In this document: one piece after another, positions 1-64,000 of the stretch
Layout of the letters: every line of letters begins with the position of its first letter
Position numbering within the stretch: position 1 is the stretch's first letter
DNA from: Serinicoccus hydrothermalis
Lineage (GTDB): Bacteria; Actinomycetota; Actinomycetes; Actinomycetales; Dermatophilaceae
Length of the DNA stretch: 64,000 nucleotides
Assembly (NCBI RefSeq): GCF_001685415.1
Contig: NZ_CP014989.1
Location: forward strand, 2,790,001-2,854,000
Direction of reading: 5' to 3'
Translations under genes and position numbers: made by a program
The notes under the pieces: model-generated
Told to the model about the DNA's origin: nothing
What the model saw: the letters and a program-made list of their open reading frames with translations, nothing else
The model's database searches: none

Positions 1-1
1 G

Positions 2-922
2 CTCCGGGAGCGGGTGCTGGAGCTGGAGGACCGGCGGGCCCGGTGGCGGAGGCTCCGGCTCTCTCGCGAGCTGCTGCAGCCCCGGATCGACCGGGACCGC
101 GCGCTGCTCGCCGAGCGGGACCGGGCGTATGCCTCCGAGCAGGCGGACGTGGACCGGCTGGACCGTCCGGGGCTGCGCCGGCTCCTGGCCACCCTGGACC
201 GCTCCCTGGACGAGCGGCGGGTCGAGCAGCTCGCCGAGGCCGACGAGGCCGAGGCGCGGGCGGAGGAGGTCCGGGCCCGGCTCGCCACCCTCGCCGTCGA
301 GGCGGACCGCCTCGACGGCGACATCGCGCTCCTGGGCGACCCGGAGACGGCCTACCAGGAGGCGCTCAGCGACCTCGTCCTGGCCGCCCGCGCGCAGGGC
401 CACCTCACCGGTGCGTCCTCCGGCGGCACGGACGGCGCCGAGGAGGTGCTCGTCCCCGAGCAGGTCGTCGGCTGGGCCGAGCGGCGGCAGCAACGGATCC
501 ACCAGCGGGCCGGGATCGACGCGGTGCTGCCCGTCGCCCGGCAGCTGGTGAAGGAGCTCACGCGGGTGGACCGGCGCCTGCCCGTCGTGGCGGCGGGGAT
601 CGAGGCGTCGATCCCGGCGGGCGATCCCTACGGCGCGCTCCACTGGGTCGACGGGCTCCGTGCGGTGCGGCGGCAGATCGCCGCGGCCGAGGAGGTCGCG
701 TCGCACCTGCGTGAGGAGCTCGCGGCCTCGCGCCTCGAGGTCGACGTGCCCGAGCTCGACGACTTCCCGCAGCGGCTGGGCAGCGTCTTCGACCCGCTGA
801 GCTCACACCAGCTCCTCGAACGGGTCGAGGGGGCGGTCGCCTGGTCGGCGGACCGCCTGGCCGCGGCCAAGGCCCTGGTCGAGCGGCTCGTCGAGCTGCG
901 CGCCGAGCTCGCCGACGCGTGA
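2..922 (+). CDS. Coiled-coil hypothetical protein, 5' end outside window
   Basis: The reading frame is open from the first bases of the window to a TGA at 922, so the N-terminus is probably missing; the GTG at 14 is only the first internal start candidate. The visible 307 codons are rich in Glu, Arg, Leu and Ala with heptad-like spacing over most of the length, as in a long coiled coil, and show no signal peptide or membrane segment. I do not recognise the family. The next gene is on the opposite strand and convergent. Confidence 0.6.
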   Translation, partial: LRERVLELEDRRARWRRLRLSRELLQPRIDRDRALLAERDRAYASEQADVDRLDRPGLRRLLATLDRSLDERRVEQLAEADEAEARAEEVRARLATLAVEADRLDGDIALLGDPETAYQEALSDLVLAARAQGHLTGASSGGTDGAEEVLVPEQVVGWAERRQQRIHQRAGIDAVLPVARQLVKELTRVDRRLPVVAAGIEASIPAGDPYGALHWVDGLRAVRRQIAAAEEVASHLREELAASRLEVDVPELDDFPQRLGSVFDPLSSHQLLERVEGAVAWSADRLAAAKALVERLVELRAELADA

Positions 923-989
923 GGGCGCCGGCCGGGCACGGGGCCCGACCGGCGCGGCCACCCTGGGGTGACGGGGAGTCCCTGCCCCG

Positions 990-1496
990 TCAGCCGGTGG
1001 CCTCCTCGCGCCGGGCGGAGAGCCGGCCCCACGCCCAGTAGCCCACGGCGGCCAGGACGGCCAGGCCGAGGAGCTCGGGCAGGATCGCCGCGAGGAAGGA
1101 CAGGCCGCCGCCGAGCACGCCGAGCAGGGCGAACCCGCCGAGGGCCAGGACGACGAGCGAGCGGCCGCGGCCGTGCCGCAGACCCTGCTCGACGTGCGTG
1201 CGACCGGTGCCGTCGGGCAGGACGGTCCACGCGATGAGGTAGAGCCCGACGCCCACGCCGCCGAGCAGGGCGGCCAGCACCGCGGCGGCACGGACGGCGA
1301 CGGGGGCGACGCCGAGCCGGTCGGCGATGGTCGCGCACACGCCGCCGAGGACGGCCTGGTCGGTGCGGCGGGTGGGGAGGCGGCGCAGGGCGGCATACAG
1401 GCCGTCGAGCGAGCCGGAGCGCTGCTGCTGCGGCACGGGCTGCGGCAGGATCGGGGGGAGGTCGGAGGCGGGGGCGGAGCCGGGGTTCTCGTTCAT
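990..1496 (-). CDS. PspC domain membrane protein
   Basis: 169-residue protein. After a Pro/Gln-rich N-terminus, residues about 45-100 form a PspC domain: Arg-rich entry, 'LGGVCATIADRLGV', then a hydrophobic helix ending 'LIAWTVLPD'. Two further membrane helices follow. PspC proteins are small inner-membrane proteins linked to phage-shock or envelope-stress responses, often as an N-terminal module of sensor kinases; here the domain stands alone. The start at 1496 (MNENPGS) is chosen because the upstream in-frame extension is Arg-rich and unlike the family. The assignment is by motif. Confidence 0.8.
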   Translation of the reverse strand: MNENPGSAPASDLPPILPQPVPQQQRSGSLDGLYAALRRLPTRRTDQAVLGGVCATIADRLGVAPVAVRAAAVLAALLGGVGVGLYLIAWTVLPDGTGRTHVEQGLRHGRGRSLVVLALGGFALLGVLGGGLSFLAAILPELLGLAVLAAVGYWAWGRLSARREEATG

Positions 1497-1632
1497 GGGA
1501 CCCAGCCTGCCGCCGGCCGCTGCCCGGACCGAGCCGGTGGACCACCGGAACGGTGCGGGGGTTATCCCCCTCGGCCGGCACCGGATGCCGTTGCGACCGG
1601 CGATCCTCCCGGGCATCGCGCCCCGAGCGCCC

Positions 1633-1638
1633 TACCGT
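1633..1638 (+). promoter_or_regulatory. Leaderless-type -10 (TACCGT) for the ATP-grasp gene
   Basis: TACCGT lies 7 bp before the ATG at 1646, placing the expected transcription start at or next to the start codon. No ribosome-binding site is visible. It supports the 1646 start over the earlier in-frame one. Confidence 0.45.
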
Positions 1639-1645
1639 GGGGCGC

Positions 1646-3025
1646 ATGCCTGACGCGCGACGCAGCCGCAACCGGCGTGCGGTGCTGCTCCTCGCGCACG
1701 CGCGCGACCGGGGCGCGGTGACCGCGGCGCGGGCGCTGCAGCGGGCAGGGTGGCGGGTCGGCGCCGGCTCGAGCCGGGTCGACGGCGGCCTGCTCGGGGC
1801 CTCGGGCGCGGTCGGGTGCCTGCACCCACTGCCTCGTCCCAGCGGCGACCACGACGTCTTCGTCCGGAGGCTGCGCGCGGCGATCTCCGACGGCGGCTAC
1901 GACGTCGTCGTCGGGTCGGGGGACGACTGGATGGCCGCGCTCGCGCACCACCGTGACCGCATCGAGGCACGGGTCGCCCACCCCGACGAGGCGGTGGTGA
2001 GCGCGGGGATGGACAAGCTCGCGCTGCACCGGCTGGCCCTGGAGGTCGGGCTGGCGACGCCCCCCACGCGCAGCCTGGCCGCCGCGTCCGTGGCCGGGGT
2101 CCCGCTGCCCACCGTCGTGAAGAACCGCCGCCACTGGACGCCGCACCACGACCGGCGGCACCGGATCGAGACCGCGGTGTGCCGCACGCCGGCCCAGCTG
2201 GAGCAGCACCTGCTGTCCTTCGCCTCCGAGCACGACGAGCCGGTGCTCCAGGAGCCGGTGGAGGGCCACCTCGCGGCACTCATCGGGGTGATGCACGAGG
2301 GGCGCCTCACCGGACGGGTGCAGCAGGTTTCGCCCCGGGTCTTCCCGACGCCCTCGGGGGCCTCGGCGCGGGCGCGCACGGTCCCCGTCGAGCCCCTGCT
2401 CGCGGCCCGTTGCGAGGAGCTGCTGCGCGCCCTGGGGTGGACCGGGCTGGTGGAGCTGCAGTTCCTCGTCGGTGCGGACGGGGTGCACCGGCTCATCGAC
2501 CTCAACGGCCGTTTCTTCGGGTCGCTGGCCCTCAGCGAGGCGGCTCGGCCCGGGCTGGTGGACGCCGGGCTGCGGGCGGCGGCGGGGCTGCCGGTGCCCG
2601 AGCTGGGCGACGGGCGGGCCGGGCTGCGCTACCAGTGGCTGCCGGGCGACCTGCGCCGGGCCGTCCAGGAGCGCCGTCGGGGGCTGGCCGCCGACGTGCT
2701 CGGCACCCTGACGTGGGCCCTGGGGGCCCGGCACAGCATCGCCGGAGCCGGCGACCCCGGTCCGGCCCTCCGCCTCCTGGCCGGGCGGCTCGTCGCCGAG
2801 CCCGCCGGGACGTCGGTGCCCTCAGCGGCGCCGCAGCTGCTGGACGACCTCGAGCACCACGAAGCGCTCCGGGGCGCGCATCACGGCCAGGGCGAGCTGG
2901 TAGACGAGCGCCCCGGTCACGAGGCCCAGCGCGGCGACCCACCAGACCTGTTCGGTGTGTACGGCGCCGACCGCCAGCCGGGCCACGAGGGTCGCGGCGA
3001 GCAGCGCCAGAGCGGCGCGGCCTAG
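1646..3025 (+). CDS. ATP-grasp domain protein with read-through tail
   Basis: Residues about 100-300 look like a carbamoyl-phosphate-synthase-type ATP-grasp fold: 'TVVKNRRHW' as the first ATP-binding strand and 'LIDLNGRFFGSLAL' near residue 285 as the Mg-binding Asp/Asn motif. Such enzymes form carboxylate-amine or similar bonds through acyl-phosphates; the substrate is unknown. The next gene, a MurJ-like flippase, suggests a cell-surface polymer role (inference). The last roughly 68 codons (2822-3025) run antisense through the flippase 3' end and have the composition of an antisense frame. A stop was probably lost, or the sequence carries a frameshift near 2800. Confidence 0.7.
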   Translation: MPDARRSRNRRAVLLLAHARDRGAVTAARALQRAGWRVGAGSSRVDGGLLGASGAVGCLHPLPRPSGDHDVFVRRLRAAISDGGYDVVVGSGDDWMAALAHHRDRIEARVAHPDEAVVSAGMDKLALHRLALEVGLATPPTRSLAAASVAGVPLPTVVKNRRHWTPHHDRRHRIETAVCRTPAQLEQHLLSFASEHDEPVLQEPVEGHLAALIGVMHEGRLTGRVQQVSPRVFPTPSGASARARTVPVEPLLAARCEELLRALGWTGLVELQFLVGADGVHRLIDLNGRFFGSLALSEAARPGLVDAGLRAAAGLPVPELGDGRAGLRYQWLPGDLRRAVQERRRGLAADVLGTLTWALGARHSIAGAGDPGPALRLLAGRLVAEPAGTSVPSAAPQLLDDLEHHEALRGAHHGQGELVDERPGHEAQRGDPPDLFGVYGADRQPGHEGRGEQRQSGAA

Positions 3026-4357
3026 CAGCAGGCCGCTCGCCCGCACCGGCACGAGGTGGTGCCGGTATGCCGCCAGCCACCCGGTGAGGACGGCCGCCAC
3101 GAGCAGCGAGGCCGAGGTGGCGATGACGATGCCGGCCACCCCGAGGACCGGCGCCAGTGCGAGGTCGCCCACGACGTTGACGACCATCGCGAGGGTGCCG
3201 ATGGCCACCGGTCCGCGGGTATCGCCCACCGTGTAGCAGGCGCTGACGAGGACCTGGCGGCAGGCGAGGGCGAGCAGCCCGGGGACGAACCAGAGCACGG
3301 CCACCGCGGTGAGCCGGACCGCGTCGGCGTCGAACTCGCCCCGGCCGAAGGCGAGGGCCACCACCTGCTCCGGCGCGACGAGCAGCACCACGGCCACCGG
3401 CCCGAGGAGGGTGAGCGAGACGGCCAGCCCGCGGTGCACGAGGCGGCGGACCCGGGCGCGCCCGTCGGCCTGCGCGGCGGCCGCGGCCATGGCGGGGTAG
3501 AGGGGGGCGACCAGCGCGGCCACGACGAGGGTCTCGGGCAGGTTGACCAGCCGCCAGCCGAGGAAGACCGCCGAGACCGCCCCCTCGCCGACGGTGGAGG
3601 CCACGGCGCGGTCCACCAGGGTGTTGACGTTGAGCAGCGCCTGCCCGAGGACCAGGGGCGGGAGCATCGCGGTGATCTCGCGCACCCCGGGGGAGTCGCC
3701 GCGGAGCCGCGCCCGCACCGGCCAGCGGTGCCGGAGCACGGGCACGAGCTGCAGGGCGAGCCGGGCCAGCGAGCCCACGAGGAAGCCGACCGCGAGGGCG
3801 ACGATCCCGAGGTGCGGGCCGAGCAGGCCGGCCGCGGCGATCATCACGAGGTTGAAGGGCACCCCCTGGAGCGCCCCCCACCGGAAGATCCCGTGCGCCT
3901 GCGCCTGCGCCACGAGCAGGTCGGTGGCCGCGACGACGACCGTGGTGACCAGCACGATGCGGGTCAGCAGCACCAGCACGTCCGCCGCCTCGCCGGTGAG
4001 GCCGGGCGCCAGCAGCCGGGAGACGGGGGCCGCGGCGATCCCCAGGGCGACGCTCAGGGCGCCGATGCCGACGACCGCACGGGTGAGGACGACGTCGAAG
4101 GTGCGGTGGCCCGGGCATACCTCCTCGCCGTCCGCCTCCCGCGCGAGCACCGGCGTGCTCGCCCGGGTGAGCGAGGTGCCGAGCAGGCCCAGCACGATGT
4201 TGGCCAGGCCCAGCGCCACGAAGTAGGCGTCGAGCTGCGGCCCGGCGCCGTAGACCGCCGCGATGACGGCGTCGCGGACGAAGCCGAGCAGCGTGGAGAC
4301 GCCGGTGAGGCCGGCGACGAGCAGCGCGGCGCGACCGATGCTCGGTCGGGTCACCAC
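2822..4357 (-). CDS. MurJ/MviN-like lipid flippase
   Basis: 511-residue polytopic membrane protein with about 14 hydrophobic segments and the MVF/MATE pattern: 'GVSTLLGFVRDAVIAAVYG' at the N-terminus, then repeated helix pairs. MurJ proteins flip lipid-linked cell wall precursors (lipid II) across the membrane; related proteins export other lipid-linked sugars. It lacks the kinase-like extension found in some actinobacterial MurJ proteins. It starts with GTG at 4357 (a second GTG follows directly) and converges with the ATP-grasp gene, overlapping it by 204 bp. A paralogous exporter rather than the essential MurJ is possible given this neighbour. Confidence 0.8.
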   Translation of the reverse strand: MVTRPSIGRAALLVAGLTGVSTLLGFVRDAVIAAVYGAGPQLDAYFVALGLANIVLGLLGTSLTRASTPVLAREADGEEVCPGHRTFDVVLTRAVVGIGALSVALGIAAAPVSRLLAPGLTGEAADVLVLLTRIVLVTTVVVAATDLLVAQAQAHGIFRWGALQGVPFNLVMIAAAGLLGPHLGIVALAVGFLVGSLARLALQLVPVLRHRWPVRARLRGDSPGVREITAMLPPLVLGQALLNVNTLVDRAVASTVGEGAVSAVFLGWRLVNLPETLVVAALVAPLYPAMAAAAAQADGRARVRRLVHRGLAVSLTLLGPVAVVLLVAPEQVVALAFGRGEFDADAVRLTAVAVLWFVPGLLALACRQVLVSACYTVGDTRGPVAIGTLAMVVNVVGDLALAPVLGVAGIVIATSASLLVAAVLTGWLAAYRHHLVPVRASGLLLGRAALALLAATLVARLAVGAVHTEQVWWVAALGLVTGALVYQLALAVMRAPERFVVLEVVQQLRRR

Positions 4358-4379
4358 CGGGTGCCCCGCGCGGCCGCTG

Positions 4380-5780
4380 TCAGAGGTTGATCATGTGCCC
4401 GGCGATGCCGTGCACGGCCTCCTTGACGGCCTCACCCAGCGTCGGGTGCGCGAAGACGACCCGCGACATCTCGTCGGCGGTGAGGTCCCACGTCTGCGCC
4501 AGGTTGAGCACCGGCAGCAGCTCGGTGACGTCCGGGCCGATGAGGTGCGCGCCGAGGATCTCGTTGTACTTCGAGTCCGCGACCACCTTGACGAAGCCGA
4601 CGCTCTCGCCCTGGCCCATCGCCTTGCCGTTCGCCGAGAAGGGGAACTGCGCCGTCTTGACGTCGTGCCCGGCGTCCTTGGCCGCCTGCTCGGTCATGCC
4701 CATCGAGGCGATCTGCGGGTGGCAGTAGGTGGCGCGGGGGATGAAGGTGTAGTCCAGCGGCATCGTCTCGGCGCCGGCCAGGGTCTCCGCGGCGATGATG
4801 CCCTGGGACTCGGCGGTGTGCGCGAGCATGAGCTTCGCGGTGACGTCACCGATGGCATACACGTGGTCGACGTTGGTGCGCAGGTAGTCGTCGACGGCGA
4901 TGGCGCCGCGCTCGGTGAGCTCGACGCCCGTCGTCTCCAGGCCGAAGCCCTCGACGCGCGGGGCGAAGCCGATGGCCGAGAGCAGCTTGTCCGCCTCGAG
5001 GGTCTGCGAGTCGCCGCCGTCGGCGGGGGTCACGGTGACCTTGACGCCGTCGCCGGTGTCCTCGACGTTCTCGACCTTGGTGCTCGTCATGATCTTCACG
5101 CCGAGCTTCTTGTACTCCTTGGCCAGCGCCTTGGAGATCTCCGGCTCCTCCAGCGGGACGATCCGGTCGAGGAACTCCACGATGGTCACGTCGACGCCGT
5201 AGTTGGCCATGACGTAGGCGAACTCGACGCCGATCGCGCCGGAGCCGGCGATGACGATCGAGCCGGGCAGCTCCTCGTCGAGGATCTGCTCCTCGTAGGT
5301 CACGACGTTCTTGCTGACCTCGACGCCCGGCAGCATCTTGGTGACCGAGCCGGTGGCCAGGATGAGGTCGTCGAAGGTGAGCTGGGTGGTGTTGCCGTCG
5401 TCATCCTTGACGTCCATCGAGGTCGCCGAGGTGAGCGTGCCCCAGCCGTCGACCTCGGTGATCTTGTTCTTCTTCATGAGGAAGTGGACGCCCTTGACGA
5501 TGCCCGAGCTGACCTTGCGGCTGCGCTGGTGGGCGGGGGCGTAGGACATCGTGGCGTCGCCCTCGATGCCGTAGAGGTCCTTCTCGTGGTTGAGGGTGTG
5601 CGCGAGCGCGGCGTTCTTCAGCAGCGCCTTGCTCGGGATGCACCCGACGTTGAGGCAGACCCCGCCCCAGTACTTCTTCTCGACGACGGCGACCTTCTTG
5701 CCCAGCTGGGACGCGCGGATCGCCGCGACATACCCGCCGGGGCCGGCGCCCAGGACAACAACGTCATAGTGATCGGCCAT
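4380..5780 (-). CDS. lpdA: Dihydrolipoyl dehydrogenase
   Basis: 466-residue flavoprotein disulfide reductase, usual length for the family. The FAD-binding '[10 protein letters not shown]' is at residues 11-20, the redox-active pair in '[10 protein letters not shown]' at Cys42 and Cys47, the NAD-binding [10 protein letters not shown] near 180, and the C-terminal catalytic His-Glu in 'HPTLGEA'. It reoxidises dihydrolipoamide in pyruvate and 2-oxoglutarate dehydrogenases and the glycine cleavage system. No E1 or E2 genes are nearby, so it is probably the shared E3. Codon use is less GC-extreme than in its neighbours, typical of a highly expressed gene. Confidence 0.95.
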
Positions 5781-5786
5781 GGGGTC

Positions 5787-5792
5787 AGACTA
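5787..5792 (-). promoter_or_regulatory. Leaderless-type -10 (TAGTCT) for lpdA
   Basis: Read on the minus strand, TAGTCT lies 6 bp before the ATG at 5780, with no ribosome-binding site between. Confidence 0.45.
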
Positions 5793-5796
5793 ATGC

Positions 5797-5926
5797 CACA
5801 CCCGGGGGCTTCGCCCCCGGGTTGCCCCACGCCCGGGGGCTCCGCCCCGGGCCCGGGACTCGCTTCGCTCGCTCGTTCCCTTCGTTCCGGGCAACCAGGC
5901 TCGCTGCGCTCGCGGTTGCCCGGGGT
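5797..5926. repeat. Intergenic palindromic repeat, copy 1
   Basis: Non-coding block between lpdA and padR made of stacked hairpins: two G-rich/C-rich stems with TTCG or TCCG loops (5802-5864), then a perfect 10-bp stem, CCGGGCAACC at 5887-5896 pairing with 5914-5923 around a 17-nt loop. The same block recurs at about 9318-9436 with the same loop and altered stem bases. It may terminate padR or lpdA transcripts, or be a small REP-like interspersed element. Confidence 0.75.
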
Positions 5927-6753
5927 CAGTCCTCGACGATCTCGCCCTCGGCGATCTCCTCGGGGTCCTCGCCCTGCCGGGAGTCCTCCTCGAACTCGTC
6001 GCGGGCGACCTCGGCCTCGGCCAGCATGCGGTAGAGGTCGCGCCGGGTGCGGTCGAGCAGCTCGGCCGCCTCCTGGTTGAGCTGGTCCTGGCCGGACTGG
6101 CCGACGGCCTGGGTGGCCATCGCCACGCTGCCCAGGGCCTTCCACAGGGTGCCCGAGCTGCCGCGGCGGTCCCGCTCGCGCTCGCCCCGTCCGCCGTGGC
6201 CGCTGTGCGCGCCGTGGCGGTGGCCACGACCGCGCGGGCCCCGACGCTCCTCCCGGTCCTGCCGGTCCTGCGCCCACGGGTCGTCGGGCTCCTCGCCGCC
6301 GGCCCAGCCCTGCGGGGGGAGGTCCTGCGCGGCCGCCCGGCCGGCCTCGGTGAGCTCGTAGGCGCGACGACCGTCGACCTCGGTCTGCGAGACCAGGCCC
6401 TCGTCCTCGAGCTGGGCCAGCGCGGGGTAGATCGCGCCGGAGCTGGGCCGCCAGGCGCCGCCGGAGCTCTGCTCGATCTCCTGCATGAGCTGGTAGCCGT
6501 TCATCGGCTCGCGCTGCAGCAGGTGCAGCACCGCGTTGCGGACGTCCCCGCGCCGCGCGCGTCGCGGGCCGCCCTGGGGGCCGAAGCCCTGCGGGCCCCA
6601 GGGTCCACCGCGCCGTCCGCGTCCGCCGGGGCCGGGGCCCTGCGGGCCGAACGGCCCGCCCGGCTGGCCGAAGACCTGACCGAGCAGCCCGTTCGGGCCG
6701 AAGATCTGGTCGTCCATGTTGCCGAAACCGCCGAAGTTCTGTCTGGAAGTCAT
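5926..6753 (-). CDS. PadR family transcriptional regulator
   Basis: 275 residues. The first 65 are a Gly/Pro/Gln-rich, probably disordered segment; residues about 70-145 are a PadR winged helix-turn-helix ('[10 protein letters not shown]', then '[17 protein letters not shown]', then the '[12 protein letters not shown]' wing). The C-terminal part is charged and helical. PadR proteins are repressors of stress or efflux genes and often bind their own promoters. The ATG at 6753 is preceded by a good GAGGGGAA ribosome-binding site. A promoter with an inverted repeat over its -35 lies just upstream, consistent with autoregulation (inference). No effector gene is adjacent; the divergent neighbour is the ilv operon. 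Confidence 0.88.
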
Positions 6754-6805
6754 GTGCTTCCCCTCTCTGGTGTGCGCACGGACAGCCCGTGCGTCGTCAT
6801 ACGTC

Positions 6806-6842
6806 AGAATAACAAGATGTGTCTCGTTATGTCAACGACATA
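6806..6842 (-). promoter_or_regulatory. padR promoter with overlapping inverted repeat
   Basis: On the minus strand TTGACA (6835-6830) and TATTCT (6811-6806) are spaced 18 bp apart, a near-consensus housekeeping promoter. The inverted repeat TATGTC-AAC-GACATA (6828-6842) covers the -35. ATGT/ACAT half-sites are typical of PadR operators, so this is a likely autoregulatory site. The AT-rich stretch stands out against the GC-rich surroundings. Confidence 0.65.
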
Positions 6843-6917
6843 TCGATAACTCGATGGGTGTGCGACGTGTCACATACCTATGCACCGGGTTGACGCGGCG
6901 GCATCCGAGGAGGTTGT

Positions 6918-6959
6918 ATGTCCCTCATGCAGTGCTTCGTTCTCGTACTTATTACCTAG
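6918..6959 (+). CDS. ilv leader peptide ([13 protein letters not shown])
   Basis: 13-codon ORF preceded by a strong GAGGAGG ribosome-binding site (6907-6913). It ends with Phe-Val-Leu-Val-Leu-Ile-Thr codons and a TAG at 6957, so five of the last seven residues are branched-chain amino acids. Regulatory codons for all three products of the downstream operon, followed 40 bp later by a terminator hairpin, are the hallmark of ribosome-mediated attenuation as in other ilvB leaders. The peptide itself needs no function. An alternative start is the internal ATG at 6927. Confidence 0.85.
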
Positions 6960-6998
6960 GGACGCGCCGTCGGCCGATCCTCGCCATCGACGCGTCCT

Positions 6999-7032
6999 CC
7001 CCTCGCCAGCCCACCGGGCCGAGGGGTTTTTT
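6999..7032 (+). terminator. ilv attenuator (rho-independent terminator)
   Basis: CCCCTCG (6999-7005) pairs with CGAGGGG (7020-7026), with further pairing in the loop region (GCCC/GGGC), followed directly by six T (7027-7032). It sits between the leader peptide and ilvB. A T-tract is rare in this DNA, so the hairpin stands out. A GACGCG (6961-6966)/CGCGTC (6991-6996) pairing upstream could form part of the alternative fold; I did not resolve a full antiterminator. Confidence 0.85.
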
Positions 7033-7072
7033 GTTGCCACTGCCCAGACCACCGGAAGTCAGGACCCACCCC

Positions 7073-8878
7073 ATGACCACCACCCACATCCCCGACGGCG
7101 CCACCGCGATCCCGCCCGGCGTCACCGGCGGCACCTCGACGGGTGCCCAGCAGCGGACCGGCGCCGAGGCGCTGGTGGCCACGCTGGAGCGGCTCGGCGT
7201 CGAGCACGTCTTCGGGCTGCCGGGGGGCGCGGTGCTCCCGCTCTACGACGCGCTCTACGGCGCCAAGGTCCGCCACATCCTCGTCCGGCACGAGCAGGGC
7301 GCGGGCCACGCCGCCCAGGGGTATGCCGCCGCCACCGGCAAGGTGGGCGTCTGCATGGCGACCTCGGGCCCGGGGGCGACCAACCTCGTCACCTCGCTCG
7401 CGGACGCCAACATGGACTCGGTGCCGATGGTCGCGATCACCGGCAACGTCGCCAGCTCGGCCATCGGGTCCGACGCCTTCCAGGAGGCGGACATCCGGTC
7501 GATCTCGATGCCGGTGACCAAGCACTCCTTCCTGGTCACGAACCCGGACGAGATCGCGGCCACCCTCGCCTCGGCCTTCCACATCGCCTCCACCGGCCGG
7601 CCCGGCCCGGTCCTGGTCGACGTGACCAAGGACGCCCTGGTCGCCGCTGCCGACGAGTCGCTGCTCCAGCTGCCGATGCCGGGCTACCGCACCCCGAGCA
7701 GCCCCGCGCCCGAGGAGGTGCGGGACGCCGTCGAGCTCATGCTCACGGCGCGGCGCCCGGTCCTCTACGTCGGCGGCGGCTGCGTGCGGGCCAACGCGGC
7801 GCGGCAGGTCCGCGAGCTCGCCGAGCTCACCGGCATACCCGTCGTCACCACGCTCATGGCGCGTGGCGTCTTCCCGGACAGCCACCCGCAGCACATGGGG
7901 ATGCCCGGCATGCACGGCAGCGTCTCCGGCGTCGCGACGCTGCAGAAGTCGGACCTCATCGTCAGCCTCGGCGCCCGCTTCGACGACCGGGTCACCGGCG
8001 CGAAGCACACCTTCGCCCCGGACGCGACGATCGTGCACGCCGACATCGACCCGGCCGAGATCGGCAAGAACTTCCCGACCGCGGTGGGCCTCGTCGGCGA
8101 CGCCCGGGAGAGCATCGGGCTCATGGTCACCGAGTGGACGCGGCGCACCGCGGCCGGCGCGACGCCCCGCCACGAGGCGTGGGTGCGCCGCTGCTCGTCG
8201 TGGAAGCAGCGCTACCCGCTCGGTTACGACACCCCCTCCGACGGTGCCCTGGCCCCGCAGCTCGTCATCGAGCGGCTCGGCGCGCTCTCCGGCCCGGACA
8301 CGGTCTTCGCCGCCGGGGTCGGGCAGCACCAGATGTGGGCCAGCCAGTTCATCACCTACGACGAGCCGCGGCGTTGGCTCAACTCCGGGGGCCTCGGGAC
8401 GATGGGGTATGCCGTGCCCGCCGCCATGGGTGCCAAGGTCGGCCGCCCGGACTCGACCGTCTGGGCGATCGACGGGGACGGCTGCTTCCAGATGACCAAC
8501 CAGGAGCTCGCGACCTGCTCGGTCGAGGGCATACCCATCAAGGTCGCGATCATCAACAACGCCGCGCTCGGGATGGTCAAGCAGTGGCAGGCGCTGTTCT
8601 ACTCCGAGCGGTTCAGCCACAGCCAGCTGCCCTCGATGCAGGTCCCGGACTTCGCGACGCTCGCGACGGCCTACGGCTGCGTCGGGCTGCGCTGCGACCG
8701 CGCCGAGGACGTCGACTCCACCATCGAGGCGGCCATGGCGGTCGACGACCAGCCGGTCGTGGTGGACTTCCGGGTCAGCCAGGACGCCATGGTCTGGCCG
8801 ATGGTCGCGGCCGGCACGAGCAACGACGACATCCAGCACGCCCGCGACGTGCGACCCGACTTCGGGGAGGACGAATGA
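7073..8878 (+). CDS. ilvB: Acetolactate synthase large subunit
   Basis: 601 residues, full length. It makes 2-acetolactate and 2-aceto-2-hydroxybutyrate, the first common step of Val, Leu and Ile synthesis. The thiamine-diphosphate activating Glu is in '[13 protein letters not shown]' near residue 73, the central FAD domain spans about 220-370, and the Mg/ThDP motif '[12 protein letters not shown]' is near 467. The start at 7073 is used because the upstream frame crosses the leader peptide and terminator. It is first in the operon ilvB-ilvN-ilvC-ilvD and is controlled by the attenuator. Its stop overlaps an ATG that opens the ilvN frame. Confidence 0.96.
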
Positions 8879-8979
8879 CCCTGCTGTCCGACTACCCGCC
8901 CCACGACGCCGACGTCCCGACGCCGGCCCCCGCATACCAACCGCACACCGCCCAGCACCACCCGACGAAAGGCACCACC

Positions 8980-9315
8980 ATGAGCGACGCTGCTCGTACC
9001 CGTCACGCGCTGTCCGTCCTGGTCGAGAACAACCCGGGCGTCCTGGCCCGCGTGTCCGTCCTGTTCGCCCGGCGCAACTTCAACATCGACCACCTCGTCG
9101 TGGGGCCGACCGAGGACAACAAGGTGTCCCGGATGACGATCGTGGTCAACGTCAACGCCGAGCAGCTGCACAAGGTGACCAGCCAGCTCGACAAGCTCGT
9201 CGAGGTCATCCACATCGAGGAGCTCGAGGACGCCGACGCCATCCGCAGCAAGCTCTGGCAGATCAACGACAACGGTCCGCGCCCGGTCGGCGCGATGGCT
9301 GCCGCCGCCTTCTGA
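8980..9315 (+). CDS. ilvN: Acetolactate synthase small (regulatory) subunit, short form
   Basis: 111 residues from the ATG at 8980, which has a GAAAGG ribosome-binding site; an in-frame ATG at 8875 overlapping the ilvB stop would add 35 low-complexity residues. Residues 8-80 are a clear ACT domain ('LSVLVENNPGVLARVSVLF', 'FNIDHLVVGPTED'), the valine-sensing part that binds IlvB. Actinobacterial IlvN is usually about 165-175 residues with a second domain. Here the protein stops soon after the ACT domain with an unusual Ala-rich end, and a repeat element follows. It may be truncated, with possible effects on activation or feedback inhibition. Confidence 0.9.
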   Translation: MSDAARTRHALSVLVENNPGVLARVSVLFARRNFNIDHLVVGPTEDNKVSRMTIVVNVNAEQLHKVTSQLDKLVEVIHIEELEDADAIRSKLWQINDNGPRPVGAMAAAAF

Positions 9316-9317
9316 TC

Positions 9318-12219
<2,902 letters not shown>

Positions 12220-12232
12220 GCGGGAGCGGGCG

Positions 12233-12761
12233 TCAGGTGGTGCCGTCGCCGGCGTGCAGGTCCTCGATGACCTGCTGCACCTCACGCTCGACCTCGGGGT
12301 CGACCTCCCGGGAGGCGACGTCACGCTCCAGGAGGGCGTCGACGAGCTCGCCGACCCTGGCCTCGATCTGTTCGTAGGCCGACGGGAGGTCGTCGTGCCC
12401 CTCGAGCGAGCCCAGCTCGTCCCAGTCGATCTGGTGCAGCCCGTGGGTGGGCATCTGCACCTTCTCCTCGTCGGTGAGACCCATGGTCACGACCACGTCG
12501 GAGGTGAGGACCATCTTCCCGGTCATGGCGGTCACCGCGTGGGCATCGGGGTCGTAGCCCTTCTCCCCGCAACAGCGCGGCGATCTCCGGCCGGAGCTGC
12601 TCGCCGGGGCTCACCCCGCCGGAGCGGGCCCGCAGCAGCCCCTCTCCCCGTCCGTTGGCGATGGCGGCCGCGATCTGGCTGCGCCCGGTGTTGGCGTCGT
12701 CGACGAAGAGGACCTGCTTGACGAGGGCGAGGTCGATCTCGTGCTGGTCAGCCTGCGCCAT
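12233..12761 (-). pseudogene. Broken ArsC/low-molecular-weight phosphatase-like gene
   Basis: Two minus-strand frames make one protein. The first part (from the ATG at 12761; a TTG at 12773 is also possible) reads 'VLFVDDANTGRSQIAAA', the phosphate-binding loop region of the arsenate reductase/LMW tyrosine phosphatase fold. The second part ('EKGYDPDAHAVTAMTGKM', 'DVVVTMGL') continues it in another frame. Removing one C from the run 12565-12568 rejoins them. The loop normally reads CxxNxGRS with the nucleophilic Cys; here Asp takes that place, so the parent protein would already be catalytically dead. A sequencing error in the C-run cannot be excluded. Confidence 0.75.
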
Positions 12762-12840
12762 ACCGGCAGTCAACCAGTCCGTCGGCGACGCGCAGATGGC
12801 CCGCAGGTGGCCACCAGGGGGCGCCGCGATGACGTCTGGG

Positions 12841-13647
12841 TCAGGCCAGCTCGGACTGCAGGGCGCGCACCCAGTCGCGCTTGACCGAGCGCCACTCCTC
12901 GTCGGTCAGGCCGCGGCGCCAGTAGGGCGACAGAGAGAGGTGGTCGGGCGAGGCCAGCCCGCCGTCGCGGAGCGCGTGACCCACCGCGCGGATCGACTCC
13001 GCCTCCCCGTGCACGAAGGCGCTGACGACACCGTCGAGCCGGGGGAGCGCGGCGACCGTGTCCGCCAGCAGCCGGGTCAGCGCGTCCTCGTCGCCCGCCG
13101 AGCTGCGGTGGACGTAGGTCACCTCGAGGTCGCCCGGGGAGGTGAGCTCGACCTCGCCGGCCGCGTCCTCGACCTCGACCACCGCGCGGACCGGTATGCC
13201 CGCACCGACCTGCTCGGCGCAGGCCGCGATCGCGGGAAGGGCGGACTCGTCGCCGACGAGCAGCACGCCGTCGGCCTCGGTCGGGGGAGAGTAGTCACCC
13301 GCGGGGCCGCGCAGCTGCAGCCGGTCACCGGGGCGGGCGTGCAGCGCCCAGCGGCCGGCATACCCCACCTCGCCGTGCACGACGAAGTCGATGGTCATCT
13401 CCCGCGTCTGGGGGTCCCAGGACCGGAGGGTGTAGCGGCGCGGGTAGGGGCGCTGCTCCCGCGGCAGCTCGCGCGTCGCCTCGTCCTCGAAGGGCGGCGC
13501 GTAGTCGGCGCCGGCCGGCAGGAAGAAGGCGTTGACGTAGGAGTCGGCGAACTGCGGGTCCGCGAAGTCGGCGAGGCCCTCCCCGCCGAGGACGACGCGC
13601 ACCAGCTGCGGGGTGAGCTGCTCGGTGCGCACGACCGTGCCGTACAT
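12841..13647 (-). CDS. Siderophore-interacting protein (FAD/NAD(P)H ferric reductase)
   Basis: 268 residues of the ViuB/SIP family. The flavin-binding motif 'RRYTLRSWDP' is near residue 75, 'GDRLQLRGPAGDY' follows, and 'LLVGDESALPAIAAC' near 130 begins the NAD(P)H-binding domain; the C-terminus carries the family 'YWRRGLTDEEW' signature. These cytosolic enzymes release iron from imported ferric siderophores by reduction. The ATG at 13647 has a strong AAGGAGAA site. A DtxR/IdeR-like half-site lies 33 bp upstream, so iron repression is likely (inference). Confidence 0.9.
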   Translation of the reverse strand: MYGTVVRTEQLTPQLVRVVLGGEGLADFADPQFADSYVNAFFLPAGADYAPPFEDEATRELPREQRPYPRRYTLRSWDPQTREMTIDFVVHGEVGYAGRWALHARPGDRLQLRGPAGDYSPPTEADGVLLVGDESALPAIAACAEQVGAGIPVRAVVEVEDAAGEVELTSPGDLEVTYVHRSSAGDEDALTRLLADTVAALPRLDGVVSAFVHGEAESIRAVGHALRDGGLASPDHLSLSPYWRRGLTDEEWRSVKRDWVRALQSELA

Positions 13648-13679
13648 GGGTTCTCCTTCTGCTGTCCGGGGATGCAACA

Positions 13680-13698
13680 AGGCTAACCTCACCCGAAT
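13680..13698. promoter_or_regulatory. DtxR/IdeR-like iron box half-site
   Basis: AGGCTAACCT at 13680-13689 is a perfect match to half plus the centre of the iron-box consensus TTAGGTTAGCCTAACCTAA. On the minus strand 12 of 19 positions agree when the other half is included. A second TTAGGT lies at 13698. It is in the 117-bp gap between the divergent siderophore reductase and the PhzE-like gene, so it could control one or both. Confidence 0.55.
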
Positions 13699-13764
13699 TA
13701 GGTCAGGGACCCGGGTGGTGGAGTGGCCGAGGGGCTGTCGCCGCCCCATGACAGACTCTGCGCC

Positions 13765-15633
13765 ATGCCGCCGCACCTGCTGGAGCAGATCCTCGCCGAC
13801 CCCTCCGGCCAGTCGTGGGCGATCCTGTGGCGCGCGTCCGAGGACGAGGCCGAGGTGCTCGTCGGCGACGTGGAGGACCTCGACCTGCTGGCGCAGATCC
13901 CCCGCCCGGACGCCGGTGCGCCGGTCCTCGCGATGGTGCCCTTCCGGCAGATCGCCGAGCGCGGCTTCGTGGCCCACGACGACGGCACCCCGCTACGGGT
14001 GCTGCGCCCGAGCCATACCCAGCGGCTCTCGGTCGAGGAGCTCGTGGCGAGCCTGCCGACCGGCGAGGTCGAGGTCGCCGCCGAGCGCTTCAGCGTCGAG
14101 GACGCGACCTACGCCCGCACCGTGGCCCAGGTCATCGAGGAGGAGATCGGCGAGGGCGAGGGCGCCAACTTCGTCATCCGGCGCGACGTCCTGGCCCACT
14201 GCCGCAGCGACCAGGCCGTCGCCGCGCTGACCTGGCTGCGCCGCCTGCTCGTCGACGAGCGCGGGGCCTACTGGACCTTCGCCGTGCACACCCCCGGCCA
14301 CACCCTCGTCGGCGCCACCCCGGAGCGCCACGTCAGCGTGCGCGACGGCCGGGTGTGGATGAACCCGATCTCGGGCACCTTCCGCCACCCGGTGCAGGAC
14401 TCCGAGCTGGAGCCGGAGTTCCGCTCGTTCATCAAGGACACCAAGGAGACCGAGGAGCTCTTCATGGTGGTGGACGAGGAGATGAAGATGATGGCCCAGA
14501 TCTGCTCGGACGGCGGCCGAATCACCGGGCCCTACCTCAAGCAGATGGCCCACCTCACGCACACCGAGTACCTCCTCGACGGGCGCAGCCACGCCGACGT
14601 CCGCGACGTCCTGCGCACGACGATGTTCGCACCCACCGTGACCGGGTCCCCGATGGAGAACGCCTGCAGCGTCATCGCCGAGCACGAGCCGGACGGCCGC
14701 GGCTACTACTCCGGGGTGCTGGCGCTGCTGGAGCAGGACGAGCAGGGCGGGGAACGTCTGGACGCGCCGATCCTCATCCGCACCGCGCACCTCACCGAGG
14801 ACGGGACGGTGCGGGTCAGCGCGGGCGCCACGCTGGTCCGGCACAGCGACCCGGCCTCGGAGTGCGAGGAGACCAGCGCCAAGGCCCGCGGGATGCTGTC
14901 GGCGCTCGGGCTGCGCCCCCGTCGGGAGCCCGGTCGCGCGCTCGACCTCGAGGGTCTGCCCGGCGTCGCGGCGGACCTCGCCTCGCGCAACGAGTCGCTG
15001 TCCCCCTTCTGGCTCAGCCCGCAGGGCTCCCGGCCCGATCCCGAGCTGCTCGGCCGGCGGGTCCTCGTCGTCGACGCCGAGGACACCTGGACCCAGATGC
15101 TGGCGCACATGCTGCGTCACCTCGGCATGGTGCCCGAGGTGCGCCGGTGGGAGCAGGTCACCGAGGCCGACGTGGCGGGCCCCGCCGTCGGCCACGACCT
15201 CGTGCTCTTCGGCCCCGGGCCGGGGGACCCCACCGACCTGCAGGACCCCCGCATCGCGGCGCTGCACTCGCTGCTCGCCGCGCGGCTGGGCACCGGGGCG
15301 CCGGTGCTGGCGGTATGCCTGTCCCACCAGGTCCTCGCGACCCTCGCCGGGCTCGAGGTCACCAAGCTCCCCGCGCCCAACCAGGGCGTGCAGCTGCCGG
15401 TCGACCTGTGGGGGGACGTGCGCCGGATCGGCTTCTACAACACCTTCGTCGCCCGCCCGGGCGACCCGCGCATCGGCGACATCGAGCTGGAGGCGGCGGT
15501 GCACGAGCCGGACGACGCCGTCGTCGGGCTCCGGGGCACCCGGGTGGCCAGCATCCAGGGGCACGCCGAGTCGGTGCTCTCCCGGGACGGTCTCACGACG
15601 CTGCACGGGCTCATCCGGCAGGCCCTGGCCTAG
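13765..15633 (+). CDS. PhzE-like fused chorismate enzyme (ADIC/anthranilate synthase family)
   Basis: 622 residues: an N-terminal chorismate-binding domain (to about 400) fused to a class I glutamine amidotransferase (about 430-620). The catalytic region reads 'MNPISGTFRHP', with Ser in the PxxGT motif as in PhzE-type enzymes, not Ala (TrpE) or Lys (PabB). The amidotransferase nucleophile is in 'AVCLSHQVLA' and the His-Glu in 'GHAESVL'. PhzE makes 2-amino-2-deoxyisochorismate, precursor of phenazines and related aromatics. No PhzD, PhzF or other phenazine genes are present. The ATG at 13765 is chosen; sharing an iron-box gap suggests a link to iron-responsive metabolism (inference). Confidence 0.8.
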   Translation: MPPHLLEQILADPSGQSWAILWRASEDEAEVLVGDVEDLDLLAQIPRPDAGAPVLAMVPFRQIAERGFVAHDDGTPLRVLRPSHTQRLSVEELVASLPTGEVEVAAERFSVEDATYARTVAQVIEEEIGEGEGANFVIRRDVLAHCRSDQAVAALTWLRRLLVDERGAYWTFAVHTPGHTLVGATPERHVSVRDGRVWMNPISGTFRHPVQDSELEPEFRSFIKDTKETEELFMVVDEEMKMMAQICSDGGRITGPYLKQMAHLTHTEYLLDGRSHADVRDVLRTTMFAPTVTGSPMENACSVIAEHEPDGRGYYSGVLALLEQDEQGGERLDAPILIRTAHLTEDGTVRVSAGATLVRHSDPASECEETSAKARGMLSALGLRPRREPGRALDLEGLPGVAADLASRNESLSPFWLSPQGSRPDPELLGRRVLVVDAEDTWTQMLAHMLRHLGMVPEVRRWEQVTEADVAGPAVGHDLVLFGPGPGDPTDLQDPRIAALHSLLAARLGTGAPVLAVCLSHQVLATLAGLEVTKLPAPNQGVQLPVDLWGDVRRIGFYNTFVARPGDPRIGDIELEAAVHEPDDAVVGLRGTRVASIQGHAESVLSRDGLTTLHGLIRQALA

Positions 15634-16133
15634 CGCTTGCGGCGGACGTAGAGCTGCTTGCGGACGCGGGCGACGACCGTGCCGTCCTCGGTGACGACGT
15701 CGTTGTCGAACCAGCGCAGCACCTTGGCGCCGTCCGCCGCCTCGGCCCGCAGCTCGTCCAGGACCTGCTCGCTGAGGTCGAAGGTGGCGCTCACCGCGCT
15801 CCGGCCGGGCGAGACGAACTCGATCTCGGCGGCCTTGTCCCACACGACATACCCCTGACCGAGGTTGCGCAGCACCATGAGCATCCAGAACGGGTCGACC
15901 ATCGCCACCAGGGAGCCGCCGAAGAGGGTGCCGACGTAGTTCGTCGTGAGCGGGGTGTGTGCGAGCCGGACCCGGACGTGCCGGAAGTCGGCGGACATCG
16001 CCTGGATCCGGATCCCGGAGAAGAGGAACGGCGGCCAGGCGTTCATCCCGTGCCGCAGCGCCCGTGCCGATCCGGCGAGGGCCTTCAGCCGGGACACGCG
16101 CTGGTCGGGCCGCGTGCGGGGAGAGGAGGTCAC
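15630..16133 (-). CDS. DUF4442 hotdog-fold protein (thioesterase-like)
   Basis: 167 residues. 'LAHTPLTTNYVGTLFGGSLVAMVDPFWMLMVL' spans the long central helix of a hotdog fold of the PaaI/DUF4442 type, followed by beta strands containing 'EFVSPGRSAVSATFDL'. Relatives hydrolyse acyl-CoA thioesters, but the substrate is unknown. The start is GTG at 16133, with TACAGT 6 bp upstream. It converges with the PhzE-like gene, overlapping by 4 bp. Confidence 0.75.
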   Translation of the reverse strand: MTSSPRTRPDQRVSRLKALAGSARALRHGMNAWPPFLFSGIRIQAMSADFRHVRVRLAHTPLTTNYVGTLFGGSLVAMVDPFWMLMVLRNLGQGYVVWDKAAEIEFVSPGRSAVSATFDLSEQVLDELRAEAADGAKVLRWFDNDVVTEDGTVVARVRKQLYVRRKR

Positions 16134-16139
16134 CGCGCC

Positions 16140-16145
16140 ACTGTA
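16140..16145 (-). promoter_or_regulatory. Leaderless-type -10 (TACAGT) for the DUF4442 gene
   Basis: Minus-strand TACAGT ends 6 bp before the GTG start at 16133; there is no ribosome-binding site. Confidence 0.4.
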
Positions 16146-16167
16146 TGCGCGGGACCACCGCGCCGAC

Positions 16168-17505
16168 TCACCCGGCGACGGCGAGGACGGCGTCGGCGTC
16201 GTCCTCGATCTGGTCAGCGGTCAGCAGATCACCGGCCCCGTCCTCGAGGGTGGTGGTCCAGGTGCTGACCGCCTGCTCGAGGACACCGCCCTCGACCAGC
16301 GCGGTCCGCAGGCGGGTCAGCTCCGCCTCGTAGGCCGCAGCCCACTCCTCGTCGGCCAGGAAGGTCTCGACGAGCGGGTGGGAGCGGCTCATCATGCCGC
16401 CCCCGCCGCCGGGCAACTCGTCGCCCTCCACGCCGGGTGGCTGCACGCCCTCAGGCATCTCGCCCTCCTCGACGGCCGGCGGCTCCAGGCCCTCGGGCAC
16501 CTGGCCGTCCTCGAAGGTGGGCATTCCGCCGCCCGCGCCGCTCCCGCCGGGGCCACCTCCGGCATTCATCGCCCCGAAGGACAGGTTGTGGTCCCAGGCC
16601 ACGACGGTGAATTGCTCGGTCGAGGAGTCCCAGAAGAGGTAGGAGTTGTTGCCCGGCCCGTCGATGTCGTCCGTGTTCTGGATGATCTCCTGCACCGCGA
16701 GGTAGGTCGCGAAGGACTCGAGGTCGACCAGCTCCGGCAGGCGCTGCGCGATCTCCTCCTCCGTGCCGTTGTGCAGCAGGTCGAGCAGCTCGATGAGCGG
16801 CCCGTAGTCGTCCTCGCCGGCCTCGATGTCGAAGGCGGTCGAGTAGTCGCCGTCCTCGCCCCGCCACGACCAGTCACCCTCCGCCTCGGACTTGTAGAGG
16901 ACGCTGTCCTCACCAGCCTCCGGGAAGGCGTCCGTCACCCAGGCGTCATCGAGGTTCTGGACGGTGAGCCGGAGCTCCTCCTCACTGCCGTTGACCGAGA
17001 AGCGGGTCGCGACCGCCTCTGTCGAGGCGAGACCTGCGGCGGACAGCACGTCGAGGGAGACCGCCTCGTTGAGCGACGTCTCCGTGGTGTTGGACCGGAC
17101 CGTGACGTCGCTGTAGCCCTCCAGGGTCTGGTCGTCGACGAACTTGTCCAGACGGATCCGCAACGGGAGTTCCTGCGCCGGGGTGTCGGTCGAGATCCCG
17201 CGCAAGGACGAGTTGCCCTTGAGCTTCAGGCCGACGTCCTCGAAGGTCTGGCCGTCGATGGTGACGGTACCGCTGACCCACTCCTTCTCGCCGGTGTCGA
17301 GGTAGGTCTGGATCATCCCGGTGAGGGTGTCCTCGTCGACCGTGACGTCGATGGTGTGGACCTCCGTCGCGGTGAACAGCGCGCTGGTCACCTCCGGCGC
17401 CGACGAGACGGCGCTCTCGCCCGTGACGAGGGGTGCGGCGCAGCCGGCGAGTGCGAGCGCGGCGACGAGCGCGAGGGTCGTGGTCGGGCGGTGGTGTCGT
17501 CTCAT
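16168..17505 (-). CDS. CotH kinase-family lipoprotein
   Basis: 445 residues. The N-terminus is a lipoprotein signal with the lipobox 'LALAGC' (Cys at about residue 21), so the mature protein is membrane-anchored outside. The CotH features are 'VGLKLKGNSSLRG' near residue 90, a central 'VAWDHNLSFG' and 'NNSYLFWD'. CotH proteins are atypical secreted kinases first known from spore coats; the target here is unknown. A Gly/Pro/Glu-rich segment (about 330-390) interrupts the C-terminal half, as in other actinobacterial members. The ATG at 17505 is chosen because it starts the signal peptide; a longer in-frame start at 17574 is unlikely. Confidence 0.85.
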   Translation of the reverse strand: MRRHHRPTTTLALVAALALAGCAAPLVTGESAVSSAPEVTSALFTATEVHTIDVTVDEDTLTGMIQTYLDTGEKEWVSGTVTIDGQTFEDVGLKLKGNSSLRGISTDTPAQELPLRIRLDKFVDDQTLEGYSDVTVRSNTTETSLNEAVSLDVLSAAGLASTEAVATRFSVNGSEEELRLTVQNLDDAWVTDAFPEAGEDSVLYKSEAEGDWSWRGEDGDYSTAFDIEAGEDDYGPLIELLDLLHNGTEEEIAQRLPELVDLESFATYLAVQEIIQNTDDIDGPGNNSYLFWDSSTEQFTVVAWDHNLSFGAMNAGGGPGGSGAGGGMPTFEDGQVPEGLEPPAVEEGEMPEGVQPPGVEGDELPGGGGGMMSRSHPLVETFLADEEWAAAYEAELTRLRTALVEGGVLEQAVSTWTTTLEDGAGDLLTADQIEDDADAVLAVAG

Positions 17506-17590
17506 GGCGCGAGTCCACGCGTCGCGGCTGTGCCGAGGGGCTGCCACGGCTGTGACCTCGCTGTGCAGTCCCAAGCCCCCACATGCGGGA

Positions 17591-17621
17591 GCCGCGGGTG
17601 TCTCAGGGGCAGACCCGCGGC
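17591..17621 (-). terminator. Hairpin after the tRNA cluster
   Basis: Perfect 9-bp stem GCCGCGGGT (17591-17599) with 17613-17621 around a 13-nt loop, 9 bp past the 3' end of tRNA-Phe. There is no T-tract, common for actinobacterial terminators. Confidence 0.55.
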
Positions 17622-17630
17622 TCGTCGCGT

Positions 17631-17703
17631 GGCCAGGGGCGGGGTCGAACCGCCGACCTTTCGATTTTCAGTCGAACGCTCGTACCAACTGAGCTACCTG
17701 GCC
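17631..17703 (-). tRNA. tRNA-Phe (GAA)
   Basis: 73-nt cloverleaf on the minus strand with acceptor GGCCAGG/CCTGGCC, D-arm TAGCTCAGTTGGTA, anticodon loop with GAA, and T-arm GGTTCGACC. CCA is not encoded. Confidence 0.97.
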
Positions 17704-17763
17704 GGAAGTAGTGATCCGGCGTGGCCCCGGATCTCTCCGGTGACCACGCCGTTCCCTACTCTG

Positions 17764-17837
17764 CGACCCCGACGGGACTCGAACCCGCGACCTCCGCCGT
17801 GACAGGGCGGCGCGCTAACCAACTGCGCCACGGGGCC
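17764..17837 (-). tRNA. tRNA-Asp (GTC)
   Basis: 74-nt cloverleaf on the minus strand with acceptor GGCCCCG, D-arm GGCGCAGTTGGTTAGCGC, anticodon GTC in CCTGTCACG, T-arm GGGTTCGAGTCCC and discriminator G. It is the middle gene of the cluster. Confidence 0.97.
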
Positions 17838-17861
17838 TCGATTTCAGGTCGAGACCTGGTG

Positions 17862-17934
17862 CATCCCCAACGGGATTCGAACCCGTGTTACCGCCGTGAA
17901 AGGGCGGGGTCCTAGGCCACTAGACGATGGGGAC
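17862..17934 (-). tRNA. tRNA-Glu (TTC)
   Basis: 73-nt cloverleaf on the minus strand beginning GTCCCCATCGTCTAGTGGCC, anticodon TTC in CTTTCAC, T-arm GGGTTCGAATCCC. It is the first gene of a Glu-Asp-Phe cluster. Confidence 0.97.
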
Positions 17935-17956
17935 CTATCCGTTGAGGACGACGATG

Positions 17957-17986
17957 AGCATACGTGATCGCCCACGCGCAGACCAA
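17957..17986 (-). promoter_or_regulatory. Promoter of the tRNA Glu-Asp-Phe cluster
   Basis: Minus-strand TTGGTC (17986-17981), 18-bp spacer, TATGCT (17962-17957), about 22 bp before the mature tRNA-Glu 5' end. Confidence 0.6.
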
Positions 17987-17992
17987 AACGCC

Positions 17993-19069
17993 TCAGACGA
18001 TGCTCTCCGGGGACCGTGCCCACGCCAGGAGCCGCTCCAGCGGCCACGTGTTGACGACCCGCTCGGGGGGCACACCGTGGCGCACCGCCCGCTCGCAGCC
18101 GTAGTCGAGGAAGTCCAGCTGACCGGGGGCGTGGGCGTCGGTCGAGATCGCGAAGACGCAGCCCGTGTCGACCGCGAGGTCGAGCAGCTCGCCGGGCGGG
18201 TCCTGCCGCTCGGGGCGGGAGTTGATCTCCACCGCGGTGCCGGTCTGTGCGCACGCCTCGAAGACCGCGGCGGCGTCGAAGTCGCTGGGCGGGCGCATGC
18301 GGGAGCCGCTGCGGCCGCCCTTGTCGCCGCGCCGGGGCATGACCCGCCGGCCGGTGCAGTGGCCCAGGACGCTGGTGAGCGGGTTGCGGACCGCGGCCAG
18401 CATGCGCCGGGTCATCGCGGCCTTCTCCATGGTGAGCTTGGAGTGCACCGAGGCGACCCGGACGTCCAGCCGGGCCAGCAGGTCCTCCTCCTGGTCCAGC
18501 GCGCCGTCGTCGAGGATGTCGACCTCGATCGCCTTGAGCAGGGTGAAGCCGGGGGCGGTGTGGGCGTTGACGGCCTCCACGACCTCCAGCTGGCGCCGCA
18601 GCCGGGACGCGGTGAGGCCGTTGGCCACGGTGAGCCGGGGCGAGTGGTCGGTGAGCGCGAGGTAGTCGTGCCCGAGCTCGATGGCGCTGGCGACCATCTC
18701 CTCCATGGGGCTGCCGCCGTCGGACCAGTCGGAGTGGCTGTGCAGGTCGCCGCGCAGCTGCTCCCGCATCGCCCCGCCGCCGTCGGCCAGAGGCTCGCCC
18801 GCAGCCTCCTCCAGGTCGGCGAGCTTGTCCGGGACCTGCCCCGCGACCACCGCCTCGATGACGGCCGAGGTGGAGGGGCCGATGCCGGGCAGGTCGCGCA
18901 GGGTGCCGGCAGCGGCCCGCCGCCGCACCTCCTCCTCGCCCAGCGGTAGGATGGTCGCCGCCGCCCTGCGGTAGGCCTCGACGCGCCGCGTCTCCTCCCG
19001 CGACCGCTCCAGGAGGAAGGCGATCCGGCGCAGCGCGTCGACCGGCTCCAGGCCCTGCTCGCCGCTCAT
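17993..19069 (-). CDS. PHP domain phosphoesterase with N-terminal HhH (PolX-like)
   Basis: 358 residues. The first 90 contain a helix-hairpin-helix ('LRDLPGIGPSTSAVIEAVV') like the fingers of family X polymerases; residues about 105-350 are a PHP metal-dependent phosphoesterase ('DLHSHSDWSDG', 'ALTDHSPR', 'EVDIL', 'VASVHS', 'GHCTGR', 'STDAHAPG' carry the metal ligands). It resembles the PHP half of bacterial PolX without the polymerase palm. The role may be DNA-end or phosphate processing (inference). ATG 19069 is preferred: TAGAGT lies 7 bp upstream. ATG 19099 is the alternative. Confidence 0.8.
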   Translation of the reverse strand: MSGEQGLEPVDALRRIAFLLERSREETRRVEAYRRAAATILPLGEEEVRRRAAAGTLRDLPGIGPSTSAVIEAVVAGQVPDKLADLEEAAGEPLADGGGAMREQLRGDLHSHSDWSDGGSPMEEMVASAIELGHDYLALTDHSPRLTVANGLTASRLRRQLEVVEAVNAHTAPGFTLLKAIEVDILDDGALDQEEDLLARLDVRVASVHSKLTMEKAAMTRRMLAAVRNPLTSVLGHCTGRRVMPRRGDKGGRSGSRMRPPSDFDAAAVFEACAQTGTAVEINSRPERQDPPGELLDLAVDTGCVFAISTDAHAPGQLDFLDYGCERAVRHGVPPERVVNTWPLERLLAWARSPESIV

Positions 19070-19076
19070 GGTCGTG

Positions 19077-19104
19077 ACTCTACGGCGGGACGAGGACATA
19101 CGCT
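19077..19104. promoter_or_regulatory. Divergent leaderless-type -10 pair (PHP / ElaA)
   Basis: Minus-strand TAGAGT (19082-19077) is 7 bp before the PHP start at 19069; plus-strand TACGCT (19099-19104) is 6 bp before the acetyltransferase ATG at 19111. The two starts are only 41 bp apart. Confidence 0.45.
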
Positions 19105-19110
19105 GCCGCC

Positions 19111-19542
19111 ATGCCCACGATCCGCGCCGCGCACTTCGCCGACCTCGACAACCGCGTGCTGCACGACCTGCTCCGGCTGCGGGTCGACGTCTTCGTCGTC
19201 GAGCAGGACTGCGCCTACCCCGAGATCGACGGACGCGACGTCGAGGAGGGCACCGAGCACCTGTGGATGGACCTCGACGGTCAGGTCGCCGCCACGGTGC
19301 GCGTCCTGCACGACCCCGACGGCACCCGGCACCTGGGTCGCGTCGCCACGCACCGGGACCACCGCGGCCAGGGGTATGCCGCGGCGCTGCTGCGGGAGGG
19401 GCTGGAGCGGCTCGGCCCGGGCCCGGTGCACCTCGGCGCCCAGGCCTACCTCGAGCAGTGGTACGCCCGTCTGGGCTTCCGCCGCAGCGGCGAGGACTAC
19501 CTCGAGGACGGCATCCCGCACCTGCCGATGGTCAGGGACTGA
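19111..19542 (+). CDS. elaA: GNAT N-acetyltransferase, ElaA family
   Basis: 143 residues, family length. 'LLRLRVDVFVVEQDCAYPEIDGRD' is the ElaA N-terminal signature, and 'LGRVATHRDHRGQGYAAALL' holds the acetyl-CoA-binding R/QxxGxG/A motif (about 76-95). The C-terminal 'YARLGFRRSGEDYLEDGIPHLPM' is also typical. The substrate is unknown. It abuts the convergent ndh gene with no gap. Confidence 0.9.
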   Translation: MPTIRAAHFADLDNRVLHDLLRLRVDVFVVEQDCAYPEIDGRDVEEGTEHLWMDLDGQVAATVRVLHDPDGTRHLGRVATHRDHRGQGYAAALLREGLERLGPGPVHLGAQAYLEQWYARLGFRRSGEDYLEDGIPHLPMVRD

Positions 19543-20910
19543 CTACCGCCGGGGCTGCTTGCGGAAGTCCTCGCCGAGGTACTCCAGGGCGAGCCGGGCA
19601 TACACCTGCTGCTCGGTGACCGTCCGCTCGCCGCGGTGGTCGCGCCCGATGAAGCTCACCGCCCAGTGCATGAGCGTCGCGAGCTGGTTCTTGAAGCCGA
19701 TGAGGTAGAAGAGGTGGACCGCGAGCCAGGCCACCCAGGCCGGGTAGCCGGTCATCTCGATCCGACCCCGCTTCATGACGGCGCGGAAGCGGGAGATGGT
19801 GGCCATCGAGCCCTTGTCGAAGTAGCGGAACTCCTGGCCGGTCTCCTCGCCGCGCAGCCGGCGCAGGATCTGGTCGGCCACGTGCCGGGCACCCTGGATC
19901 GCCCCCTGCGCCACGCCGGGGACGCCGTCGACGGCCGCCAGGTCGCCCACGACGAAGACCTCGGGGTGGCCGGGCAGGCTGAGGTCGGGAAGCACCTTGA
20001 CGCGTCCCGACCGGTCCAGCTCGGCGCCCGCCTGCTCGGCCACCTTGCGGCCGAGGGGGTTGCCCTGCACGCCGGCGGCCCACACCTTGGTCTGGGCCTC
20101 GATCCGCTCCTGGCTGCCGTCCTCGGTCGACTCCAGGACCACGCCGCCCTCGTCGACGTCGACGACCTTGCTGCCCATCCGTACCTCGACGCCGAGCTCG
20201 GTGAGGCTCTTCTCGGTGCGGGCGCCCAGCTTCTCGCCGAAGGGGGTGAGGACCTGGTCCACGGCGTCGACGAGCAGGATGCGCGCCTTCGTGGGGTCGA
20301 TGTGCCGGAACTCCTTGCGCAGCGTGCGCTTGCTCAGCTCGGCCAGCTGGCCGGCCATCTCCACGCCGGTCGGCCCGGCGCCGACGACGACGAAGGTGAG
20401 CAACCGGGCCACGTCGTCGGGGCGTCCGGCGGCGGCCGCGAGCTCGGCGAGCTCGAAGGCGCCGTAGATCCGGCCGCGCAGCTCCAGCGCGTCGTCGATG
20501 GACTTCATCCCCGGTGCGTACTCCGCGAAGTGCGGGCTGCCGAACCACGACTGGTTGGAGCCGGCGGCGAGGATGAGGCTGTCGTAGTCGTAGACCATGT
20601 CCTCCCCGGCCGTGCCGGCGGTGACCGTGCGCGCCTCCAGGTCGATGCTCGTCACGTCGCCGAGCATCACCGTGACGTTCTTCTGGTCGGCGAGGACGTC
20701 GCGCGTCGAGGGGGCGATGACGCCCTCGGACAGGATGCCGGTGGCGACCTGGTAGAGCAGCGGCTGGAAGAGGTGGTGCCCGGTGCGCGCGACCATGAGC
20801 ACGGAGACGGCCGGGTCGTTGAGGGCCTTGGTGGCGAACAACCCGCCGAAGCCGGAGCCGATGACGAGGACGCGGTGCGGGGAGTCGGTGCGGGGCTGGA
20901 CGGCGCTCAT
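19543..20910 (-). CDS. ndh: Type II NADH dehydrogenase
   Basis: 455 residues. The FAD motif 'VLVIGSGFGGLFATKAL' is at about 13-30, the NADH motif 'FVVVGAGPTGVEMAGQLAEL' near 165-185, and a second FAD contact 'VFVVGDLAAVDG' near 315. The C-terminus has the hydrophobic, membrane-associating stretch 'WLAVHLFYLIGFKNQLATLMHW' conserved in Ndh-2. It passes electrons from NADH to menaquinone without proton pumping. ATG 20910 is used; GTG 20928 would add six residues. Confidence 0.9.
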   Translation of the reverse strand: MSAVQPRTDSPHRVLVIGSGFGGLFATKALNDPAVSVLMVARTGHHLFQPLLYQVATGILSEGVIAPSTRDVLADQKNVTVMLGDVTSIDLEARTVTAGTAGEDMVYDYDSLILAAGSNQSWFGSPHFAEYAPGMKSIDDALELRGRIYGAFELAELAAAAGRPDDVARLLTFVVVGAGPTGVEMAGQLAELSKRTLRKEFRHIDPTKARILLVDAVDQVLTPFGEKLGARTEKSLTELGVEVRMGSKVVDVDEGGVVLESTEDGSQERIEAQTKVWAAGVQGNPLGRKVAEQAGAELDRSGRVKVLPDLSLPGHPEVFVVGDLAAVDGVPGVAQGAIQGARHVADQILRRLRGEETGQEFRYFDKGSMATISRFRAVMKRGRIEMTGYPAWVAWLAVHLFYLIGFKNQLATLMHWAVSFIGRDHRGERTVTEQQVYARLALEYLGEDFRKQPRR

Positions 20911-21008
20911 ATACCTAGTCAACAGCACATCCGGGGTCGGGATTTCCGCTCCGGCCCCGCGGGAGCCCTACGACGACGAGACGTTGGTCACGATGGGAGA
21001 CTGTCTCG

Positions 21009-22004
21009 ATGAGCTCGCTCGAGACGCGACCGGACGAGGTGACCTGCGGGGAGCAGGCGGAGGCCGACGGCACGGTGACCGTGCTCGGGCCGCGGGAGGT
21101 CCCGCTCGGCGGTCCCCGCGCGATGACGGTGCGGCGCACCCTCCCGACCCGGCAGCGCACGATGATCGGTGCGTGGTGCTTCGTCGACCACTACGGCCCG
21201 GACGACGTCACCCGCACCGGCGGCATGGTCGTGCCGCCGCACCCGCACACGGCGCTGCAGACCGTGTCCTGGCTGTTCAGCGGCCTCATCGAGCATCGCG
21301 ACTCCACCGGGGTGCGGGCGCTGGTGCGGCCCGGTGAGCTCAACCTCATGACCGCCGGCCACGGGGTGAGCCACTCCGAGGTCTCGGTCGGCGGCACCGA
21401 CGGCGTGGCCCCGGTCCTGCACGGGGCGCAGCTGTGGGTCGCCCTGCCCACCGGACGCACCGAGGTCGAGCCCTCCTTCGAGCACTTCGTGCCGGAGCCG
21501 CTGGAGCACGGCGGTGCCAGGGTGAGCGTCTTCCTCGGCGACCTCGGGGTGGGGGAGCGGCGCAGCGCCTCGCCGGTCACCACGCATACCCCGCTCCTGG
21601 GCGCGGAGGTGGTGCTTCAGCCGGGCTCCCGGGTGCGCCTGGGGGTCGACGCCGGGCACGAGCACGGCGTGCTCGTCGACGAGGGTGAGGTCGAGGTGGC
21701 CGGGCAGGCGGTGCGGCGGGCCGAGCTCGCCTACCTCGCCCCCGGTCGCGAGGAGCTGGAGCTCGTCGCGGGCGGTGAGGGCGTGCGCGTGCTCCTGCTC
21801 GGGGGGCCGCCCTTCGGCGAGCAGATCGTCATGTGGTGGAACTTCATCGGCCGGTCGCACGAGGAGGTCGTCGCCGCCCGCGAGCAGTGGCAGACCGAGC
21901 TCGGGCACCGGGCCGACGGGCGGTTCGGGGCGGTCGACTACCCCGACGGGCCGTCGCTGCCGGCGCCCGCGCTGCCGCAGGTCCGGCTGCGGCCACGGGG
22001 CTGA
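21009..22004 (+). CDS. Pirin family protein
   Basis: 331 residues, two cupin-like barrels. The N-terminal barrel holds the pirin metal ligands in 'VPPHPHTALQTVSW' and 'MTAGHGVSHSE'. The C-terminal barrel ends 'LLGGPPFGEQIVMWWNFIGRS', a pirin signature. Pirins bind Fe or other metals; some are quercetinases, others transcription cofactors or inhibitors of metabolic enzymes. GAGACT sits 6 bp before the ATG. Nine bases separate it from pabAB, suggesting co-transcription. Confidence 0.88.
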   Translation: MSSLETRPDEVTCGEQAEADGTVTVLGPREVPLGGPRAMTVRRTLPTRQRTMIGAWCFVDHYGPDDVTRTGGMVVPPHPHTALQTVSWLFSGLIEHRDSTGVRALVRPGELNLMTAGHGVSHSEVSVGGTDGVAPVLHGAQLWVALPTGRTEVEPSFEHFVPEPLEHGGARVSVFLGDLGVGERRSASPVTTHTPLLGAEVVLQPGSRVRLGVDAGHEHGVLVDEGEVEVAGQAVRRAELAYLAPGREELELVAGGEGVRVLLLGGPPFGEQIVMWWNFIGRSHEEVVAAREQWQTELGHRADGRFGAVDYPDGPSLPAPALPQVRLRPRG

Positions 22005-22013
22005 GGCTGAGGT

Positions 22014-24152
22014 ATGCCGGCCGAGGTCCTGCTGGTCGACCACCTCGACAGCTTCACCTACAACCTCGCCGACCTGCTCCACCGCGTCCTCGGCCGGCCC
22101 CCGGTGCTCTGGGGGCACGACCACCCGGCGGGCGCGCAGGACCTGCGCCGCTTCGCCGCGGTCGTTATCGGCCCGGGCCCCGGCCGCCCGCAGGTGGCGA
22201 GCGACCTGGGGCTCTCCGAGCTGGTGCTGCGGCAGAGCGAGGTGCCCGTGCTGGGGGTATGCCTCGGCCACCAGGGCCTCGCGCACGTCGCCGGCGAGGA
22301 GATCACCGAGATGGCGCTCACCCGGCACGGCATCGTCAGCCCGGTCGAGCACGACGGCACCGGGATCTTCGCGGGCGTCCCCTCGCCGGTCCGGGTCGTG
22401 CGCTACCACTCGCTGGAGGTGCGGGAACCGCTGCGCTCGCGGCTGCGGGTGAGCGCGCGGGCCGTGGACGACGGCTGCGTCATGGGCCTCGCCGACCCGG
22501 ACCACGCGTTCTGGGGGGTGCAGTTCCACCCCGAGTCGGTGCTCTCCGAGCACGGGGACCGGATCGTCGAGAACTTCCTCGCGCTCGCCGGGGTGGAGAG
22601 GGGTCCGGAGTCGCCCTCGGCCGCGGTGGCGGTGGGCGACGCCATGACCCCGCAGCAGCACCGGGACGGTGGCCGGATGGTGCGGCTCCGGGCGGAGCGG
22701 GTCGACGCCGGTGACCCGGTGGACGTCCCGACGCTGCGGGACGCGCTCGTCGGTGACGCGCCGGCCTCGGTCTGGCTGGACTCCTCGGACGGCACCGGCT
22801 GGTCCCTGGTCGCCGACGGTCGGGGGCCGCTGGGCGGCGTGCTGAGCCACCGGGTCGGGCAGCGGCCGCCGCTGCTGGACCGGTTGGACGCCGAGCTGGA
22901 CCGGTGGCAGCTCGACGACACCGACCACCCGATCCCGGCGCACCTGCCCTGGCGCCCCGGCCTCGTCGGCTACTGGGGCTACGAGCTCCAGGCCGAGACC
23001 GGTGGGTCGGCGGCGCACGTGTCGGCGACGGCAGCGGCAGCGTCGTGGCCGGACGCCTGGTTCATGCTCGTCGACCGCGGCGCGGTGGTCGACCACGTGA
23101 CCGGTGAGGTCTGGGCGGTCTGGATCGAGGACGAGCAGGTCGCGCCGGAGCAGGAGCGCTGGCGCGGCGAGGTGGAGGCGGCCGTCCGGGCGGCCGAGGC
23201 GTCCACGGGTCCACGGTCGGTCCCGCCGCCGTCGGGCACCGATCAGGGCGGCGTCCGCTGGGTCGCCCGGGACGAGGAGGAGGCCTACCTCGAGAAGGTG
23301 CGGGCCGCCCAGGCGCAGATCGCCCGGGGCGAGTCCTACGAGGTCTGCCTGACGACGGCATACCGGGCGCACGCCCCGCACGTGGACGAGGCGCAGATCT
23401 ACCGGGCGCTGCGCGAGGTGTCGCCGGTCCCGCACGGTGCGTGGCTGCGCACGCCGCACGGGAGCGTCCTCAGCGGCTCGCCGGAGCGTTTCGTGTCCGT
23501 CGCCGACGGGACGGTGGAGGCGCGCCCGATCAAGGGCACCCGTCCCCGGGGCGCGGACCCGCAGCAGGACGCCGACCTGGTTGCCGAGCTCGCCGCGTCG
23601 GTCAAGGACCGTGCCGAGAACCTCATGATCGTCGACCTGCTCCGCAACGACCTGCACCGGGTCTGCCGGTCCGGCAGCGTCCACGTGCCCGAGCTGTTCG
23701 CGGTCGAGACCTACGCGACGGTGCACCAGCTGGTGTCGACGATCCGCGGCGAGCTGGCGCCGGGCATGCGTGCCACGGACGTGCTGCGGGCCTGCTTCCC
23801 GGGCGGATCGATGACCGGCGCGCCCAAGGTGCGCACGATGGAGATCCTCGACCGGCTGGAGGGGCAGGCCCGCGGCGTCTACTCCGGCGCGCTCGGGTGG
23901 GTCGGGCTGGACGGGTCCATGGACACCTCGATCGTCATCCGCACCCTCACCCGGGACCCGGACGGGACGCTCGCCCTCGGGGTGGGCGGGGCGGTCACCG
24001 CGCTGTCGGACCCCGACGAGGAGTATGCCGAGGTCCGCACCAAGGCGCGGGCCGTGCTGGCGGCGGTGGAGCGGGCCGCGCTCAGTCCGGCTGGTCCGGG
24101 CCGATCAGCCACAGCTGCACCGGGAAGCGACCCGGCACGCCGTCCAGGGTGA
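22014..24152 (+). CDS. pabAB: Bifunctional aminodeoxychorismate synthase (PabA-PabB fusion)
   Basis: 712 residues. Residues 1-195 are a glutamine amidotransferase (nucleophile in 'GVCLGHQ' near residue 84; His-Glu in 'FHPESVLSEHG'). Residues about 240-690 are the chorismate-binding component. The motif 'PIKGTRPRG' has the Lys that distinguishes PabB from TrpE, and 'GGSMTGAPKV' is the second signature. It makes 4-amino-4-deoxychorismate for folate. The last about 24 codons overlap a convergent gene by 71 bp and look like antisense composition. Confidence 0.92.
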   Translation: MPAEVLLVDHLDSFTYNLADLLHRVLGRPPVLWGHDHPAGAQDLRRFAAVVIGPGPGRPQVASDLGLSELVLRQSEVPVLGVCLGHQGLAHVAGEEITEMALTRHGIVSPVEHDGTGIFAGVPSPVRVVRYHSLEVREPLRSRLRVSARAVDDGCVMGLADPDHAFWGVQFHPESVLSEHGDRIVENFLALAGVERGPESPSAAVAVGDAMTPQQHRDGGRMVRLRAERVDAGDPVDVPTLRDALVGDAPASVWLDSSDGTGWSLVADGRGPLGGVLSHRVGQRPPLLDRLDAELDRWQLDDTDHPIPAHLPWRPGLVGYWGYELQAETGGSAAHVSATAAAASWPDAWFMLVDRGAVVDHVTGEVWAVWIEDEQVAPEQERWRGEVEAAVRAAEASTGPRSVPPPSGTDQGGVRWVARDEEEAYLEKVRAAQAQIARGESYEVCLTTAYRAHAPHVDEAQIYRALREVSPVPHGAWLRTPHGSVLSGSPERFVSVADGTVEARPIKGTRPRGADPQQDADLVAELAASVKDRAENLMIVDLLRNDLHRVCRSGSVHVPELFAVETYATVHQLVSTIRGELAPGMRATDVLRACFPGGSMTGAPKVRTMEILDRLEGQARGVYSGALGWVGLDGSMDTSIVIRTLTRDPDGTLALGVGGAVTALSDPDEEYAEVRTKARAVLAAVERAALSPAGPGRSATAAPGSDPARRPG

Positions 24153-24468
24153 GCAGCAGCCGGTCGTCCTCGTGGTGCCACCGGGCGAGGACGATCGCAT
24201 GCTTGTTGTGCAGCGCCCGCAGCACCCGGCCCAGGTCCCCGGGCTCGGCGCCGCTCACGAGGAAGGTAGTGGAGTCGGCCAGCCGGAGCCGGCCGACCCC
24301 GGTCAGCGGACCCGGTGTGATGCCGCGCACGGGCACCCGCCGGGACACCAGCCCGGGCAGCTTGAGCTCGAGGTGCCGGGACGGGCGGGCCGGGGACGGG
24401 GGCTCGTCCGGAGGCCCCCACCACGGCGGATCGCCGCCGGGGTCGTCCGGAAAGGGGTCCCACGACAT
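24082..24468 (-). CDS. Small hypothetical protein
   Basis: 128 residues with no recognised domain. The N-terminus is Pro/Asp/Trp-rich; the remainder alternates strands and turns ('STTFLVSGAEPGDLGRVLRALHNKHAIVLARW', split in the original by turns) and ends 'FPVQLWLIGPDQPD'. Its coding look is good (high third-position GC, few rare codons). CACACT stands 6 bp before the ATG at 24468. It overlaps the pabAB 3' end by 71 bp on the other strand and is divergent from the aldo-keto reductase. Confidence 0.6.
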   Translation of the reverse strand: MSWDPFPDDPGGDPPWWGPPDEPPSPARPSRHLELKLPGLVSRRVPVRGITPGPLTGVGRLRLADSTTFLVSGAEPGDLGRVLRALHNKHAIVLARWHHEDDRLLLTLDGVPGRFPVQLWLIGPDQPD

Positions 24469-24487
24469 ACGCCCAGTGTGCCCGACC

Positions 24488-24493
24488 TAGGGT
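24488..24493 (+). promoter_or_regulatory. Leaderless-type -10 (TAGGGT) for the aldo-keto reductase
   Basis: TAGGGT is 7 bp before the ATG at 24501. The divergent hypothetical gene has its own hexamer CACACT at 24480-24475. Confidence 0.4.
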
Positions 24494-24500
24494 GGGGTGT

Positions 24501-25343
24501 ATGACGAATCAGCCATTTGTGACGCTCAACAACGACGTCCGGATCCCCCAGCTGGGCTTCGGGACCTTCCAGGTCGACGAGAAGGAGACCCAGCGGGTCG
24601 TGGAGGCCGCGCTGGAGGCGGGCTACCGCCACATCGACACCGCCGCCGGCTACTACAACGAGGCGGGTGTGGGTGCGGCGCTGCGCGCCAGCGGCCTGCC
24701 GCGCGAGGAGGTCTTCCTCACGACCAAGCTGCGCAACGGCGACCAGGGCCGGGACCGCGCCCGGGAGGCCTTCGAGGCCTCGCGCGAGGCCCTCGGCGTC
24801 GACGCGGTCGACCTCTACCTCATCCACTGGCCGGTGCCGAGCAAGGGCCTGGCGGGGGAGACCTGGGAGACCTTCCGGGAGCTCTACGAGGAGGGCGCCG
24901 TCCGCGCGATCGGTGTCTCCAACTTCCTCCCCGACCACCTCGCCCAGCTGCTCGCGGGAGCCGACGTGACCCCGGCGGTGAACCAGATCGAGGTGCACCC
25001 CTCCTTCCAGCAGCCGCAGACCCAGCAGGCCTCGCGCGAGGCGGGCCTGGCGGTCGAGGCCTACGCGCCGATCGGTCAGGGTGCCGACCTCGAGCTGGCC
25101 CCGGTGACCGAGGCGGCGGAGGCGCACGGCGTCAGCCCGGCCCAGGTCGTCATCCGCTGGCACCTGCAGGAGGGGCGCATCGTCATCCCGAAGTCGGCCA
25201 CCCCCGAGCGCATCGTGTCCAACGCCGACGTCTTCGGCTTCGAGCTGGACGAGGCGCAGATGAGCGCGATCAGCGGCCTGGACACCCCCGAGCGGATGTT
25301 CCCCGACCCGCAGACCGCGGACTTCACGCAGTTCCGCAGCTGA
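24501..25343 (+). CDS. Aldo/keto reductase
   Basis: 280 residues, an AKR5-type (2,5-diketo-gluconate reductase-like) barrel. The catalytic tetrad is visible: Asp in 'YRHIDTAAGYYNE', the following Tyr, Lys in 'FLTTKLRNGD' and His in 'YLIHWPVP'. NADPH-binding 'IPKSATPERIVSN' is near residue 232. It reduces aldehydes or ketones with NADPH; the substrate is unknown. A strong hairpin follows the gene. Confidence 0.92.
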   Translation: MTNQPFVTLNNDVRIPQLGFGTFQVDEKETQRVVEAALEAGYRHIDTAAGYYNEAGVGAALRASGLPREEVFLTTKLRNGDQGRDRAREAFEASREALGVDAVDLYLIHWPVPSKGLAGETWETFRELYEEGAVRAIGVSNFLPDHLAQLLAGADVTPAVNQIEVHPSFQQPQTQQASREAGLAVEAYAPIGQGADLELAPVTEAAEAHGVSPAQVVIRWHLQEGRIVIPKSATPERIVSNADVFGFELDEAQMSAISGLDTPERMFPDPQTADFTQFRS

Positions 25344-25369
25344 GCGGCACACCGTCCCGGGCATGACAA

Positions 25370-25402
25370 CGGCCCCGCCAGGTCACAGGGCCGGCGGGGC
25401 CG
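25370..25402. terminator. Bidirectional terminator hairpin
   Basis: 10-bp perfect stem CGGCCCCGCC (25370-25379) with 25393-25402 around a 13-nt loop, between the convergent aldo-keto reductase and yceI genes. It has no T-tract. Confidence 0.75.
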
Positions 25403-25447
25403 TCGCTCACCCGAGCAGGGGCAGGGTTGCCCGGGGAGTCCTCGAGC

Positions 25448-26014
25448 TCAGGCGGACTTGATCGCCGAGATCTCGAACTCAAGCGTAACCTTGTCCGCCA
25501 CGAGAACGCCGCCGGTCTCCAGCGTGGCGTTCCAGGTGAGGCCGAAGTCCTTGCGGTTGACCACGGTCGAGCCCTCGAAGCCGATGCGCTGGTTGCCGAA
25601 CGGGTCGGTCGCGGCGCCGGCGTACTCGAAGTCGACGGTGACCGGACGGGTGACGTCCTTGATCGTCAGGTCGCCGGTGACGCGCAGCGTCTCGGCGTCC
25701 ACGGCGGAGACCTCGGTGGAGGCGAAGGTGATGGTCGGGTAGGTCTCGGCGTCGAAGAAGTCGGCCGACTTCAGGTGGCCGTCGCGGTCCGCCGAGCGGG
25801 TGTCGACCGAGGCCACCTGCATCGTGACCTGGACGCTCGCGTCCTGCAGGTCCGGGCCGGTGGTGGCCGTGCCCTCGACCTCGTTGAAGGCGCCGCGGAC
25901 CTTGGTCACCATCGCGTGGCGGGTGGAGAAGCCGACGCGGCTGTGCGAGGCGTCGATGGCGTAGGTGCCGTCCAGGTCGGTGAGGGCGGTGGCGGTGGCG
26001 GTGGTCTCGCTCAT
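25448..26014 (-). CDS. YceI family lipocalin-like protein
   Basis: 188 residues. 'GTYAIDASHSRVGFSTRHAMVTKVRG' opens the YceI beta-barrel; 'LKSADFFDAETYPTITFAST' and 'DLTIKDVTRPVTVDFEY' are the next family blocks. YceI proteins bind polyisoprenoid-like lipids. No signal peptide is visible, so it is cytoplasmic, as common in actinobacteria. A GAGAGGAA ribosome-binding site precedes the ATG at 26014. It is divergent from a MarR gene across an 84-bp gap with an inverted repeat, a pairing frequent in this phylum; MarR control of yceI is likely (inference). Confidence 0.9.
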   Translation of the reverse strand: MSETTATATALTDLDGTYAIDASHSRVGFSTRHAMVTKVRGAFNEVEGTATTGPDLQDASVQVTMQVASVDTRSADRDGHLKSADFFDAETYPTITFASTEVSAVDAETLRVTGDLTIKDVTRPVTVDFEYAGAATDPFGNQRIGFEGSTVVNRKDFGLTWNATLETGGVLVADKVTLEFEISAIKSA

Positions 26015-26031
26015 GATGCGTTCCTCTCGGA

Positions 26032-26056
26032 GATGATTGACGTTTCAAGCATCATC
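26032..26056. promoter_or_regulatory. Candidate MarR operator (inverted repeat)
   Basis: GATGAT (26032-26037) and ATCATC (26051-26056) are perfect inverted arms 13 bp apart in the divergent gap between yceI and marR. The area is AT-rich relative to the surroundings. Confidence 0.45.
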
Positions 26057-26086
26057 GTAGATCTCCGTGACGTGTCATGCAACTGG

Positions 26087-26092
26087 TAGGAT
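26087..26092 (+). promoter_or_regulatory. Leaderless-type -10 (TAGGAT) for marR
   Basis: TAGGAT is 6 bp before the ATG at 26099. Confidence 0.45.
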
Positions 26093-26098
26093 GAGGGT

Positions 26099-26560
26099 AT
26101 GTCGTCCGCGCCGTCCGTCCCCTGGCTCGAGGAGTCCGAGATGGAGCTCTGGCGTGCCTGGCTGCGTGCGCAGACCGAACTGCCGGCCGCCATGGGCCGG
26201 GCCCTGCACGCCGACAGCGAGCTGTCGCTGCAGGACTTCGAGACGCTCGTGCGCCTCTCGGAGTCCGACGACGACCGGCTCCGGGTGTCGGCGCTCGCCG
26301 ATGAGATGCACTGGGAGCGCTCCCGTCTCTCGCACCACCTCCGGCGGATGGGTGCGCGGGGCCTCGTGGAGAAGGTCGAGTGCGCCGAGGACGGGCGCGG
26401 GGCCTTCGTCGTCCTCACCCGGGCCGGTCGGGAGGCGCTGGAGGGGGCGGCGCCGGACCACGTGCGGACCGTGCGGCGGCTCTTCTTCGACGACATGGGG
26501 GAGCAGGAGCGCGAGGTCATCACCCGCTTCCTCCAGCGCGTGGTCTCGCGGACCTCCTAG
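26099..26560 (+). CDS. MarR family transcriptional regulator
   Basis: 153 residues. The winged helix-turn-helix spans about 45-125: 'LSLQDFETLVRLSESDDDRLRVSALADEM' followed by the recognition helix 'RSRLSHHLRRMGARGLV' and wing 'CAEDGRGAFVVLTRAGREAL'. N- and C-terminal helices form the dimer interface. It probably represses yceI and itself through the shared gap. FUSC starts 4 bp after its stop, so they are likely co-transcribed and the regulator may respond to an aromatic or lipophilic ligand (inference). Confidence 0.9.
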   Translation: MSSAPSVPWLEESEMELWRAWLRAQTELPAAMGRALHADSELSLQDFETLVRLSESDDDRLRVSALADEMHWERSRLSHHLRRMGARGLVEKVECAEDGRGAFVVLTRAGREALEGAAPDHVRTVRRLFFDDMGEQEREVITRFLQRVVSRTS

Positions 26561-26563
26561 CCC

Positions 26564-27601
26564 GTGATGGCGTGGCTGCGGCGACCCGATGTCGCCAGCG
26601 ACCTGCTCCAGGTCGTCAAGAGCGTCGTCGCCGCCCTGGTGGCGTGGGTGCTGGCGGACCGCGTGCTCCAGCTGGAGCAGGCCTTCCTCGCTCCCTGGAC
26701 CGCCCTGCTCACGGTGCACGCGACCGTCTACCGGACGGTGTCGCGCGGGGCCCAGGCGGTCCTGGCCACCACGGCCGGCGTCACGCTGGCCTTCGTGGCG
26801 GTGCTCCTGGGTGGGCGCGGCATCCTCACGCTCGGGATAGCCCTGCTCGTCGCCATGCTGTTCGCGCGGGTCGGCCTGCTGCGCGACGAGGGCGTCACCG
26901 TCGCCACGACGGTGCTCTTCGTCATCACCACCTCCTCCTCGACGGGGCCGGGCACGCTGCTGGACCGGCTGGGCGCCACGGGGATCGGCGTCGTGGTGGC
27001 GCTCGTGGTCAACGCGGCGCTGGCGGCGCCGCTGCGGGACGCGAGCGCCCGACGGCAGATCGCCGACGTCGACCGAGGTCTCGGGGACCTGCTCACCGAC
27101 ATGGCGGAGGGCATACGGGAGGGTGCGGACGACGAGCGCACGGGCGAGTGGGTGGAGCGGACCCGCGCTCTCGACAAGCGGCTGGAGAGCGCGTGGCGGC
27201 TGGTCTACGAGGCGGACGAGAGCAGGTGGGGCAACCCGCGGCAGCGGCGTCGTCGCGACGACCAGGAGCTGTCCCGGGTCCTCCGCCGGCTGGAGGAGGG
27301 GATCGCCCAGGTGCGGGGGATGGTGCGGCTGATCCACCAGTCCGCGGAGCAGGCGGAGGACTGGGACGCGATCTTCCGGGACACCTGGACCGACCTGCTG
27401 GCGGAGCTGGGGCGCCGGGTGGCGGACCCGGAGGGCGACGTCATCGCGCTGCGCGAGGACGTCGACGCGCTGGCCTCCCGTCTGTCCTCGGCGGACCTGG
27501 CCGACCAGCGGTGGCCGCTCTACGGCGCGCTCATCGAGATGAGCCGCGTGGTCATCGACATCGTGGACGACGTCGCGACCTCGCCCGCCGTGCGGGAGTG
27601 A
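26564..27601 (+). CDS. FUSC-family aromatic acid exporter-like membrane protein
   Basis: 345 residues (GTG 26564 or ATG 26567). The N-terminal 150 residues hold about six hydrophobic segments with 'APWTALLTVHATVYRTVSRG', the FUSC signature; the rest is a long charged helical domain ('DVDRGLGDLLTDMAEGIREG'). FUSC/ArAE proteins export fusaric acid, p-hydroxybenzoate and similar compounds. Directly downstream of marR, in the classic regulator-efflux layout. Its 3' end overlaps the next, convergent gene by 50 bp. Confidence 0.85.
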   Translation: MMAWLRRPDVASDLLQVVKSVVAALVAWVLADRVLQLEQAFLAPWTALLTVHATVYRTVSRGAQAVLATTAGVTLAFVAVLLGGRGILTLGIALLVAMLFARVGLLRDEGVTVATTVLFVITTSSSTGPGTLLDRLGATGIGVVVALVVNAALAAPLRDASARRQIADVDRGLGDLLTDMAEGIREGADDERTGEWVERTRALDKRLESAWRLVYEADESRWGNPRQRRRRDDQELSRVLRRLEEGIAQVRGMVRLIHQSAEQAEDWDAIFRDTWTDLLAELGRRVADPEGDVIALREDVDALASRLSSADLADQRWPLYGALIEMSRVVIDIVDDVATSPAVRE

Positions 27602-28883
27602 CCGCGCTCCGGATCTGGTGCTCGACCGCGTCCAGCCAGCGGGTGAGCGAGTCCCGCGCCTGCGGGGTGTCGGGGTAGCGCGCCCGCAGGTGCAGACCGT
27701 CGTCGGTGACGACGAACCACACCATGACACCGTCGGTCCGCATGGCCGCGGAGACGTACTGCGCACGGGTGGAGGGGTCGAGCCGGACCGGCAGCCGCCG
27801 GGTGTCCAGCCAGGACAGGGCGAACATGCCGGGACCCTCGGGCATACCGCCGTAGGGGGCCAGGATCGGGGCCAGGGGGTGGGACCCGAGCGTGGTCGCC
27901 TCGGCCACGGCCTCGCGTGCAGCCCCCGGGTCGGCGGTGCGGCACTCCAGCACCGCGTTGGTGATGAACCAGCCGACGGCGTCGTGCCAGCGCGGGTCGT
28001 GGCGGCTGTGGACGGGGAAGACGGCGCGCAGCGGTACCCCGGCCAGCTCCAGGCATACCTGCGTCAGGGCGGCCACCGCGACCGCGGTCGGCCGCGCGTC
28101 CTGCTCGCGTGCCGCGTTCTCGAAGGCGGTCCAGCCCGGGCCGTCGAGCAGGTCACGGACCTCGACGACCTCCTCGGGTCGGGGGTCCAGGTCGCCGAGG
28201 GGGAGGGGGAAGGTGGGCATGGAGCCGCCCCCGGCCGCGAGGATCTGCGACCAGCGATCGTGCACCTGCTGCGGGGCGGGAGGCGCGGTCTCGAGCTCGC
28301 GCGTATGCGCCGCGAACGCGGGAGCCTCGGTGCCGGGCAGGGTGTCGTCGAGGCCGGCGAGCAGGTCGCGGGCGAGCACGACGACGGACCACATGTCGAC
28401 GTGGGCGTGGTCGGCCCCGACGAGCAGCACCGGGCGGTCGTCGCCGGTCGCGTCCGGCTCGTCGGGCCGGACGAGGCAGAGCTCGTGCGACGGCCGCGCG
28501 AACGGCTGGCACGCCGCGTCGAAGACGTCCCGGACGACGTCGCGGGTGGGTCTGCCGCCCGTCTCGTGCTCGCGCCAGGTGCCGGGGTGGAGGGCCGTCT
28601 CGTGCAGGGCGAGGAGGCCCGCGGGGGAGCGGGAGAAGGTGGTGCGCAGCGTGCCGTGGCGGGCGAGGACGGCGAGCCAGGCCTGCTCCACCTGAGCCGG
28701 GGTGGTGCCCGCCGGGAGCCGGAAGGAGATCGCCATCCACGAGCCCGGACGTGACCCGGCCTCGACGTGCCGGCGCTGGTCGAAGGAGATCGGCAGGCTC
28801 GCCCCGAGGGCACCCACCCGGGGTGAGTAGCTCTGGACGTGCCCGGGCGGCAGGACCATCATCCCCACGTTGGTCAGCCGCAT
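27552..28883 (-). CDS. Condensation-domain acyltransferase-like protein
   Basis: 443 residues resembling a stand-alone condensation/PapA-type acyltransferase. 'ISFRLPAGTTPAQVEQAWLAVLARHGTLRTTF' is the standard N-terminal fold. The active-site motif HHxxxDG is altered to D-H-A-H-V-D-M (about residue 165), retaining the catalytic second His and the Asp. No carrier-protein or adenylation gene is near, so a lipid or wax ester acyltransferase, or a non-catalytic scaffold, is possible. ATG 28883 is chosen; an ATG at 28904 is in frame. It is divergent from an alpha/beta hydrolase 19 bp away. Confidence 0.7.
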   Translation of the reverse strand: MRLTNVGMMVLPPGHVQSYSPRVGALGASLPISFDQRRHVEAGSRPGSWMAISFRLPAGTTPAQVEQAWLAVLARHGTLRTTFSRSPAGLLALHETALHPGTWREHETGGRPTRDVVRDVFDAACQPFARPSHELCLVRPDEPDATGDDRPVLLVGADHAHVDMWSVVVLARDLLAGLDDTLPGTEAPAFAAHTRELETAPPAPQQVHDRWSQILAAGGGSMPTFPLPLGDLDPRPEEVVEVRDLLDGPGWTAFENAAREQDARPTAVAVAALTQVCLELAGVPLRAVFPVHSRHDPRWHDAVGWFITNAVLECRTADPGAAREAVAEATTLGSHPLAPILAPYGGMPEGPGMFALSWLDTRRLPVRLDPSTRAQYVSAAMRTDGVMVWFVVTDDGLHLRARYPDTPQARDSLTRWLDAVEHQIRSAVTPARRARSRRRPRCR

Positions 28884-28890
28884 GCGCTCG

Positions 28891-28897
28891 TACTCTA
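28891..28897. promoter_or_regulatory. Back-to-back -10 element TACTCTA shared by two divergent genes
   Basis: TACTCT (28891-28896, plus) is 6 bp before the hydrolase ATG at 28903; TAGAGT (28897-28892, minus) is 8 bp before the acyltransferase ATG at 28883. The two hexamers overlap on the same base pairs. Confidence 0.5.
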
Positions 28898-28902
28898 GGC
28901 GC

Positions 28903-29697
28903 ATGCCGACATTCCGCGTGGGCGACGCCAGCCTGGACTTCGAGACCAGCGGTGAGGAGGGCCCAGTGGTCGTCCAGCTGCACGGGCTGACCTCCTCGCG
29001 CGACCGCGACGCGCACCTGGGGCTGGACCTGGCGCGGGCGCTGCGTGGGCACCGCGTCCTGAGGTACGACGCGCGCGGGCACGGGGGCTCGAGCGGGACG
29101 CCGCGACCCGAGCACTACCACTGGAGCCGGCTCGCCGAGGACCTCCTGGCGCTGCTGGACGAGGTGGCGCCGGGGGAGCAGGTGCACGGGATCGGACCGT
29201 CGATGGGGGCGGGGACGCTGCTCCACGCCGCCCTCGCCGACCTGGACCGCTTCGCGACCCTGTGCCTCGTGGTGCCGCCGACGGCGTGGTCGACCCGGCC
29301 CGCGCAGCGGGAGAGATACCTCGCCGACGCCGCGCTCATCGAGGCCGAGGGGGTGGGCGCCTTCGTCCACCAGGCGAGCACGGCGCCGGGGCCGCCGGCG
29401 CTCGCGGACGCGCCGGCGACCGAGCCGACGGTGGCCGAGGAGCTGCTGCCGACCATCCTGCGCGGGGCTGCGGCGACGGACCTGCCTGACCCGGAGCAGG
29501 TCGGCCGGATCCCGGTGCCGACCCTCGTGCTGGCCTGGGAGGACGACCCGTCGCACCCGGTCTCGACCGCCGTGGCGCTGGGGGAGCTGCTGCCGGTCAG
29601 CAGGGTGGTGGTAGCCCAGACGCCCTATGGGCTCATGGCCTGGCCCGGGCTGGTGGCCGAGCACGTCGCGGTGGGCGCGGGGCTGCGCCGAGGCTGA
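28903..29697 (+). CDS. Alpha/beta hydrolase
   Basis: 264 residues. Oxyanion region 'VVQLHGLTSS' near residue 25, 'YDARGHGGSSG', and the nucleophile elbow 'GIGPSMGAG' (Ser near 105) fit the fold. The acid and His are plausibly in 'LAWEDDPSHPVS', but the usual C-terminal His context (GHxxxxE) is missing: 'QTPYGLMAWPGL' sits there. Esterase, lactonase or 3-oxoadipate enol-lactonase-like activity is possible; the substrate is unknown. Confidence 0.8.
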   Translation: MPTFRVGDASLDFETSGEEGPVVVQLHGLTSSRDRDAHLGLDLARALRGHRVLRYDARGHGGSSGTPRPEHYHWSRLAEDLLALLDEVAPGEQVHGIGPSMGAGTLLHAALADLDRFATLCLVVPPTAWSTRPAQRERYLADAALIEAEGVGAFVHQASTAPGPPALADAPATEPTVAEELLPTILRGAAATDLPDPEQVGRIPVPTLVLAWEDDPSHPVSTAVALGELLPVSRVVVAQTPYGLMAWPGLVAEHVAVGAGLRRG

Positions 29698-29713
29698 GCG
29701 GGCTCCTCCGCGG

Positions 29714-29786
29714 TGGGCCCCCCGGGGCTCGAACCCGGAACCTACGGATTAAAAGTCCGCAGCTCTGCCAATTGAGCTAGAGGCCC
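29714..29786 (-). tRNA. tRNA-Lys (TTT)
   Basis: 73-nt cloverleaf on the minus strand: acceptor GGGCCTC/GGGGCCC, D-arm TAGCTCAATTGGCAGAGC, anticodon TTT in CTTTTAA, T-arm GGGTTCGAGCCC, discriminator A. Confidence 0.96.
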
Positions 29787-29861
29787 GGAGGTCGACGTCG
29801 TCCGTGGTGGTCGGCGTCGGCTCCGGCGTCCCAGGCTAACCGCTGTCCCGGCGGACGGTGC

Positions 29862-32000
29862 TCAGAAGGGTGGGGGCTCTCCGGGCGGGATGCGCCAGCC
29901 GGTGGTGCCGGGCTCGTCTGTGTCGCCGGGGTCCGGTTCGGGTTCGTCGGTGGTCGCCAGGCCGAGGACGGTTTCCGGGGTCGGGGTGTGGGGGTGGGCG
30001 CCGTCGCGGCGGCGACCGGAGTGGGTGCGGGTGACCCACATCCAGCCGGAGAGGGGGCCGCCGTGCTCGCCGGTGCCGGGGTGGTCGTCGGCGTCGGTGA
30101 GGAAGGCGCCGGGGCCGCGGTGCGCGAGGGCGGCGTAGAAGGCGCGGTTGAGCAGGTCGCGTCTGGCGTCCAGGTCCTCGCGCAGCGCTGGGTGCTCGTG
30201 GGTGCGGGCAGGGTCCAGCGGCACGGCGTGGTCGAGCGCCTCGGCCAGGTCGGGTGCTGCGCTGTACTGGCGGTAGTCGTGGACCCGGGTGGTCTCGGTC
30301 TGGCCGAGCAGCGTGGTCCAGGTGAGGTCGCGCAGGTCGTTGATCCGGGCGAGGGCCCGTCCGAGGGTCTTGAGCTGGTGGGGTGACTTGGCGAGGGCGA
30401 CGAGGTTGGTCTCGGCCGTCGGGCCTCCGGGTCGCTCCGGTGCCCAGGGGGTGACGTGGTCGAGCTCGCACACGGTACCGGGTCGGCGGGTGCCGGGGGC
30501 CCGGGAGTAGACGTCGGCGGCCAGGACCTGTCGGCGCATGGCGGCGTCGGGGCGGTAGGCGGTGATGGACCGTTCGACGAGCCTTCCGTCGGCGGGGTCG
30601 GTCAGCAGCCGGGCCAGGGTGGTGCCGGGGGCCAGGGCGAGCTCGCGCAGGTGCCCGGGGGAGAGGAAGGTCGGGTGCCGCCCGAGCACCAGCCCCACGC
30701 CGCCCCCTCGCCCACGCGAAGCACGCTCACGACCATCACCGTTGTTGGGGTCGGCGAGGGCGGAGTCCTCCCCGAGGCCCAGGCCGTGGCCGTGCTCGGC
30801 GGAGGCAGAGTCCTCCCCGAGCCCGTGGCCGTGGTCGGTGGGGGCAGGGTCCTTCCCGTGGCCGTGGCCGTGCCCGGGACCGGCGACGGACGTCCCGGCG
30901 CAACGGGTGCACGCCGGTCGGCCGGTGAGCGCGTCCCAGGGGACGATGACCTGCAGCTCGATGGTCGGCATCCCGCTCACGACCCGGGCGATGCCCTCGA
31001 GATCGGGGGTCAACAGGTCGGCCCACCCCTCCGGAGGGCCGGCCACGTCGTTGCCGCAGGAGGGTGACCGGCCCAGGTCGCTCCCGACCGGCCCGTCTGG
31101 GCTCGCCTCGCTCCCGCCAGGTGCGTGCGGGCGCGGGTCGCTCCCGCCAGGTCGCTCCGGGCTCGGGTCGTTGCCGCCGGGCTCGTCCTGCGGCACGGGG
31201 AGTTGTCCGTGGACGAGCAGGGCCATGAGCACGTCGGAGCGCAGCTGGTCCAGGGTGCGCGGGTCGCCCTGCTTGCGCAGCAGGCGGGCGGCGCGCTCGA
31301 CCCGGCTGTGCGCGGCGATGACCGAGATCGCGGGGCCGGTGGCCTCCAGGGTCGCGGTGCCGTCGTCGTGCACGGTGATCGTGGCCCGGCGGGCCCGGTA
31401 GGCCTTGCGCCGGCGTTCCCGCTCGGCCTGCGCGTCCTCACCCTCGGCCCGGGCGGCCTCCCGCGCCAGCGCCGTGGTGTAGTCGGCCTGGTGCCAGGGG
31501 CGCTCACGCAGGTCACCCTCGGGCGTCAGGCGCTCGGTGACGACCACGGCAGGGTCGGTCCCGAACAGGCCCTCGGCGACCAGGAGCGCCTTGTCGGCCT
31601 CGAGGGACCCGCAGCGCCGCCAGAAGGACCGCACCATCTCCCAGGTCACCTCCGCCCGGTCGAGTGCGCCGAGCACCAAGGTGCGCACCCCGTCCGGCGC
31701 GCAGGCCAGTCCCACGAGCTGGCGTGCCTCGGTGACGCCCATGCCGAGGCGGGCCTGCACCTCGGCGCAGGCGGCCCGCTTGGTCTCCGCCCGCCACTTC
31801 GTGCGCTGCCCCTGGCTCAGCTCCTCCACCGACGTGAACCCCTTCTGCGCCAGCACCGCCGCCCCGGTCACCGCGACGACCAGGCGGGCCGCCTCCACCA
31901 GCCGCGCGTCCAGCCCCGCCCGGGTCGCCGCCACGACACCGAGGGCCTCCAGCGCAGCATCCTCCGCGCACCCTTGCGGCTCGATTGCCGTGACCGCCAT
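29862..32000 (-). CDS. DUF222 / HNH endonuclease (13E12-type repeat family)
   Basis: 712 residues from the ATG at 32000, which has a GGGGGAGGTGAG ribosome-binding site. The N-terminal half (about 10-240) is DUF222 ('LGMGVTEARQLVGLA', 'RSDVLMALLVHGQLP'). The C-terminal third has an HNH nuclease core: 'CELDHVTPWA', 'AETNLVALAKSPHQLKTLGRAL' supplies H, N and H. The usual second Zn-Cys context (CRxHH) is degraded to 'AKSPHQ'. Two repetitive, probably disordered linkers are inserted (10-residue GGSDP-type repeats and GHGHGLGEDSA repeats). The family is multicopy and mobile-like in actinobacteria, with an unclear role. The promoter contains an SOS box. Confidence 0.9.
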   Translation of the reverse strand: MAVTAIEPQGCAEDAALEALGVVAATRAGLDARLVEAARLVVAVTGAAVLAQKGFTSVEELSQGQRTKWRAETKRAACAEVQARLGMGVTEARQLVGLACAPDGVRTLVLGALDRAEVTWEMVRSFWRRCGSLEADKALLVAEGLFGTDPAVVVTERLTPEGDLRERPWHQADYTTALAREAARAEGEDAQAERERRRKAYRARRATITVHDDGTATLEATGPAISVIAAHSRVERAARLLRKQGDPRTLDQLRSDVLMALLVHGQLPVPQDEPGGNDPSPERPGGSDPRPHAPGGSEASPDGPVGSDLGRSPSCGNDVAGPPEGWADLLTPDLEGIARVVSGMPTIELQVIVPWDALTGRPACTRCAGTSVAGPGHGHGHGKDPAPTDHGHGLGEDSASAEHGHGLGLGEDSALADPNNGDGRERASRGRGGGVGLVLGRHPTFLSPGHLRELALAPGTTLARLLTDPADGRLVERSITAYRPDAAMRRQVLAADVYSRAPGTRRPGTVCELDHVTPWAPERPGGPTAETNLVALAKSPHQLKTLGRALARINDLRDLTWTTLLGQTETTRVHDYRQYSAAPDLAEALDHAVPLDPARTHEHPALREDLDARRDLLNRAFYAALAHRGPGAFLTDADDHPGTGEHGGPLSGWMWVTRTHSGRRRDGAHPHTPTPETVLGLATTDEPEPDPGDTDEPGTTGWRIPPGEPPPF
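30741..30880 (-). repeat. Imperfect tandem repeats coding His/Gly-rich linker
   Basis: Three to four diverged units encode GHGLGEDSA-like segments inside the DUF222-HNH gene. Such a region is prone to copy-number change; it stays in frame here. Confidence 0.6.
31047..31182 (-). repeat. 30-bp tandem repeats coding PGGSDP-type linker
   Basis: Four 30-bp units encode PGGNDPSPER, PGGSDPRPHA, PGGSEASPDG and PVGSDLGRSP between the DUF222 and HNH parts of the gene. Confidence 0.7.
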
Positions 32001-32060
32001 GACACTCACCTCCCCCGAGGAACCCTCCCACGCCCACCAAGGTGGTGGGCTGGTACGACC

Positions 32061-32089
32061 AGCATACTCGAACACCTGTACGAACACAA
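32061..32089 (-). promoter_or_regulatory. Promoter with embedded LexA/SOS box
   Basis: Minus-strand TTGTGT (32089-32084), exactly 17 bp spacer, TATGCT (32066-32061). The spacer 32068-32083 is TCGAACACCTGTACGA, matching the actinobacterial SOS box TCGAAC-N4-GTTCGA at 11 of 12 positions. LexA bound there would block the promoter of the DUF222-HNH gene. Confidence 0.75.
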
Positions 32090-32114
32090 GAGCCGCGGCG
32101 ATCTTTCTTGCGTG

Positions 32115-32497
32115 TGATGTCTCAGGGCATCGGTGGCAGTTCTGCACCAGGACTTTGGTGACGGTTGATGTGTCAGGACATCGGTGTCGTTCAGCCGTTC
32201 TTGGGTCGTGTGCCTGTGGGTCGGCCGGACGTACTCGATGCCGGCCCGGGCAGGCGTGACCGCGGTTCCGGTGCCGCCGCCGGGCCCTCGTCCACCGTGC
32301 GTCGCGGGATCGCGTAGAACGTCATGCGCGAGATGCCGTGCTCGAAGCAGAAGGTGCTCACCGCCCCGCGCGGCGCATCAGCCCGGTCCAGCAACACCAC
32401 CCCGGGCCCAAGACCGCCCAGAAATGTCACCATCACACGACCCTGAACTTGTCACCCATGTCCTGACTCAGAACCGTCACCGATGTCCTGCGAGATG
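32115..32497. mobile_element. Decayed IS481-type element
   Basis: About 380 bp flanked by inverted copies of a TCAGGACATCGGTGAC-like motif: units at 32115-32138 and 32165-32192 on the left, and reversed units at 32446-32471 and 32476-32498 on the right. Inside is only the N-terminal helix-turn-helix piece of a transposase (32191-32436). An intact IS481 element is about 1.1-1.2 kb, so the catalytic part has been deleted. It fills the gap between the DUF222-HNH gene and the next gene. Confidence 0.65.
32191..32436 (-). pseudogene. IS481-type transposase N-terminal fragment
   Basis: 81 codons. 'VSTFCFEHGISRMTFYAI' followed by 'DEGPAAAPEPRSRLPG' is the HTH-plus-linker typical of IS481/IS3-type transposases in actinobacteria. 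The DDE catalytic core is absent and a stop follows. Inactive remnant. Confidence 0.7.
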
Positions 32498-32522
32498 GCA
32501 GAGATCAACGATCCGCCGATCC

Positions 32523-33098
32523 TCAGAAGAGCTTCTTCCACCACTTCGGCTCGGTCTCGCCGGGGTCCAGCGAGAGGACGCGCACGCTGCTGACGGCGCC
32601 GTTGTGCACGATCGTGAGCCGCCACATACCCGGGTCCGAGACGCCCTCGTAGTCACCCTTGAGCTCGCTGAAGAGCGCGCTCCCGCCCGGCACGTCCACC
32701 CCGACGCCCCGCGGGACGATGACCTTGCAGCTGGAGAAGATGTCGTTGAGCCGCAGCTCCACGACGGGAGAGGTCACGACCGCCTCCCGCAGGTCCAGCA
32801 CCGACTCGGAGAATCCACCGGAGAGCGTCAGGACCGCGGGCACCTGCCAGCGTCCGATCCGCTGCGTCGTGCTGAAGAAGGTCGTGATGCGCGCAGGGGT
32901 CGGCGTCGGCTCCCCGCTCCGGGCCGGCACCTCCGCGCGGCCGCCCGCACCCGCCTGCTCGGGTCGCCAGCCGGGCGAGTCCTCCGCCGCCGGCCCACCG
33001 ATGATGGTCCTCGGCTGCTCGGTCTCGTCACCCGGCCCGGGCAGCGGGGGCTGCCCGCCCCGCGCGGACGGTCCGTTCTCCTCCGGCGTCCCAGTCAT
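32523..33098 (-). CDS. LiaF-like C-terminal (DUF2154-type) protein
   Basis: 191 residues. The first 70 are Pro/Gly/Glu-rich and disordered. Residues about 70-155 form a strand-rich repeat domain: 'RITTFFSTTQRIGRWQVPAVLTLSGGFSESVLDLREA' (read in two strands), then 'VIVPRGVGVDVPGGSALFSELKG', matching cell-wall-active antibiotic response proteins related to LiaF/DUF1707 proteins. It has no membrane segments, unlike LiaF. TACCCT is 6 bp before the ATG at 33098. Confidence 0.65.
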   Translation of the reverse strand: MTGTPEENGPSARGGQPPLPGPGDETEQPRTIIGGPAAEDSPGWRPEQAGAGGRAEVPARSGEPTPTPARITTFFSTTQRIGRWQVPAVLTLSGGFSESVLDLREAVVTSPVVELRLNDIFSSCKVIVPRGVGVDVPGGSALFSELKGDYEGVSDPGMWRLTIVHNGAVSSVRVLSLDPGETEPKWWKKLF

Positions 33099-33104
33099 GA
33101 CCCC

Positions 33105-33110
33105 AGGGTA
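33105..33110 (-). promoter_or_regulatory. Leaderless-type -10 (TACCCT) overlapping a GGCATAC word
   Basis: Minus-strand GGCATACCCT runs into the gene at 33098 with a 6-bp gap, so the genome-wide word and the -10 hexamer share bases here. Confidence 0.4.
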
Positions 33111-33133
33111 TGCCGTGGGCCGCGAGGGGCGGA

Positions 33134-34360
33134 TCAGTCCCGGTGCAGCAGGCGCAGGTCCGCCCAGACCAGCCGGTGGTCGCTGGTGGGGAAGGGGTAG
33201 GTGCCCACGAGACGGAAGAGGGGGTCGTCCTCGGTCGGCCAGAAGACGCCGGCGTCGAGGATGGGCAGCGTCCGGCTCGGCAGCACGTAGTCCACCCGCA
33301 GGTTGCCCGGCTCCGGGGAGTCGGTGAAGTCCGCGGTGTCAAAGGCCGGGTCCGCGACGTGGTCCAGGTTGGCGCCACCCTGCAGCTCTGCCTGCTCCAC
33401 GGCCCCCTCGCTGTCGGGCACCACCCTCGTCCGGACGTCGCGGCTGTCCAGGAGCTGGTTGATCGCGCCGTCCCGCGAGTCCCCGTCGACCGGGTCGGCG
33501 TTGTAGTCGCCGACGATGACGAAGCGCTCGAAGCGGCCCAGCCCGCCGGACCGGCCCTGGTCGTCGTAGATGTAGGAGGAGGCGCGCTTGCCCGCCACGT
33601 AGTCCGCCCAGAACCGGATCTCGTCGTGGTTGCGCCTGCCGTTGCGGTCCTCCTCGCCGTCGAAGGTCGGCGGCGTGGGGTGGGCCGCGAGCACGTGCAG
33701 GGTCCGGCCGCCCACCTCGACCGGCACGTCCCAGTGCGACTTGCTGGACAGGCGCAGGTCCTTGCGCTCCTTCGCGTCGTAGAAGCGCTTCGGGATGAGG
33801 TTGCCGGGCATGTCCTGCCAGCGGAACTGCCGGAAGGTGCGCACCTCGTCGGTGTCGATCGGGTAGCGCGAGTAGACGACCATGCCGTACTGGCCCGGGT
33901 AGAGCCCGAAGCCGTAGGCGTCGTCCGGCCCGCCGACCGTCCCGTCGTTGTTGAGGTCGTGGCCGCTCGGGACCCCGGTGTTGGACGGCGCGATATAGGC
34001 GTAGGGGTAGTCGACCGGCTCGGCTCCGCGCTGCCCGACCTCGAGGTAGTTCTCCCGGAAGAGATCCTCGTTGCCGGGGGCGTAGTCGAACTCGTTGACG
34101 AGGACGACGTCGGGCCGGGTGCGCTGGATCGTCTCGGCCACGTTGCGTGCCTGCTCGTCCTCGCCGTCGGAGAGGTCGCTCGTGAGCTCGCCCTCGGCCG
34201 ACCGGTTCAGCGAGGCGTTGAAGGTCGCCACCCGGACGTCGCGGTCCAGACCGCCGCGGTCGCGACCGGACCGGTCCGGCGTGGCACCGGCGGGGGCGGC
34301 GAGGGTGCCGACGAGAGCGGTCGCCACCAGGGCGGAGAAGTATGCCGTGCGCGTCGTCAT
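33134..34360 (-). CDS. Secreted endonuclease/exonuclease/phosphatase-family protein
   Basis: 408 residues. An N-terminal Sec signal ('YFSALVATALVGTLAAPAGA') precedes the EEP fold: 'VRVATFNASLNR' (metal-binding Asn), 'VVLVNEFDY' (metal-binding Glu), 'VIVGDYNADPVDGDS' (Asp/Asn pair) and 'SDHRLVWADL' (catalytic His). Family members are nucleases or phosphodiesterases; here it is probably extracellular. ATG 34360 is chosen: TACGGT is 7 bp upstream and the signal peptide begins there. Confidence 0.85.
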   Translation of the reverse strand: MTTRTAYFSALVATALVGTLAAPAGATPDRSGRDRGGLDRDVRVATFNASLNRSAEGELTSDLSDGEDEQARNVAETIQRTRPDVVLVNEFDYAPGNEDLFRENYLEVGQRGAEPVDYPYAYIAPSNTGVPSGHDLNNDGTVGGPDDAYGFGLYPGQYGMVVYSRYPIDTDEVRTFRQFRWQDMPGNLIPKRFYDAKERKDLRLSSKSHWDVPVEVGGRTLHVLAAHPTPPTFDGEEDRNGRRNHDEIRFWADYVAGKRASSYIYDDQGRSGGLGRFERFVIVGDYNADPVDGDSRDGAINQLLDSRDVRTRVVPDSEGAVEQAELQGGANLDHVADPAFDTADFTDSPEPGNLRVDYVLPSRTLPILDAGVFWPTEDDPLFRLVGTYPFPTSDHRLVWADLRLLHRD

Positions 34361-34367
34361 ACCTTTC

Positions 34368-34373
34368 ACCGTA
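34368..34373 (-). promoter_or_regulatory. Leaderless-type -10 (TACGGT) for the secreted nuclease
   Basis: It sits 7 bp before the ATG at 34360, in a 45-bp divergent gap; on the plus strand AAGAGT lies 6 bp before the permease ATG. Confidence 0.4.
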
Positions 34374-34405
34374 GGGGTTGACCGGGTTTGTGCAAGAGTT
34401 CACCC

Positions 34406-35878
34406 ATGAGCGAGAGCACCGCCACGGCGCGGCTCAGCGAGACCGAGCGCCGTCTCGTCGAGACCAACGGCATCGAGATCATCGACGAGACCGAGCGCAC
34501 CGCACGACCGGCAGACCTGTTCTGGCCGTGGTTCGCCGCCAACGTCTCGGTCTTCGGCATCAGCTACGCCAGCTACGTCTTCGGCTTCGGGATCAACTTC
34601 ACCCAGGCCCTGATCGTCACCGTCATCGGCGTCGTGGCCTCCTTCCTCGCCTGCGGCATCATCGCCATCGCCGGCAAGCGGGGCTCGGCGCCCACGATGG
34701 TGCTCTCCCGGGCCGCCTTCGGCGTCAAGGGCCAGAAGGTCCCCGGCGTCTTCTCCTGGCTGATCTCCATGGGCTGGGAGACCTTCCTCGCGATCATGGC
34801 GGTGCTCGCCACCGCGACCGTCTTCACCCAGCTCGGGTGGGGCGGCGGCACGACGACCAAGGTGCTCGCCTGCGCCGTCATCGCGGCCCTCATCGTGGCC
34901 GCCTCGGTCGCGGGCTACCACACGATCATGCGGCTGCAGTCGATCCTCACCTGGCTGACCGGCGCGGCGACCATCGCCTACATCCTCATGACCTTGGACC
35001 GGATCGACATGGCCGCGGTGACCTCCCGGGAGCCCGGCTCCGTCGAGTCCGTCATCGGCGCCCTGGTCCTGCTCATGACCGGCTTCGGCCTGGGCTGGAT
35101 CAACATCGCGGCGGACTGGTCGCGCTACCAGCGGCGTGACGCCAGCGGCGGGGCGATCGTCCTGTGGAACACCCTCGGCGGTGCCCTGGCGCCGACCCTG
35201 CTCGTCCTCTACGGCCTCCTGCTCATCGGCTCCCAGCCCGAGCTCGAGGCGGGTATCGTCAACGACCCGATCGGCACCCTGGCCACGATCCTGCCGATCT
35301 GGTTCCTCGTGCCCTTCCTCCTGGCCGCGGTCCTCGCGCTGGTCAGCGGTGCCGTGCTCGGCATCTACTCCTCCGGCCTGACGCTGCTCTCCCTGGGCAT
35401 CGACATCCCCCGCCCCGCGGCGGCCCTCGTCGACGGCACGATCCTCACCCTCGGCACCATCTGGGTCGTCTTCTTCGCCCAGAGCTTCCTCGCGCCCTTC
35501 CAGAGCTTCCTCATCACGCTCGGCGTCCCGATCGCGGCGTGGGCGGGCATCCTCATGGCGGACGTCGCGCTGCGCCGTCGCGACTACGACGAGCGCGCCC
35601 TCTTCGACCCGCGGGGCCGCTACGGCGACTGGAACTGGACCGCGATCGGCCTCATGGTCCTCGCCGCGCTCGTCGGGTGGGGCCTGGTCATCAACACCTT
35701 CGCCGACGCCGCCGCGTGGAACAACTGGCAGGGCTACCTGCTCAGTCCGCTCGGCCTGGGCGGCAAGGAGGGCACCTGGGCCTGGGCCAACCTCGGCGTC
35801 CTCGTCGCCCTCGCGATCGGCTTCGTCGGGTGGCTCACCCTGGGCCGCGCGATCGTGCGCCGGCAGGAGAACGACTGA
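34406..35878 (+). CDS. NCS1-family purine/cytosine permease
   Basis: 490 residues with 12 predicted membrane helices after a charged N-terminus. 'GSAPTMVLSRAAFGVKGQ' and 'LGWINIAADWSRYQRRD' are typical of cytosine/purine/allantoin permeases. It imports a nucleobase or related compound with Na or H. ATG 34406 is preferred over 34388. A cysteine hydrolase lies 1.9 kb downstream, but a functional link is unproven. Confidence 0.87.
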   Translation: MSESTATARLSETERRLVETNGIEIIDETERTARPADLFWPWFAANVSVFGISYASYVFGFGINFTQALIVTVIGVVASFLACGIIAIAGKRGSAPTMVLSRAAFGVKGQKVPGVFSWLISMGWETFLAIMAVLATATVFTQLGWGGGTTTKVLACAVIAALIVAASVAGYHTIMRLQSILTWLTGAATIAYILMTLDRIDMAAVTSREPGSVESVIGALVLLMTGFGLGWINIAADWSRYQRRDASGGAIVLWNTLGGALAPTLLVLYGLLLIGSQPELEAGIVNDPIGTLATILPIWFLVPFLLAAVLALVSGAVLGIYSSGLTLLSLGIDIPRPAAALVDGTILTLGTIWVVFFAQSFLAPFQSFLITLGVPIAAWAGILMADVALRRRDYDERALFDPRGRYGDWNWTAIGLMVLAALVGWGLVINTFADAAAWNNWQGYLLSPLGLGGKEGTWAWANLGVLVALAIGFVGWLTLGRAIVRRQEND

Positions 35879-35920
35879 CCCTCGCCGCGGGTATGCCCGC
35901 CCCTCCGGCGCGGGTGCACA

Positions 35921-37144
35921 ATGTCCCTCGTGCCTGCCGAGACCGTGATCCTCGGGCTGGTGGTCGTGGTCGCCCTGGCCTTCGACTTCACCAACGGCTT
36001 CCACGACACCGCCAACGCGATGGCCACCTCCATCGCGACGCAGGCCCTGCGCCCCCGGACGGCGGTGCTGCTGTCGGCGGTGCTCAACCTCGTCGGTGCG
36101 TTCCTGTCGATCGAGGTGGCCCTCACGGTCACCAACGCCGTCATCAACATCCAGGACTCCGACGGCTCGCCCCGACCTGAGCTCATCGGCGACGGGGGAG
36201 TGGCGCTGCTGCTCATCCTGCTCGCCGGGCTCGTGGGGGCGATCGTCTGGAACGTCCTCACCTGGCTCTTCGGGCTGCCCTCGTCCTCCTCGCACGCCCT
36301 CTTCGGCGGCCTCATCGGCGCCACCGTGGCCGGGCTCGGCTGGTCCGGGGTGAAGTGGGTCGGCGACGGCTCCACCCTGGACGGGGTGGTGGGCAAGGTG
36401 ATCCTGCCCGCCGTCATGTCGCCGGCCATCGCCCTCGTGGTGGCGACGGTCGGCACCTGGCTGGTCTTCCGGGTCACCGAGGGGGTCGCGAAGAAGTACC
36501 GCGCGGCCGGCTTCCGATGGGGGCAGATCGGGTCCGCCTCCCTGGTGTCCCTGGCGCACGGCACCAACGACGCGCAGAAGACCATGGGCATCATCACGCT
36601 CGCGCTGCTCGCGACCGGGCACTGGACCGACACCGGCAGCGTGCCCTTCTGGGTCAAGGCCTCGTGCGCGCTCGCCATCGCCGTGGGCACCTACCTCGGG
36701 GGGTGGCGCATCATCCGCACCCTGGGGCAGGGGCTGGTGAAGATCTCCTCGCCGCAGGGGATGGCGGCCGAGTCGGCCTCCGCCGCGGTGATCCTGGCCG
36801 CCAGCCACCTCGGGTTCGCCATCTCCACGACGCACGTCGCGACCGGGTCGATCCTCGGCTCCGGGGTGGGCAAGCCCGGGGCGGAGGTGCGCTGGAGCGT
36901 GGCGGTCCGGATGGTGACGGCGTGGCTCATCACGCTGCCGATGGCGGGTATGGCGGGTGCCCTCACCTGGCTGCTCGGCCACCTGCTGGGTGGCGGTGCC
37001 CTCGCCGCCGCGGTGATGGTGCTGCTGCTGCTCCTCGCGGTCGGCGTGATGTACCGCCGCTCCCGGCAGGCGCCGGTGAACCCCGGCAACGTCAACGAGG
37101 AGTGGGCGCAGACCCGGAGCGGCACGGCGGGAGGGGGACGCTGA
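35921..37144 (+). CDS. pit: Inorganic phosphate transporter (Pit family)
   Basis: 407 residues with about 10 membrane helices and the two Pit signature repeats: 'ALAFDFTNGFHDTANAMATSI' near the N-terminus and 'SLAHGTNDAQKTMGIITLAL' in the middle. It imports metal-phosphate with protons at low affinity. The ATG at 35921 overlaps a CACAAT hexamer that lies 7 bp before a GTG at 35930, so the true start may be that GTG. It is the first gene of a tight cluster with a small membrane protein and a DUF3349 protein. Confidence 0.92.
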   Translation: MSLVPAETVILGLVVVVALAFDFTNGFHDTANAMATSIATQALRPRTAVLLSAVLNLVGAFLSIEVALTVTNAVINIQDSDGSPRPELIGDGGVALLLILLAGLVGAIVWNVLTWLFGLPSSSSHALFGGLIGATVAGLGWSGVKWVGDGSTLDGVVGKVILPAVMSPAIALVVATVGTWLVFRVTEGVAKKYRAAGFRWGQIGSASLVSLAHGTNDAQKTMGIITLALLATGHWTDTGSVPFWVKASCALAIAVGTYLGGWRIIRTLGQGLVKISSPQGMAAESASAAVILAASHLGFAISTTHVATGSILGSGVGKPGAEVRWSVAVRMVTAWLITLPMAGMAGALTWLLGHLLGGGALAAAVMVLLLLLAVGVMYRRSRQAPVNPGNVNEEWAQTRSGTAGGGR

Positions 37145-37449
37145 TGGGCGATCTGCTCCTGCTCTGGCTCGCCGGTGGCGGGCAGCTGCTCGTGGCCGGT
37201 CTGCTCCTCGGCGCCGGCCTGCCGCTGGTCTTCGCCCTCGGCATACGCGCGCTGGCGCTCGCCGACGGCGGCGACGCGGAGACCGGCAGCCCCGCACCTC
37301 CCCGCCCCTGGGCGCGTCCCGTGGCCTGGCTCTGCTTCGCCGCCGTGGTGGCCGGGGTCCTCCTGGGTCTGGCGGTCATCGTGTCATCCGGCGCCGGCTA
37401 CGAGCTGGTCCTCGACGGCGTCCTGCCGACGCTGCAGAAGGAGGGCTGA
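37144..37449 (+). CDS. Small two-helix membrane protein
   Basis: 101 residues. Two hydrophobic helices ('LLLLWLAGGGQLLVAGLLLG', and 'PVAWLCFAAVVAGVLLGLAV') are joined by a Pro/Gly linker. Its ATG shares the last base of the pit stop codon, so it is translationally coupled, and it is probably an accessory to the phosphate transporter; such small partners commonly follow pit in actinobacteria. No known domain. Confidence 0.75.
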   Translation: MGDLLLLWLAGGGQLLVAGLLLGAGLPLVFALGIRALALADGGDAETGSPAPPRPWARPVAWLCFAAVVAGVLLGLAVIVSSGAGYELVLDGVLPTLQKEG

Positions 37450-37450
37450 G

Positions 37451-37753
37451 GTGGAGCGGGCAGGTCTGCTGCAGAAGATCGTCGGCTGGCTGCGTGCCGG
37501 CTATCCCGAGGGTGTCCCCGACGGCGACTACGTGGCCCTGCTCGGTGTGCTGCGCCGCAAGCTCACCGAGGACGACATCGAGGCGATCGTCACCGAGCTC
37601 CTCGCCGACACCGACGGTGCCGTCACCCGGGAGCAGATCCGCGAGCTCGTCGAGGCGTATGCCCTGCAGCAGGCCAGCGACAAGGACGTCGCCCGGGTGA
37701 GCGCGCACCTGGCGGCGGGCGGCTGGCCGCTGGCCGACCCGGACGTACCCTAG
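37451..37753 (+). CDS. DUF3349 protein
   Basis: 100 residues, all-helical. 'LLQKIVGWLRAGYPEGVPDGDYVALLGVLRRKLTEDDI' (two helices) is the DUF3349 signature known from mycobacteria. It starts with GTG 1 bp after the preceding stop, so it belongs to the pit cluster. The function is unknown. Confidence 0.8.
   Translation: MERAGLLQKIVGWLRAGYPEGVPDGDYVALLGVLRRKLTEDDIEAIVTELLADTDGAVTREQIRELVEAYALQQASDKDVARVSAHLAAGGWPLADPDVP
37746..37751 (+). promoter_or_regulatory. Leaderless-type -10 (TACCCT) for the cysteine hydrolase
   Basis: TACCCT ends 6 bp before the ATG at 37758 and overlaps the DUF3349 stop region. Confidence 0.4.
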
Positions 37754-37757
37754 CGCC

Positions 37758-38291
37758 ATGAGCACCGCGTCCTGGCTCGTCGTCGTCGACGCCCAACGGA
37801 TCTTCGCCGACCCGTCCTCGGAGTGGTGCGCACCGCGCTTCGCGCAGACCCTGGGGCCGATCCGGAAGCTCGTCGCCGACCACGACGACGGCGCCCGCGT
37901 GGTGCAGACCCGGTGGATCCCGCCGCACGTCAAGCACGGCTCCTGGGTGCCCTACTTCGAGCGCTTCCCCTTCGCCGACCGGGAGCAGTTCGACCCCCTC
38001 TTCGACCTCGTCGACGACATCGCGGACCTGTCGCTGCCCTACACCGTCTCCGAGCCGACCTTCGGCAAGTGGGGCGAGGGCCTGCGCGAGGTCGTGGGGG
38101 CCGACGCCCACCTCGTCCTGGCCGGGGTCGCCACCGACTGCTGCGTGCTGTCGACCGCCCTCGCCGCCGCCGACGCCGGGTGCACGGTCGAGGTCGTCGC
38201 CGCCGCCTGCGCCGGGTCCGGCGACGAGGCGCACGAGCGGGCCCTGGCCGCCATGGAGCTCTACGCCCCGCAGATCACCGTCCGCCGCTAG
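37758..38291 (+). CDS. Isochorismatase-family cysteine hydrolase
   Basis: 177 residues. The catalytic triad positions are visible: Asp in 'LVVVDAQRIFAD', Lys in 'EPTFGKWGEGL' and Cys in 'GVATDCCVLSTALAAADAG'. The Cys places it with nicotinamidase or N-carbamoyl hydrolases, not with true isochorismatases or PhzD, which lack it. It hydrolyses a small amide or carbamoyl compound; the substrate is unknown. It ends 4 bp into the convergent neighbour. Confidence 0.85.
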   Translation: MSTASWLVVVDAQRIFADPSSEWCAPRFAQTLGPIRKLVADHDDGARVVQTRWIPPHVKHGSWVPYFERFPFADREQFDPLFDLVDDIADLSLPYTVSEPTFGKWGEGLREVVGADAHLVLAGVATDCCVLSTALAAADAGCTVEVVAAACAGSGDEAHERALAAMELYAPQITVRR

Positions 38292-38899
38292 AACCGCTCA
38301 CCCGCTGCCGGCAGCTGGCGGTGCAGCGCGAACGCACGCAGCGCCGAGGCGATGCCCACCAGCGCCGCCACGAGCACGGCGGGACCCTGCGCGTAGTCCA
38401 CCTCCTGCAACGGGATCCCGCGGACCAGCCGGACGACCTGCCAGGCGGTCACGAGACCGACGAGGGTGGCGACGGCCCGCACGGCGGTCATCGCGGTGAG
38501 CCAGAGCCAGCGCACCGGCCCGGCCGCCCAGCCGCGGGGCATCCGCACGGCCACCGCCCGGCGGACCCCGGCCAGCGCCCACGCGAGCAGCCAGAGCGGC
38601 GTGAGCACCCCGATGCCGAGCAGGAGCGCGCCCCACCAGTGCTCGCGCGCCCCCTGCGCCCAGCCCTCCGGGAGCAGCTCGACGATCCCCTCGCTCCAGG
38701 GCGGGTAGGCCGCGAGCACGTCGTCGAGGGCGAGCACCGAGCCCAGCGCGAGCAGCGCGGGGATCAGCCAGAGCATCCCGCAGCCGGCGTTGCGCGACCG
38801 CTGCGCGGCAGCGGCGTCCTCGGCCGCCTCACGCTGCTGCCGGAGGTACTCGTAGTGGCCGCGGTCGGAGTGGAAGAACTCGGTCTCGTCGGGCGCCAT
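38288..38899 (-). CDS. Hypothetical membrane protein
   Basis: 203 residues. A charged, helical N-terminus ('YEYLRQQREAAEDAAAAQRS') is followed by about four hydrophobic segments (residues about 42-60, 88-112, 133-150, 172-190). I do not recognise the family. TATCCT is 5 bp before the ATG at 38899. Confidence 0.7.
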   Translation of the reverse strand: MAPDETEFFHSDRGHYEYLRQQREAAEDAAAAQRSRNAGCGMLWLIPALLALGSVLALDDVLAAYPPWSEGIVELLPEGWAQGAREHWWGALLLGIGVLTPLWLLAWALAGVRRAVAVRMPRGWAAGPVRWLWLTAMTAVRAVATLVGLVTAWQVVRLVRGIPLQEVDYAQGPAVLVAALVGIASALRAFALHRQLPAAGERF

Positions 38900-38941
38900 G
38901 CCCGAGGATAGCGTCGGCGGACCCGGCTCGGGGGTCGTCGT

Positions 38942-39358
38942 TCAGTGGCGGTGCGCGAGCACGGCGAGCGTCGCCAGGCCGTAGGCCTCCTCGGCGTTGC
39001 GGTGCGTGAAGGTCTGCGGCGCGCCCTCGACGAGCGCGACGACGGCATACACGTCGTCCGGCTCGGTGCCGCGCTTGCCGAGCCCGACGAAGTCGTGCCC
39101 GAGCACCGCCCGCAGCTGGTCCTCCCGGGGCAGCCACACGGTGTCGTCCAGCGCGACCGAGTCCAGCGCCCACTCGGCGACCCCGTTGAAGCCGATCACC
39201 GAGCCGCCCACGAACTCGTGGACCTCGACCGTCATGTCGGCGAGATAGAAGACGTCGTGCGTCATCCCGGGACGGTCCACGACGAAGCGGTCCCCGGCCA
39301 GCGGCGACCAGATGAGACCGGCGTCGTGGAGCTGGTTGGCGAGGTCGACGCTGAGCAT
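38942..39358 (-). CDS. Hypothetical protein
   Basis: 138 residues, mixed alpha/beta, no membrane segment or signal. It contains 'GLIWSPLAGDRFVV', 'VYLADMTVEVHEF'-like strands and ends 'YGLATLAVLAHRH'. Similar short proteins are widespread in actinobacteria, but I cannot name a function. ATG 39358 is preferred over 39391 because CACGAT is 6 bp upstream. It is divergent from the helicase with a 44-bp gap. Confidence 0.65.
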   Translation of the reverse strand: MLSVDLANQLHDAGLIWSPLAGDRFVVDRPGMTHDVFYLADMTVEVHEFVGGSVIGFNGVAEWALDSVALDDTVWLPREDQLRAVLGHDFVGLGKRGTEPDDVYAVVALVEGAPQTFTHRNAEEAYGLATLAVLAHRH

Positions 39359-39402
39359 GCGCCCATCGTGCCTCTCCGGGTCATCACTCACAATGGGAGG
39401 CG

Positions 39403-42015
39403 ATGCCCACCGACCAGACCCTCACCGCACGGCTGCCGCAGGACGGGACGGCCCTCGACCCCGACACGCTCTTCACCGCCTTCGCGACGTGGGCGCAGGA
39501 GCGGGGCACCGAGCTCTACCCGCACCAGGAGGAGGCGCTGCTGCACCTGCTCGAGGGCAGCAACGTCGTGCTCGCCACCCCGACCGGCAGCGGCAAGTCG
39601 TTGGTCGCGACGGCCGCCTGCTTCCTCGCGCTGGCGCGCGACGAGGTCGCCTTCCTCACCGCGCCGATCAAGGCCCTGGTCAGCGAGAAGTTCTTCGACG
39701 CCTGCCGGATCTTCGGCGCGGAGAACGTCGGGATGCTCACCGGGGACGCCGCGGTCAACGCCGACGCACCGATCGTCGTGTGCACCGCCGAGGTCCTCGC
39801 CAACATCGCCCTGCGCGAGGGCGAGGGCGCGGACATCGGGGTCGTCGTCATGGACGAGTTCCACTTTTACGGGGACGGGCAGCGCGGCTGGGCCTGGCAG
39901 GTCCCGCTGCTCACCCTGCCGCAGGCGCAGTTCGTGCTCATGTCCGCCACCCTGGGCGACACGACCCGCTTCCGCGAGGACCTCACCCGGCGCACCGGGC
40001 GACCCACGGCCCTCGTCGCGGGAGCCGAGCGCCCGGTACCGCTGCACTTCGCCCCCGAGCTGGCCATGACCCCGGTCCCGGAGACCATCCAGACGCTGCT
40101 CGAGGAGCGTCAGGCGCCCGTCTACGTCGTGCACTTCACCCAGCGGGAGGCCCTGGAGCGGGCACAGTCGCTGCTGTCGGTCCCGCTCGTCGACGCCGCG
40201 GAGAAGGAGGCGATCCGCACCCGCATCGGGGCGTTCCGCTTCACCGCGGGCTTCGGTCGCACCCTGTCGCAGCTGGTCCGGCACGGGATCGGCGTGCACC
40301 ACGCGGGCATGCTGCCCCGCTACCGCCGGCTGGTCGAGCAGCTCGCGCAGGACGGCCTGCTCAAGGTCATCTGCGGCACCGACACCCTGGGCGTCGGCAT
40401 CAACGTGCCCATCCGCACGGTGCTCTTCACCGGGCTGGCGAAGTTCGACGGGACCCGGCAGCGGGTGCTGCGGGCGCGCGAGTTCCACCAGATCGCCGGC
40501 CGGGCCGGCCGAGCGGGTTTCGACACCTCCGGGTATGTCGTGGTCCAGGCCCCGGAGCACGCCATCGAGAACGCCCGGGCCCTGGCCAAGGCGGGCGACG
40601 ACCCCAAGAAGCAGAAGAAGGTCCAGAAGAAGAAGCCGCCCGAGGGCTCGGTGTCCTGGAGCGAGCAGACCTACACCAAGCTCGTGGGGGCCGAGCCCGA
40701 GGCGCTGCAGTCGAAGATGAAGGTCGACCACGCGGTCATCCTCAACACCGTCGCCCGCCGCGGGGACCCGGTCGGCCACCTGTCCCGACTGCTGCGGGAC
40801 AACCACGAGACGCCGGCCGCGCAGAACCGCCTCGCCCGCCGGGCCGTCGCCCTGGGCCGCTCGCTGCTGGACACCGACGTGCTGGTCCGGACCGACCCGG
40901 CCGAGCGCGAGGGGCGCAGCATCGACCTGGCGCCGGGGGTGGCGGAGAACTTCGCGCTCAACCAGCCCCTCGCACCCTTCGCCCTCGCCGCGCTCGAGCT
41001 CTTCGACCGGGAGGCGCCCGCATACCCGCTCGACGTCGTCTCGGTGGTGGAGTCGGTCCTGGACGACCCGATGCCGATCCTGCTGGCGCAGCGCTACCGC
41101 GCGCGGGGCGAGGCGGTCGCGCAGATGAAGGCCGACGGCGTGGACTACGACGAGCGGATGGCGCTGCTCGAGGACGTGACGTGGCCCCGGCCGCTGGCCG
41201 AGCTGCTGGAGGGCACCCTGGCGATCTACCGCCAGTCCCACCCCTGGGTGCGCGAGGACGCGCTCTCCCCGAAGGCGGTCGTGCGCGACATGTGGGAGCG
41301 CGCGATGAGCTTCACCGAGTTCGTCGGCTACTACCAGCTGGCGCGCTCGGAGGGAGTGGTGCTGCGCTACCTCACCGACGCCTACCGCACGCTGCGCCAG
41401 ACGGTCCCGGAGTCGGCCTACACCGAGGGGCTGCACGACCTCGTCCACTGGCTGGGGGAGACCATCCGGCAGACCGACTCCTCGCTGCTGGAGGAGTGGG
41501 AGGCGCTCACCGACCCCGAGCGCGTCGCGGAGGCCGCGGCCCGGGAGGCCGCCGGCGCCCCCGCGACACCGGCCCGGCCGATCACCGGCAACGAGCGCGC
41601 CTTCCGGGTGATGATCCGCAACGCCATGTGGCGCAGGGTCGAGCTGGTCGCGGACGACGCCTGGGAGGCGCTGGGCGACCTGGAGGCCCAGGTCGCGGCG
41701 CTGCCCGAGGAGGCGATCGAGCCGCTCATGGGCCGGGAGGACTGGGACGAGGCGGTCGGCGGCTACTACGACGAGCACGACCAGGTCGTCCTCGACGCCG
41801 ACGCCCGCGGGCCGCAGCACCTGCGGGTCGCCCCGGTCCCCGCGGCGCAGGCCCAGGTCTCCGGCGGTCGCGCCCGTCGCGTCTGGCAGGTCGCCCAGAC
41901 CGTCAGCGACCCCGACGGCGACCTGGACTGGGTGATCGAGGCCGAGTGCGACCTGGACGCCTCGGACGAGGCGGGCGAGCCGGTGCTGCTGGCAACGGCC
42001 TTCCGCCGGCTCTGA
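39403..42015 (+). CDS. DEAD/DEAH-box helicase with DUF3516 C-terminus
   Basis: 870 residues. N-terminal superfamily 2 helicase: Walker A 'ATPTGSGKS' at 58-66, DEFH box 'VVMDEFHFYG' near 150, 'MSATLGD' near 182, and motif VI 'QIAGRAGRAGFD' near 365. The C-terminal half is the DUF3516 module of a Ski2/Mtr4-like actinobacterial group ('FTEFVGYYQLARSEGVVLRYL'). It is probably an RNA helicase in turnover or ribosome work (inference). CACAAT is 8 bp before the ATG. Confidence 0.9.
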   Translation: MPTDQTLTARLPQDGTALDPDTLFTAFATWAQERGTELYPHQEEALLHLLEGSNVVLATPTGSGKSLVATAACFLALARDEVAFLTAPIKALVSEKFFDACRIFGAENVGMLTGDAAVNADAPIVVCTAEVLANIALREGEGADIGVVVMDEFHFYGDGQRGWAWQVPLLTLPQAQFVLMSATLGDTTRFREDLTRRTGRPTALVAGAERPVPLHFAPELAMTPVPETIQTLLEERQAPVYVVHFTQREALERAQSLLSVPLVDAAEKEAIRTRIGAFRFTAGFGRTLSQLVRHGIGVHHAGMLPRYRRLVEQLAQDGLLKVICGTDTLGVGINVPIRTVLFTGLAKFDGTRQRVLRAREFHQIAGRAGRAGFDTSGYVVVQAPEHAIENARALAKAGDDPKKQKKVQKKKPPEGSVSWSEQTYTKLVGAEPEALQSKMKVDHAVILNTVARRGDPVGHLSRLLRDNHETPAAQNRLARRAVALGRSLLDTDVLVRTDPAEREGRSIDLAPGVAENFALNQPLAPFALAALELFDREAPAYPLDVVSVVESVLDDPMPILLAQRYRARGEAVAQMKADGVDYDERMALLEDVTWPRPLAELLEGTLAIYRQSHPWVREDALSPKAVVRDMWERAMSFTEFVGYYQLARSEGVVLRYLTDAYRTLRQTVPESAYTEGLHDLVHWLGETIRQTDSSLLEEWEALTDPERVAEAAAREAAGAPATPARPITGNERAFRVMIRNAMWRRVELVADDAWEALGDLEAQVAALPEEAIEPLMGREDWDEAVGGYYDEHDQVVLDADARGPQHLRVAPVPAAQAQVSGGRARRVWQVAQTVSDPDGDLDWVIEAECDLDASDEAGEPVLLATAFRRL

Positions 42016-42027
42016 CGGGGACGCCGC

Positions 42028-43461
42028 TCAGCCGCCCGGCGCCTCCTCGCCGTCCGCGTCGAGCCCGAGGACGGCGCGCAGCGCCGGGACGCTCTCGACC
42101 GTGCCCCGGCGCTCCCGCGGCGGCCGGTCCAGCGGCGCCCAGTAGCGCAGGTGGTCGTGCATCGGGAGCAGCCGGTGCCACCGGTGCCGGTGCCGCCCGG
42201 AGTGGTGCACGGCGAGGTCGCGGATCCCGGTCCCGAAGGTCCCGCGAAGGGGACCGGCGACGGGGTCGCCGAAGAGCCACCCGCGGCGGGGGAAGTAGAG
42301 ATTGGTCCAGCGGGTCGGCCCGAAGGATGCCCCGTGGTTGCCGACCAGCGCCGTGCGCTCCAGCTCGCCCTTGCGCAGCACCGTCGGGTAGAACGCGCCG
42401 GACCGGTCGTCCGCCTCGGCGGTCGGGGCCAGGGACGGCATCGGCGGGCACATCGGCAGCTCCAGGTCGTCCTGGCGGCGCTGCAGCGAGGAGGCGCGGG
42501 TGTCGAGCAGCAGCCGGCCGTGCGCCAGCGGCGAGCCCAGGGTGACGAAGTCGGTGACCAGCCAGGGTACGCCCCGTTGCCGGCACTCGCGCCACAGCCG
42601 CCGCTGGACGTGCTGGTAGACCTCCACCTCGCCCCGCTCCAGCCCGAGGGGGTTGCTGTAGTCGTGGACCAGGCGCTCCGCCTCGGGCTGCGGGCCGGCC
42701 TTCTCGAAGGTGGGGTGCCGTGCCTCGTCCCAGTAGAGCCGGAGGATGTCGTAGCCGATGACCGAGCCGAGCGAGTGGCCCACGACCACCACCTCGTCGT
42801 AGACCTCGGTGGCGTGCAGCCGCCGCATGAGCTCCAGCCCCTCGACGCGGATGGCGGTCCGGGCGCGCACCCCGGCCGGGTCCGGGGTGAGGTAGCGCTC
42901 GGCGTCGGCGAGCCGCCGGGTGAGCACCTGGCGCAGCCCGGACTGGAGCAGGGCGAAGGCCAGCGCGATCCAGAAGGGCGGCTCGGTCAGCCAGGCGCGC
43001 ACCCCGTCGCGCATGACCATGACCACCGCGATCGCGGCTGCGGCGGCGAGGGTCAGGACGAGCAGCACGGTGAGCAGGTTGAGGACCGGCGCCGAGGGAC
43101 TCCCGGACCAGGCCGAGCGGCGGCGCAGCAGCCGGGCCATCCAGCCCAGCACCTGGGGGACGGTGGACGACGGCGCGTGGTGGGCCCAGTAGAGCTCGTA
43201 GAGGTCGGTCGGCACCGAGCGACCGCGCCCGGAACGGCCGTAGACCGACATCCGGCGCAGCTCGAGGTTGTCGCTCACCCGGTCCGGCTTGCTCCAGGCG
43301 TCCTCCCCGAGCCCCAGGCCGTCCACGAAGCCGCGCAGCGTGCCGGTCGGCTCCTGCTCGCCGATCCCGTGGATGAGCACCACCGCGCGCCGCACCCGGC
43401 CGTCGCCCTCGCCGGCGACCGGCCGGGGCGGCTCCGTCGGAGGCGTGCCCCAGCTGCTCAT
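42028..43461 (-). CDS. Lipase-like membrane protein
   Basis: 477 residues. 'AVVLIHGIGEQEPTG' near residue 28 and 'VVVVGHSLGSVIGYD' near 225 are the oxyanion and nucleophile motifs of an alpha/beta-hydrolase. Between them are two hydrophobic segments (about 125-150 and 160-180). The C-terminus has His candidates ('LVGNHGASFGP'). The real substrate is unknown. CAGGAT is 6 bp before the ATG at 43461. Confidence 0.7.
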   Translation of the reverse strand: MSSWGTPPTEPPRPVAGEGDGRVRRAVVLIHGIGEQEPTGTLRGFVDGLGLGEDAWSKPDRVSDNLELRRMSVYGRSGRGRSVPTDLYELYWAHHAPSSTVPQVLGWMARLLRRRSAWSGSPSAPVLNLLTVLLVLTLAAAAAIAVVMVMRDGVRAWLTEPPFWIALAFALLQSGLRQVLTRRLADAERYLTPDPAGVRARTAIRVEGLELMRRLHATEVYDEVVVVGHSLGSVIGYDILRLYWDEARHPTFEKAGPQPEAERLVHDYSNPLGLERGEVEVYQHVQRRLWRECRQRGVPWLVTDFVTLGSPLAHGRLLLDTRASSLQRRQDDLELPMCPPMPSLAPTAEADDRSGAFYPTVLRKGELERTALVGNHGASFGPTRWTNLYFPRRGWLFGDPVAGPLRGTFGTGIRDLAVHHSGRHRHRWHRLLPMHDHLRYWAPLDRPPRERRGTVESVPALRAVLGLDADGEEAPGG

Positions 43462-43501
43462 GCCGTCATCCTGGCAGCCGCCACCGACACTGGTGGCCGG
43501 G

Positions 43502-44278
43502 TCAGGCGTCCAGGACCCCGCCGAGGTAGTCCAGCAACGGTGCCCGGACCGGCATGAGGTAGGCGTGGTGGCCGCGCTCGCGGGCGAAGTCGACGACGCG
43601 GCGGGCGAAGTCGCGCTGCCAGGGCATACCCGAGTCGAAGCCGTCGGGGAAGACGACCCGGTTGCGCCGCCGCCAGTAGCCCATCGCGCCGCTCGTGGTC
43701 ACCGACGTCGCACCCCACCAGACCGGCACGTCGCGGGGCAGGACCGCGGCCCAGGCGGACATGAGGTGGGTGTCGAAGAACGGCTGGGTGAAGACGCCGC
43801 TCGCCCCGGCCGCCAGCTTGCGGTCGAGGTAGCGCATCTCGGTGGTCATCGCCTGGCGGTAGGGGTCGAGGCCGGCGTAGATCGTCACCTCGGGCAGCTC
43901 GGCGCGCACCCGGCGGATGACGTCGACCGCGTCGACCGGGTAGGTCGAGGAGTGGAAGTAGTCGGCGTCGTCGCCGGAGACGACGAGCAGCTCGCCGGTG
44001 CGCCGTGCCTCCTGCGCCATCGGCAGCGGTGCGTCCGGGTCGACGTCGGCGGCCCGGATGTGCGGGATCGTGCGGTATGCCGCGCCGTCCTGCCGGGTGG
44101 TCGATTCGCGGGCGACCTCGGTCGCCTGCCAGCTGCGCAGGTCGAACTTCAGCAGGTCGGGGATGTTGATGGTGTCGACCACGGGCAGCCGCTCGGCGAC
44201 CTGGGCCATCTCCGCACGCACCGACTCGGGGCTGCGGGGGACGAGCTCGACGGAGATGCGGGTCTGGGTGGTGGACAT
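43502..44278 (-). CDS. Methylenetetrahydrofolate reductase-like protein (short)
   Basis: 258 residues. The barrel begins 'ISVELVPRSPESV' with the catalytic-type Glu; 'TINIPDLLKFDLRSW', 'LLVVSGDDADYF' and 'GASGVFTQPFFDTH' match MetF blocks. It would supply 5-methyl-THF to methionine synthase, and metH is 3.6 kb away on the same strand. It is shorter than E. coli MetF (about 296) and several motifs are altered (SGDD where RGD is common). It may act on a related folate. ATG 44278 is chosen. Confidence 0.68.
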   Translation of the reverse strand: MSTTQTRISVELVPRSPESVRAEMAQVAERLPVVDTINIPDLLKFDLRSWQATEVARESTTRQDGAAYRTIPHIRAADVDPDAPLPMAQEARRTGELLVVSGDDADYFHSSTYPVDAVDVIRRVRAELPEVTIYAGLDPYRQAMTTEMRYLDRKLAAGASGVFTQPFFDTHLMSAWAAVLPRDVPVWWGATSVTTSGAMGYWRRRNRVVFPDGFDSGMPWQRDFARRVVDFARERGHHAYLMPVRAPLLDYLGGVLDA

Positions 44279-44590
44279 CGCCGCCCAGTTTCCCAGCAGG
44301 CCCCGCGGGTCGGGAAATCGCCGCCGGCACCGCACCACCTGCGGCGGGCTCCGGTCAGCTCCGCAGCAGGTCCAGCGCCTCTCGATCTTGGTCTCGAGGC
44401 TCCCGACCGTGGTCTCGACCCCGGTCAGCCGGGCCTCCACAGCATCCATCCTGGTGCCGAGGTCGGCGATGTCCGCCGTGCCGAGGGGGGCCCGGACAGG
44501 CTCGGCAAAGATCTGTGGACAACGCCTCGCCGACAGACCGAGGGCCCCGCGGCAGGTGCGCCGCGGGGCCCTCGGGTCGGGGAGTGGGGG
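44279..44590. other. Intergenic gap with a coiled-coil ORF remnant and terminator
   Basis: 312 bp without a convincing gene. On the minus strand 44351-44480 reads 'IADLGTRMDAVEARLTGVE' and 'TTVGSLETKIER', a heptad pattern like the C-terminal coiled coil of small phage or HTH proteins. It then shifts frame; the alternative frame gives 'LDLLRS' and a stop. It looks like a decayed gene end. The terminator at 44539-44574 separates it from the betaine operon. Confidence 0.4.
44539..44574 (-). terminator. Strong terminator after the glycine betaine operon
   Basis: 15-bp perfect stem (44539-44553 with 44560-44574) and a 6-nt loop, just past the substrate-binding-protein stop at 44591. It has no T-tract but is the strongest simple hairpin in the window. 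Confidence 0.85.
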
Positions 44591-45535
44591 TCAGCCCTCC
44601 TCGGTGATCTCCGTCTCGAAGGCGTCCGGGTACTCCTCCAGGAAGGCGTCGATCGCCTCGGCCTCCTGGCCCTCGCCGTACTCGTTGACGACCATGTCCT
44701 CGAGGGCGCCGTACTGCTCGTCGTCCAGCTGGATGCCGGCGATGAGCTCGGCGGCCTCCGGGAACTCCTCGGAGAAGCCCTCGGTGCCGAGGAAGTGCAG
44801 AGCCTCGGCCTCGCCGAGCGCACCCTCGGGGTCCTCCAGCGTCTTCACGTCGAAGGCGCTGTTGGCCCAGAAGGGCTGCCACAGCGTGACGACGATGTCC
44901 TCCTGGTTGTCGATCGCCTCGCCGAGCTCGGTGAGCATCGCCGCGGTGGAGGAGGTGACCAGCTCGTAGTCGCCCTCCAGGTCGTAGGTCGGCATGACCG
45001 AGTCCTGGGTGGCGGCGGTGAGGCCCGCACCGGGTTCGATGCCGATGATCTGCCCGCCGAACATGTCGGCGTTGCCGGTGAGGTCGGCGATCGAGTCGAT
45101 GTCGGTGTAGGTCGGCACCGCGAAGGTGAGCTTCGCGTTGTCGTAGTAGGCGCCGAGGTCCTCGATCCGGTCGCCGTACTCCTCCATGTACTGCGCGTGG
45201 GTGACCTCGGGCCACGCCGACGGGTACATGTCCACGTCGCCCTCGGCCAGGCCCGTGTAGAGCAGGGCGGCCTCGGTGAGCTCCTGCATCTCGACGTCGT
45301 AGCCCTGCTTGGTGAGCTGGTCCTCGAGCAGGTAGGCGGTGGACAGGCCGTCGGTCCAGGACGGGATGAAGCCGAGGGTGATGGTGCCCTCCGCGCCGCC
45401 GGCCTCCGAGCTGCCGCCGTCGCCGCCGGCCTCGGTGTCGCCGCCGGAGTCCCCGCCGCCGCAGGCGGCGAGGGTGAGGCTGGTGGCCAGGGCGGCCCCG
45501 GCCAGGGTCATGGTGCGGTTGCGTCGCAGTGTCAT
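44591..45535 (-). CDS. Glycine betaine ABC transporter, substrate-binding lipoprotein
   Basis: 314 residues. The lipoprotein signal ends with lipobox 'LAAC' (Cys about 25) and is followed by a Gly/Ser/Glu linker. The OpuAC/ProX-type domain starts 'ITLGFIPSWTDGLSTAYLLED' and contains the aromatic residues ('SAWPEVTHAQYMEEY', 'WQPFWANSAF') that cage quaternary ammonium groups. It is the third gene of the ATPase-permease-binding protein operon. A GAAGGGAAG site precedes the ATG at 45535. Confidence 0.9.
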   Translation of the reverse strand: MTLRRNRTMTLAGAALATSLTLAACGGGDSGGDTEAGGDGGSSEAGGAEGTITLGFIPSWTDGLSTAYLLEDQLTKQGYDVEMQELTEAALLYTGLAEGDVDMYPSAWPEVTHAQYMEEYGDRIEDLGAYYDNAKLTFAVPTYTDIDSIADLTGNADMFGGQIIGIEPGAGLTAATQDSVMPTYDLEGDYELVTSSTAAMLTELGEAIDNQEDIVVTLWQPFWANSAFDVKTLEDPEGALGEAEALHFLGTEGFSEEFPEAAELIAGIQLDDEQYGALEDMVVNEYGEGQEAEAIDAFLEEYPDAFETEITEEG

Positions 45536-45613
45536 TACTGGTTGCTTCCCTTCTTCTGGTGCGACCGCCACGGGACGGTCCGTTCTGTGTGGTCTGGTGT
45601 CAGGCGCTGGGTG

Positions 45614-46596
45614 TCAGTCTCCGACCTGGGCGAGCCCGCGGCCCTTGTCGGCGCCGCCCTCGACCCGCTCCTCGGCCTCGCCCTGCGCCGCGTCGGAGCC
45701 GGAGTCGGAGTCCCCACCGACCCGTCGGCGCAGCGCGCTCAGGGCGGAGTGCGGGTAGTCGCCCGGGCGGCCCAGCGCGGCCGTGACCCGGTCGAGGTAG
45801 ATGGCGATGATGACGACGGACAGGCCGGCCTCGATGCCCTGCGGCCCGTCGAGGGTGGAGATCGAGGCGACGACCTCCTTGCCGAGGCCGTCGGCGCCGG
45901 CGATGCCGGCGATGACCGCCATCGACAGCGACAGCATGATCACCTGGTTGACGCCGGCCATGATGGTCGGCATCGCCAGGGGGAGCTGGATCCCGCGCAG
46001 GATCTGGCTGGGGGTGGCACCGAAGGCCTGCCCGGCCTCGACGGTCTCCGCGTCCACGCCGCGGATCCCGAGTTCGGTGAGCCGCACGCCCGGCGGGAGG
46101 GCGAAGATGACCGTGGCGAAGATGCCGGGGACGACGCCGATGCCGAAGAAGACGACCGCGGGGATGAGGTAGACGAAGGCCGGCATCGTCTGCATGAAGT
46201 CGAGCACCGGCCGGACGATGGCGCTGACGCGGTCGTTCCGGGCGGAGAGTATACCGATCGGCACCGCGACCAGGATCGCCACGAGGGTCGCCATGAGGAC
46301 CAGGGCGAGCGTCTGCATCGCCGTCACCCACTGGTCCATGGCGATGATGAGCAGGAAGGTGATGACCGTGCCGACCGCCAGCTCCCAGGAGCGCACGAGC
46401 AGCCCGACGAGCGCGAAGACGACGACGAGCACCAGGGCGGGGAGGAAGATGAGCACGTCGGTCACGGTGGTGACGAGCCAGTTGAGGACCGTGGCCAGGA
46501 AGTCCAGCAGCCACTCGAAGTTGTCGTTGATCCAGTCGAGCGTGTTGTCGCCCCACACGCCGATCTCGATGCGGGGGACGATCGAGTCGTTCTCGT

Positions 46597-46600
<4 letters not shown>
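45614..46600 (-). CDS. Glycine betaine ABC transporter permease
   Basis: 328 residues, ProW/OpuAB type. Seven to eight hydrophobic helices; the coupling loop 'EAGQAFGATPSQILRGIQLPLAMPTIMAGVNQ' contains the EAA motif. The N-terminal segment 'WGDNTLDWINDNFEWLLDFL' is typical of proline/betaine permeases. The C-terminus is acidic and disordered. It overlaps the ATPase gene by 4 bp. Confidence 0.92.
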
Positions 46601-47691
<1,091 letters not shown>

Positions 47692-47734
47692 GGGACTCCT
47701 GTGGGGTGTCGGGATGTGCCGCAGAGCACACGTA

Positions 47735-47747
47735 ACTTTTCGAAAGT
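47735..47747. promoter_or_regulatory. Palindrome upstream of the betaine operon
   Basis: ACTTT-TCG-AAAGT inverted repeat 44 bp before the ATPase gene, in an AT-rich island. It may be an operator for osmotic control; no regulator gene is adjacent. Confidence 0.4.
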
Positions 47748-47896
47748 AGCAGCGACACGCCGCGTGACGGGGGCTCAGGAGCCGCCCTCGCGGGCATCGT
47801 GACGCGACCGTTACGAAGGAAACGGTTGGGTCACGATCGCCGGCGCCAGGAATGCGACCCCGACGAATCGCGAATCCGCTGGTCAGCGCCTCGCGC

Positions 47897-51589
<3,693 letters not shown>

Positions 51590-51669
51590 CCTGAAGATTC
51601 TACGGTCACGGTGCGGCCGGTCGGCGCAGACCGTGCGGCCGGTCGGGCGGTGAGAGACTGGTGCGCGAG

Positions 51670-54141
51670 ATGACAGCGCCCAGCACCCGTCCCCTGACCG
51701 CCACCTACCGCCTGCAGCTGCACGCCGGGTTCACCTGCGCCGACGCCGAGCAGGTCGTGCCCTACCTGCACGCGCTCGGGGTGAGCCACGTCTACCTCTC
51801 CCCGGTGCTCACCGCGGTCCCGGGCTCCGAGCACGGCTACGACGTGCTCGACCACACCCAGGTCAACCCCGAGATCGGCGGCCGCGAGGGCCTGGAGTCC
51901 CTGGCCCGGGCCTGCCACGACGTCGGGATCGGCGTCGTCGTCGACGTCGTGCCCAACCACATGGCCATGGTCGCGCCGCTGTGGTGCAACGCGCCGTTGT
52001 GGGAGGTGCTGCGCGACGGGCCGACCGCGTCGCGGGCCGCCTGGTTCGACGTCGACTGGGACCACCTGGGCGGGCGCTTCGGCCTGCCGGTCCTCGGCGA
52101 GGACCTCGACGCCGTGCTCGAGCAGGGCCAGATCACCCTCGGCACCGGCCGCGACGACGAGGGACCCGCCGCCGGTATGCCCGTCGCCCGCTACTACGAG
52201 CACGTGCTCCCGCTCGCGCCCGGCACCGAGACGATGCCCGCCGGGACCCCCCAGGAGCTGGCCGCCGTGCTCGACGCGCAGCGCTGGCTGCTCGCCTCCT
52301 GGCGGGACGCCGCCGACGTCCTCAACTACCGCCGCTTCTTCGAGGTGGACGGGCTCATCGGGGTCCGGGTCGAGGAGCCCGACATCTTCGCCGCCACCCA
52401 CGAGCTGCTCCTCGAGCTGCACCGCAACGGGGTCGTCGACGGCTTCCGCATCGACCACCCGGACGGCCTGGCGGACCCCACGGCATACCTCCAGGAGCTC
52501 ACCGACGCCGTGCGCCCGGGCACCCCGGTCTGGGTGGAGAAGATCCTCGAGGGCGACGAGCGCCTTCCCGCCGGCTGGGCGTGCTCCGGCACCACCGGCT
52601 ACGACGCCAACGCCGCCCTCTCGGCGGCCCTGGTCGACCCCACCACCACCGAGGTCGTCAGCCGGGAGTGGGAGGCCACCGGCGGCGAGCCGGACGTCCA
52701 CACCGAGATCGAGCGGTGCAAGCGGCTGGCGGCCACCGAGCTGCTGCGCCCCGAGGTGGCCCGGCTGCTGCGGCGCGCCGTCGAGGCGCTCCCCGCGCTC
52801 GACCCCGAGCGGCTGCGCGAGGCCCTGCTCGAGATGCTCGTCTCGGTCCACGTCTACCGCGCCTACGTCCGCCCCGGCGCGCCGCCGGACGAGCACGACG
52901 AGGCCATGGTCGCGCCCCTGTTCACCGGGCAGGAGCGAGCCCTCGCCGCCCGCCCGGACCTGCGCGAGGAGATCGACGCCCTGGTCACGGTGCTCGCCGA
53001 CCCGCAGGGGTGCAGCACCGACCCGCTCGCCGCGACGGACCTGTGCGTCCGCTTCCAGCAGACCACCGGCCCGGTCATGGCCAAGGGCATCGAGGACACC
53101 GCCTTCTACCGCTGGCACCGGCTGGTCGCCCTCAACGAGGTCGGGGCCGACCCCGCCGTCGGCCTCGACGCCGCCCACGGCGTCGCGACGCTGCACGCCT
53201 GGGCCGAGCACCAGGCCGAGCACTGGCCGCAGGGCATGACCACCCTGTCGACGCACGACACCAAGCGCAGCGAGGACGTCCGGGCCCGCATCCTCGCGGT
53301 CTCGGGCGACGCCGACGGCTGGACCCGGATCTCGCAGGCCGCCCGGGCCGCCGCGGACCGGCACGGCGTCGACGGGCCGACCGCCCACCTCATCTGGCAG
53401 ACCCTCGTCGGCGCCGGACGGGTCGACCACGAGCGGCTCTCCACCTACGTCACCAAGGCCCTGCGCGAGGCCAAGGAGCGCACCACCTGGACCGACCCGG
53501 ACGAGGACTACGAGGCCCGGGTGCTCGCGCTCGCCGACGAGATGCTCGCGGGCGGGGAGGTTGGCGACGCCATCGCCGCGACCCTCGCGGACAACGTGCT
53601 GACCACCCGCACCCTCACCCTCGCGCAGAAGATCCTGCAGCTCACCCTGCCCGGGATCCCCGACACCTACCAGGGCTCCGGCGTCGTCGACCTGTCCCTC
53701 GTGGACCCGGACAACCGTCGCCCGGTGGACTACGACGAGCGCATCGCCCGGCTCGACCGGCTGGACGCCACCGGCTGGACCGGCGACCTCTCCGACGAGG
53801 TGCTCTGGGTCACCTCCCGGGTGCTGCGGCTGCGGGCGTGGCTGCCGCAGGCCTACGGCCCCGGCGCGGGCTACCGCCCCGTCGAGGCGGGCCCCCACGT
53901 CCTGGGCTTCCTGCGCGGCGACGTCGCCGCGACCCTCACCATCCGCGCGCCGCGCAGCCTCGGCGCCGAAGGTGGCCTCGGCGACACCCGCATACCCCTC
54001 CCGCCGGACCTGTGGGTCGACGCGCTCACCGGGGCCGAGCACCCCGTGGGCGAGGAGGGCGCGCTCGCGGCCGAGGTCTTCGCCGGCGGCCCGGTGGCGC
54101 TGCTCGTCCGCGCCGAGCACCTGCAGGAGGGAGCGCAGTGA
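51670..54141 (+). CDS. treY: Malto-oligosyltrehalose synthase
   Basis: 823 residues, GH13 family. The N-terminal '[22 protein letters not shown]' and '[24 protein letters not shown]' are TreY signatures. Catalytic regions: 'DVVPNHMA', '[13 protein letters not shown]' (nucleophile Asp), '[14 protein letters not shown]' (acid/base Glu) and '[15 protein letters not shown]'. It turns the reducing end of malto-oligosaccharides into a trehalose linkage. ATG 51670 is used; GTG 51661 is in frame. It overlaps treZ (GTGA). Confidence 0.96.
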
Positions 54142-55907
54142 GCGAGACCCACGAGTTCGGCCTGTGGGCACCCGACGCCGAGCGGGTCGACCTGCTGCTC
54201 GGTCCCCGTCCCGAGGACGCCACCTCCGTGCCCATGGAGGTGGGCGAGGACGGCTGGTGGCGGGCGGGCGCCGACCCCGAGCCGCACGAGGGCCGGTATG
54301 CCTTCTCCGTCGACGGCGGCATCGCCATCCCCGACCCGCGCTCGCGGCACCAGCCGGACGGCGTGCACGCGCCGAGCCGGCTGGTGGACACCGCCGGCTT
54401 CGCGTGGTCGGACGACGCCTGGGCAGGCGTGGAGCTGGAGCGGGCCGCGGTCTACGAGCTGCACGTCGGGACCTTCACCCCCGAGGGCACCTTCGAGGCC
54501 GCCGCCGGCCACCTCGACCACCTCGTCGACCTCGGCGTCACCGTCGTCGAGCTCATGCCGGTGGCCGCCTTCCCGGGCCGCCACGGCTGGGGCTACGACG
54601 GGGTGGCGCCGTATGCCGTGCACGACCCCTACGGCGGGCCGGAGGGCCTGGCCGCCTTCGTCGACGCGGCCCACGCCGCAGGGCTGGCCGTGTGGCTGGA
54701 CGTCGTCTACAACCACCTCGGGCCGAGCGGCAACTACCTCTCCCAGGCGGGTCCCTACTTCACCGACCGGCACCACACGCCGTGGGGCGAGGCGGTCAAC
54801 CTCGACGGACCGGGCAGCGACGAGGTGCGGGACTACCTGCTCGACAACACCGCGATGTGGCTCGAGGACTACCACCTCGACGGGCTCCGGCTCGACGCCG
54901 TCCACGCCCTGCACGACGAGCGCGCCGTGCACCTGCTCGAGGAGCTCGCCGAGCTGGCCGACCAGATCGGGGAGCGTACGGGCATACCCCGCTCGCTCGT
55001 CGCCGAGTCCGACCGCAACGACCCGGCCACGGTGTCGCGGCGGGGCCCCGGAGGCGCCGGCGGCCTCGGGCTGCACGGGCAGTGGGCCGACGACGTCCAC
55101 CACGCCCTGCACGTGCTGCTCACCGGCGAGGCGCAGGGCTACTACGCCGACTTCGCCGATCCGGCCGCGATCCCCAAGGTGCTGGGCCGGACCCCGTTCT
55201 TCCACGACGGGACCTTTTCCACCTTCCGCGAGCGGGTGCACGGGCGCCCGGTCGACCTCGGGGTCACCGAGCCGTGGCGCTTCGTGGCCTCGCTGCAGAC
55301 GCACGACCAGGTCGGCAACCGGGCGGTCGGTGACCGCGTGCACCACGGCATACCCCTGGGCCGGCACGCGATCGGGGCGGCGCTGCTGCTCACCGCCGCG
55401 TGGACGCCGATGCTCTTCATGGGCGAGGAGTGGTCCGCGGGGACCCCGTGGCAGTACTTCACCGACCACGAGGAGGAGTGGCTCGCGCAGTCGATCCGGG
55501 AGGGGCGGCAGGCCGAGTTCGCCGAGCACGGCTGGGCCGGGCAGGTCCCGGACCCCCAGGACGCCGGCACCGTCGAGGCCTCGACCCTGGACTGGTCCGA
55601 GCCGGGCCGCGAGCCGCACGCGCAGATGCTCGAGCTCTACCGCACCCTCCTGCGGTGGCGCGCCACGACGCCCGCCTCCGCGCGCGGCACCACCGCCACC
55701 GTGACCCGCGAGGCCGACGGGGCCGGGGGAGAGGTGCTCACCGTCGACCGTCCCGGCGTGCTCGTGCTGGCCCGGCTCGGGGGAGAGGGCGCCGTCCGCC
55801 GTGAGGTGCCGCAGGGCACGCACGTCCTCATCTCCCACCCGCCGCAGGAGCCGGTGGACGGCGCCGTGGAGCTGGGGCCGGACGGCGTGGTGGTGATGAC
55901 CCGATGA
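54138..55907 (+). CDS. treZ: Malto-oligosyltrehalose trehalohydrolase
   Basis: 589 residues, GH13. An N-terminal carbohydrate-binding E-set domain (1-100) precedes the barrel with 'DVVYNHLGPSGNY', 'GLRLDAVHALHD' (nucleophile Asp), 'LVAESDRNDP' (acid/base Glu) and 'LQTHDQVGNRA'. It releases trehalose from the TreY product. Its GTG start overlaps the treY stop, with AGGAGGG upstream. treX (debranching) is not in the window. Confidence 0.96.
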   Translation: MSETHEFGLWAPDAERVDLLLGPRPEDATSVPMEVGEDGWWRAGADPEPHEGRYAFSVDGGIAIPDPRSRHQPDGVHAPSRLVDTAGFAWSDDAWAGVELERAAVYELHVGTFTPEGTFEAAAGHLDHLVDLGVTVVELMPVAAFPGRHGWGYDGVAPYAVHDPYGGPEGLAAFVDAAHAAGLAVWLDVVYNHLGPSGNYLSQAGPYFTDRHHTPWGEAVNLDGPGSDEVRDYLLDNTAMWLEDYHLDGLRLDAVHALHDERAVHLLEELAELADQIGERTGIPRSLVAESDRNDPATVSRRGPGGAGGLGLHGQWADDVHHALHVLLTGEAQGYYADFADPAAIPKVLGRTPFFHDGTFSTFRERVHGRPVDLGVTEPWRFVASLQTHDQVGNRAVGDRVHHGIPLGRHAIGAALLLTAAWTPMLFMGEEWSAGTPWQYFTDHEEEWLAQSIREGRQAEFAEHGWAGQVPDPQDAGTVEASTLDWSEPGREPHAQMLELYRTLLRWRATTPASARGTTATVTREADGAGGEVLTVDRPGVLVLARLGGEGAVRREVPQGTHVLISHPPQEPVDGAVELGPDGVVVMTR

Positions 55908-56533
55908 GCGGCGAGCAGGGCCGGCGGCCCTTCCACCGCCCCACCCTGCGACCGCCGGACCGGCTGGAGGACGCCGCCGCCGGCCCGGACCCGCTGGAGG
56001 TGGCCGAGGCCGCCCACCGCAGCGCCGAGCTCGTCGTCGGTCGTGGGCGGGCCGAGTCGGCCGGCGACAGCGAGCTCACCTCGCGCCTCGTCGGGCTGGT
56101 GAGCGAGGTCGGTCTGGCCACGGTGGCCCAGCTCTGGTCGGACCGCCCGGCGCGGAGCCTGCCGGGCGCCCTGTGGCGGCTCTACCTGCTGCACGAGTGG
56201 GTGCTCCGGCAGCCGGAGGAGGTCGGGCGCCAGTTCGCCGCCGGCTCCGGCCACGCCGAGGTCTACCGCGCCATCGCCGGGGTGGCCGAGCCACCCGACC
56301 CGGACGGGCTGCGCCACCTCACCGAGCAGATCCTCGGCGGCGTCTTCACCGGGGACTTCGCGATCGCCCTGGAGCGCGCCAGCGCCTTCTGCCACGTCAT
56401 GGCGGTCGGGCTCGTCGAGCCCGGCGGCGGGGACATCCCGGGCGAGCAGGTCACCCGGGCGGCGCGGCTGCGGGACACCGCGGACGACCTCACCGCCTGC
56501 GCCCGGCTGTGGCGCCTCGGCGACCTGCACTGA
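55904..56533 (+). CDS. Hypothetical helical protein coupled to treZ
   Basis: 209 residues. Mostly helical with no signal or membrane segment; includes 'RSLPGALWRLYLLHEWVLRQ' and 'ILGGVFTGDFAIALERASAFC'. Similar sequences are found across actinobacteria but carry no function I can name. The ATG overlaps the treZ stop by 4 bp, so it is expressed with treYZ, which need not mean a trehalose role. Confidence 0.7.
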   Translation: MSGEQGRRPFHRPTLRPPDRLEDAAAGPDPLEVAEAAHRSAELVVGRGRAESAGDSELTSRLVGLVSEVGLATVAQLWSDRPARSLPGALWRLYLLHEWVLRQPEEVGRQFAAGSGHAEVYRAIAGVAEPPDPDGLRHLTEQILGGVFTGDFAIALERASAFCHVMAVGLVEPGGGDIPGEQVTRAARLRDTADDLTACARLWRLGDLH

Positions 56534-56549
56534 CGGCCCCCGCCCAAAG

Positions 56550-56578
56550 TTGGGGAACATCTGCCAGGGGCGTACCGT
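56550..56578 (+). promoter_or_regulatory. Promoter of the candidate structured RNA
   Basis: TTGGGG (56550-56555), 17-bp spacer, TACCGT (56573-56578). Six bases later G56585 is both the expected transcription start and the first base of the RNA closing stem. A small palindrome CCCAA-AG-TTGGG (56543-56554) overlaps the -35. Confidence 0.55.
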
Positions 56579-56584
56579 TGTGCA

Positions 56585-56673
56585 GTGCGTGCCGGGCCGC
56601 GGCAGCCCCGGGCTCCAACACACGCCGCTTCGAGCGGCCACGCGCCGAGAGGCGCTCCCGGCCCGGCACGCAC
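56585..56673 (+). ncRNA. Candidate structured small RNA (cloverleaf-like)
   Basis: A perfect 15-bp inverted repeat (GTGCGTGCCGGGCCG at 56585-56599 with 56659-56673) closes a loop that itself holds three hairpins: AGCC-CCG-GGCT (56604-56614), GCCGCT-TCG-AGCGGC (56624-56638) and GCGCC-GAGA-GGCGC (56642-56655, a GNRA tetraloop). Promoter hexamers are correctly spaced upstream. No protein frame fits and no T-tract follows. It lies between two convergent genes. It does not match tRNA, 4.5S, 6S, tmRNA or RNase P from memory. A bidirectional terminator or small palindromic element are alternatives. Confidence 0.45.
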
Positions 56674-56679
56674 CACTTC

Positions 56680-57630
56680 CTACGCAGGACGATGCCGCTC
56701 GACGGCGACGACGCGGGCCTTCCTCCCGGCGCCGAGCATCGTGCACGCGAGCACCTCACCCTTGTCCATCGGCCGCCCGGCCAGCCGCTTCAGCATGCGC
56801 CGGTCGGAGGACTCCAGCGAGGCGTCGGCGCGGGCCAGCAGCATCCCGGCCAGGTCGGGCAGCAGCGGGCCGTGGGTGCACAGCGCCGTCCCGACGCCCT
56901 GCGCCATGACCCGCTCGACGTGCTTGGCCAGCGCGCCCGGGTGCGCCTCGAAGCCCTCCTCGGAGAGCCCCTTCTTGGTGGTCAGCGGTATGCCCTCGGC
57001 CGCCGCGAAGGGCTCGACCGTCTCCGTGCACCGCACCGACGGCGAGCTGAGGACCACCTCGGGGCCGTAGGCCGAGAGCAGGGCCTGGACCCGGCCGCGC
57101 GCCCGCTGGCGCCCCGGCCGGGTGAGGGGGCGGCGGGGGTCCGGGTCGTGCCACTCCGAGCGGGGGACCGCCAGGGCGTGCCGCACCACGAGGAGGGACC
57201 AGGTGGCCAGCCGGTCGGCGTCGTCGAGCGCGACGAGGGCGTCGAGCTGGTCCCGGTCGCGGGGGTAGCTGAGCCGCCGGCTCGCCTGCTTCGGGGAGAG
57301 CCAGGCCACCTCGTCGACCTCGTGGTCGAGGGCGCCCGCGCCGCCGCTGACCTCACCGGTCCAGTAGTGCACCAGCTTGTCCGGACCGCTCGTGAGGCGG
57401 TAGCGCGCCGGGGGCAGCGGCATACCCAGCCGGACCCGCAGCCCGGTCTCCTCCCAGGTCTCGCGCACCGCCGCAGAGGGGAAGTCCTCGCCCCGGTCCA
57501 GCTTGCCCTTGGGCCAGGACCAGTCGTCGTACTTCGGCCGGTGGACCAGCGCCACCTCCAGCTTGCCGTGGCGTCGGCGCACCGGCAGCACCCCACCGGC
57601 GCGCACGACCGGCGGACCGCCCCCGCTCAT
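56680..57630 (-). CDS. mutT1: Nudix hydrolase fused to histidine phosphatase (MutT1-like)
   Basis: 316 residues. The Nudix box 'GKLDRGEDFPSAAVRETWEETGL' region is at about 42-64; a phosphoglycerate-mutase-like domain begins 'LLVVRHALAV' (RHA catalytic motif) near 148 and contains 'LSSPSVRCTETVEPFA'. This two-domain layout is that of mycobacterial MutT1, which removes 8-oxo-dGTP or related oxidised nucleotides and diadenosine polyphosphates. It overlaps mshD by 4 bp, joining it to oxidative-stress defence. Confidence 0.88.
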   Translation of the reverse strand: MSGGGPPVVRAGGVLPVRRRHGKLEVALVHRPKYDDWSWPKGKLDRGEDFPSAAVRETWEETGLRVRLGMPLPPARYRLTSGPDKLVHYWTGEVSGGAGALDHEVDEVAWLSPKQASRRLSYPRDRDQLDALVALDDADRLATWSLLVVRHALAVPRSEWHDPDPRRPLTRPGRQRARGRVQALLSAYGPEVVLSSPSVRCTETVEPFAAAEGIPLTTKKGLSEEGFEAHPGALAKHVERVMAQGVGTALCTHGPLLPDLAGMLLARADASLESSDRRMLKRLAGRPMDKGEVLACTMLGAGRKARVVAVERHRPA

Positions 57631-58586
57631 GCGTCCGCGTCTCCCGCGGCATACATGACGTCGATCGCGGACCGCTCGAAGCCGAGCCGGTGGTAGGTGG
57701 CGATCGCGGGGTCGTTGTCCCCGTCGACGTAGAGCGTGGCCGTCTCCACACCGCGGTTGCGCAGGTGCTGCAGGCCCAGCAGGGTCACCGCCGAGCCGAG
57801 GCCGCGGCCCTGGTAGTCGGGGTCGACCCCGACGACGTAGACCTCACCGGTGTCCGGGTGGTCGGTCTCCACCTTGGTCCAGTGGAAGGCGGCCAGCCGC
57901 GGCTCGCCCTCGGGGTCGACGTCGGTCGTGTCGACGACGACGAGGAAGCCGGAGGGGTCGAACCACGGCTCCTCCTGCCGGTCGTGCAGGTCCGCCAGCG
58001 TCATCCGGCCCTGCTCGGGGTGGTCGGCGAAGGCGCGGGCGTTCAGCGCGAGCCAGGGCTCGTCGTCGGCGCCGACGCGGTAGGTCCGGACCTCGAAGCC
58101 GTCCGGCAGCTCGACCTCGGCCGGCAGGTCCGACCACTCGCCGGCCAGCGGGCGGGACATCTGCCACAGCTCGCGCACGACGCGCAGCCCGCGCGAGCCG
58201 TAGAGGGTCCGCGCGTCCTGCAGGTCGCCGTGGCTCCACAGCCGGACCTGCGGCCAGCGGCGGAGCACGTGGTCGAGCAGGGTCCCGCCGAGCCCGCGAC
58301 GCCGGTGCTCCGGGTCGACGACGATCTCGGCCGAGGGGGCGTCCGGGTCGCTGAGGTCGACGTGGCCGTAGCCCGCCACGCCGCCGTCGGTGCGCAGCAC
58401 GAGGTGGGTGCCGGACTCGTGGCTGTCGGCCTGCTCCGGGAGCCGCCGCGCCTGGAGCACGGTCTGCTCCGAGAGGGGTCTGACCCCGTCGTGCCGGGCC
58501 GCGCGGACGGCCAGGGCGAGGACGTCCCCGGACACCTGGCCGGGCAGTGCAGGGAGCTCGTCGATGTCGGGCCGCGGTCCAGGCAT
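57627..58586 (-). CDS. mshD: Mycothiol synthase
   Basis: 319 residues, two GNAT domains. The N-terminal acetyl-CoA site is 'VVDPEHRRRGLGGTLLDHVL' (about 90-110), the C-terminal one 'VGVDPDYQGRGLGSAVTLLGL' (about 250-270). It acetylates Cys-GlcN-Ins in the last step of mycothiol synthesis. The neighbour glnR is the conserved actinobacterial arrangement. The ATG at 58586 has CAGACT 7 bp upstream. It is translationally coupled to the MutT1-like gene. Confidence 0.93.
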   Translation of the reverse strand: MPGPRPDIDELPALPGQVSGDVLALAVRAARHDGVRPLSEQTVLQARRLPEQADSHESGTHLVLRTDGGVAGYGHVDLSDPDAPSAEIVVDPEHRRRGLGGTLLDHVLRRWPQVRLWSHGDLQDARTLYGSRGLRVVRELWQMSRPLAGEWSDLPAEVELPDGFEVRTYRVGADDEPWLALNARAFADHPEQGRMTLADLHDRQEEPWFDPSGFLVVVDTTDVDPEGEPRLAAFHWTKVETDHPDTGEVYVVGVDPDYQGRGLGSAVTLLGLQHLRNRGVETATLYVDGDNDPAIATYHRLGFERSAIDVMYAAGDADA

Positions 58587-58591
58587 GGGGG

Positions 58592-59338
58592 TCAGTCTGG
58601 CACGGAGCCCGGGCGCTCGGGTCCGCGCGCCCCGACGAAGCGGTAGCCCACCCCGCGGATCGTGCCGATGAGGGACTCGCGCTCCGGCCCGAGCTTGGCC
58701 CGCAGCCGCCGGATGTGCACGTCGACCGTCCGCGTCCCGCCGTAGTAGTCCCCGCCCCACACCTGCTGCAGCAGCGTGTCGCGGGTGACGACGCGGCCGG
58801 GGTGCTGCACGAGGTAGCGCAGCAGCTCGAACTCCTTGAAGGTGAGGTCCAGCGCCCGGCCACCGGCGCGCACCGTCCAGCTCGCCTCGTCGACGACGAC
58901 GTCGGCGACCCGGATGGCCTCCGGCTCGTCCTCGGGGTCCGCCGCGCCGGCGCGCTCGGCGCCGGTGCTCCGCGGCCCGCGGCCCAGCGCGAGCCGCAGC
59001 CGGGCCGCGAGCTCGGCCGGGCCGGCGGTGGCGAGGACGAGGTCGTCGAGCGGCCACTGCTCGTCGAGGACCGCCAGCGCACCCTCGCCGACCACGGCGA
59101 GCACGGGCACCTGCAGGCCGAGGGCGGCGAGCGAGCGCAGCACCCCCCGGGCCTGGACGAGGTCGGCCGTGGCGTCGACGAGCACGAGGTCAGTCTCGCT
59201 GTCGCTGCGGGTCAGCAGCGCCCCGACGTCCATCCCGGACACCGAGACCCGGTGCGGCAGCAGCGGGAGCCCGGGCAGCACGAGGGCCGCCGACGCGTCG
59301 TCGGCGGGGCGGGGGGTCAGCAGGACCAGGTCGGCCAC
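58592..59338 (-). CDS. glnR: Nitrogen regulator GlnR-type orphan response regulator
   Basis: 248 residues. The N-terminal receiver-like domain has one Asp in 'DLVLVDATADL' but lacks the full acidic pocket and is preceded by no kinase gene, as in atypical GlnR. The C-terminal OmpR-type winged helix (about 160-240) reads 'LTFKEFELLRYLVQHPGRVV', 'TVDVHIRRLRAKLG', 'GVGYRFVG'. GlnR controls ammonium assimilation genes. Adjacent mshD is the same synteny as in mycobacteria. It starts with GTG 59338; TATCCT is 6 bp upstream. Confidence 0.88.
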   Translation of the reverse strand: MADLVLLTPRPADDASAALVLPGLPLLPHRVSVSGMDVGALLTRSDSETDLVLVDATADLVQARGVLRSLAALGLQVPVLAVVGEGALAVLDEQWPLDDLVLATAGPAELAARLRLALGRGPRSTGAERAGAADPEDEPEAIRVADVVVDEASWTVRAGGRALDLTFKEFELLRYLVQHPGRVVTRDTLLQQVWGGDYYGGTRTVDVHIRRLRAKLGPERESLIGTIRGVGYRFVGARGPERPGSVPD

Positions 59339-59344
59339 GCACCC

Positions 59345-59350
59345 AGGATA
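59345..59350 (-). promoter_or_regulatory. Leaderless-type -10 (TATCCT) for glnR
   Basis: It ends 6 bp before the GTG at 59338; no ribosome-binding site is present. Confidence 0.5.
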
Positions 59351-59401
59351 AGGAGCCTGCGCCTGCGGTCCCGACCGGTCCGGGTGGGGCAAGATGGAGG
59401 T

Positions 59402-60205
59402 ATGCCCGTGCCCACCTCCGGCGAGCGCCCCGCGGACCGCCCGACCCGGGGCCTCGTGGGCTCGCTGGTGCTCGTGGTCGTGAGCGTCTCCGGGCTGCTG
59501 GCCCTGGCGGCGGTGGCCGCCCCGTGGCTGCTCGCCGTGGGCCTGGCCGCGTGCACCGTCGTCATCGCCTGGGGGTGGTCGGGGACCTTCGGGCTGCCCT
59601 CGCCCCGCGGCACGGTCGGGGTGCTGCTCGTGGGCGGGCTCGCGCTGGTGACCTCCGTCGGGGTCCGGGAGGAGGAGCCGTGGCTGGGGTGGGCACCGGC
59701 CGCGCTCGCGCTCGCGATGATCGCGGCCTTCGTGCACCAGCTGCTCCGCGTCGACGGGCGGCCGCGCGTCGTGCAGTCGATCAGCTCGGTCGTCCTCGGG
59801 CTCGCGCTCGTGGGCTGCGGGATCCTCATGGTGCCCGCGAGCCACACCGCCGAGGGCATCGCGCTGCTGCTGGGCGCGCTCGGCGCCGCGGGAGCGTCCT
59901 CGCTCAGCGACCTGCTGGGGCTGTGGGCGCCGCTGCGCGGCTGGGCGATGGCGCTGGCGATGCTCGCGGGAGGGGCGGCGGCGCTGGCCGTCGCCCTGGC
60001 GCTGCACGCCAGCCCGACGACCTGGCTCGTCGTGGGCGTGGCGGCCGGCGCGCTGAGCCACGCGCTGCGCAGCGTGCTCGTGGGGCTGCCGCCGCTGGCG
60101 CACGCCCGGCCCCGGCTCGTCGCCGGGGTGGTGTCCGTGCTCGTGGTCGGCGTGGTGCCCTACCTCGTGGGGCTGGCCTTCGTGCCGTCGGCCTTCCCCG
60201 GATGA
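59402..60205 (+). CDS. Hypothetical polytopic membrane protein
   Basis: 267 residues with about eight hydrophobic segments and short loops, no charged domain. Short stretches 'HLLRVDGRPRVVQSISSVVLG'-like loops separate helices. No family recognised; comparable proteins often sit beside glnR/mshD in this phylum. CAAGAT is 6 bp before the ATG at 59402. Confidence 0.7.
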   Translation: MPVPTSGERPADRPTRGLVGSLVLVVVSVSGLLALAAVAAPWLLAVGLAACTVVIAWGWSGTFGLPSPRGTVGVLLVGGLALVTSVGVREEEPWLGWAPAALALAMIAAFVHQLLRVDGRPRVVQSISSVVLGLALVGCGILMVPASHTAEGIALLLGALGAAGASSLSDLLGLWAPLRGWAMALAMLAGGAAALAVALALHASPTTWLVVGVAAGALSHALRSVLVGLPPLAHARPRLVAGVVSVLVVGVVPYLVGLAFVPSAFPG

Positions 60206-60209
60206 GGCC

Positions 60210-60704
60210 TCAGACCCGCTTGAGCTCGGCGGACATGTAGGACTGCATCTCGTAGCCCTCGGCCGCCATGTCCATGACCCACATGAGGTTGCCGCCGACG
60301 TAGCCGTAGAGGCGCTGGGCCGCCGAGTAGTCGCGGGAGCGGGGGCTGCGCACGATGCTGTCCGTGGCGACCTCGACCTTGGCCTGCTCGGTCCGCCCGT
60401 AGTACATCTCGACGACGCCGGTGGGGTGGGCCAGGAGCAGCTCGACCTCGCCGTCGGGCTGCGGGCACCAGAAGCCGGTCTCGGTGGCGAAGAGCTCCTC
60501 CTTGCCACCCTGCTCGTCCAGCAGCCAGGTGCTCGAGGACCAGTGCAGGAAGGGGCGACCGTCGTGGGTCACCTCGACCTCCTGCCCGAAGTTGCGGGAC
60601 TCCATCGTGGGGTAGCCGACGACGCCGGCGCCGGCCCAGGAGCCGAGCAGCCAGGCGAGCGGCGCGTTGTCGGGGTGCATGGTCGGGTCGAGTTCGATGG
60701 GCAC
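60210..60704 (-). CDS. Nitrobindin-like heme-binding (FABP/DUF1794) protein
   Basis: 164 residues. 'LAWLLGSWAGAGVVGYPTM' (about 16-34) is the GxWxGxG signature of the nitrobindin barrel; 'YYGRTEQAKVEVATDSI' and the C-terminus 'MSAELKRV' fit too. Nitrobindins bind ferric heme and isomerise peroxynitrite. The His that normally coordinates heme near the C-terminus is not seen at the expected place; Tyr occurs in 'MQSYMSAELKRV'. The GTG start at 60704 has TACGAT 6 bp upstream. Confidence 0.82.
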   Translation of the reverse strand: MPIELDPTMHPDNAPLAWLLGSWAGAGVVGYPTMESRNFGQEVEVTHDGRPFLHWSSSTWLLDEQGGKEELFATETGFWCPQPDGEVELLLAHPTGVVEMYYGRTEQAKVEVATDSIVRSPRSRDYSAAQRLYGYVGGNLMWVMDMAAEGYEMQSYMSAELKRV

Positions 60705-60710
60705 CCGACC

Positions 60711-60716
60711 ATCGTA
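60711..60716 (-). promoter_or_regulatory. Leaderless-type -10 (TACGAT) for the nitrobindin-like gene
   Basis: It ends 6 bp before the GTG at 60704. Confidence 0.45.
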
Positions 60717-60729
60717 GGGCCCGGGCGGG

Positions 60730-61923
60730 TCAGCCGCCGAAGCCGGAACGGGGCGACACCGGGTCGGTGTAGTCCTCCATGGTGTCGTTCCTCAGGTGCT
60801 CGGAGAGGTCCGCCATCTGGTCGTCGGCCATGACGACGATGGAGCCGGCCACCGGGTGGTTGGCGATGCCGGTCCACGGGGCGGTCTCGAAGTGGATGTC
60901 GTCACCGCGCACCCCGCGCATCTGGAAGCCCAGGTCGCGCATGTCGCCCACCTGCAGGTCGGCGTCCACGGTGAGGTTGGTCGTCGCCGCGTCGACGAAG
61001 CTCGCGAGCCGCGCCGGGTTGGTCAGCGTCTCCCGGGACAGCGCCTTGGTCATGATCCCCTGGATGAAGGCCTGCTGGCGCTGGCCGCGCGAGATGTCGC
61101 CCTGGGAGAGGGCATACCGCTCGCGGACGAACTCCAGCCCGGTCGCGCCGTCCATGTGCATGACGCCCTCGGGGAAGCCGGGCGAGGACTCGGCGACGTC
61201 GACGTCGACCCCGCCGATGGCGTCGGTCATGGCCTGGAAGCTCTGGAAGTTGACGACGACGACGTGGTCGATCGGCACGTCGACCAGCGGCTGCAGGGTC
61301 TGGACCAGCAGCGGCGCCCCGCCGTAGGAGTAGGCGGCGTTGATCTTGGAGGAGCCGCCGGTGCCCGCGATGGGGACGAAGAGGTCGCGCGGGAAGTGGA
61401 TGAGGTCGACCCGGTCGCGCTCGTCGTTGATGTGCATGAGCACGATGACGTCGGAGCGGCCCCGCTCGACCGACAGGTCGCGGCTGTCCGAGCCGATGAT
61501 GAGGAAGTTCTGCGCCTCCCCGGCCTCGGCCGGCCGCTCCGGCGTCTCCGCCTGGAACTCGCTCTCCCCGACCTCGATCGCCTGACCGTCCTCGCCGACG
61601 ATCGGGGCGGCGCTCTCCTCCTCGGTCTCCACCGTGCCCTCGAGGTCCACCGACCCCTCCGGGTCCTCGGCGTCCGCCTCGCTGTCCTCGGGCTGCTCGG
61701 AGCCGAAGCGGTCCGGCGAGATCGTCACCGTCGAGTCGTCCTGCGCGTTGAGGTCCTCCCGCTCGATGTTGCCCTCGACCGTGCGCTGGAGGAAGAAGGC
61801 ATACCCCCCGAGCGCGAGGACCCCGACGAGCGCCAGCACGCCGATGCCGGCGGCGAACAGGCGCAGCGGTCGCCGCCGTCGGCGGTCCGGGGTGCCTCCC
61901 CCGGGAGTGTGGTCATCCCTCAT
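60730..61923 (-). CDS. LytR-CpsA-Psr (LCP) family ligase
   Basis: 397 residues. One N-terminal membrane helix (about 20-45), an acidic linker rich in Glu/Asp (about 55-135), then the LCP domain: 'NFLIIGSDSRDLSVERGRSDVIVLMHIN' (two blocks), 'HFPRDLFVPIAG', 'INAAYSYGG', 'ALSQGDISRGQRQQAFIQG'. LCP proteins attach glycopolymers from polyprenyl-phosphate carriers to peptidoglycan on the outer face of the membrane. TAGACT is 8 bp before the ATG. Confidence 0.92.
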   Translation of the reverse strand: MRDDHTPGGGTPDRRRRRPLRLFAAGIGVLALVGVLALGGYAFFLQRTVEGNIEREDLNAQDDSTVTISPDRFGSEQPEDSEADAEDPEGSVDLEGTVETEEESAAPIVGEDGQAIEVGESEFQAETPERPAEAGEAQNFLIIGSDSRDLSVERGRSDVIVLMHINDERDRVDLIHFPRDLFVPIAGTGGSSKINAAYSYGGAPLLVQTLQPLVDVPIDHVVVVNFQSFQAMTDAIGGVDVDVAESSPGFPEGVMHMDGATGLEFVRERYALSQGDISRGQRQQAFIQGIMTKALSRETLTNPARLASFVDAATTNLTVDADLQVGDMRDLGFQMRGVRGDDIHFETAPWTGIANHPVAGSIVVMADDQMADLSEHLRNDTMEDYTDPVSPRSGFGG

Positions 61924-62020
61924 GGGGGAGGAGTCTACGACCGGTTCCTTCGGACTTCCTGGACCCGCGTACCGTGGAGGTGCTGGTCAGAGAGCAGGCA
62001 CCGCGACGAGAGGGAGCCCC

Positions 62021-63061
62021 ATGGACGTGCTGCTGGACCGCCCCGGGGCGGTGGACGGTCTCGGCGTCGACGCCGGGGTCGCGGCGCACTACGGCGACCC
62101 GCACCGGGAGCAGCGCCTGCTCGAGGAGGGGCTGGCCGTCGTCGACCTGTCGCACCGCGGCGTGGTCACGGTCTCCGGGCCGGACCGGCTCAGCTGGTTG
62201 CACTCGCTCACCAGCCAGCAGCTCACCGACCTGCCGCCGCGCACGTCCACCGAGACGCTCGTCCTGACGCCCAAGGGCCACGTCGAGCACGCCCTGCACG
62301 TCGTCGACGACGGCGGGACGACCTGGATCACCACCGAGCCCGGCGCCGCGCCCGCCGTGGCCGGCTGGCTGGACTCGATGCGCTTCATGCTCCGGGTCGA
62401 GGTCGAGGACGTCACCGCCCGGTATGCCGTGCTCGGCGAGCCGGTGGCGCGCGAGTCCGCCGAGGGAGAGCCGCTCGCCTGGGTCGACCCGTGGCCGGGC
62501 CCCGTGGGCGACACGTACTGCTACGGGCCGGAGGGCGATGACCACCCCGGCTCGGGGCGGGCCTGGCGCGAGCTCATCGTGCCGCGCGAGGAGCTCGCCG
62601 CCGCGGTCGGCGACCGGCCGCTCGCCGGCACCTGGGCCGCCGAGGCGCTGCGGGTCGCCGCCTGGCGCCCGCGGGCCGGCGTCGACACCGACCACCGCAC
62701 GATCCCGCACGAGCTGGACTGGCTGCGCACCGCCGTGCACCTGCACAAGGGGTGCTACCGCGGGCAGGAGACGGTCGCCCGGGTGAAGAACCTCGGCCGC
62801 CCGCCCCGCCGGGTGGTCTTCCTCCACCTCGACGGCTCCGGGCACGTCATCCCCGAGGCCGGTGCCGAGCTGACCCCGCTCGAGGGCGGGCGCCCCGTCG
62901 GCCACCTCACCAGCGTCGCCCGGCACGCCGAGGACGGCCCGGTCGCCCTGGCCCTGGTCAAGCGCACCCTCGACCCCGGTCTGACCCTCCTCGCCGAGGG
63001 CACCGCCGCCGCGCAGACGGTGATCGTCCCGGCCGACGGTCCGAGGGCGCGCCGGCCCTGA
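62021..63061 (+). CDS. ygfZ: YgfZ/GcvT-domain folate-binding protein
   Basis: 346 residues. The family marker K-G-C-Y-x-G-Q-E is present in 'LHKGCYRGQETVARVKNLG' near residue 245; the first domain begins 'VDLSHRGVVTVSGPDRLSWLHSLTSQQL'. YgfZ uses tetrahydrofolate to help repair or assemble particular iron-sulfur proteins, here possibly including IlvD (inference). A GAGAGGGAG ribosome-binding site precedes the ATG at 62021. Confidence 0.93.
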   Translation: MDVLLDRPGAVDGLGVDAGVAAHYGDPHREQRLLEEGLAVVDLSHRGVVTVSGPDRLSWLHSLTSQQLTDLPPRTSTETLVLTPKGHVEHALHVVDDGGTTWITTEPGAAPAVAGWLDSMRFMLRVEVEDVTARYAVLGEPVARESAEGEPLAWVDPWPGPVGDTYCYGPEGDDHPGSGRAWRELIVPREELAAAVGDRPLAGTWAAEALRVAAWRPRAGVDTDHRTIPHELDWLRTAVHLHKGCYRGQETVARVKNLGRPPRRVVFLHLDGSGHVIPEAGAELTPLEGGRPVGHLTSVARHAEDGPVALALVKRTLDPGLTLLAEGTAAAQTVIVPADGPRARRP

Positions 63062-63074
63062 CAGGATCAGGCCC

Positions 63075-64000
63075 ATGCCCACCCAGACCCATCAGACCTC
63101 CGGCTCGCCGCTGGCCACCGCTCCCGTCGTCGCGGAGGTGGTGCGCGGCGGCTTCGTGGAGTCGGTGCACCACGGCGTGGTCGCGCTGACCGCGGCCGAC
63201 GGTGCCGTGCACCTGGCGGTCGGACCGGTCGACGCCCCGATCCTGCCGCGCTCCTCGCTCAAGCCCATGCAGGCGATCGCCATGCTGCGGGCCGGCGCGG
63301 ACCTGCAGGACGAGCTGCTCGCCCTGGCCTGCGCCAGCCACTCCGGGGAGGAGCACCACCTCGAGGGCGCGCGCCGCATCCTCGCCTCGGTGGGGCTGGA
63401 CGAGTCGGCGCTGCGCAACACCCCCGACCTCCCGCTCGACGAGGAGCAGCGGCGCGCCTGGATCCAGGAGGGCGCCCCGCCCACCTCCCTCGGGCAGAAC
63501 TGCTCGGGCAAGCACGCCGGCATGCTCGCGGCGTGCGTCGCCGCGGGGTGGGACACCGCCACCTACCTCGACCCGGAGCACCCGCTGCAGCGCCTCGTGG
63601 TCGAGGTCATCGAAGAGTTCACCGGAGAGCAGGTCGAGGTCGCGACCGTCGACGGGTGCGGGGCACCGGCGCTCGGGGTCTCCTCGGCCGGGCTGGCCCG
63701 CGCCTTCGGCCGGATCGCGGCCGCCGGGCCGGAGACCGAGGCGGGCCGGGTGGCCGCGGCGATCCGGGCCTACCCGGAGCATCTCGGCGGCACCGGCCGC
63801 GACGTCACCGAGCTCGTCCGCGCGGTGCCCGGGCTCATCGCCAAGGACGGCGCCGAGTCGGTGTATGCCGTCGGCCTGCCGGACGGGCGCGGCCTGTCGG
63901 TGAAGATCACCGACGGCGGCGAGCGGGCGAGGGTGGTCGTGGCCACCGCGGTGCTGCGCCGGGCCGGCGCGGCGGAGCTGGGGCCGCAGGCCGGGTCGAC
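63075..64000 (+). CDS. Asparaginase II-family protein, 3' end outside window
   Basis: The frame is open from the ATG at 63075 to the window end (308 codons seen). 'VVRGGFVESVHHGVVALTAADG' and 'LPRSSLKPMQAIAML' open it; 'SHSGEEHHLEG', 'GQNCSGKHAGMLAACVAAGW' and 'VDGCGAPALGVSSAGLARAF' are the blocks of the thermolabile L-asparaginase (AnsA-like, Rhizobial-type) family. It would hydrolyse asparagine to aspartate and ammonia. CAGGAT is 7 bp before the ATG. Only about 10-20 residues should be missing. Confidence 0.88.
   Translation, partial: MPTQTHQTSGSPLATAPVVAEVVRGGFVESVHHGVVALTAADGAVHLAVGPVDAPILPRSSLKPMQAIAMLRAGADLQDELLALACASHSGEEHHLEGARRILASVGLDESALRNTPDLPLDEEQRRAWIQEGAPPTSLGQNCSGKHAGMLAACVAAGWDTATYLDPEHPLQRLVVEVIEEFTGEQVEVATVDGCGAPALGVSSAGLARAFGRIAAAGPETEAGRVAAAIRAYPEHLGGTGRDVTELVRAVPGLIAKDGAESVYAVGLPDGRGLSVKITDGGERARVVVATAVLRRAGAAELGPQAGS

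Follow-up and report, generated by a model that had tools for sequence, protein, structure and literature searches.

An orientation-spaced, family-restricted DNA word in Serinicoccus hydrothermalis as a candidate uptake signal

The over-representation of the 7-mer GTATGCC in the window, that is the whole stretch of 64,000 nucleotides that was analysed, is confirmed as genuine and extends over the whole genome. The word is probably a DNA-uptake-sequence-like self-signal of natural competence that is directionally read, a reading to which we assign a probability of roughly 55% and which fits best of the three candidates named by the first-pass annotation. We infer that cells read the word while taking up DNA, that drive preserves it, and what the reader is.

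Abundance and conservation of the word

As shown in Table 1, exact matching found 54 copies in the window, split evenly between the strands (27 each). Since the zero-order composition expectation is only 5.5, the first-pass annotation was right in its estimate of about 54 copies, equal in both orientations and some tenfold in excess. One hundred dinucleotide shuffles of the window gave a mean of 2.16 copies and a maximum of 7. All instances of TATGCC in the window lie within GTATGCC, and the base 5′ of the word is G in 36 of the 54 copies. The coordinates given earlier were correct within 1–2 bases apart from 41020, where the letters read CGCATAC and there is no copy, and the codon contexts described (Gly-Ile-Pro, Tyr-Ala, Val-Cys and Ala-Tyr) are all among those in called genes.

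Table 1. Copies of the word GTATGCC in the 64-kb window, each an exact match.
Position	Strand	Context	Further basis
127..133	+		
1392..1398	-		
3065..3071	+		
4114..4120	-		
4854..4860	-		
7321..7327	+	inside ilvB-like gene 7073-8878 (+)	gene call, NCBIfam
7832..7838	-	inside ilvB-like gene 7073-8878 (+)	
8407..8413	+	inside ilvB-like gene 7073-8878 (+)	
8528..8534	-	inside ilvB-like gene 7073-8878 (+)	
9989..9995	+		
10959..10965	+	inside gene 10519-12219 (+), labelled ilvD by the first-pass annotation	gene call
11509..11515	-	inside gene 10519-12219 (+)	
12171..12177	+	inside gene 10519-12219 (+)	
13194..13200	+		
13357..13363	-		
15313..15319	+		
19374..19380	+		
19597..19603	-		
22012..22018	+	overlaps called ATG start, gene 22014-24152 (+)	gene call
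22257..22263	+		
23357..23363	-		
24023..24029	+		
27110..27116	-		
27841..27847	-		
28052..28058	-		
33108..33114	+		
34340..34346	+		
35891..35897	+		
37240..37246	-		
37657..37663	+		
39044..39050	-		
43623..43629	-		
44075..44081	+		
47308..47314	-		
48434..48440	-		
49514..49520	-		
49940..49946	-		
50057..50063	+		
50555..50561	+		
50958..50964	-		
52175..52181	+		
52482..52488	-		
54296..54302	+		
54611..54617	+		
54981..54987	-		
55347..55353	-		
56988..56994	+		
57419..57425	-		
57648..57654	-		
59400..59406	+	overlaps called ATG start, gene 59402-60205 (+)	gene call
61111..61117	-		
61798..61804	-		
62422..62428	+		
63863..63869	+		

The 3.6-Mb genome holds 3,177 copies (1573 forward and 1604 reverse), or one per 1.13 kb on average, against 149 (80 forward and 69 reverse) for the control word read backwards. 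In 464 kb of the genome GTATGCC was the most extreme 7-mer (434 observed, 23.8 expected), and none of its 21 one-base variants was comparably enriched in the same 464 kb, the highest being GTATGTC (34 against 8.9) and GTAGGCC (137 against 62.6). The information content is limited to about 8–9 bases around the word. It was present in all 20 stretches of 20 kb that were sampled, in 5 to 31 copies, and these counts were over-dispersed rather than even (mean 19.0, variance 47).

It is next to impossible that codon usage, amino-acid context or mutation bias produces this excess. In genes the word does encode peptides such as Tyr-Ala and Gly-Ile-Pro, but in the codon-shuffle check proposed by the first-pass annotation the excess survived 10.7-fold (378 observed against 35.5 ± 5.3) while the reversed control stood at 15 against 11.6. 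Density is similar in coding (0.92 per kb) and non-coding DNA (0.82 per kb), 69% of all TAT codons in the 464 kb, and 79% of all ATA codons, sit inside the word, and one congener (G022) is almost without it. Five results thus support selection or biased conversion acting on the DNA word itself, as proposed earlier: the codon-aware null, the parity of coding and non-coding DNA, the replacement of the word by a second one in related genera, the near-absence in the congener and the spacing and orientation rule described below. Against a G+C-rich background (GC3 96%) the copies are conspicuous, and gain, loss and change of dialect can therefore be traced codon by codon.

Conservation was assessed on TAT, ATA, CAT and GTA codons inside and outside the word, with totals added by hand. 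In three close congeners pooled (G021, G010 and G026) 92 of 117 such codons were kept in the word and 24 of 56 elsewhere; in the nearly as close G028 the figures were 12 of 30 and 4 of 16. No excess retention was seen in the more distant G016 (10/25 and 6/15) and G013 (2/10 and 2/10). Conservation above background is therefore supported at short distance only, and the expectation that the word would be lost more slowly than other synonymous sites holds in close congeners and fails in G016 and G013.

Orientation, spacing and distribution in the family

Copies were balanced between the leading (261) and lagging (239) strands, as assigned by eye from GC skew. KOPS-type FtsK-orienting sequences are biased to the leading strand, and this balance rules against such a function. 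Copies in the same orientation exclude one another below about 600 bp, whereas copies in opposite orientation do not, and neighbouring copies therefore tend to alternate: consecutive pairs were 158 same against 317 opposite in this genome, 270 against 438 in 36 other genomes, and 30 against 65 for the second dialect. The same-orientation exclusion implies a polar reader, of whatever identity. Close inverted pairs are rare, with 10 neighbouring pairs less than 60 bases apart in 464 kb, one at 16 bases and the others at 33 or more; the use of such pairs as terminators, common though not universal among DUS and USS, was therefore not found here.

Within the genomes searched the word is a trait of the family. 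A patchy set of 108 of 186 Dermatophilaceae genomes, in 31 of 53 genera and including Phycicoccus and Terrabacter, is rich in GTATGCCG, and none of 362 sampled genomes from other families of the Actinomycetales was comparable as judged by eye. A second dialect, GGATGCCG, occurs in seven genomes of the family, two of which have GTATGCCG and GGATGCCG together. The polarity, the dialects and the family-wide distribution were not described by the first-pass annotation.

Uptake signal and alternative roles

If the word is an uptake signal, a competence component (the Tad/Flp pilus, ComEA or another surface protein) would favour word-bearing DNA, a single strand would be imported via ComEC, and recombination would swap word-less alleles for word-bearing ones, so that uptake-biased drive would let copies build up to about one per kb. 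For a directional reader one copy would make same-orientation neighbours within about 0.6–1 kb superfluous and leave opposite ones useful, so that each strand would be tagged about every 2 kb. Four of the features by which DUS and USS are recognised were found: a short non-palindromic word repeated hundreds to thousands of times, no bias of orientation to replication, lineage-specific dialects, and competence machinery in the host, the last equally in word-less relatives.

The genome has a comEA-comEC operon and three Tad-like clusters. In the family, comEC was found in 80 of 80 genomes, comEA in 64 of 65 (by gene calls) and a tadA locus in 10 of 10. The competence genes sought on the earlier suggestion are thus present, but without association with the word: all three are as frequent in word-less relatives as in word-rich ones, and their presence is therefore no predictor of it. 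The comparison covered the presence of com and tad genes and brought up no candidate for a receptor. Interrupted comEC was seen in 5 of 65 genomes, three of 28 without either word and two of 35 with GTATGCC. G140 alone is word-poor among the three genomes of its genus that were examined and has a comEC broken across frames; since interruption also occurs in word-rich genomes, this single example is suggestive. In a word-rich congener whose comEC carries a prophage-like insertion, the 20.4 kb of insertion examined contained 2 copies, where about 10.7 are expected (Poisson p = 0.0015, a test picked after the fact).

The main rival to an uptake signal is a Chi-like polar recombination signal, at which a RecBCD-class helicase-nuclease coming from a DNA end would switch to producing recombinogenic single strand. 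Polarity and exclusion over about 0.6–1 kb are predicted by such a translocating reader, the exclusion arising because the first correctly oriented copy is enough, and the length of 7–8 bases resembles Chi. AdnAB is expected to show a neighbouring pair of PDDEXK_1 domains in long open frames, and among the matches listed such pairs were seen for most of 42 genomes; the domains as such were present in all 42 tested, but do not distinguish word-rich from word-less genomes. With genomes split by hand into word classes, RecC was found in 16 and not found in 17 of 33 GTATGCC genomes, in none of six strong GGATGCCG genomes tested (two also with GTATGCC) and in none of seven g2 genomes (some of which show the second dialect weakly), against 24 of 34 word-less genomes. 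RecC is thus, if anything, rarer among word-rich genomes; the genome containing the window has it. Dialects confined to one family would be unexpected for a conserved core enzyme, and the leading-strand polarisation that serves as a criterion for detecting Chi (PMC8022716) is absent here. On balance we regard a Chi-like role as unlikely.

A role in chromosome organisation or as a nucleoid-protein site, whether HIP1-like or architectural, agrees with the density of about one copy per kb in all sampled stretches and with the presence of the word in coding and non-coding DNA alike, but a simple binding site would not be expected to show exclusion between same-orientation copies alone, the counts are over-dispersed and relatives survive without the word. 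A nucleoid or replication site is a poorer fit, given the balance of orientation relative to replication and the apparent polarity of the reader, and is quite improbable. HIP1 is a palindromic octamer and GTATGCC is non-palindromic, so a palindromic repeat of that type was rejected. Slightly more improbable still is that a restriction-like or defence system methylates the word or uses it to mark self, its abundance serving to tell self from foreign DNA. The few copies in the prophage-like insertion would suit it, and turnover of the enzyme could yield dialects and sporadic loss, but methylation leaves the same-orientation exclusion unexplained, and genomes usually avoid restriction targets instead of accumulating them.

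More tentatively than the uptake reading as such, the word may be an independently arisen transformation self-signal in monoderm Actinomycetota that has two or more dialects, a translocating or strand-selective reader and separate self-spacing tags on each strand. If true, uptake sequences would have originated independently once more, outside Neisseriaceae and Pasteurellaceae, and here in polar form. Confirmation would mean convergent evolution of species-selective gene exchange with a different pilus type, would mark many poorly studied genera as potentially naturally transformable, and would offer a simple genetic tool, the word added to donor DNA.

Comparison with known systems

In the literature covered, genome-wide uptake signals are described for two Gram-negative families, Neisseriaceae and Pasteurellaceae; among the matches listed from the open-licence literature no report concerned Gram-positives, and the word sequences themselves were in no relevant paper there. 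Micrococcus luteus requires two tad clusters for transformation (PMC4322843), and tad clusters, comEA and comEC are likewise present here. The main text of that paper makes no mention of uptake sequence, uptake signal or sequence-specific, and a review (PMC6370729) names DUS for Neisseria. Like the Chi of RecBCD (PMC8022716), GTATGCC is short, polar and over-represented; unlike it, GTATGCC has no leading-strand bias, and about half of the word-rich genomes yielded no RecC.

The copy number and density of GTATGCC are comparable to those of uptake sequences, its mean spacing being close to the approximately 1 kb of the Haemophilus USS (PMC1939737, PMC7811141). The full-length Pasteurellaceae USS is modelled as 31 bp (PMC1939737, PMC7811141; cf. 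PMC2346458), in contrast to the 8–9 informative bases here. In Haemophilus, uptake reportedly does not depend on the orientation of the signal (PMC1939737, PMC7811141), whereas orientation matters for GTATGCC, which counts against the uptake reading.

The Neisseriaceae DUS, with eight dialects and one genome with two of them (PMC3630211, Frye et al. 2013), is likewise a short non-palindromic word in thousands of copies, limited to a family, phylogenetically patchy and with closely similar dialects. It differs in sequence, and the hosts of GTATGCC are unrelated high-GC Gram-positives whose putative uptake machinery is of Tad type instead of type IV pilus and ComP. GTATGCC also differs from DUS in excluding same-orientation neighbours and in rarely forming close inverted pairs; this exclusion is a quantitative clue to the working of the reader and could be sought in Neisseria and Haemophilus.

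Abundance and coding context of GTATGCC

The word GTATGCC occurs exactly 54 times in the window, 27 times on each strand and against 2.16 in shuffled sequence, which bears out the hand count of about 54 copies in equal orientations made in the first-pass annotation. In the window TATGCC is always found within GTATGCC, and 36 of the 54 copies have a G immediately before. The same excess was present throughout the host genome, a single contig of 3,597,394 bases, in which 1573 copies lie forward and 1604 reverse, compared to 80 and 69 of the reversed control (the same letters read backwards). In a 464-kb sample, made up of the window together with 20 stretches of 20 kb spread evenly over the same genome, GTATGCC was the top 7-mer (434 copies, 23.8 expected by a second-order Markov model) and GGTATGCC the top 8-mer (308 copies, 10.5 expected by the same model). 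The flanks were nearly uninformative in this sample, with G before the word in 71% of copies, G after it in 51% and a weak T at the second base after it in 31%.

Gene calls from our own codon-usage script, not a published gene finder, gave 398 genes in the 464 kb (coding 88.8%, GC3 96%), and the word had a density of 0.92 per kb inside genes and 0.82 outside. Most TAT codons (181 of 263) and ATA codons (55 of 70) lay within the word. Synonymous shuffling within genes left 35.5 +/- 5.3 copies where 378 were observed, and under the same shuffling the reversed control was close to its expectation (15 versus 11.6). A codon or amino-acid explanation of the excess is ruled out by this null, in agreement with the earlier proposal that selection or biased conversion acts on the DNA word itself. 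Gene GC3 gave no simple prediction of word density. The ATG within GTATGCC is the start of 13 of the 398 called genes, and the window genes at 22014 and 59402 apparently begin in this way. For the window's ilvD-labelled gene (locus L009), the nearest proteins among the records scanned were from Saccharothrix carnea (86%) and then Phycicoccus (84%), a weak hint of possible horizontal transfer from a scan that may lack nearer records.

Orientation and spacing of the copies

Successive copies in 544 kb of this genome had the same orientation 158 times and opposite orientations 317 times (p = 2.5e-13). Pooling 36 other word-rich genomes gave 270 same and 438 opposite neighbours (p = 2.9e-10), of which the 26 genomes from other genera contributed 142 and 233; this pool omitted G108, G112, G178, G206, G140, G201 and G067 by name and all genomes with fewer than 5 copies, did not include G022, and had one overlapping G076 stretch dropped. 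Alternation varied among single genomes and was absent in G016 (21/19, in a run using the first stretch alone for several genomes). The second dialect, GGATGCCG, alternated in G201 (30 same, 65 opposite), and no alternation was seen for the weak second dialect in G178 (16/15). The opposite fraction of 0.667 for GTATGCC lies above that of 416 similarly abundant 7-mers (mean 0.468, maximum 0.589) and of 80 rarer 7-mers containing TA (mean 0.380, maximum 0.638).

The alternation arises because copies in the same orientation exclude each other. At distances of 20 to 600 bp, 63 same-orientation pairs were found where 131.5 were expected, compared to 162 opposite pairs with 131.3 expected, and below 100 bp there were 0 same-orientation pairs in this genome (23 expected) and 5 in other genomes (27.6 expected). 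Same-orientation gaps were more regular than random (CV 0.87 versus 1.02 +/- 0.05), and convergent and divergent pairs showed no consistent difference. Alternation was strong inside genes (42 same versus 113 opposite) and also present between genes (94 versus 164). A bias in gene position was rejected as its source, the quintiles along genes holding 31, 51, 44, 51 and 38 sense copies and 29, 30, 31, 38 and 30 antisense copies. A replication-oriented signal is likewise ruled out by 261 leading and 239 lagging copies, the strands being assigned by GC skew within the stretches and not by a mapped origin. We interpret the spacing as the mark of a reader that works in one direction and would gain nothing from another like-oriented copy less than approximately 0.6-1 kb away.

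Distribution, dialects and turnover

The family, taken to be the one containing Phycicoccus and Terrabacter (Intrasporangiaceae under NCBI taxonomy), was sampled with 186 genomes of 53 genera, and a genome was called rich at >=100 copies of GTATGCCG, the form of GTATGCC counted family-wide, per Mb and >=2.5x the reversed control. By this threshold 108 of the 186 genomes, spread over 31 of the 53 genera, were rich; a further 13 had 40-99 per Mb and 65 had fewer, and the forward share of copies across the rich genomes was 49.9%. All 31 genomes of the window's genus were rich in GTATGCC except G022 (43/44 copies), and no rich member was found among the 12 species of genus g2 or the 16 of g52. Among named strains, Phycicoccus sp. 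Root101 had 727/741 copies of GTATGCCG and Terrabacter sp. MAHUQ-38 1006/1018, and their control counts equal those of G167 (g67) and G198 (g72), respectively, which is the basis for the family assignment; counts in ten further named Actinomycetota ranged from 5 to 102. Of 396 genomes drawn across the order, 362 came from other families, and by eye none of these exceeded approximately 3.2x the reversed control, the ratio of G507, the largest among them. Mapped onto a 64-genome comEC tree, the presence of GTATGCC requires 9 changes, compared to 21.3 with shuffled labels; the trait is therefore clustered, yet was gained or lost several times.

In a k-mer survey of fetched loci, G followed nearly every copy in most word-rich genera outside the window's (23/23 in G166, 20/20 in G188); for the species of the window the share was only about half. 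In G086 (L165) and G033 (L181) GTATGACG was enriched about equally to GTATGCCG, which suggests a degenerate position in their genera. GGATGCCG was dominant in G201 (1977/1972, reversed 140/149), G073, G074, G090 and G091, weak in G031 and G178, and accompanied by GTATGCC in G092 (1104/1091 and 642/640, respectively) and G093 (1116/983 and 601/654). A further word, CGAAGGGG(G), was over-represented in both orientations, mainly in coding sequence, in the GTATGCC-poor genera g52 and g61, with at most weak alternation (51 same versus 69 opposite). A strong excess of CACCTACT in G206 (17 versus 0.6 expected in 60 kb; L131, L132, L150) could be due to local repeats.

Where a gene of the window species could be aligned to an orthologue, its words were retained at the exact site in 31 of 50 cases in G021, 30 of 56 in G010, 40 of 62 in G026, 17 of 51 in G028, 12 of 42 in G016, 4 of 21 in G013 and 0 of 14 in word-poor G022. 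Copies thus turn over as the total remains high. The conservation relative to other synonymous sites that the first-pass annotation had proposed to look for was present in the close set G021, G010 and G026, where the rare codons TAT, ATA, CAT and GTA survived 92 times out of 117 when part of the word and 24 times out of 56 elsewhere (sums by hand, cases from the species not being independent). The corresponding figures were 12/30 and 4/16 in G028, and codons inside and outside the word did not differ in G016 (10/25 and 6/15) or G013 (2/10 and 2/10).

Competence genes and comparison with known uptake signals

The search for competence genes, suggested along with the word, located a comEA-comEC operon of which both products pass their Pfam cut-offs; with NCBIfam, ComEC scored 190.0 bits, 0.05 bit short of the 190.05 cut-off, and ComEA was below its own. 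Of three Tad-like clusters in this genome, one has a TadA above the NCBIfam cut-off; two other TadA-like ATPases fall below it and three Flp-like pilin genes have no family match, so that those clusters are assigned by gene order and our own reading. With comEC in 80/80 family genomes and the same type of tadA locus in 10/10 examined, these genes do not explain which genomes carry the word, and a search for a receptor yielded no candidate, neither comEA/comEC presence nor a small Tad locus separating word-rich from word-less genomes.

The comEC gene was interrupted in 5 of 65 genomes, the word-poor G140, G022 and G124 and the word-rich G017 and G064, although in G022 the gene stops close to the edge of a contig, and errors in sequencing are possible. 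In G140, the sole word-poor of three g58 genomes, comEC (L119, ~7.07-9.46 kb) is split across two reading frames. Prophage-like insertions occupy the same comEC position in two different genera, each with a gene at one end whose N-terminus, MRALIYARVS, resembles that of a large serine recombinase. With comEC as an apparent attachment site, competence may be shut off by lysogeny.

Coordinates and loci of comEC insertions and of the CGAAGGGG(G) word
Feature	Genome or genera	Contig	Position (kb)	Fetched loci
Prophage-like insertion in comEC	G017	C46	68.5-109.0	L115, L116
Prophage-like insertion in comEC	G124	C1	2176.7-2204.4	L117, L118
CGAAGGGG(G) loci	g52 and g61			L125-L127, L137-L141, L146, L147, L208-L210

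A DNA-uptake-like self-signal of natural competence, read directionally, is our preferred explanation of GTATGCC, with a probability of roughly 0.55. A Chi-like recombination signal would account for the polarity equally well, but is judged unlikely, leaving unexplained the absent replication bias, the missing RecC and the patchy dialects. RecBCD-Chi itself was rejected on the distribution of RecC relative to word state: RecC was found in 40 of 80 genomes, being 16/33 with GTATGCC, 0/6 with strong GGATGCCG, 0/7 of g2 and 24/34 of the others (split by hand). PDDEXK_1 domains, which occur in AdnAB, were present in 42/42 genomes tested. For the uptake signal, a directional reader is plausible from the entry of DNA through ComEC, which is reported to pass it across the membrane as a single strand.

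In the open-licence literature, GTATGCC and its dialect words were in no relevant paper, and no uptake sequence of Actinobacteria or of other Gram-positives was among the matches listed. Uptake-biased recombination is the mechanism proposed for the uptake sequences of Neisseria (PMC3630211) and Haemophilus (PMC1939737, PMC7811141), and would maintain GTATGCC here. As described in the same sources and PMC2346458, the uptake sequences of both genera resemble GTATGCC in being at once abundant, balanced in orientation and independent of codons, with dialects and a restriction to one family. The main difference is from the Haemophilus signal: GTATGCC is polar, whereas Haemophilus uptake is described as independent of signal orientation.
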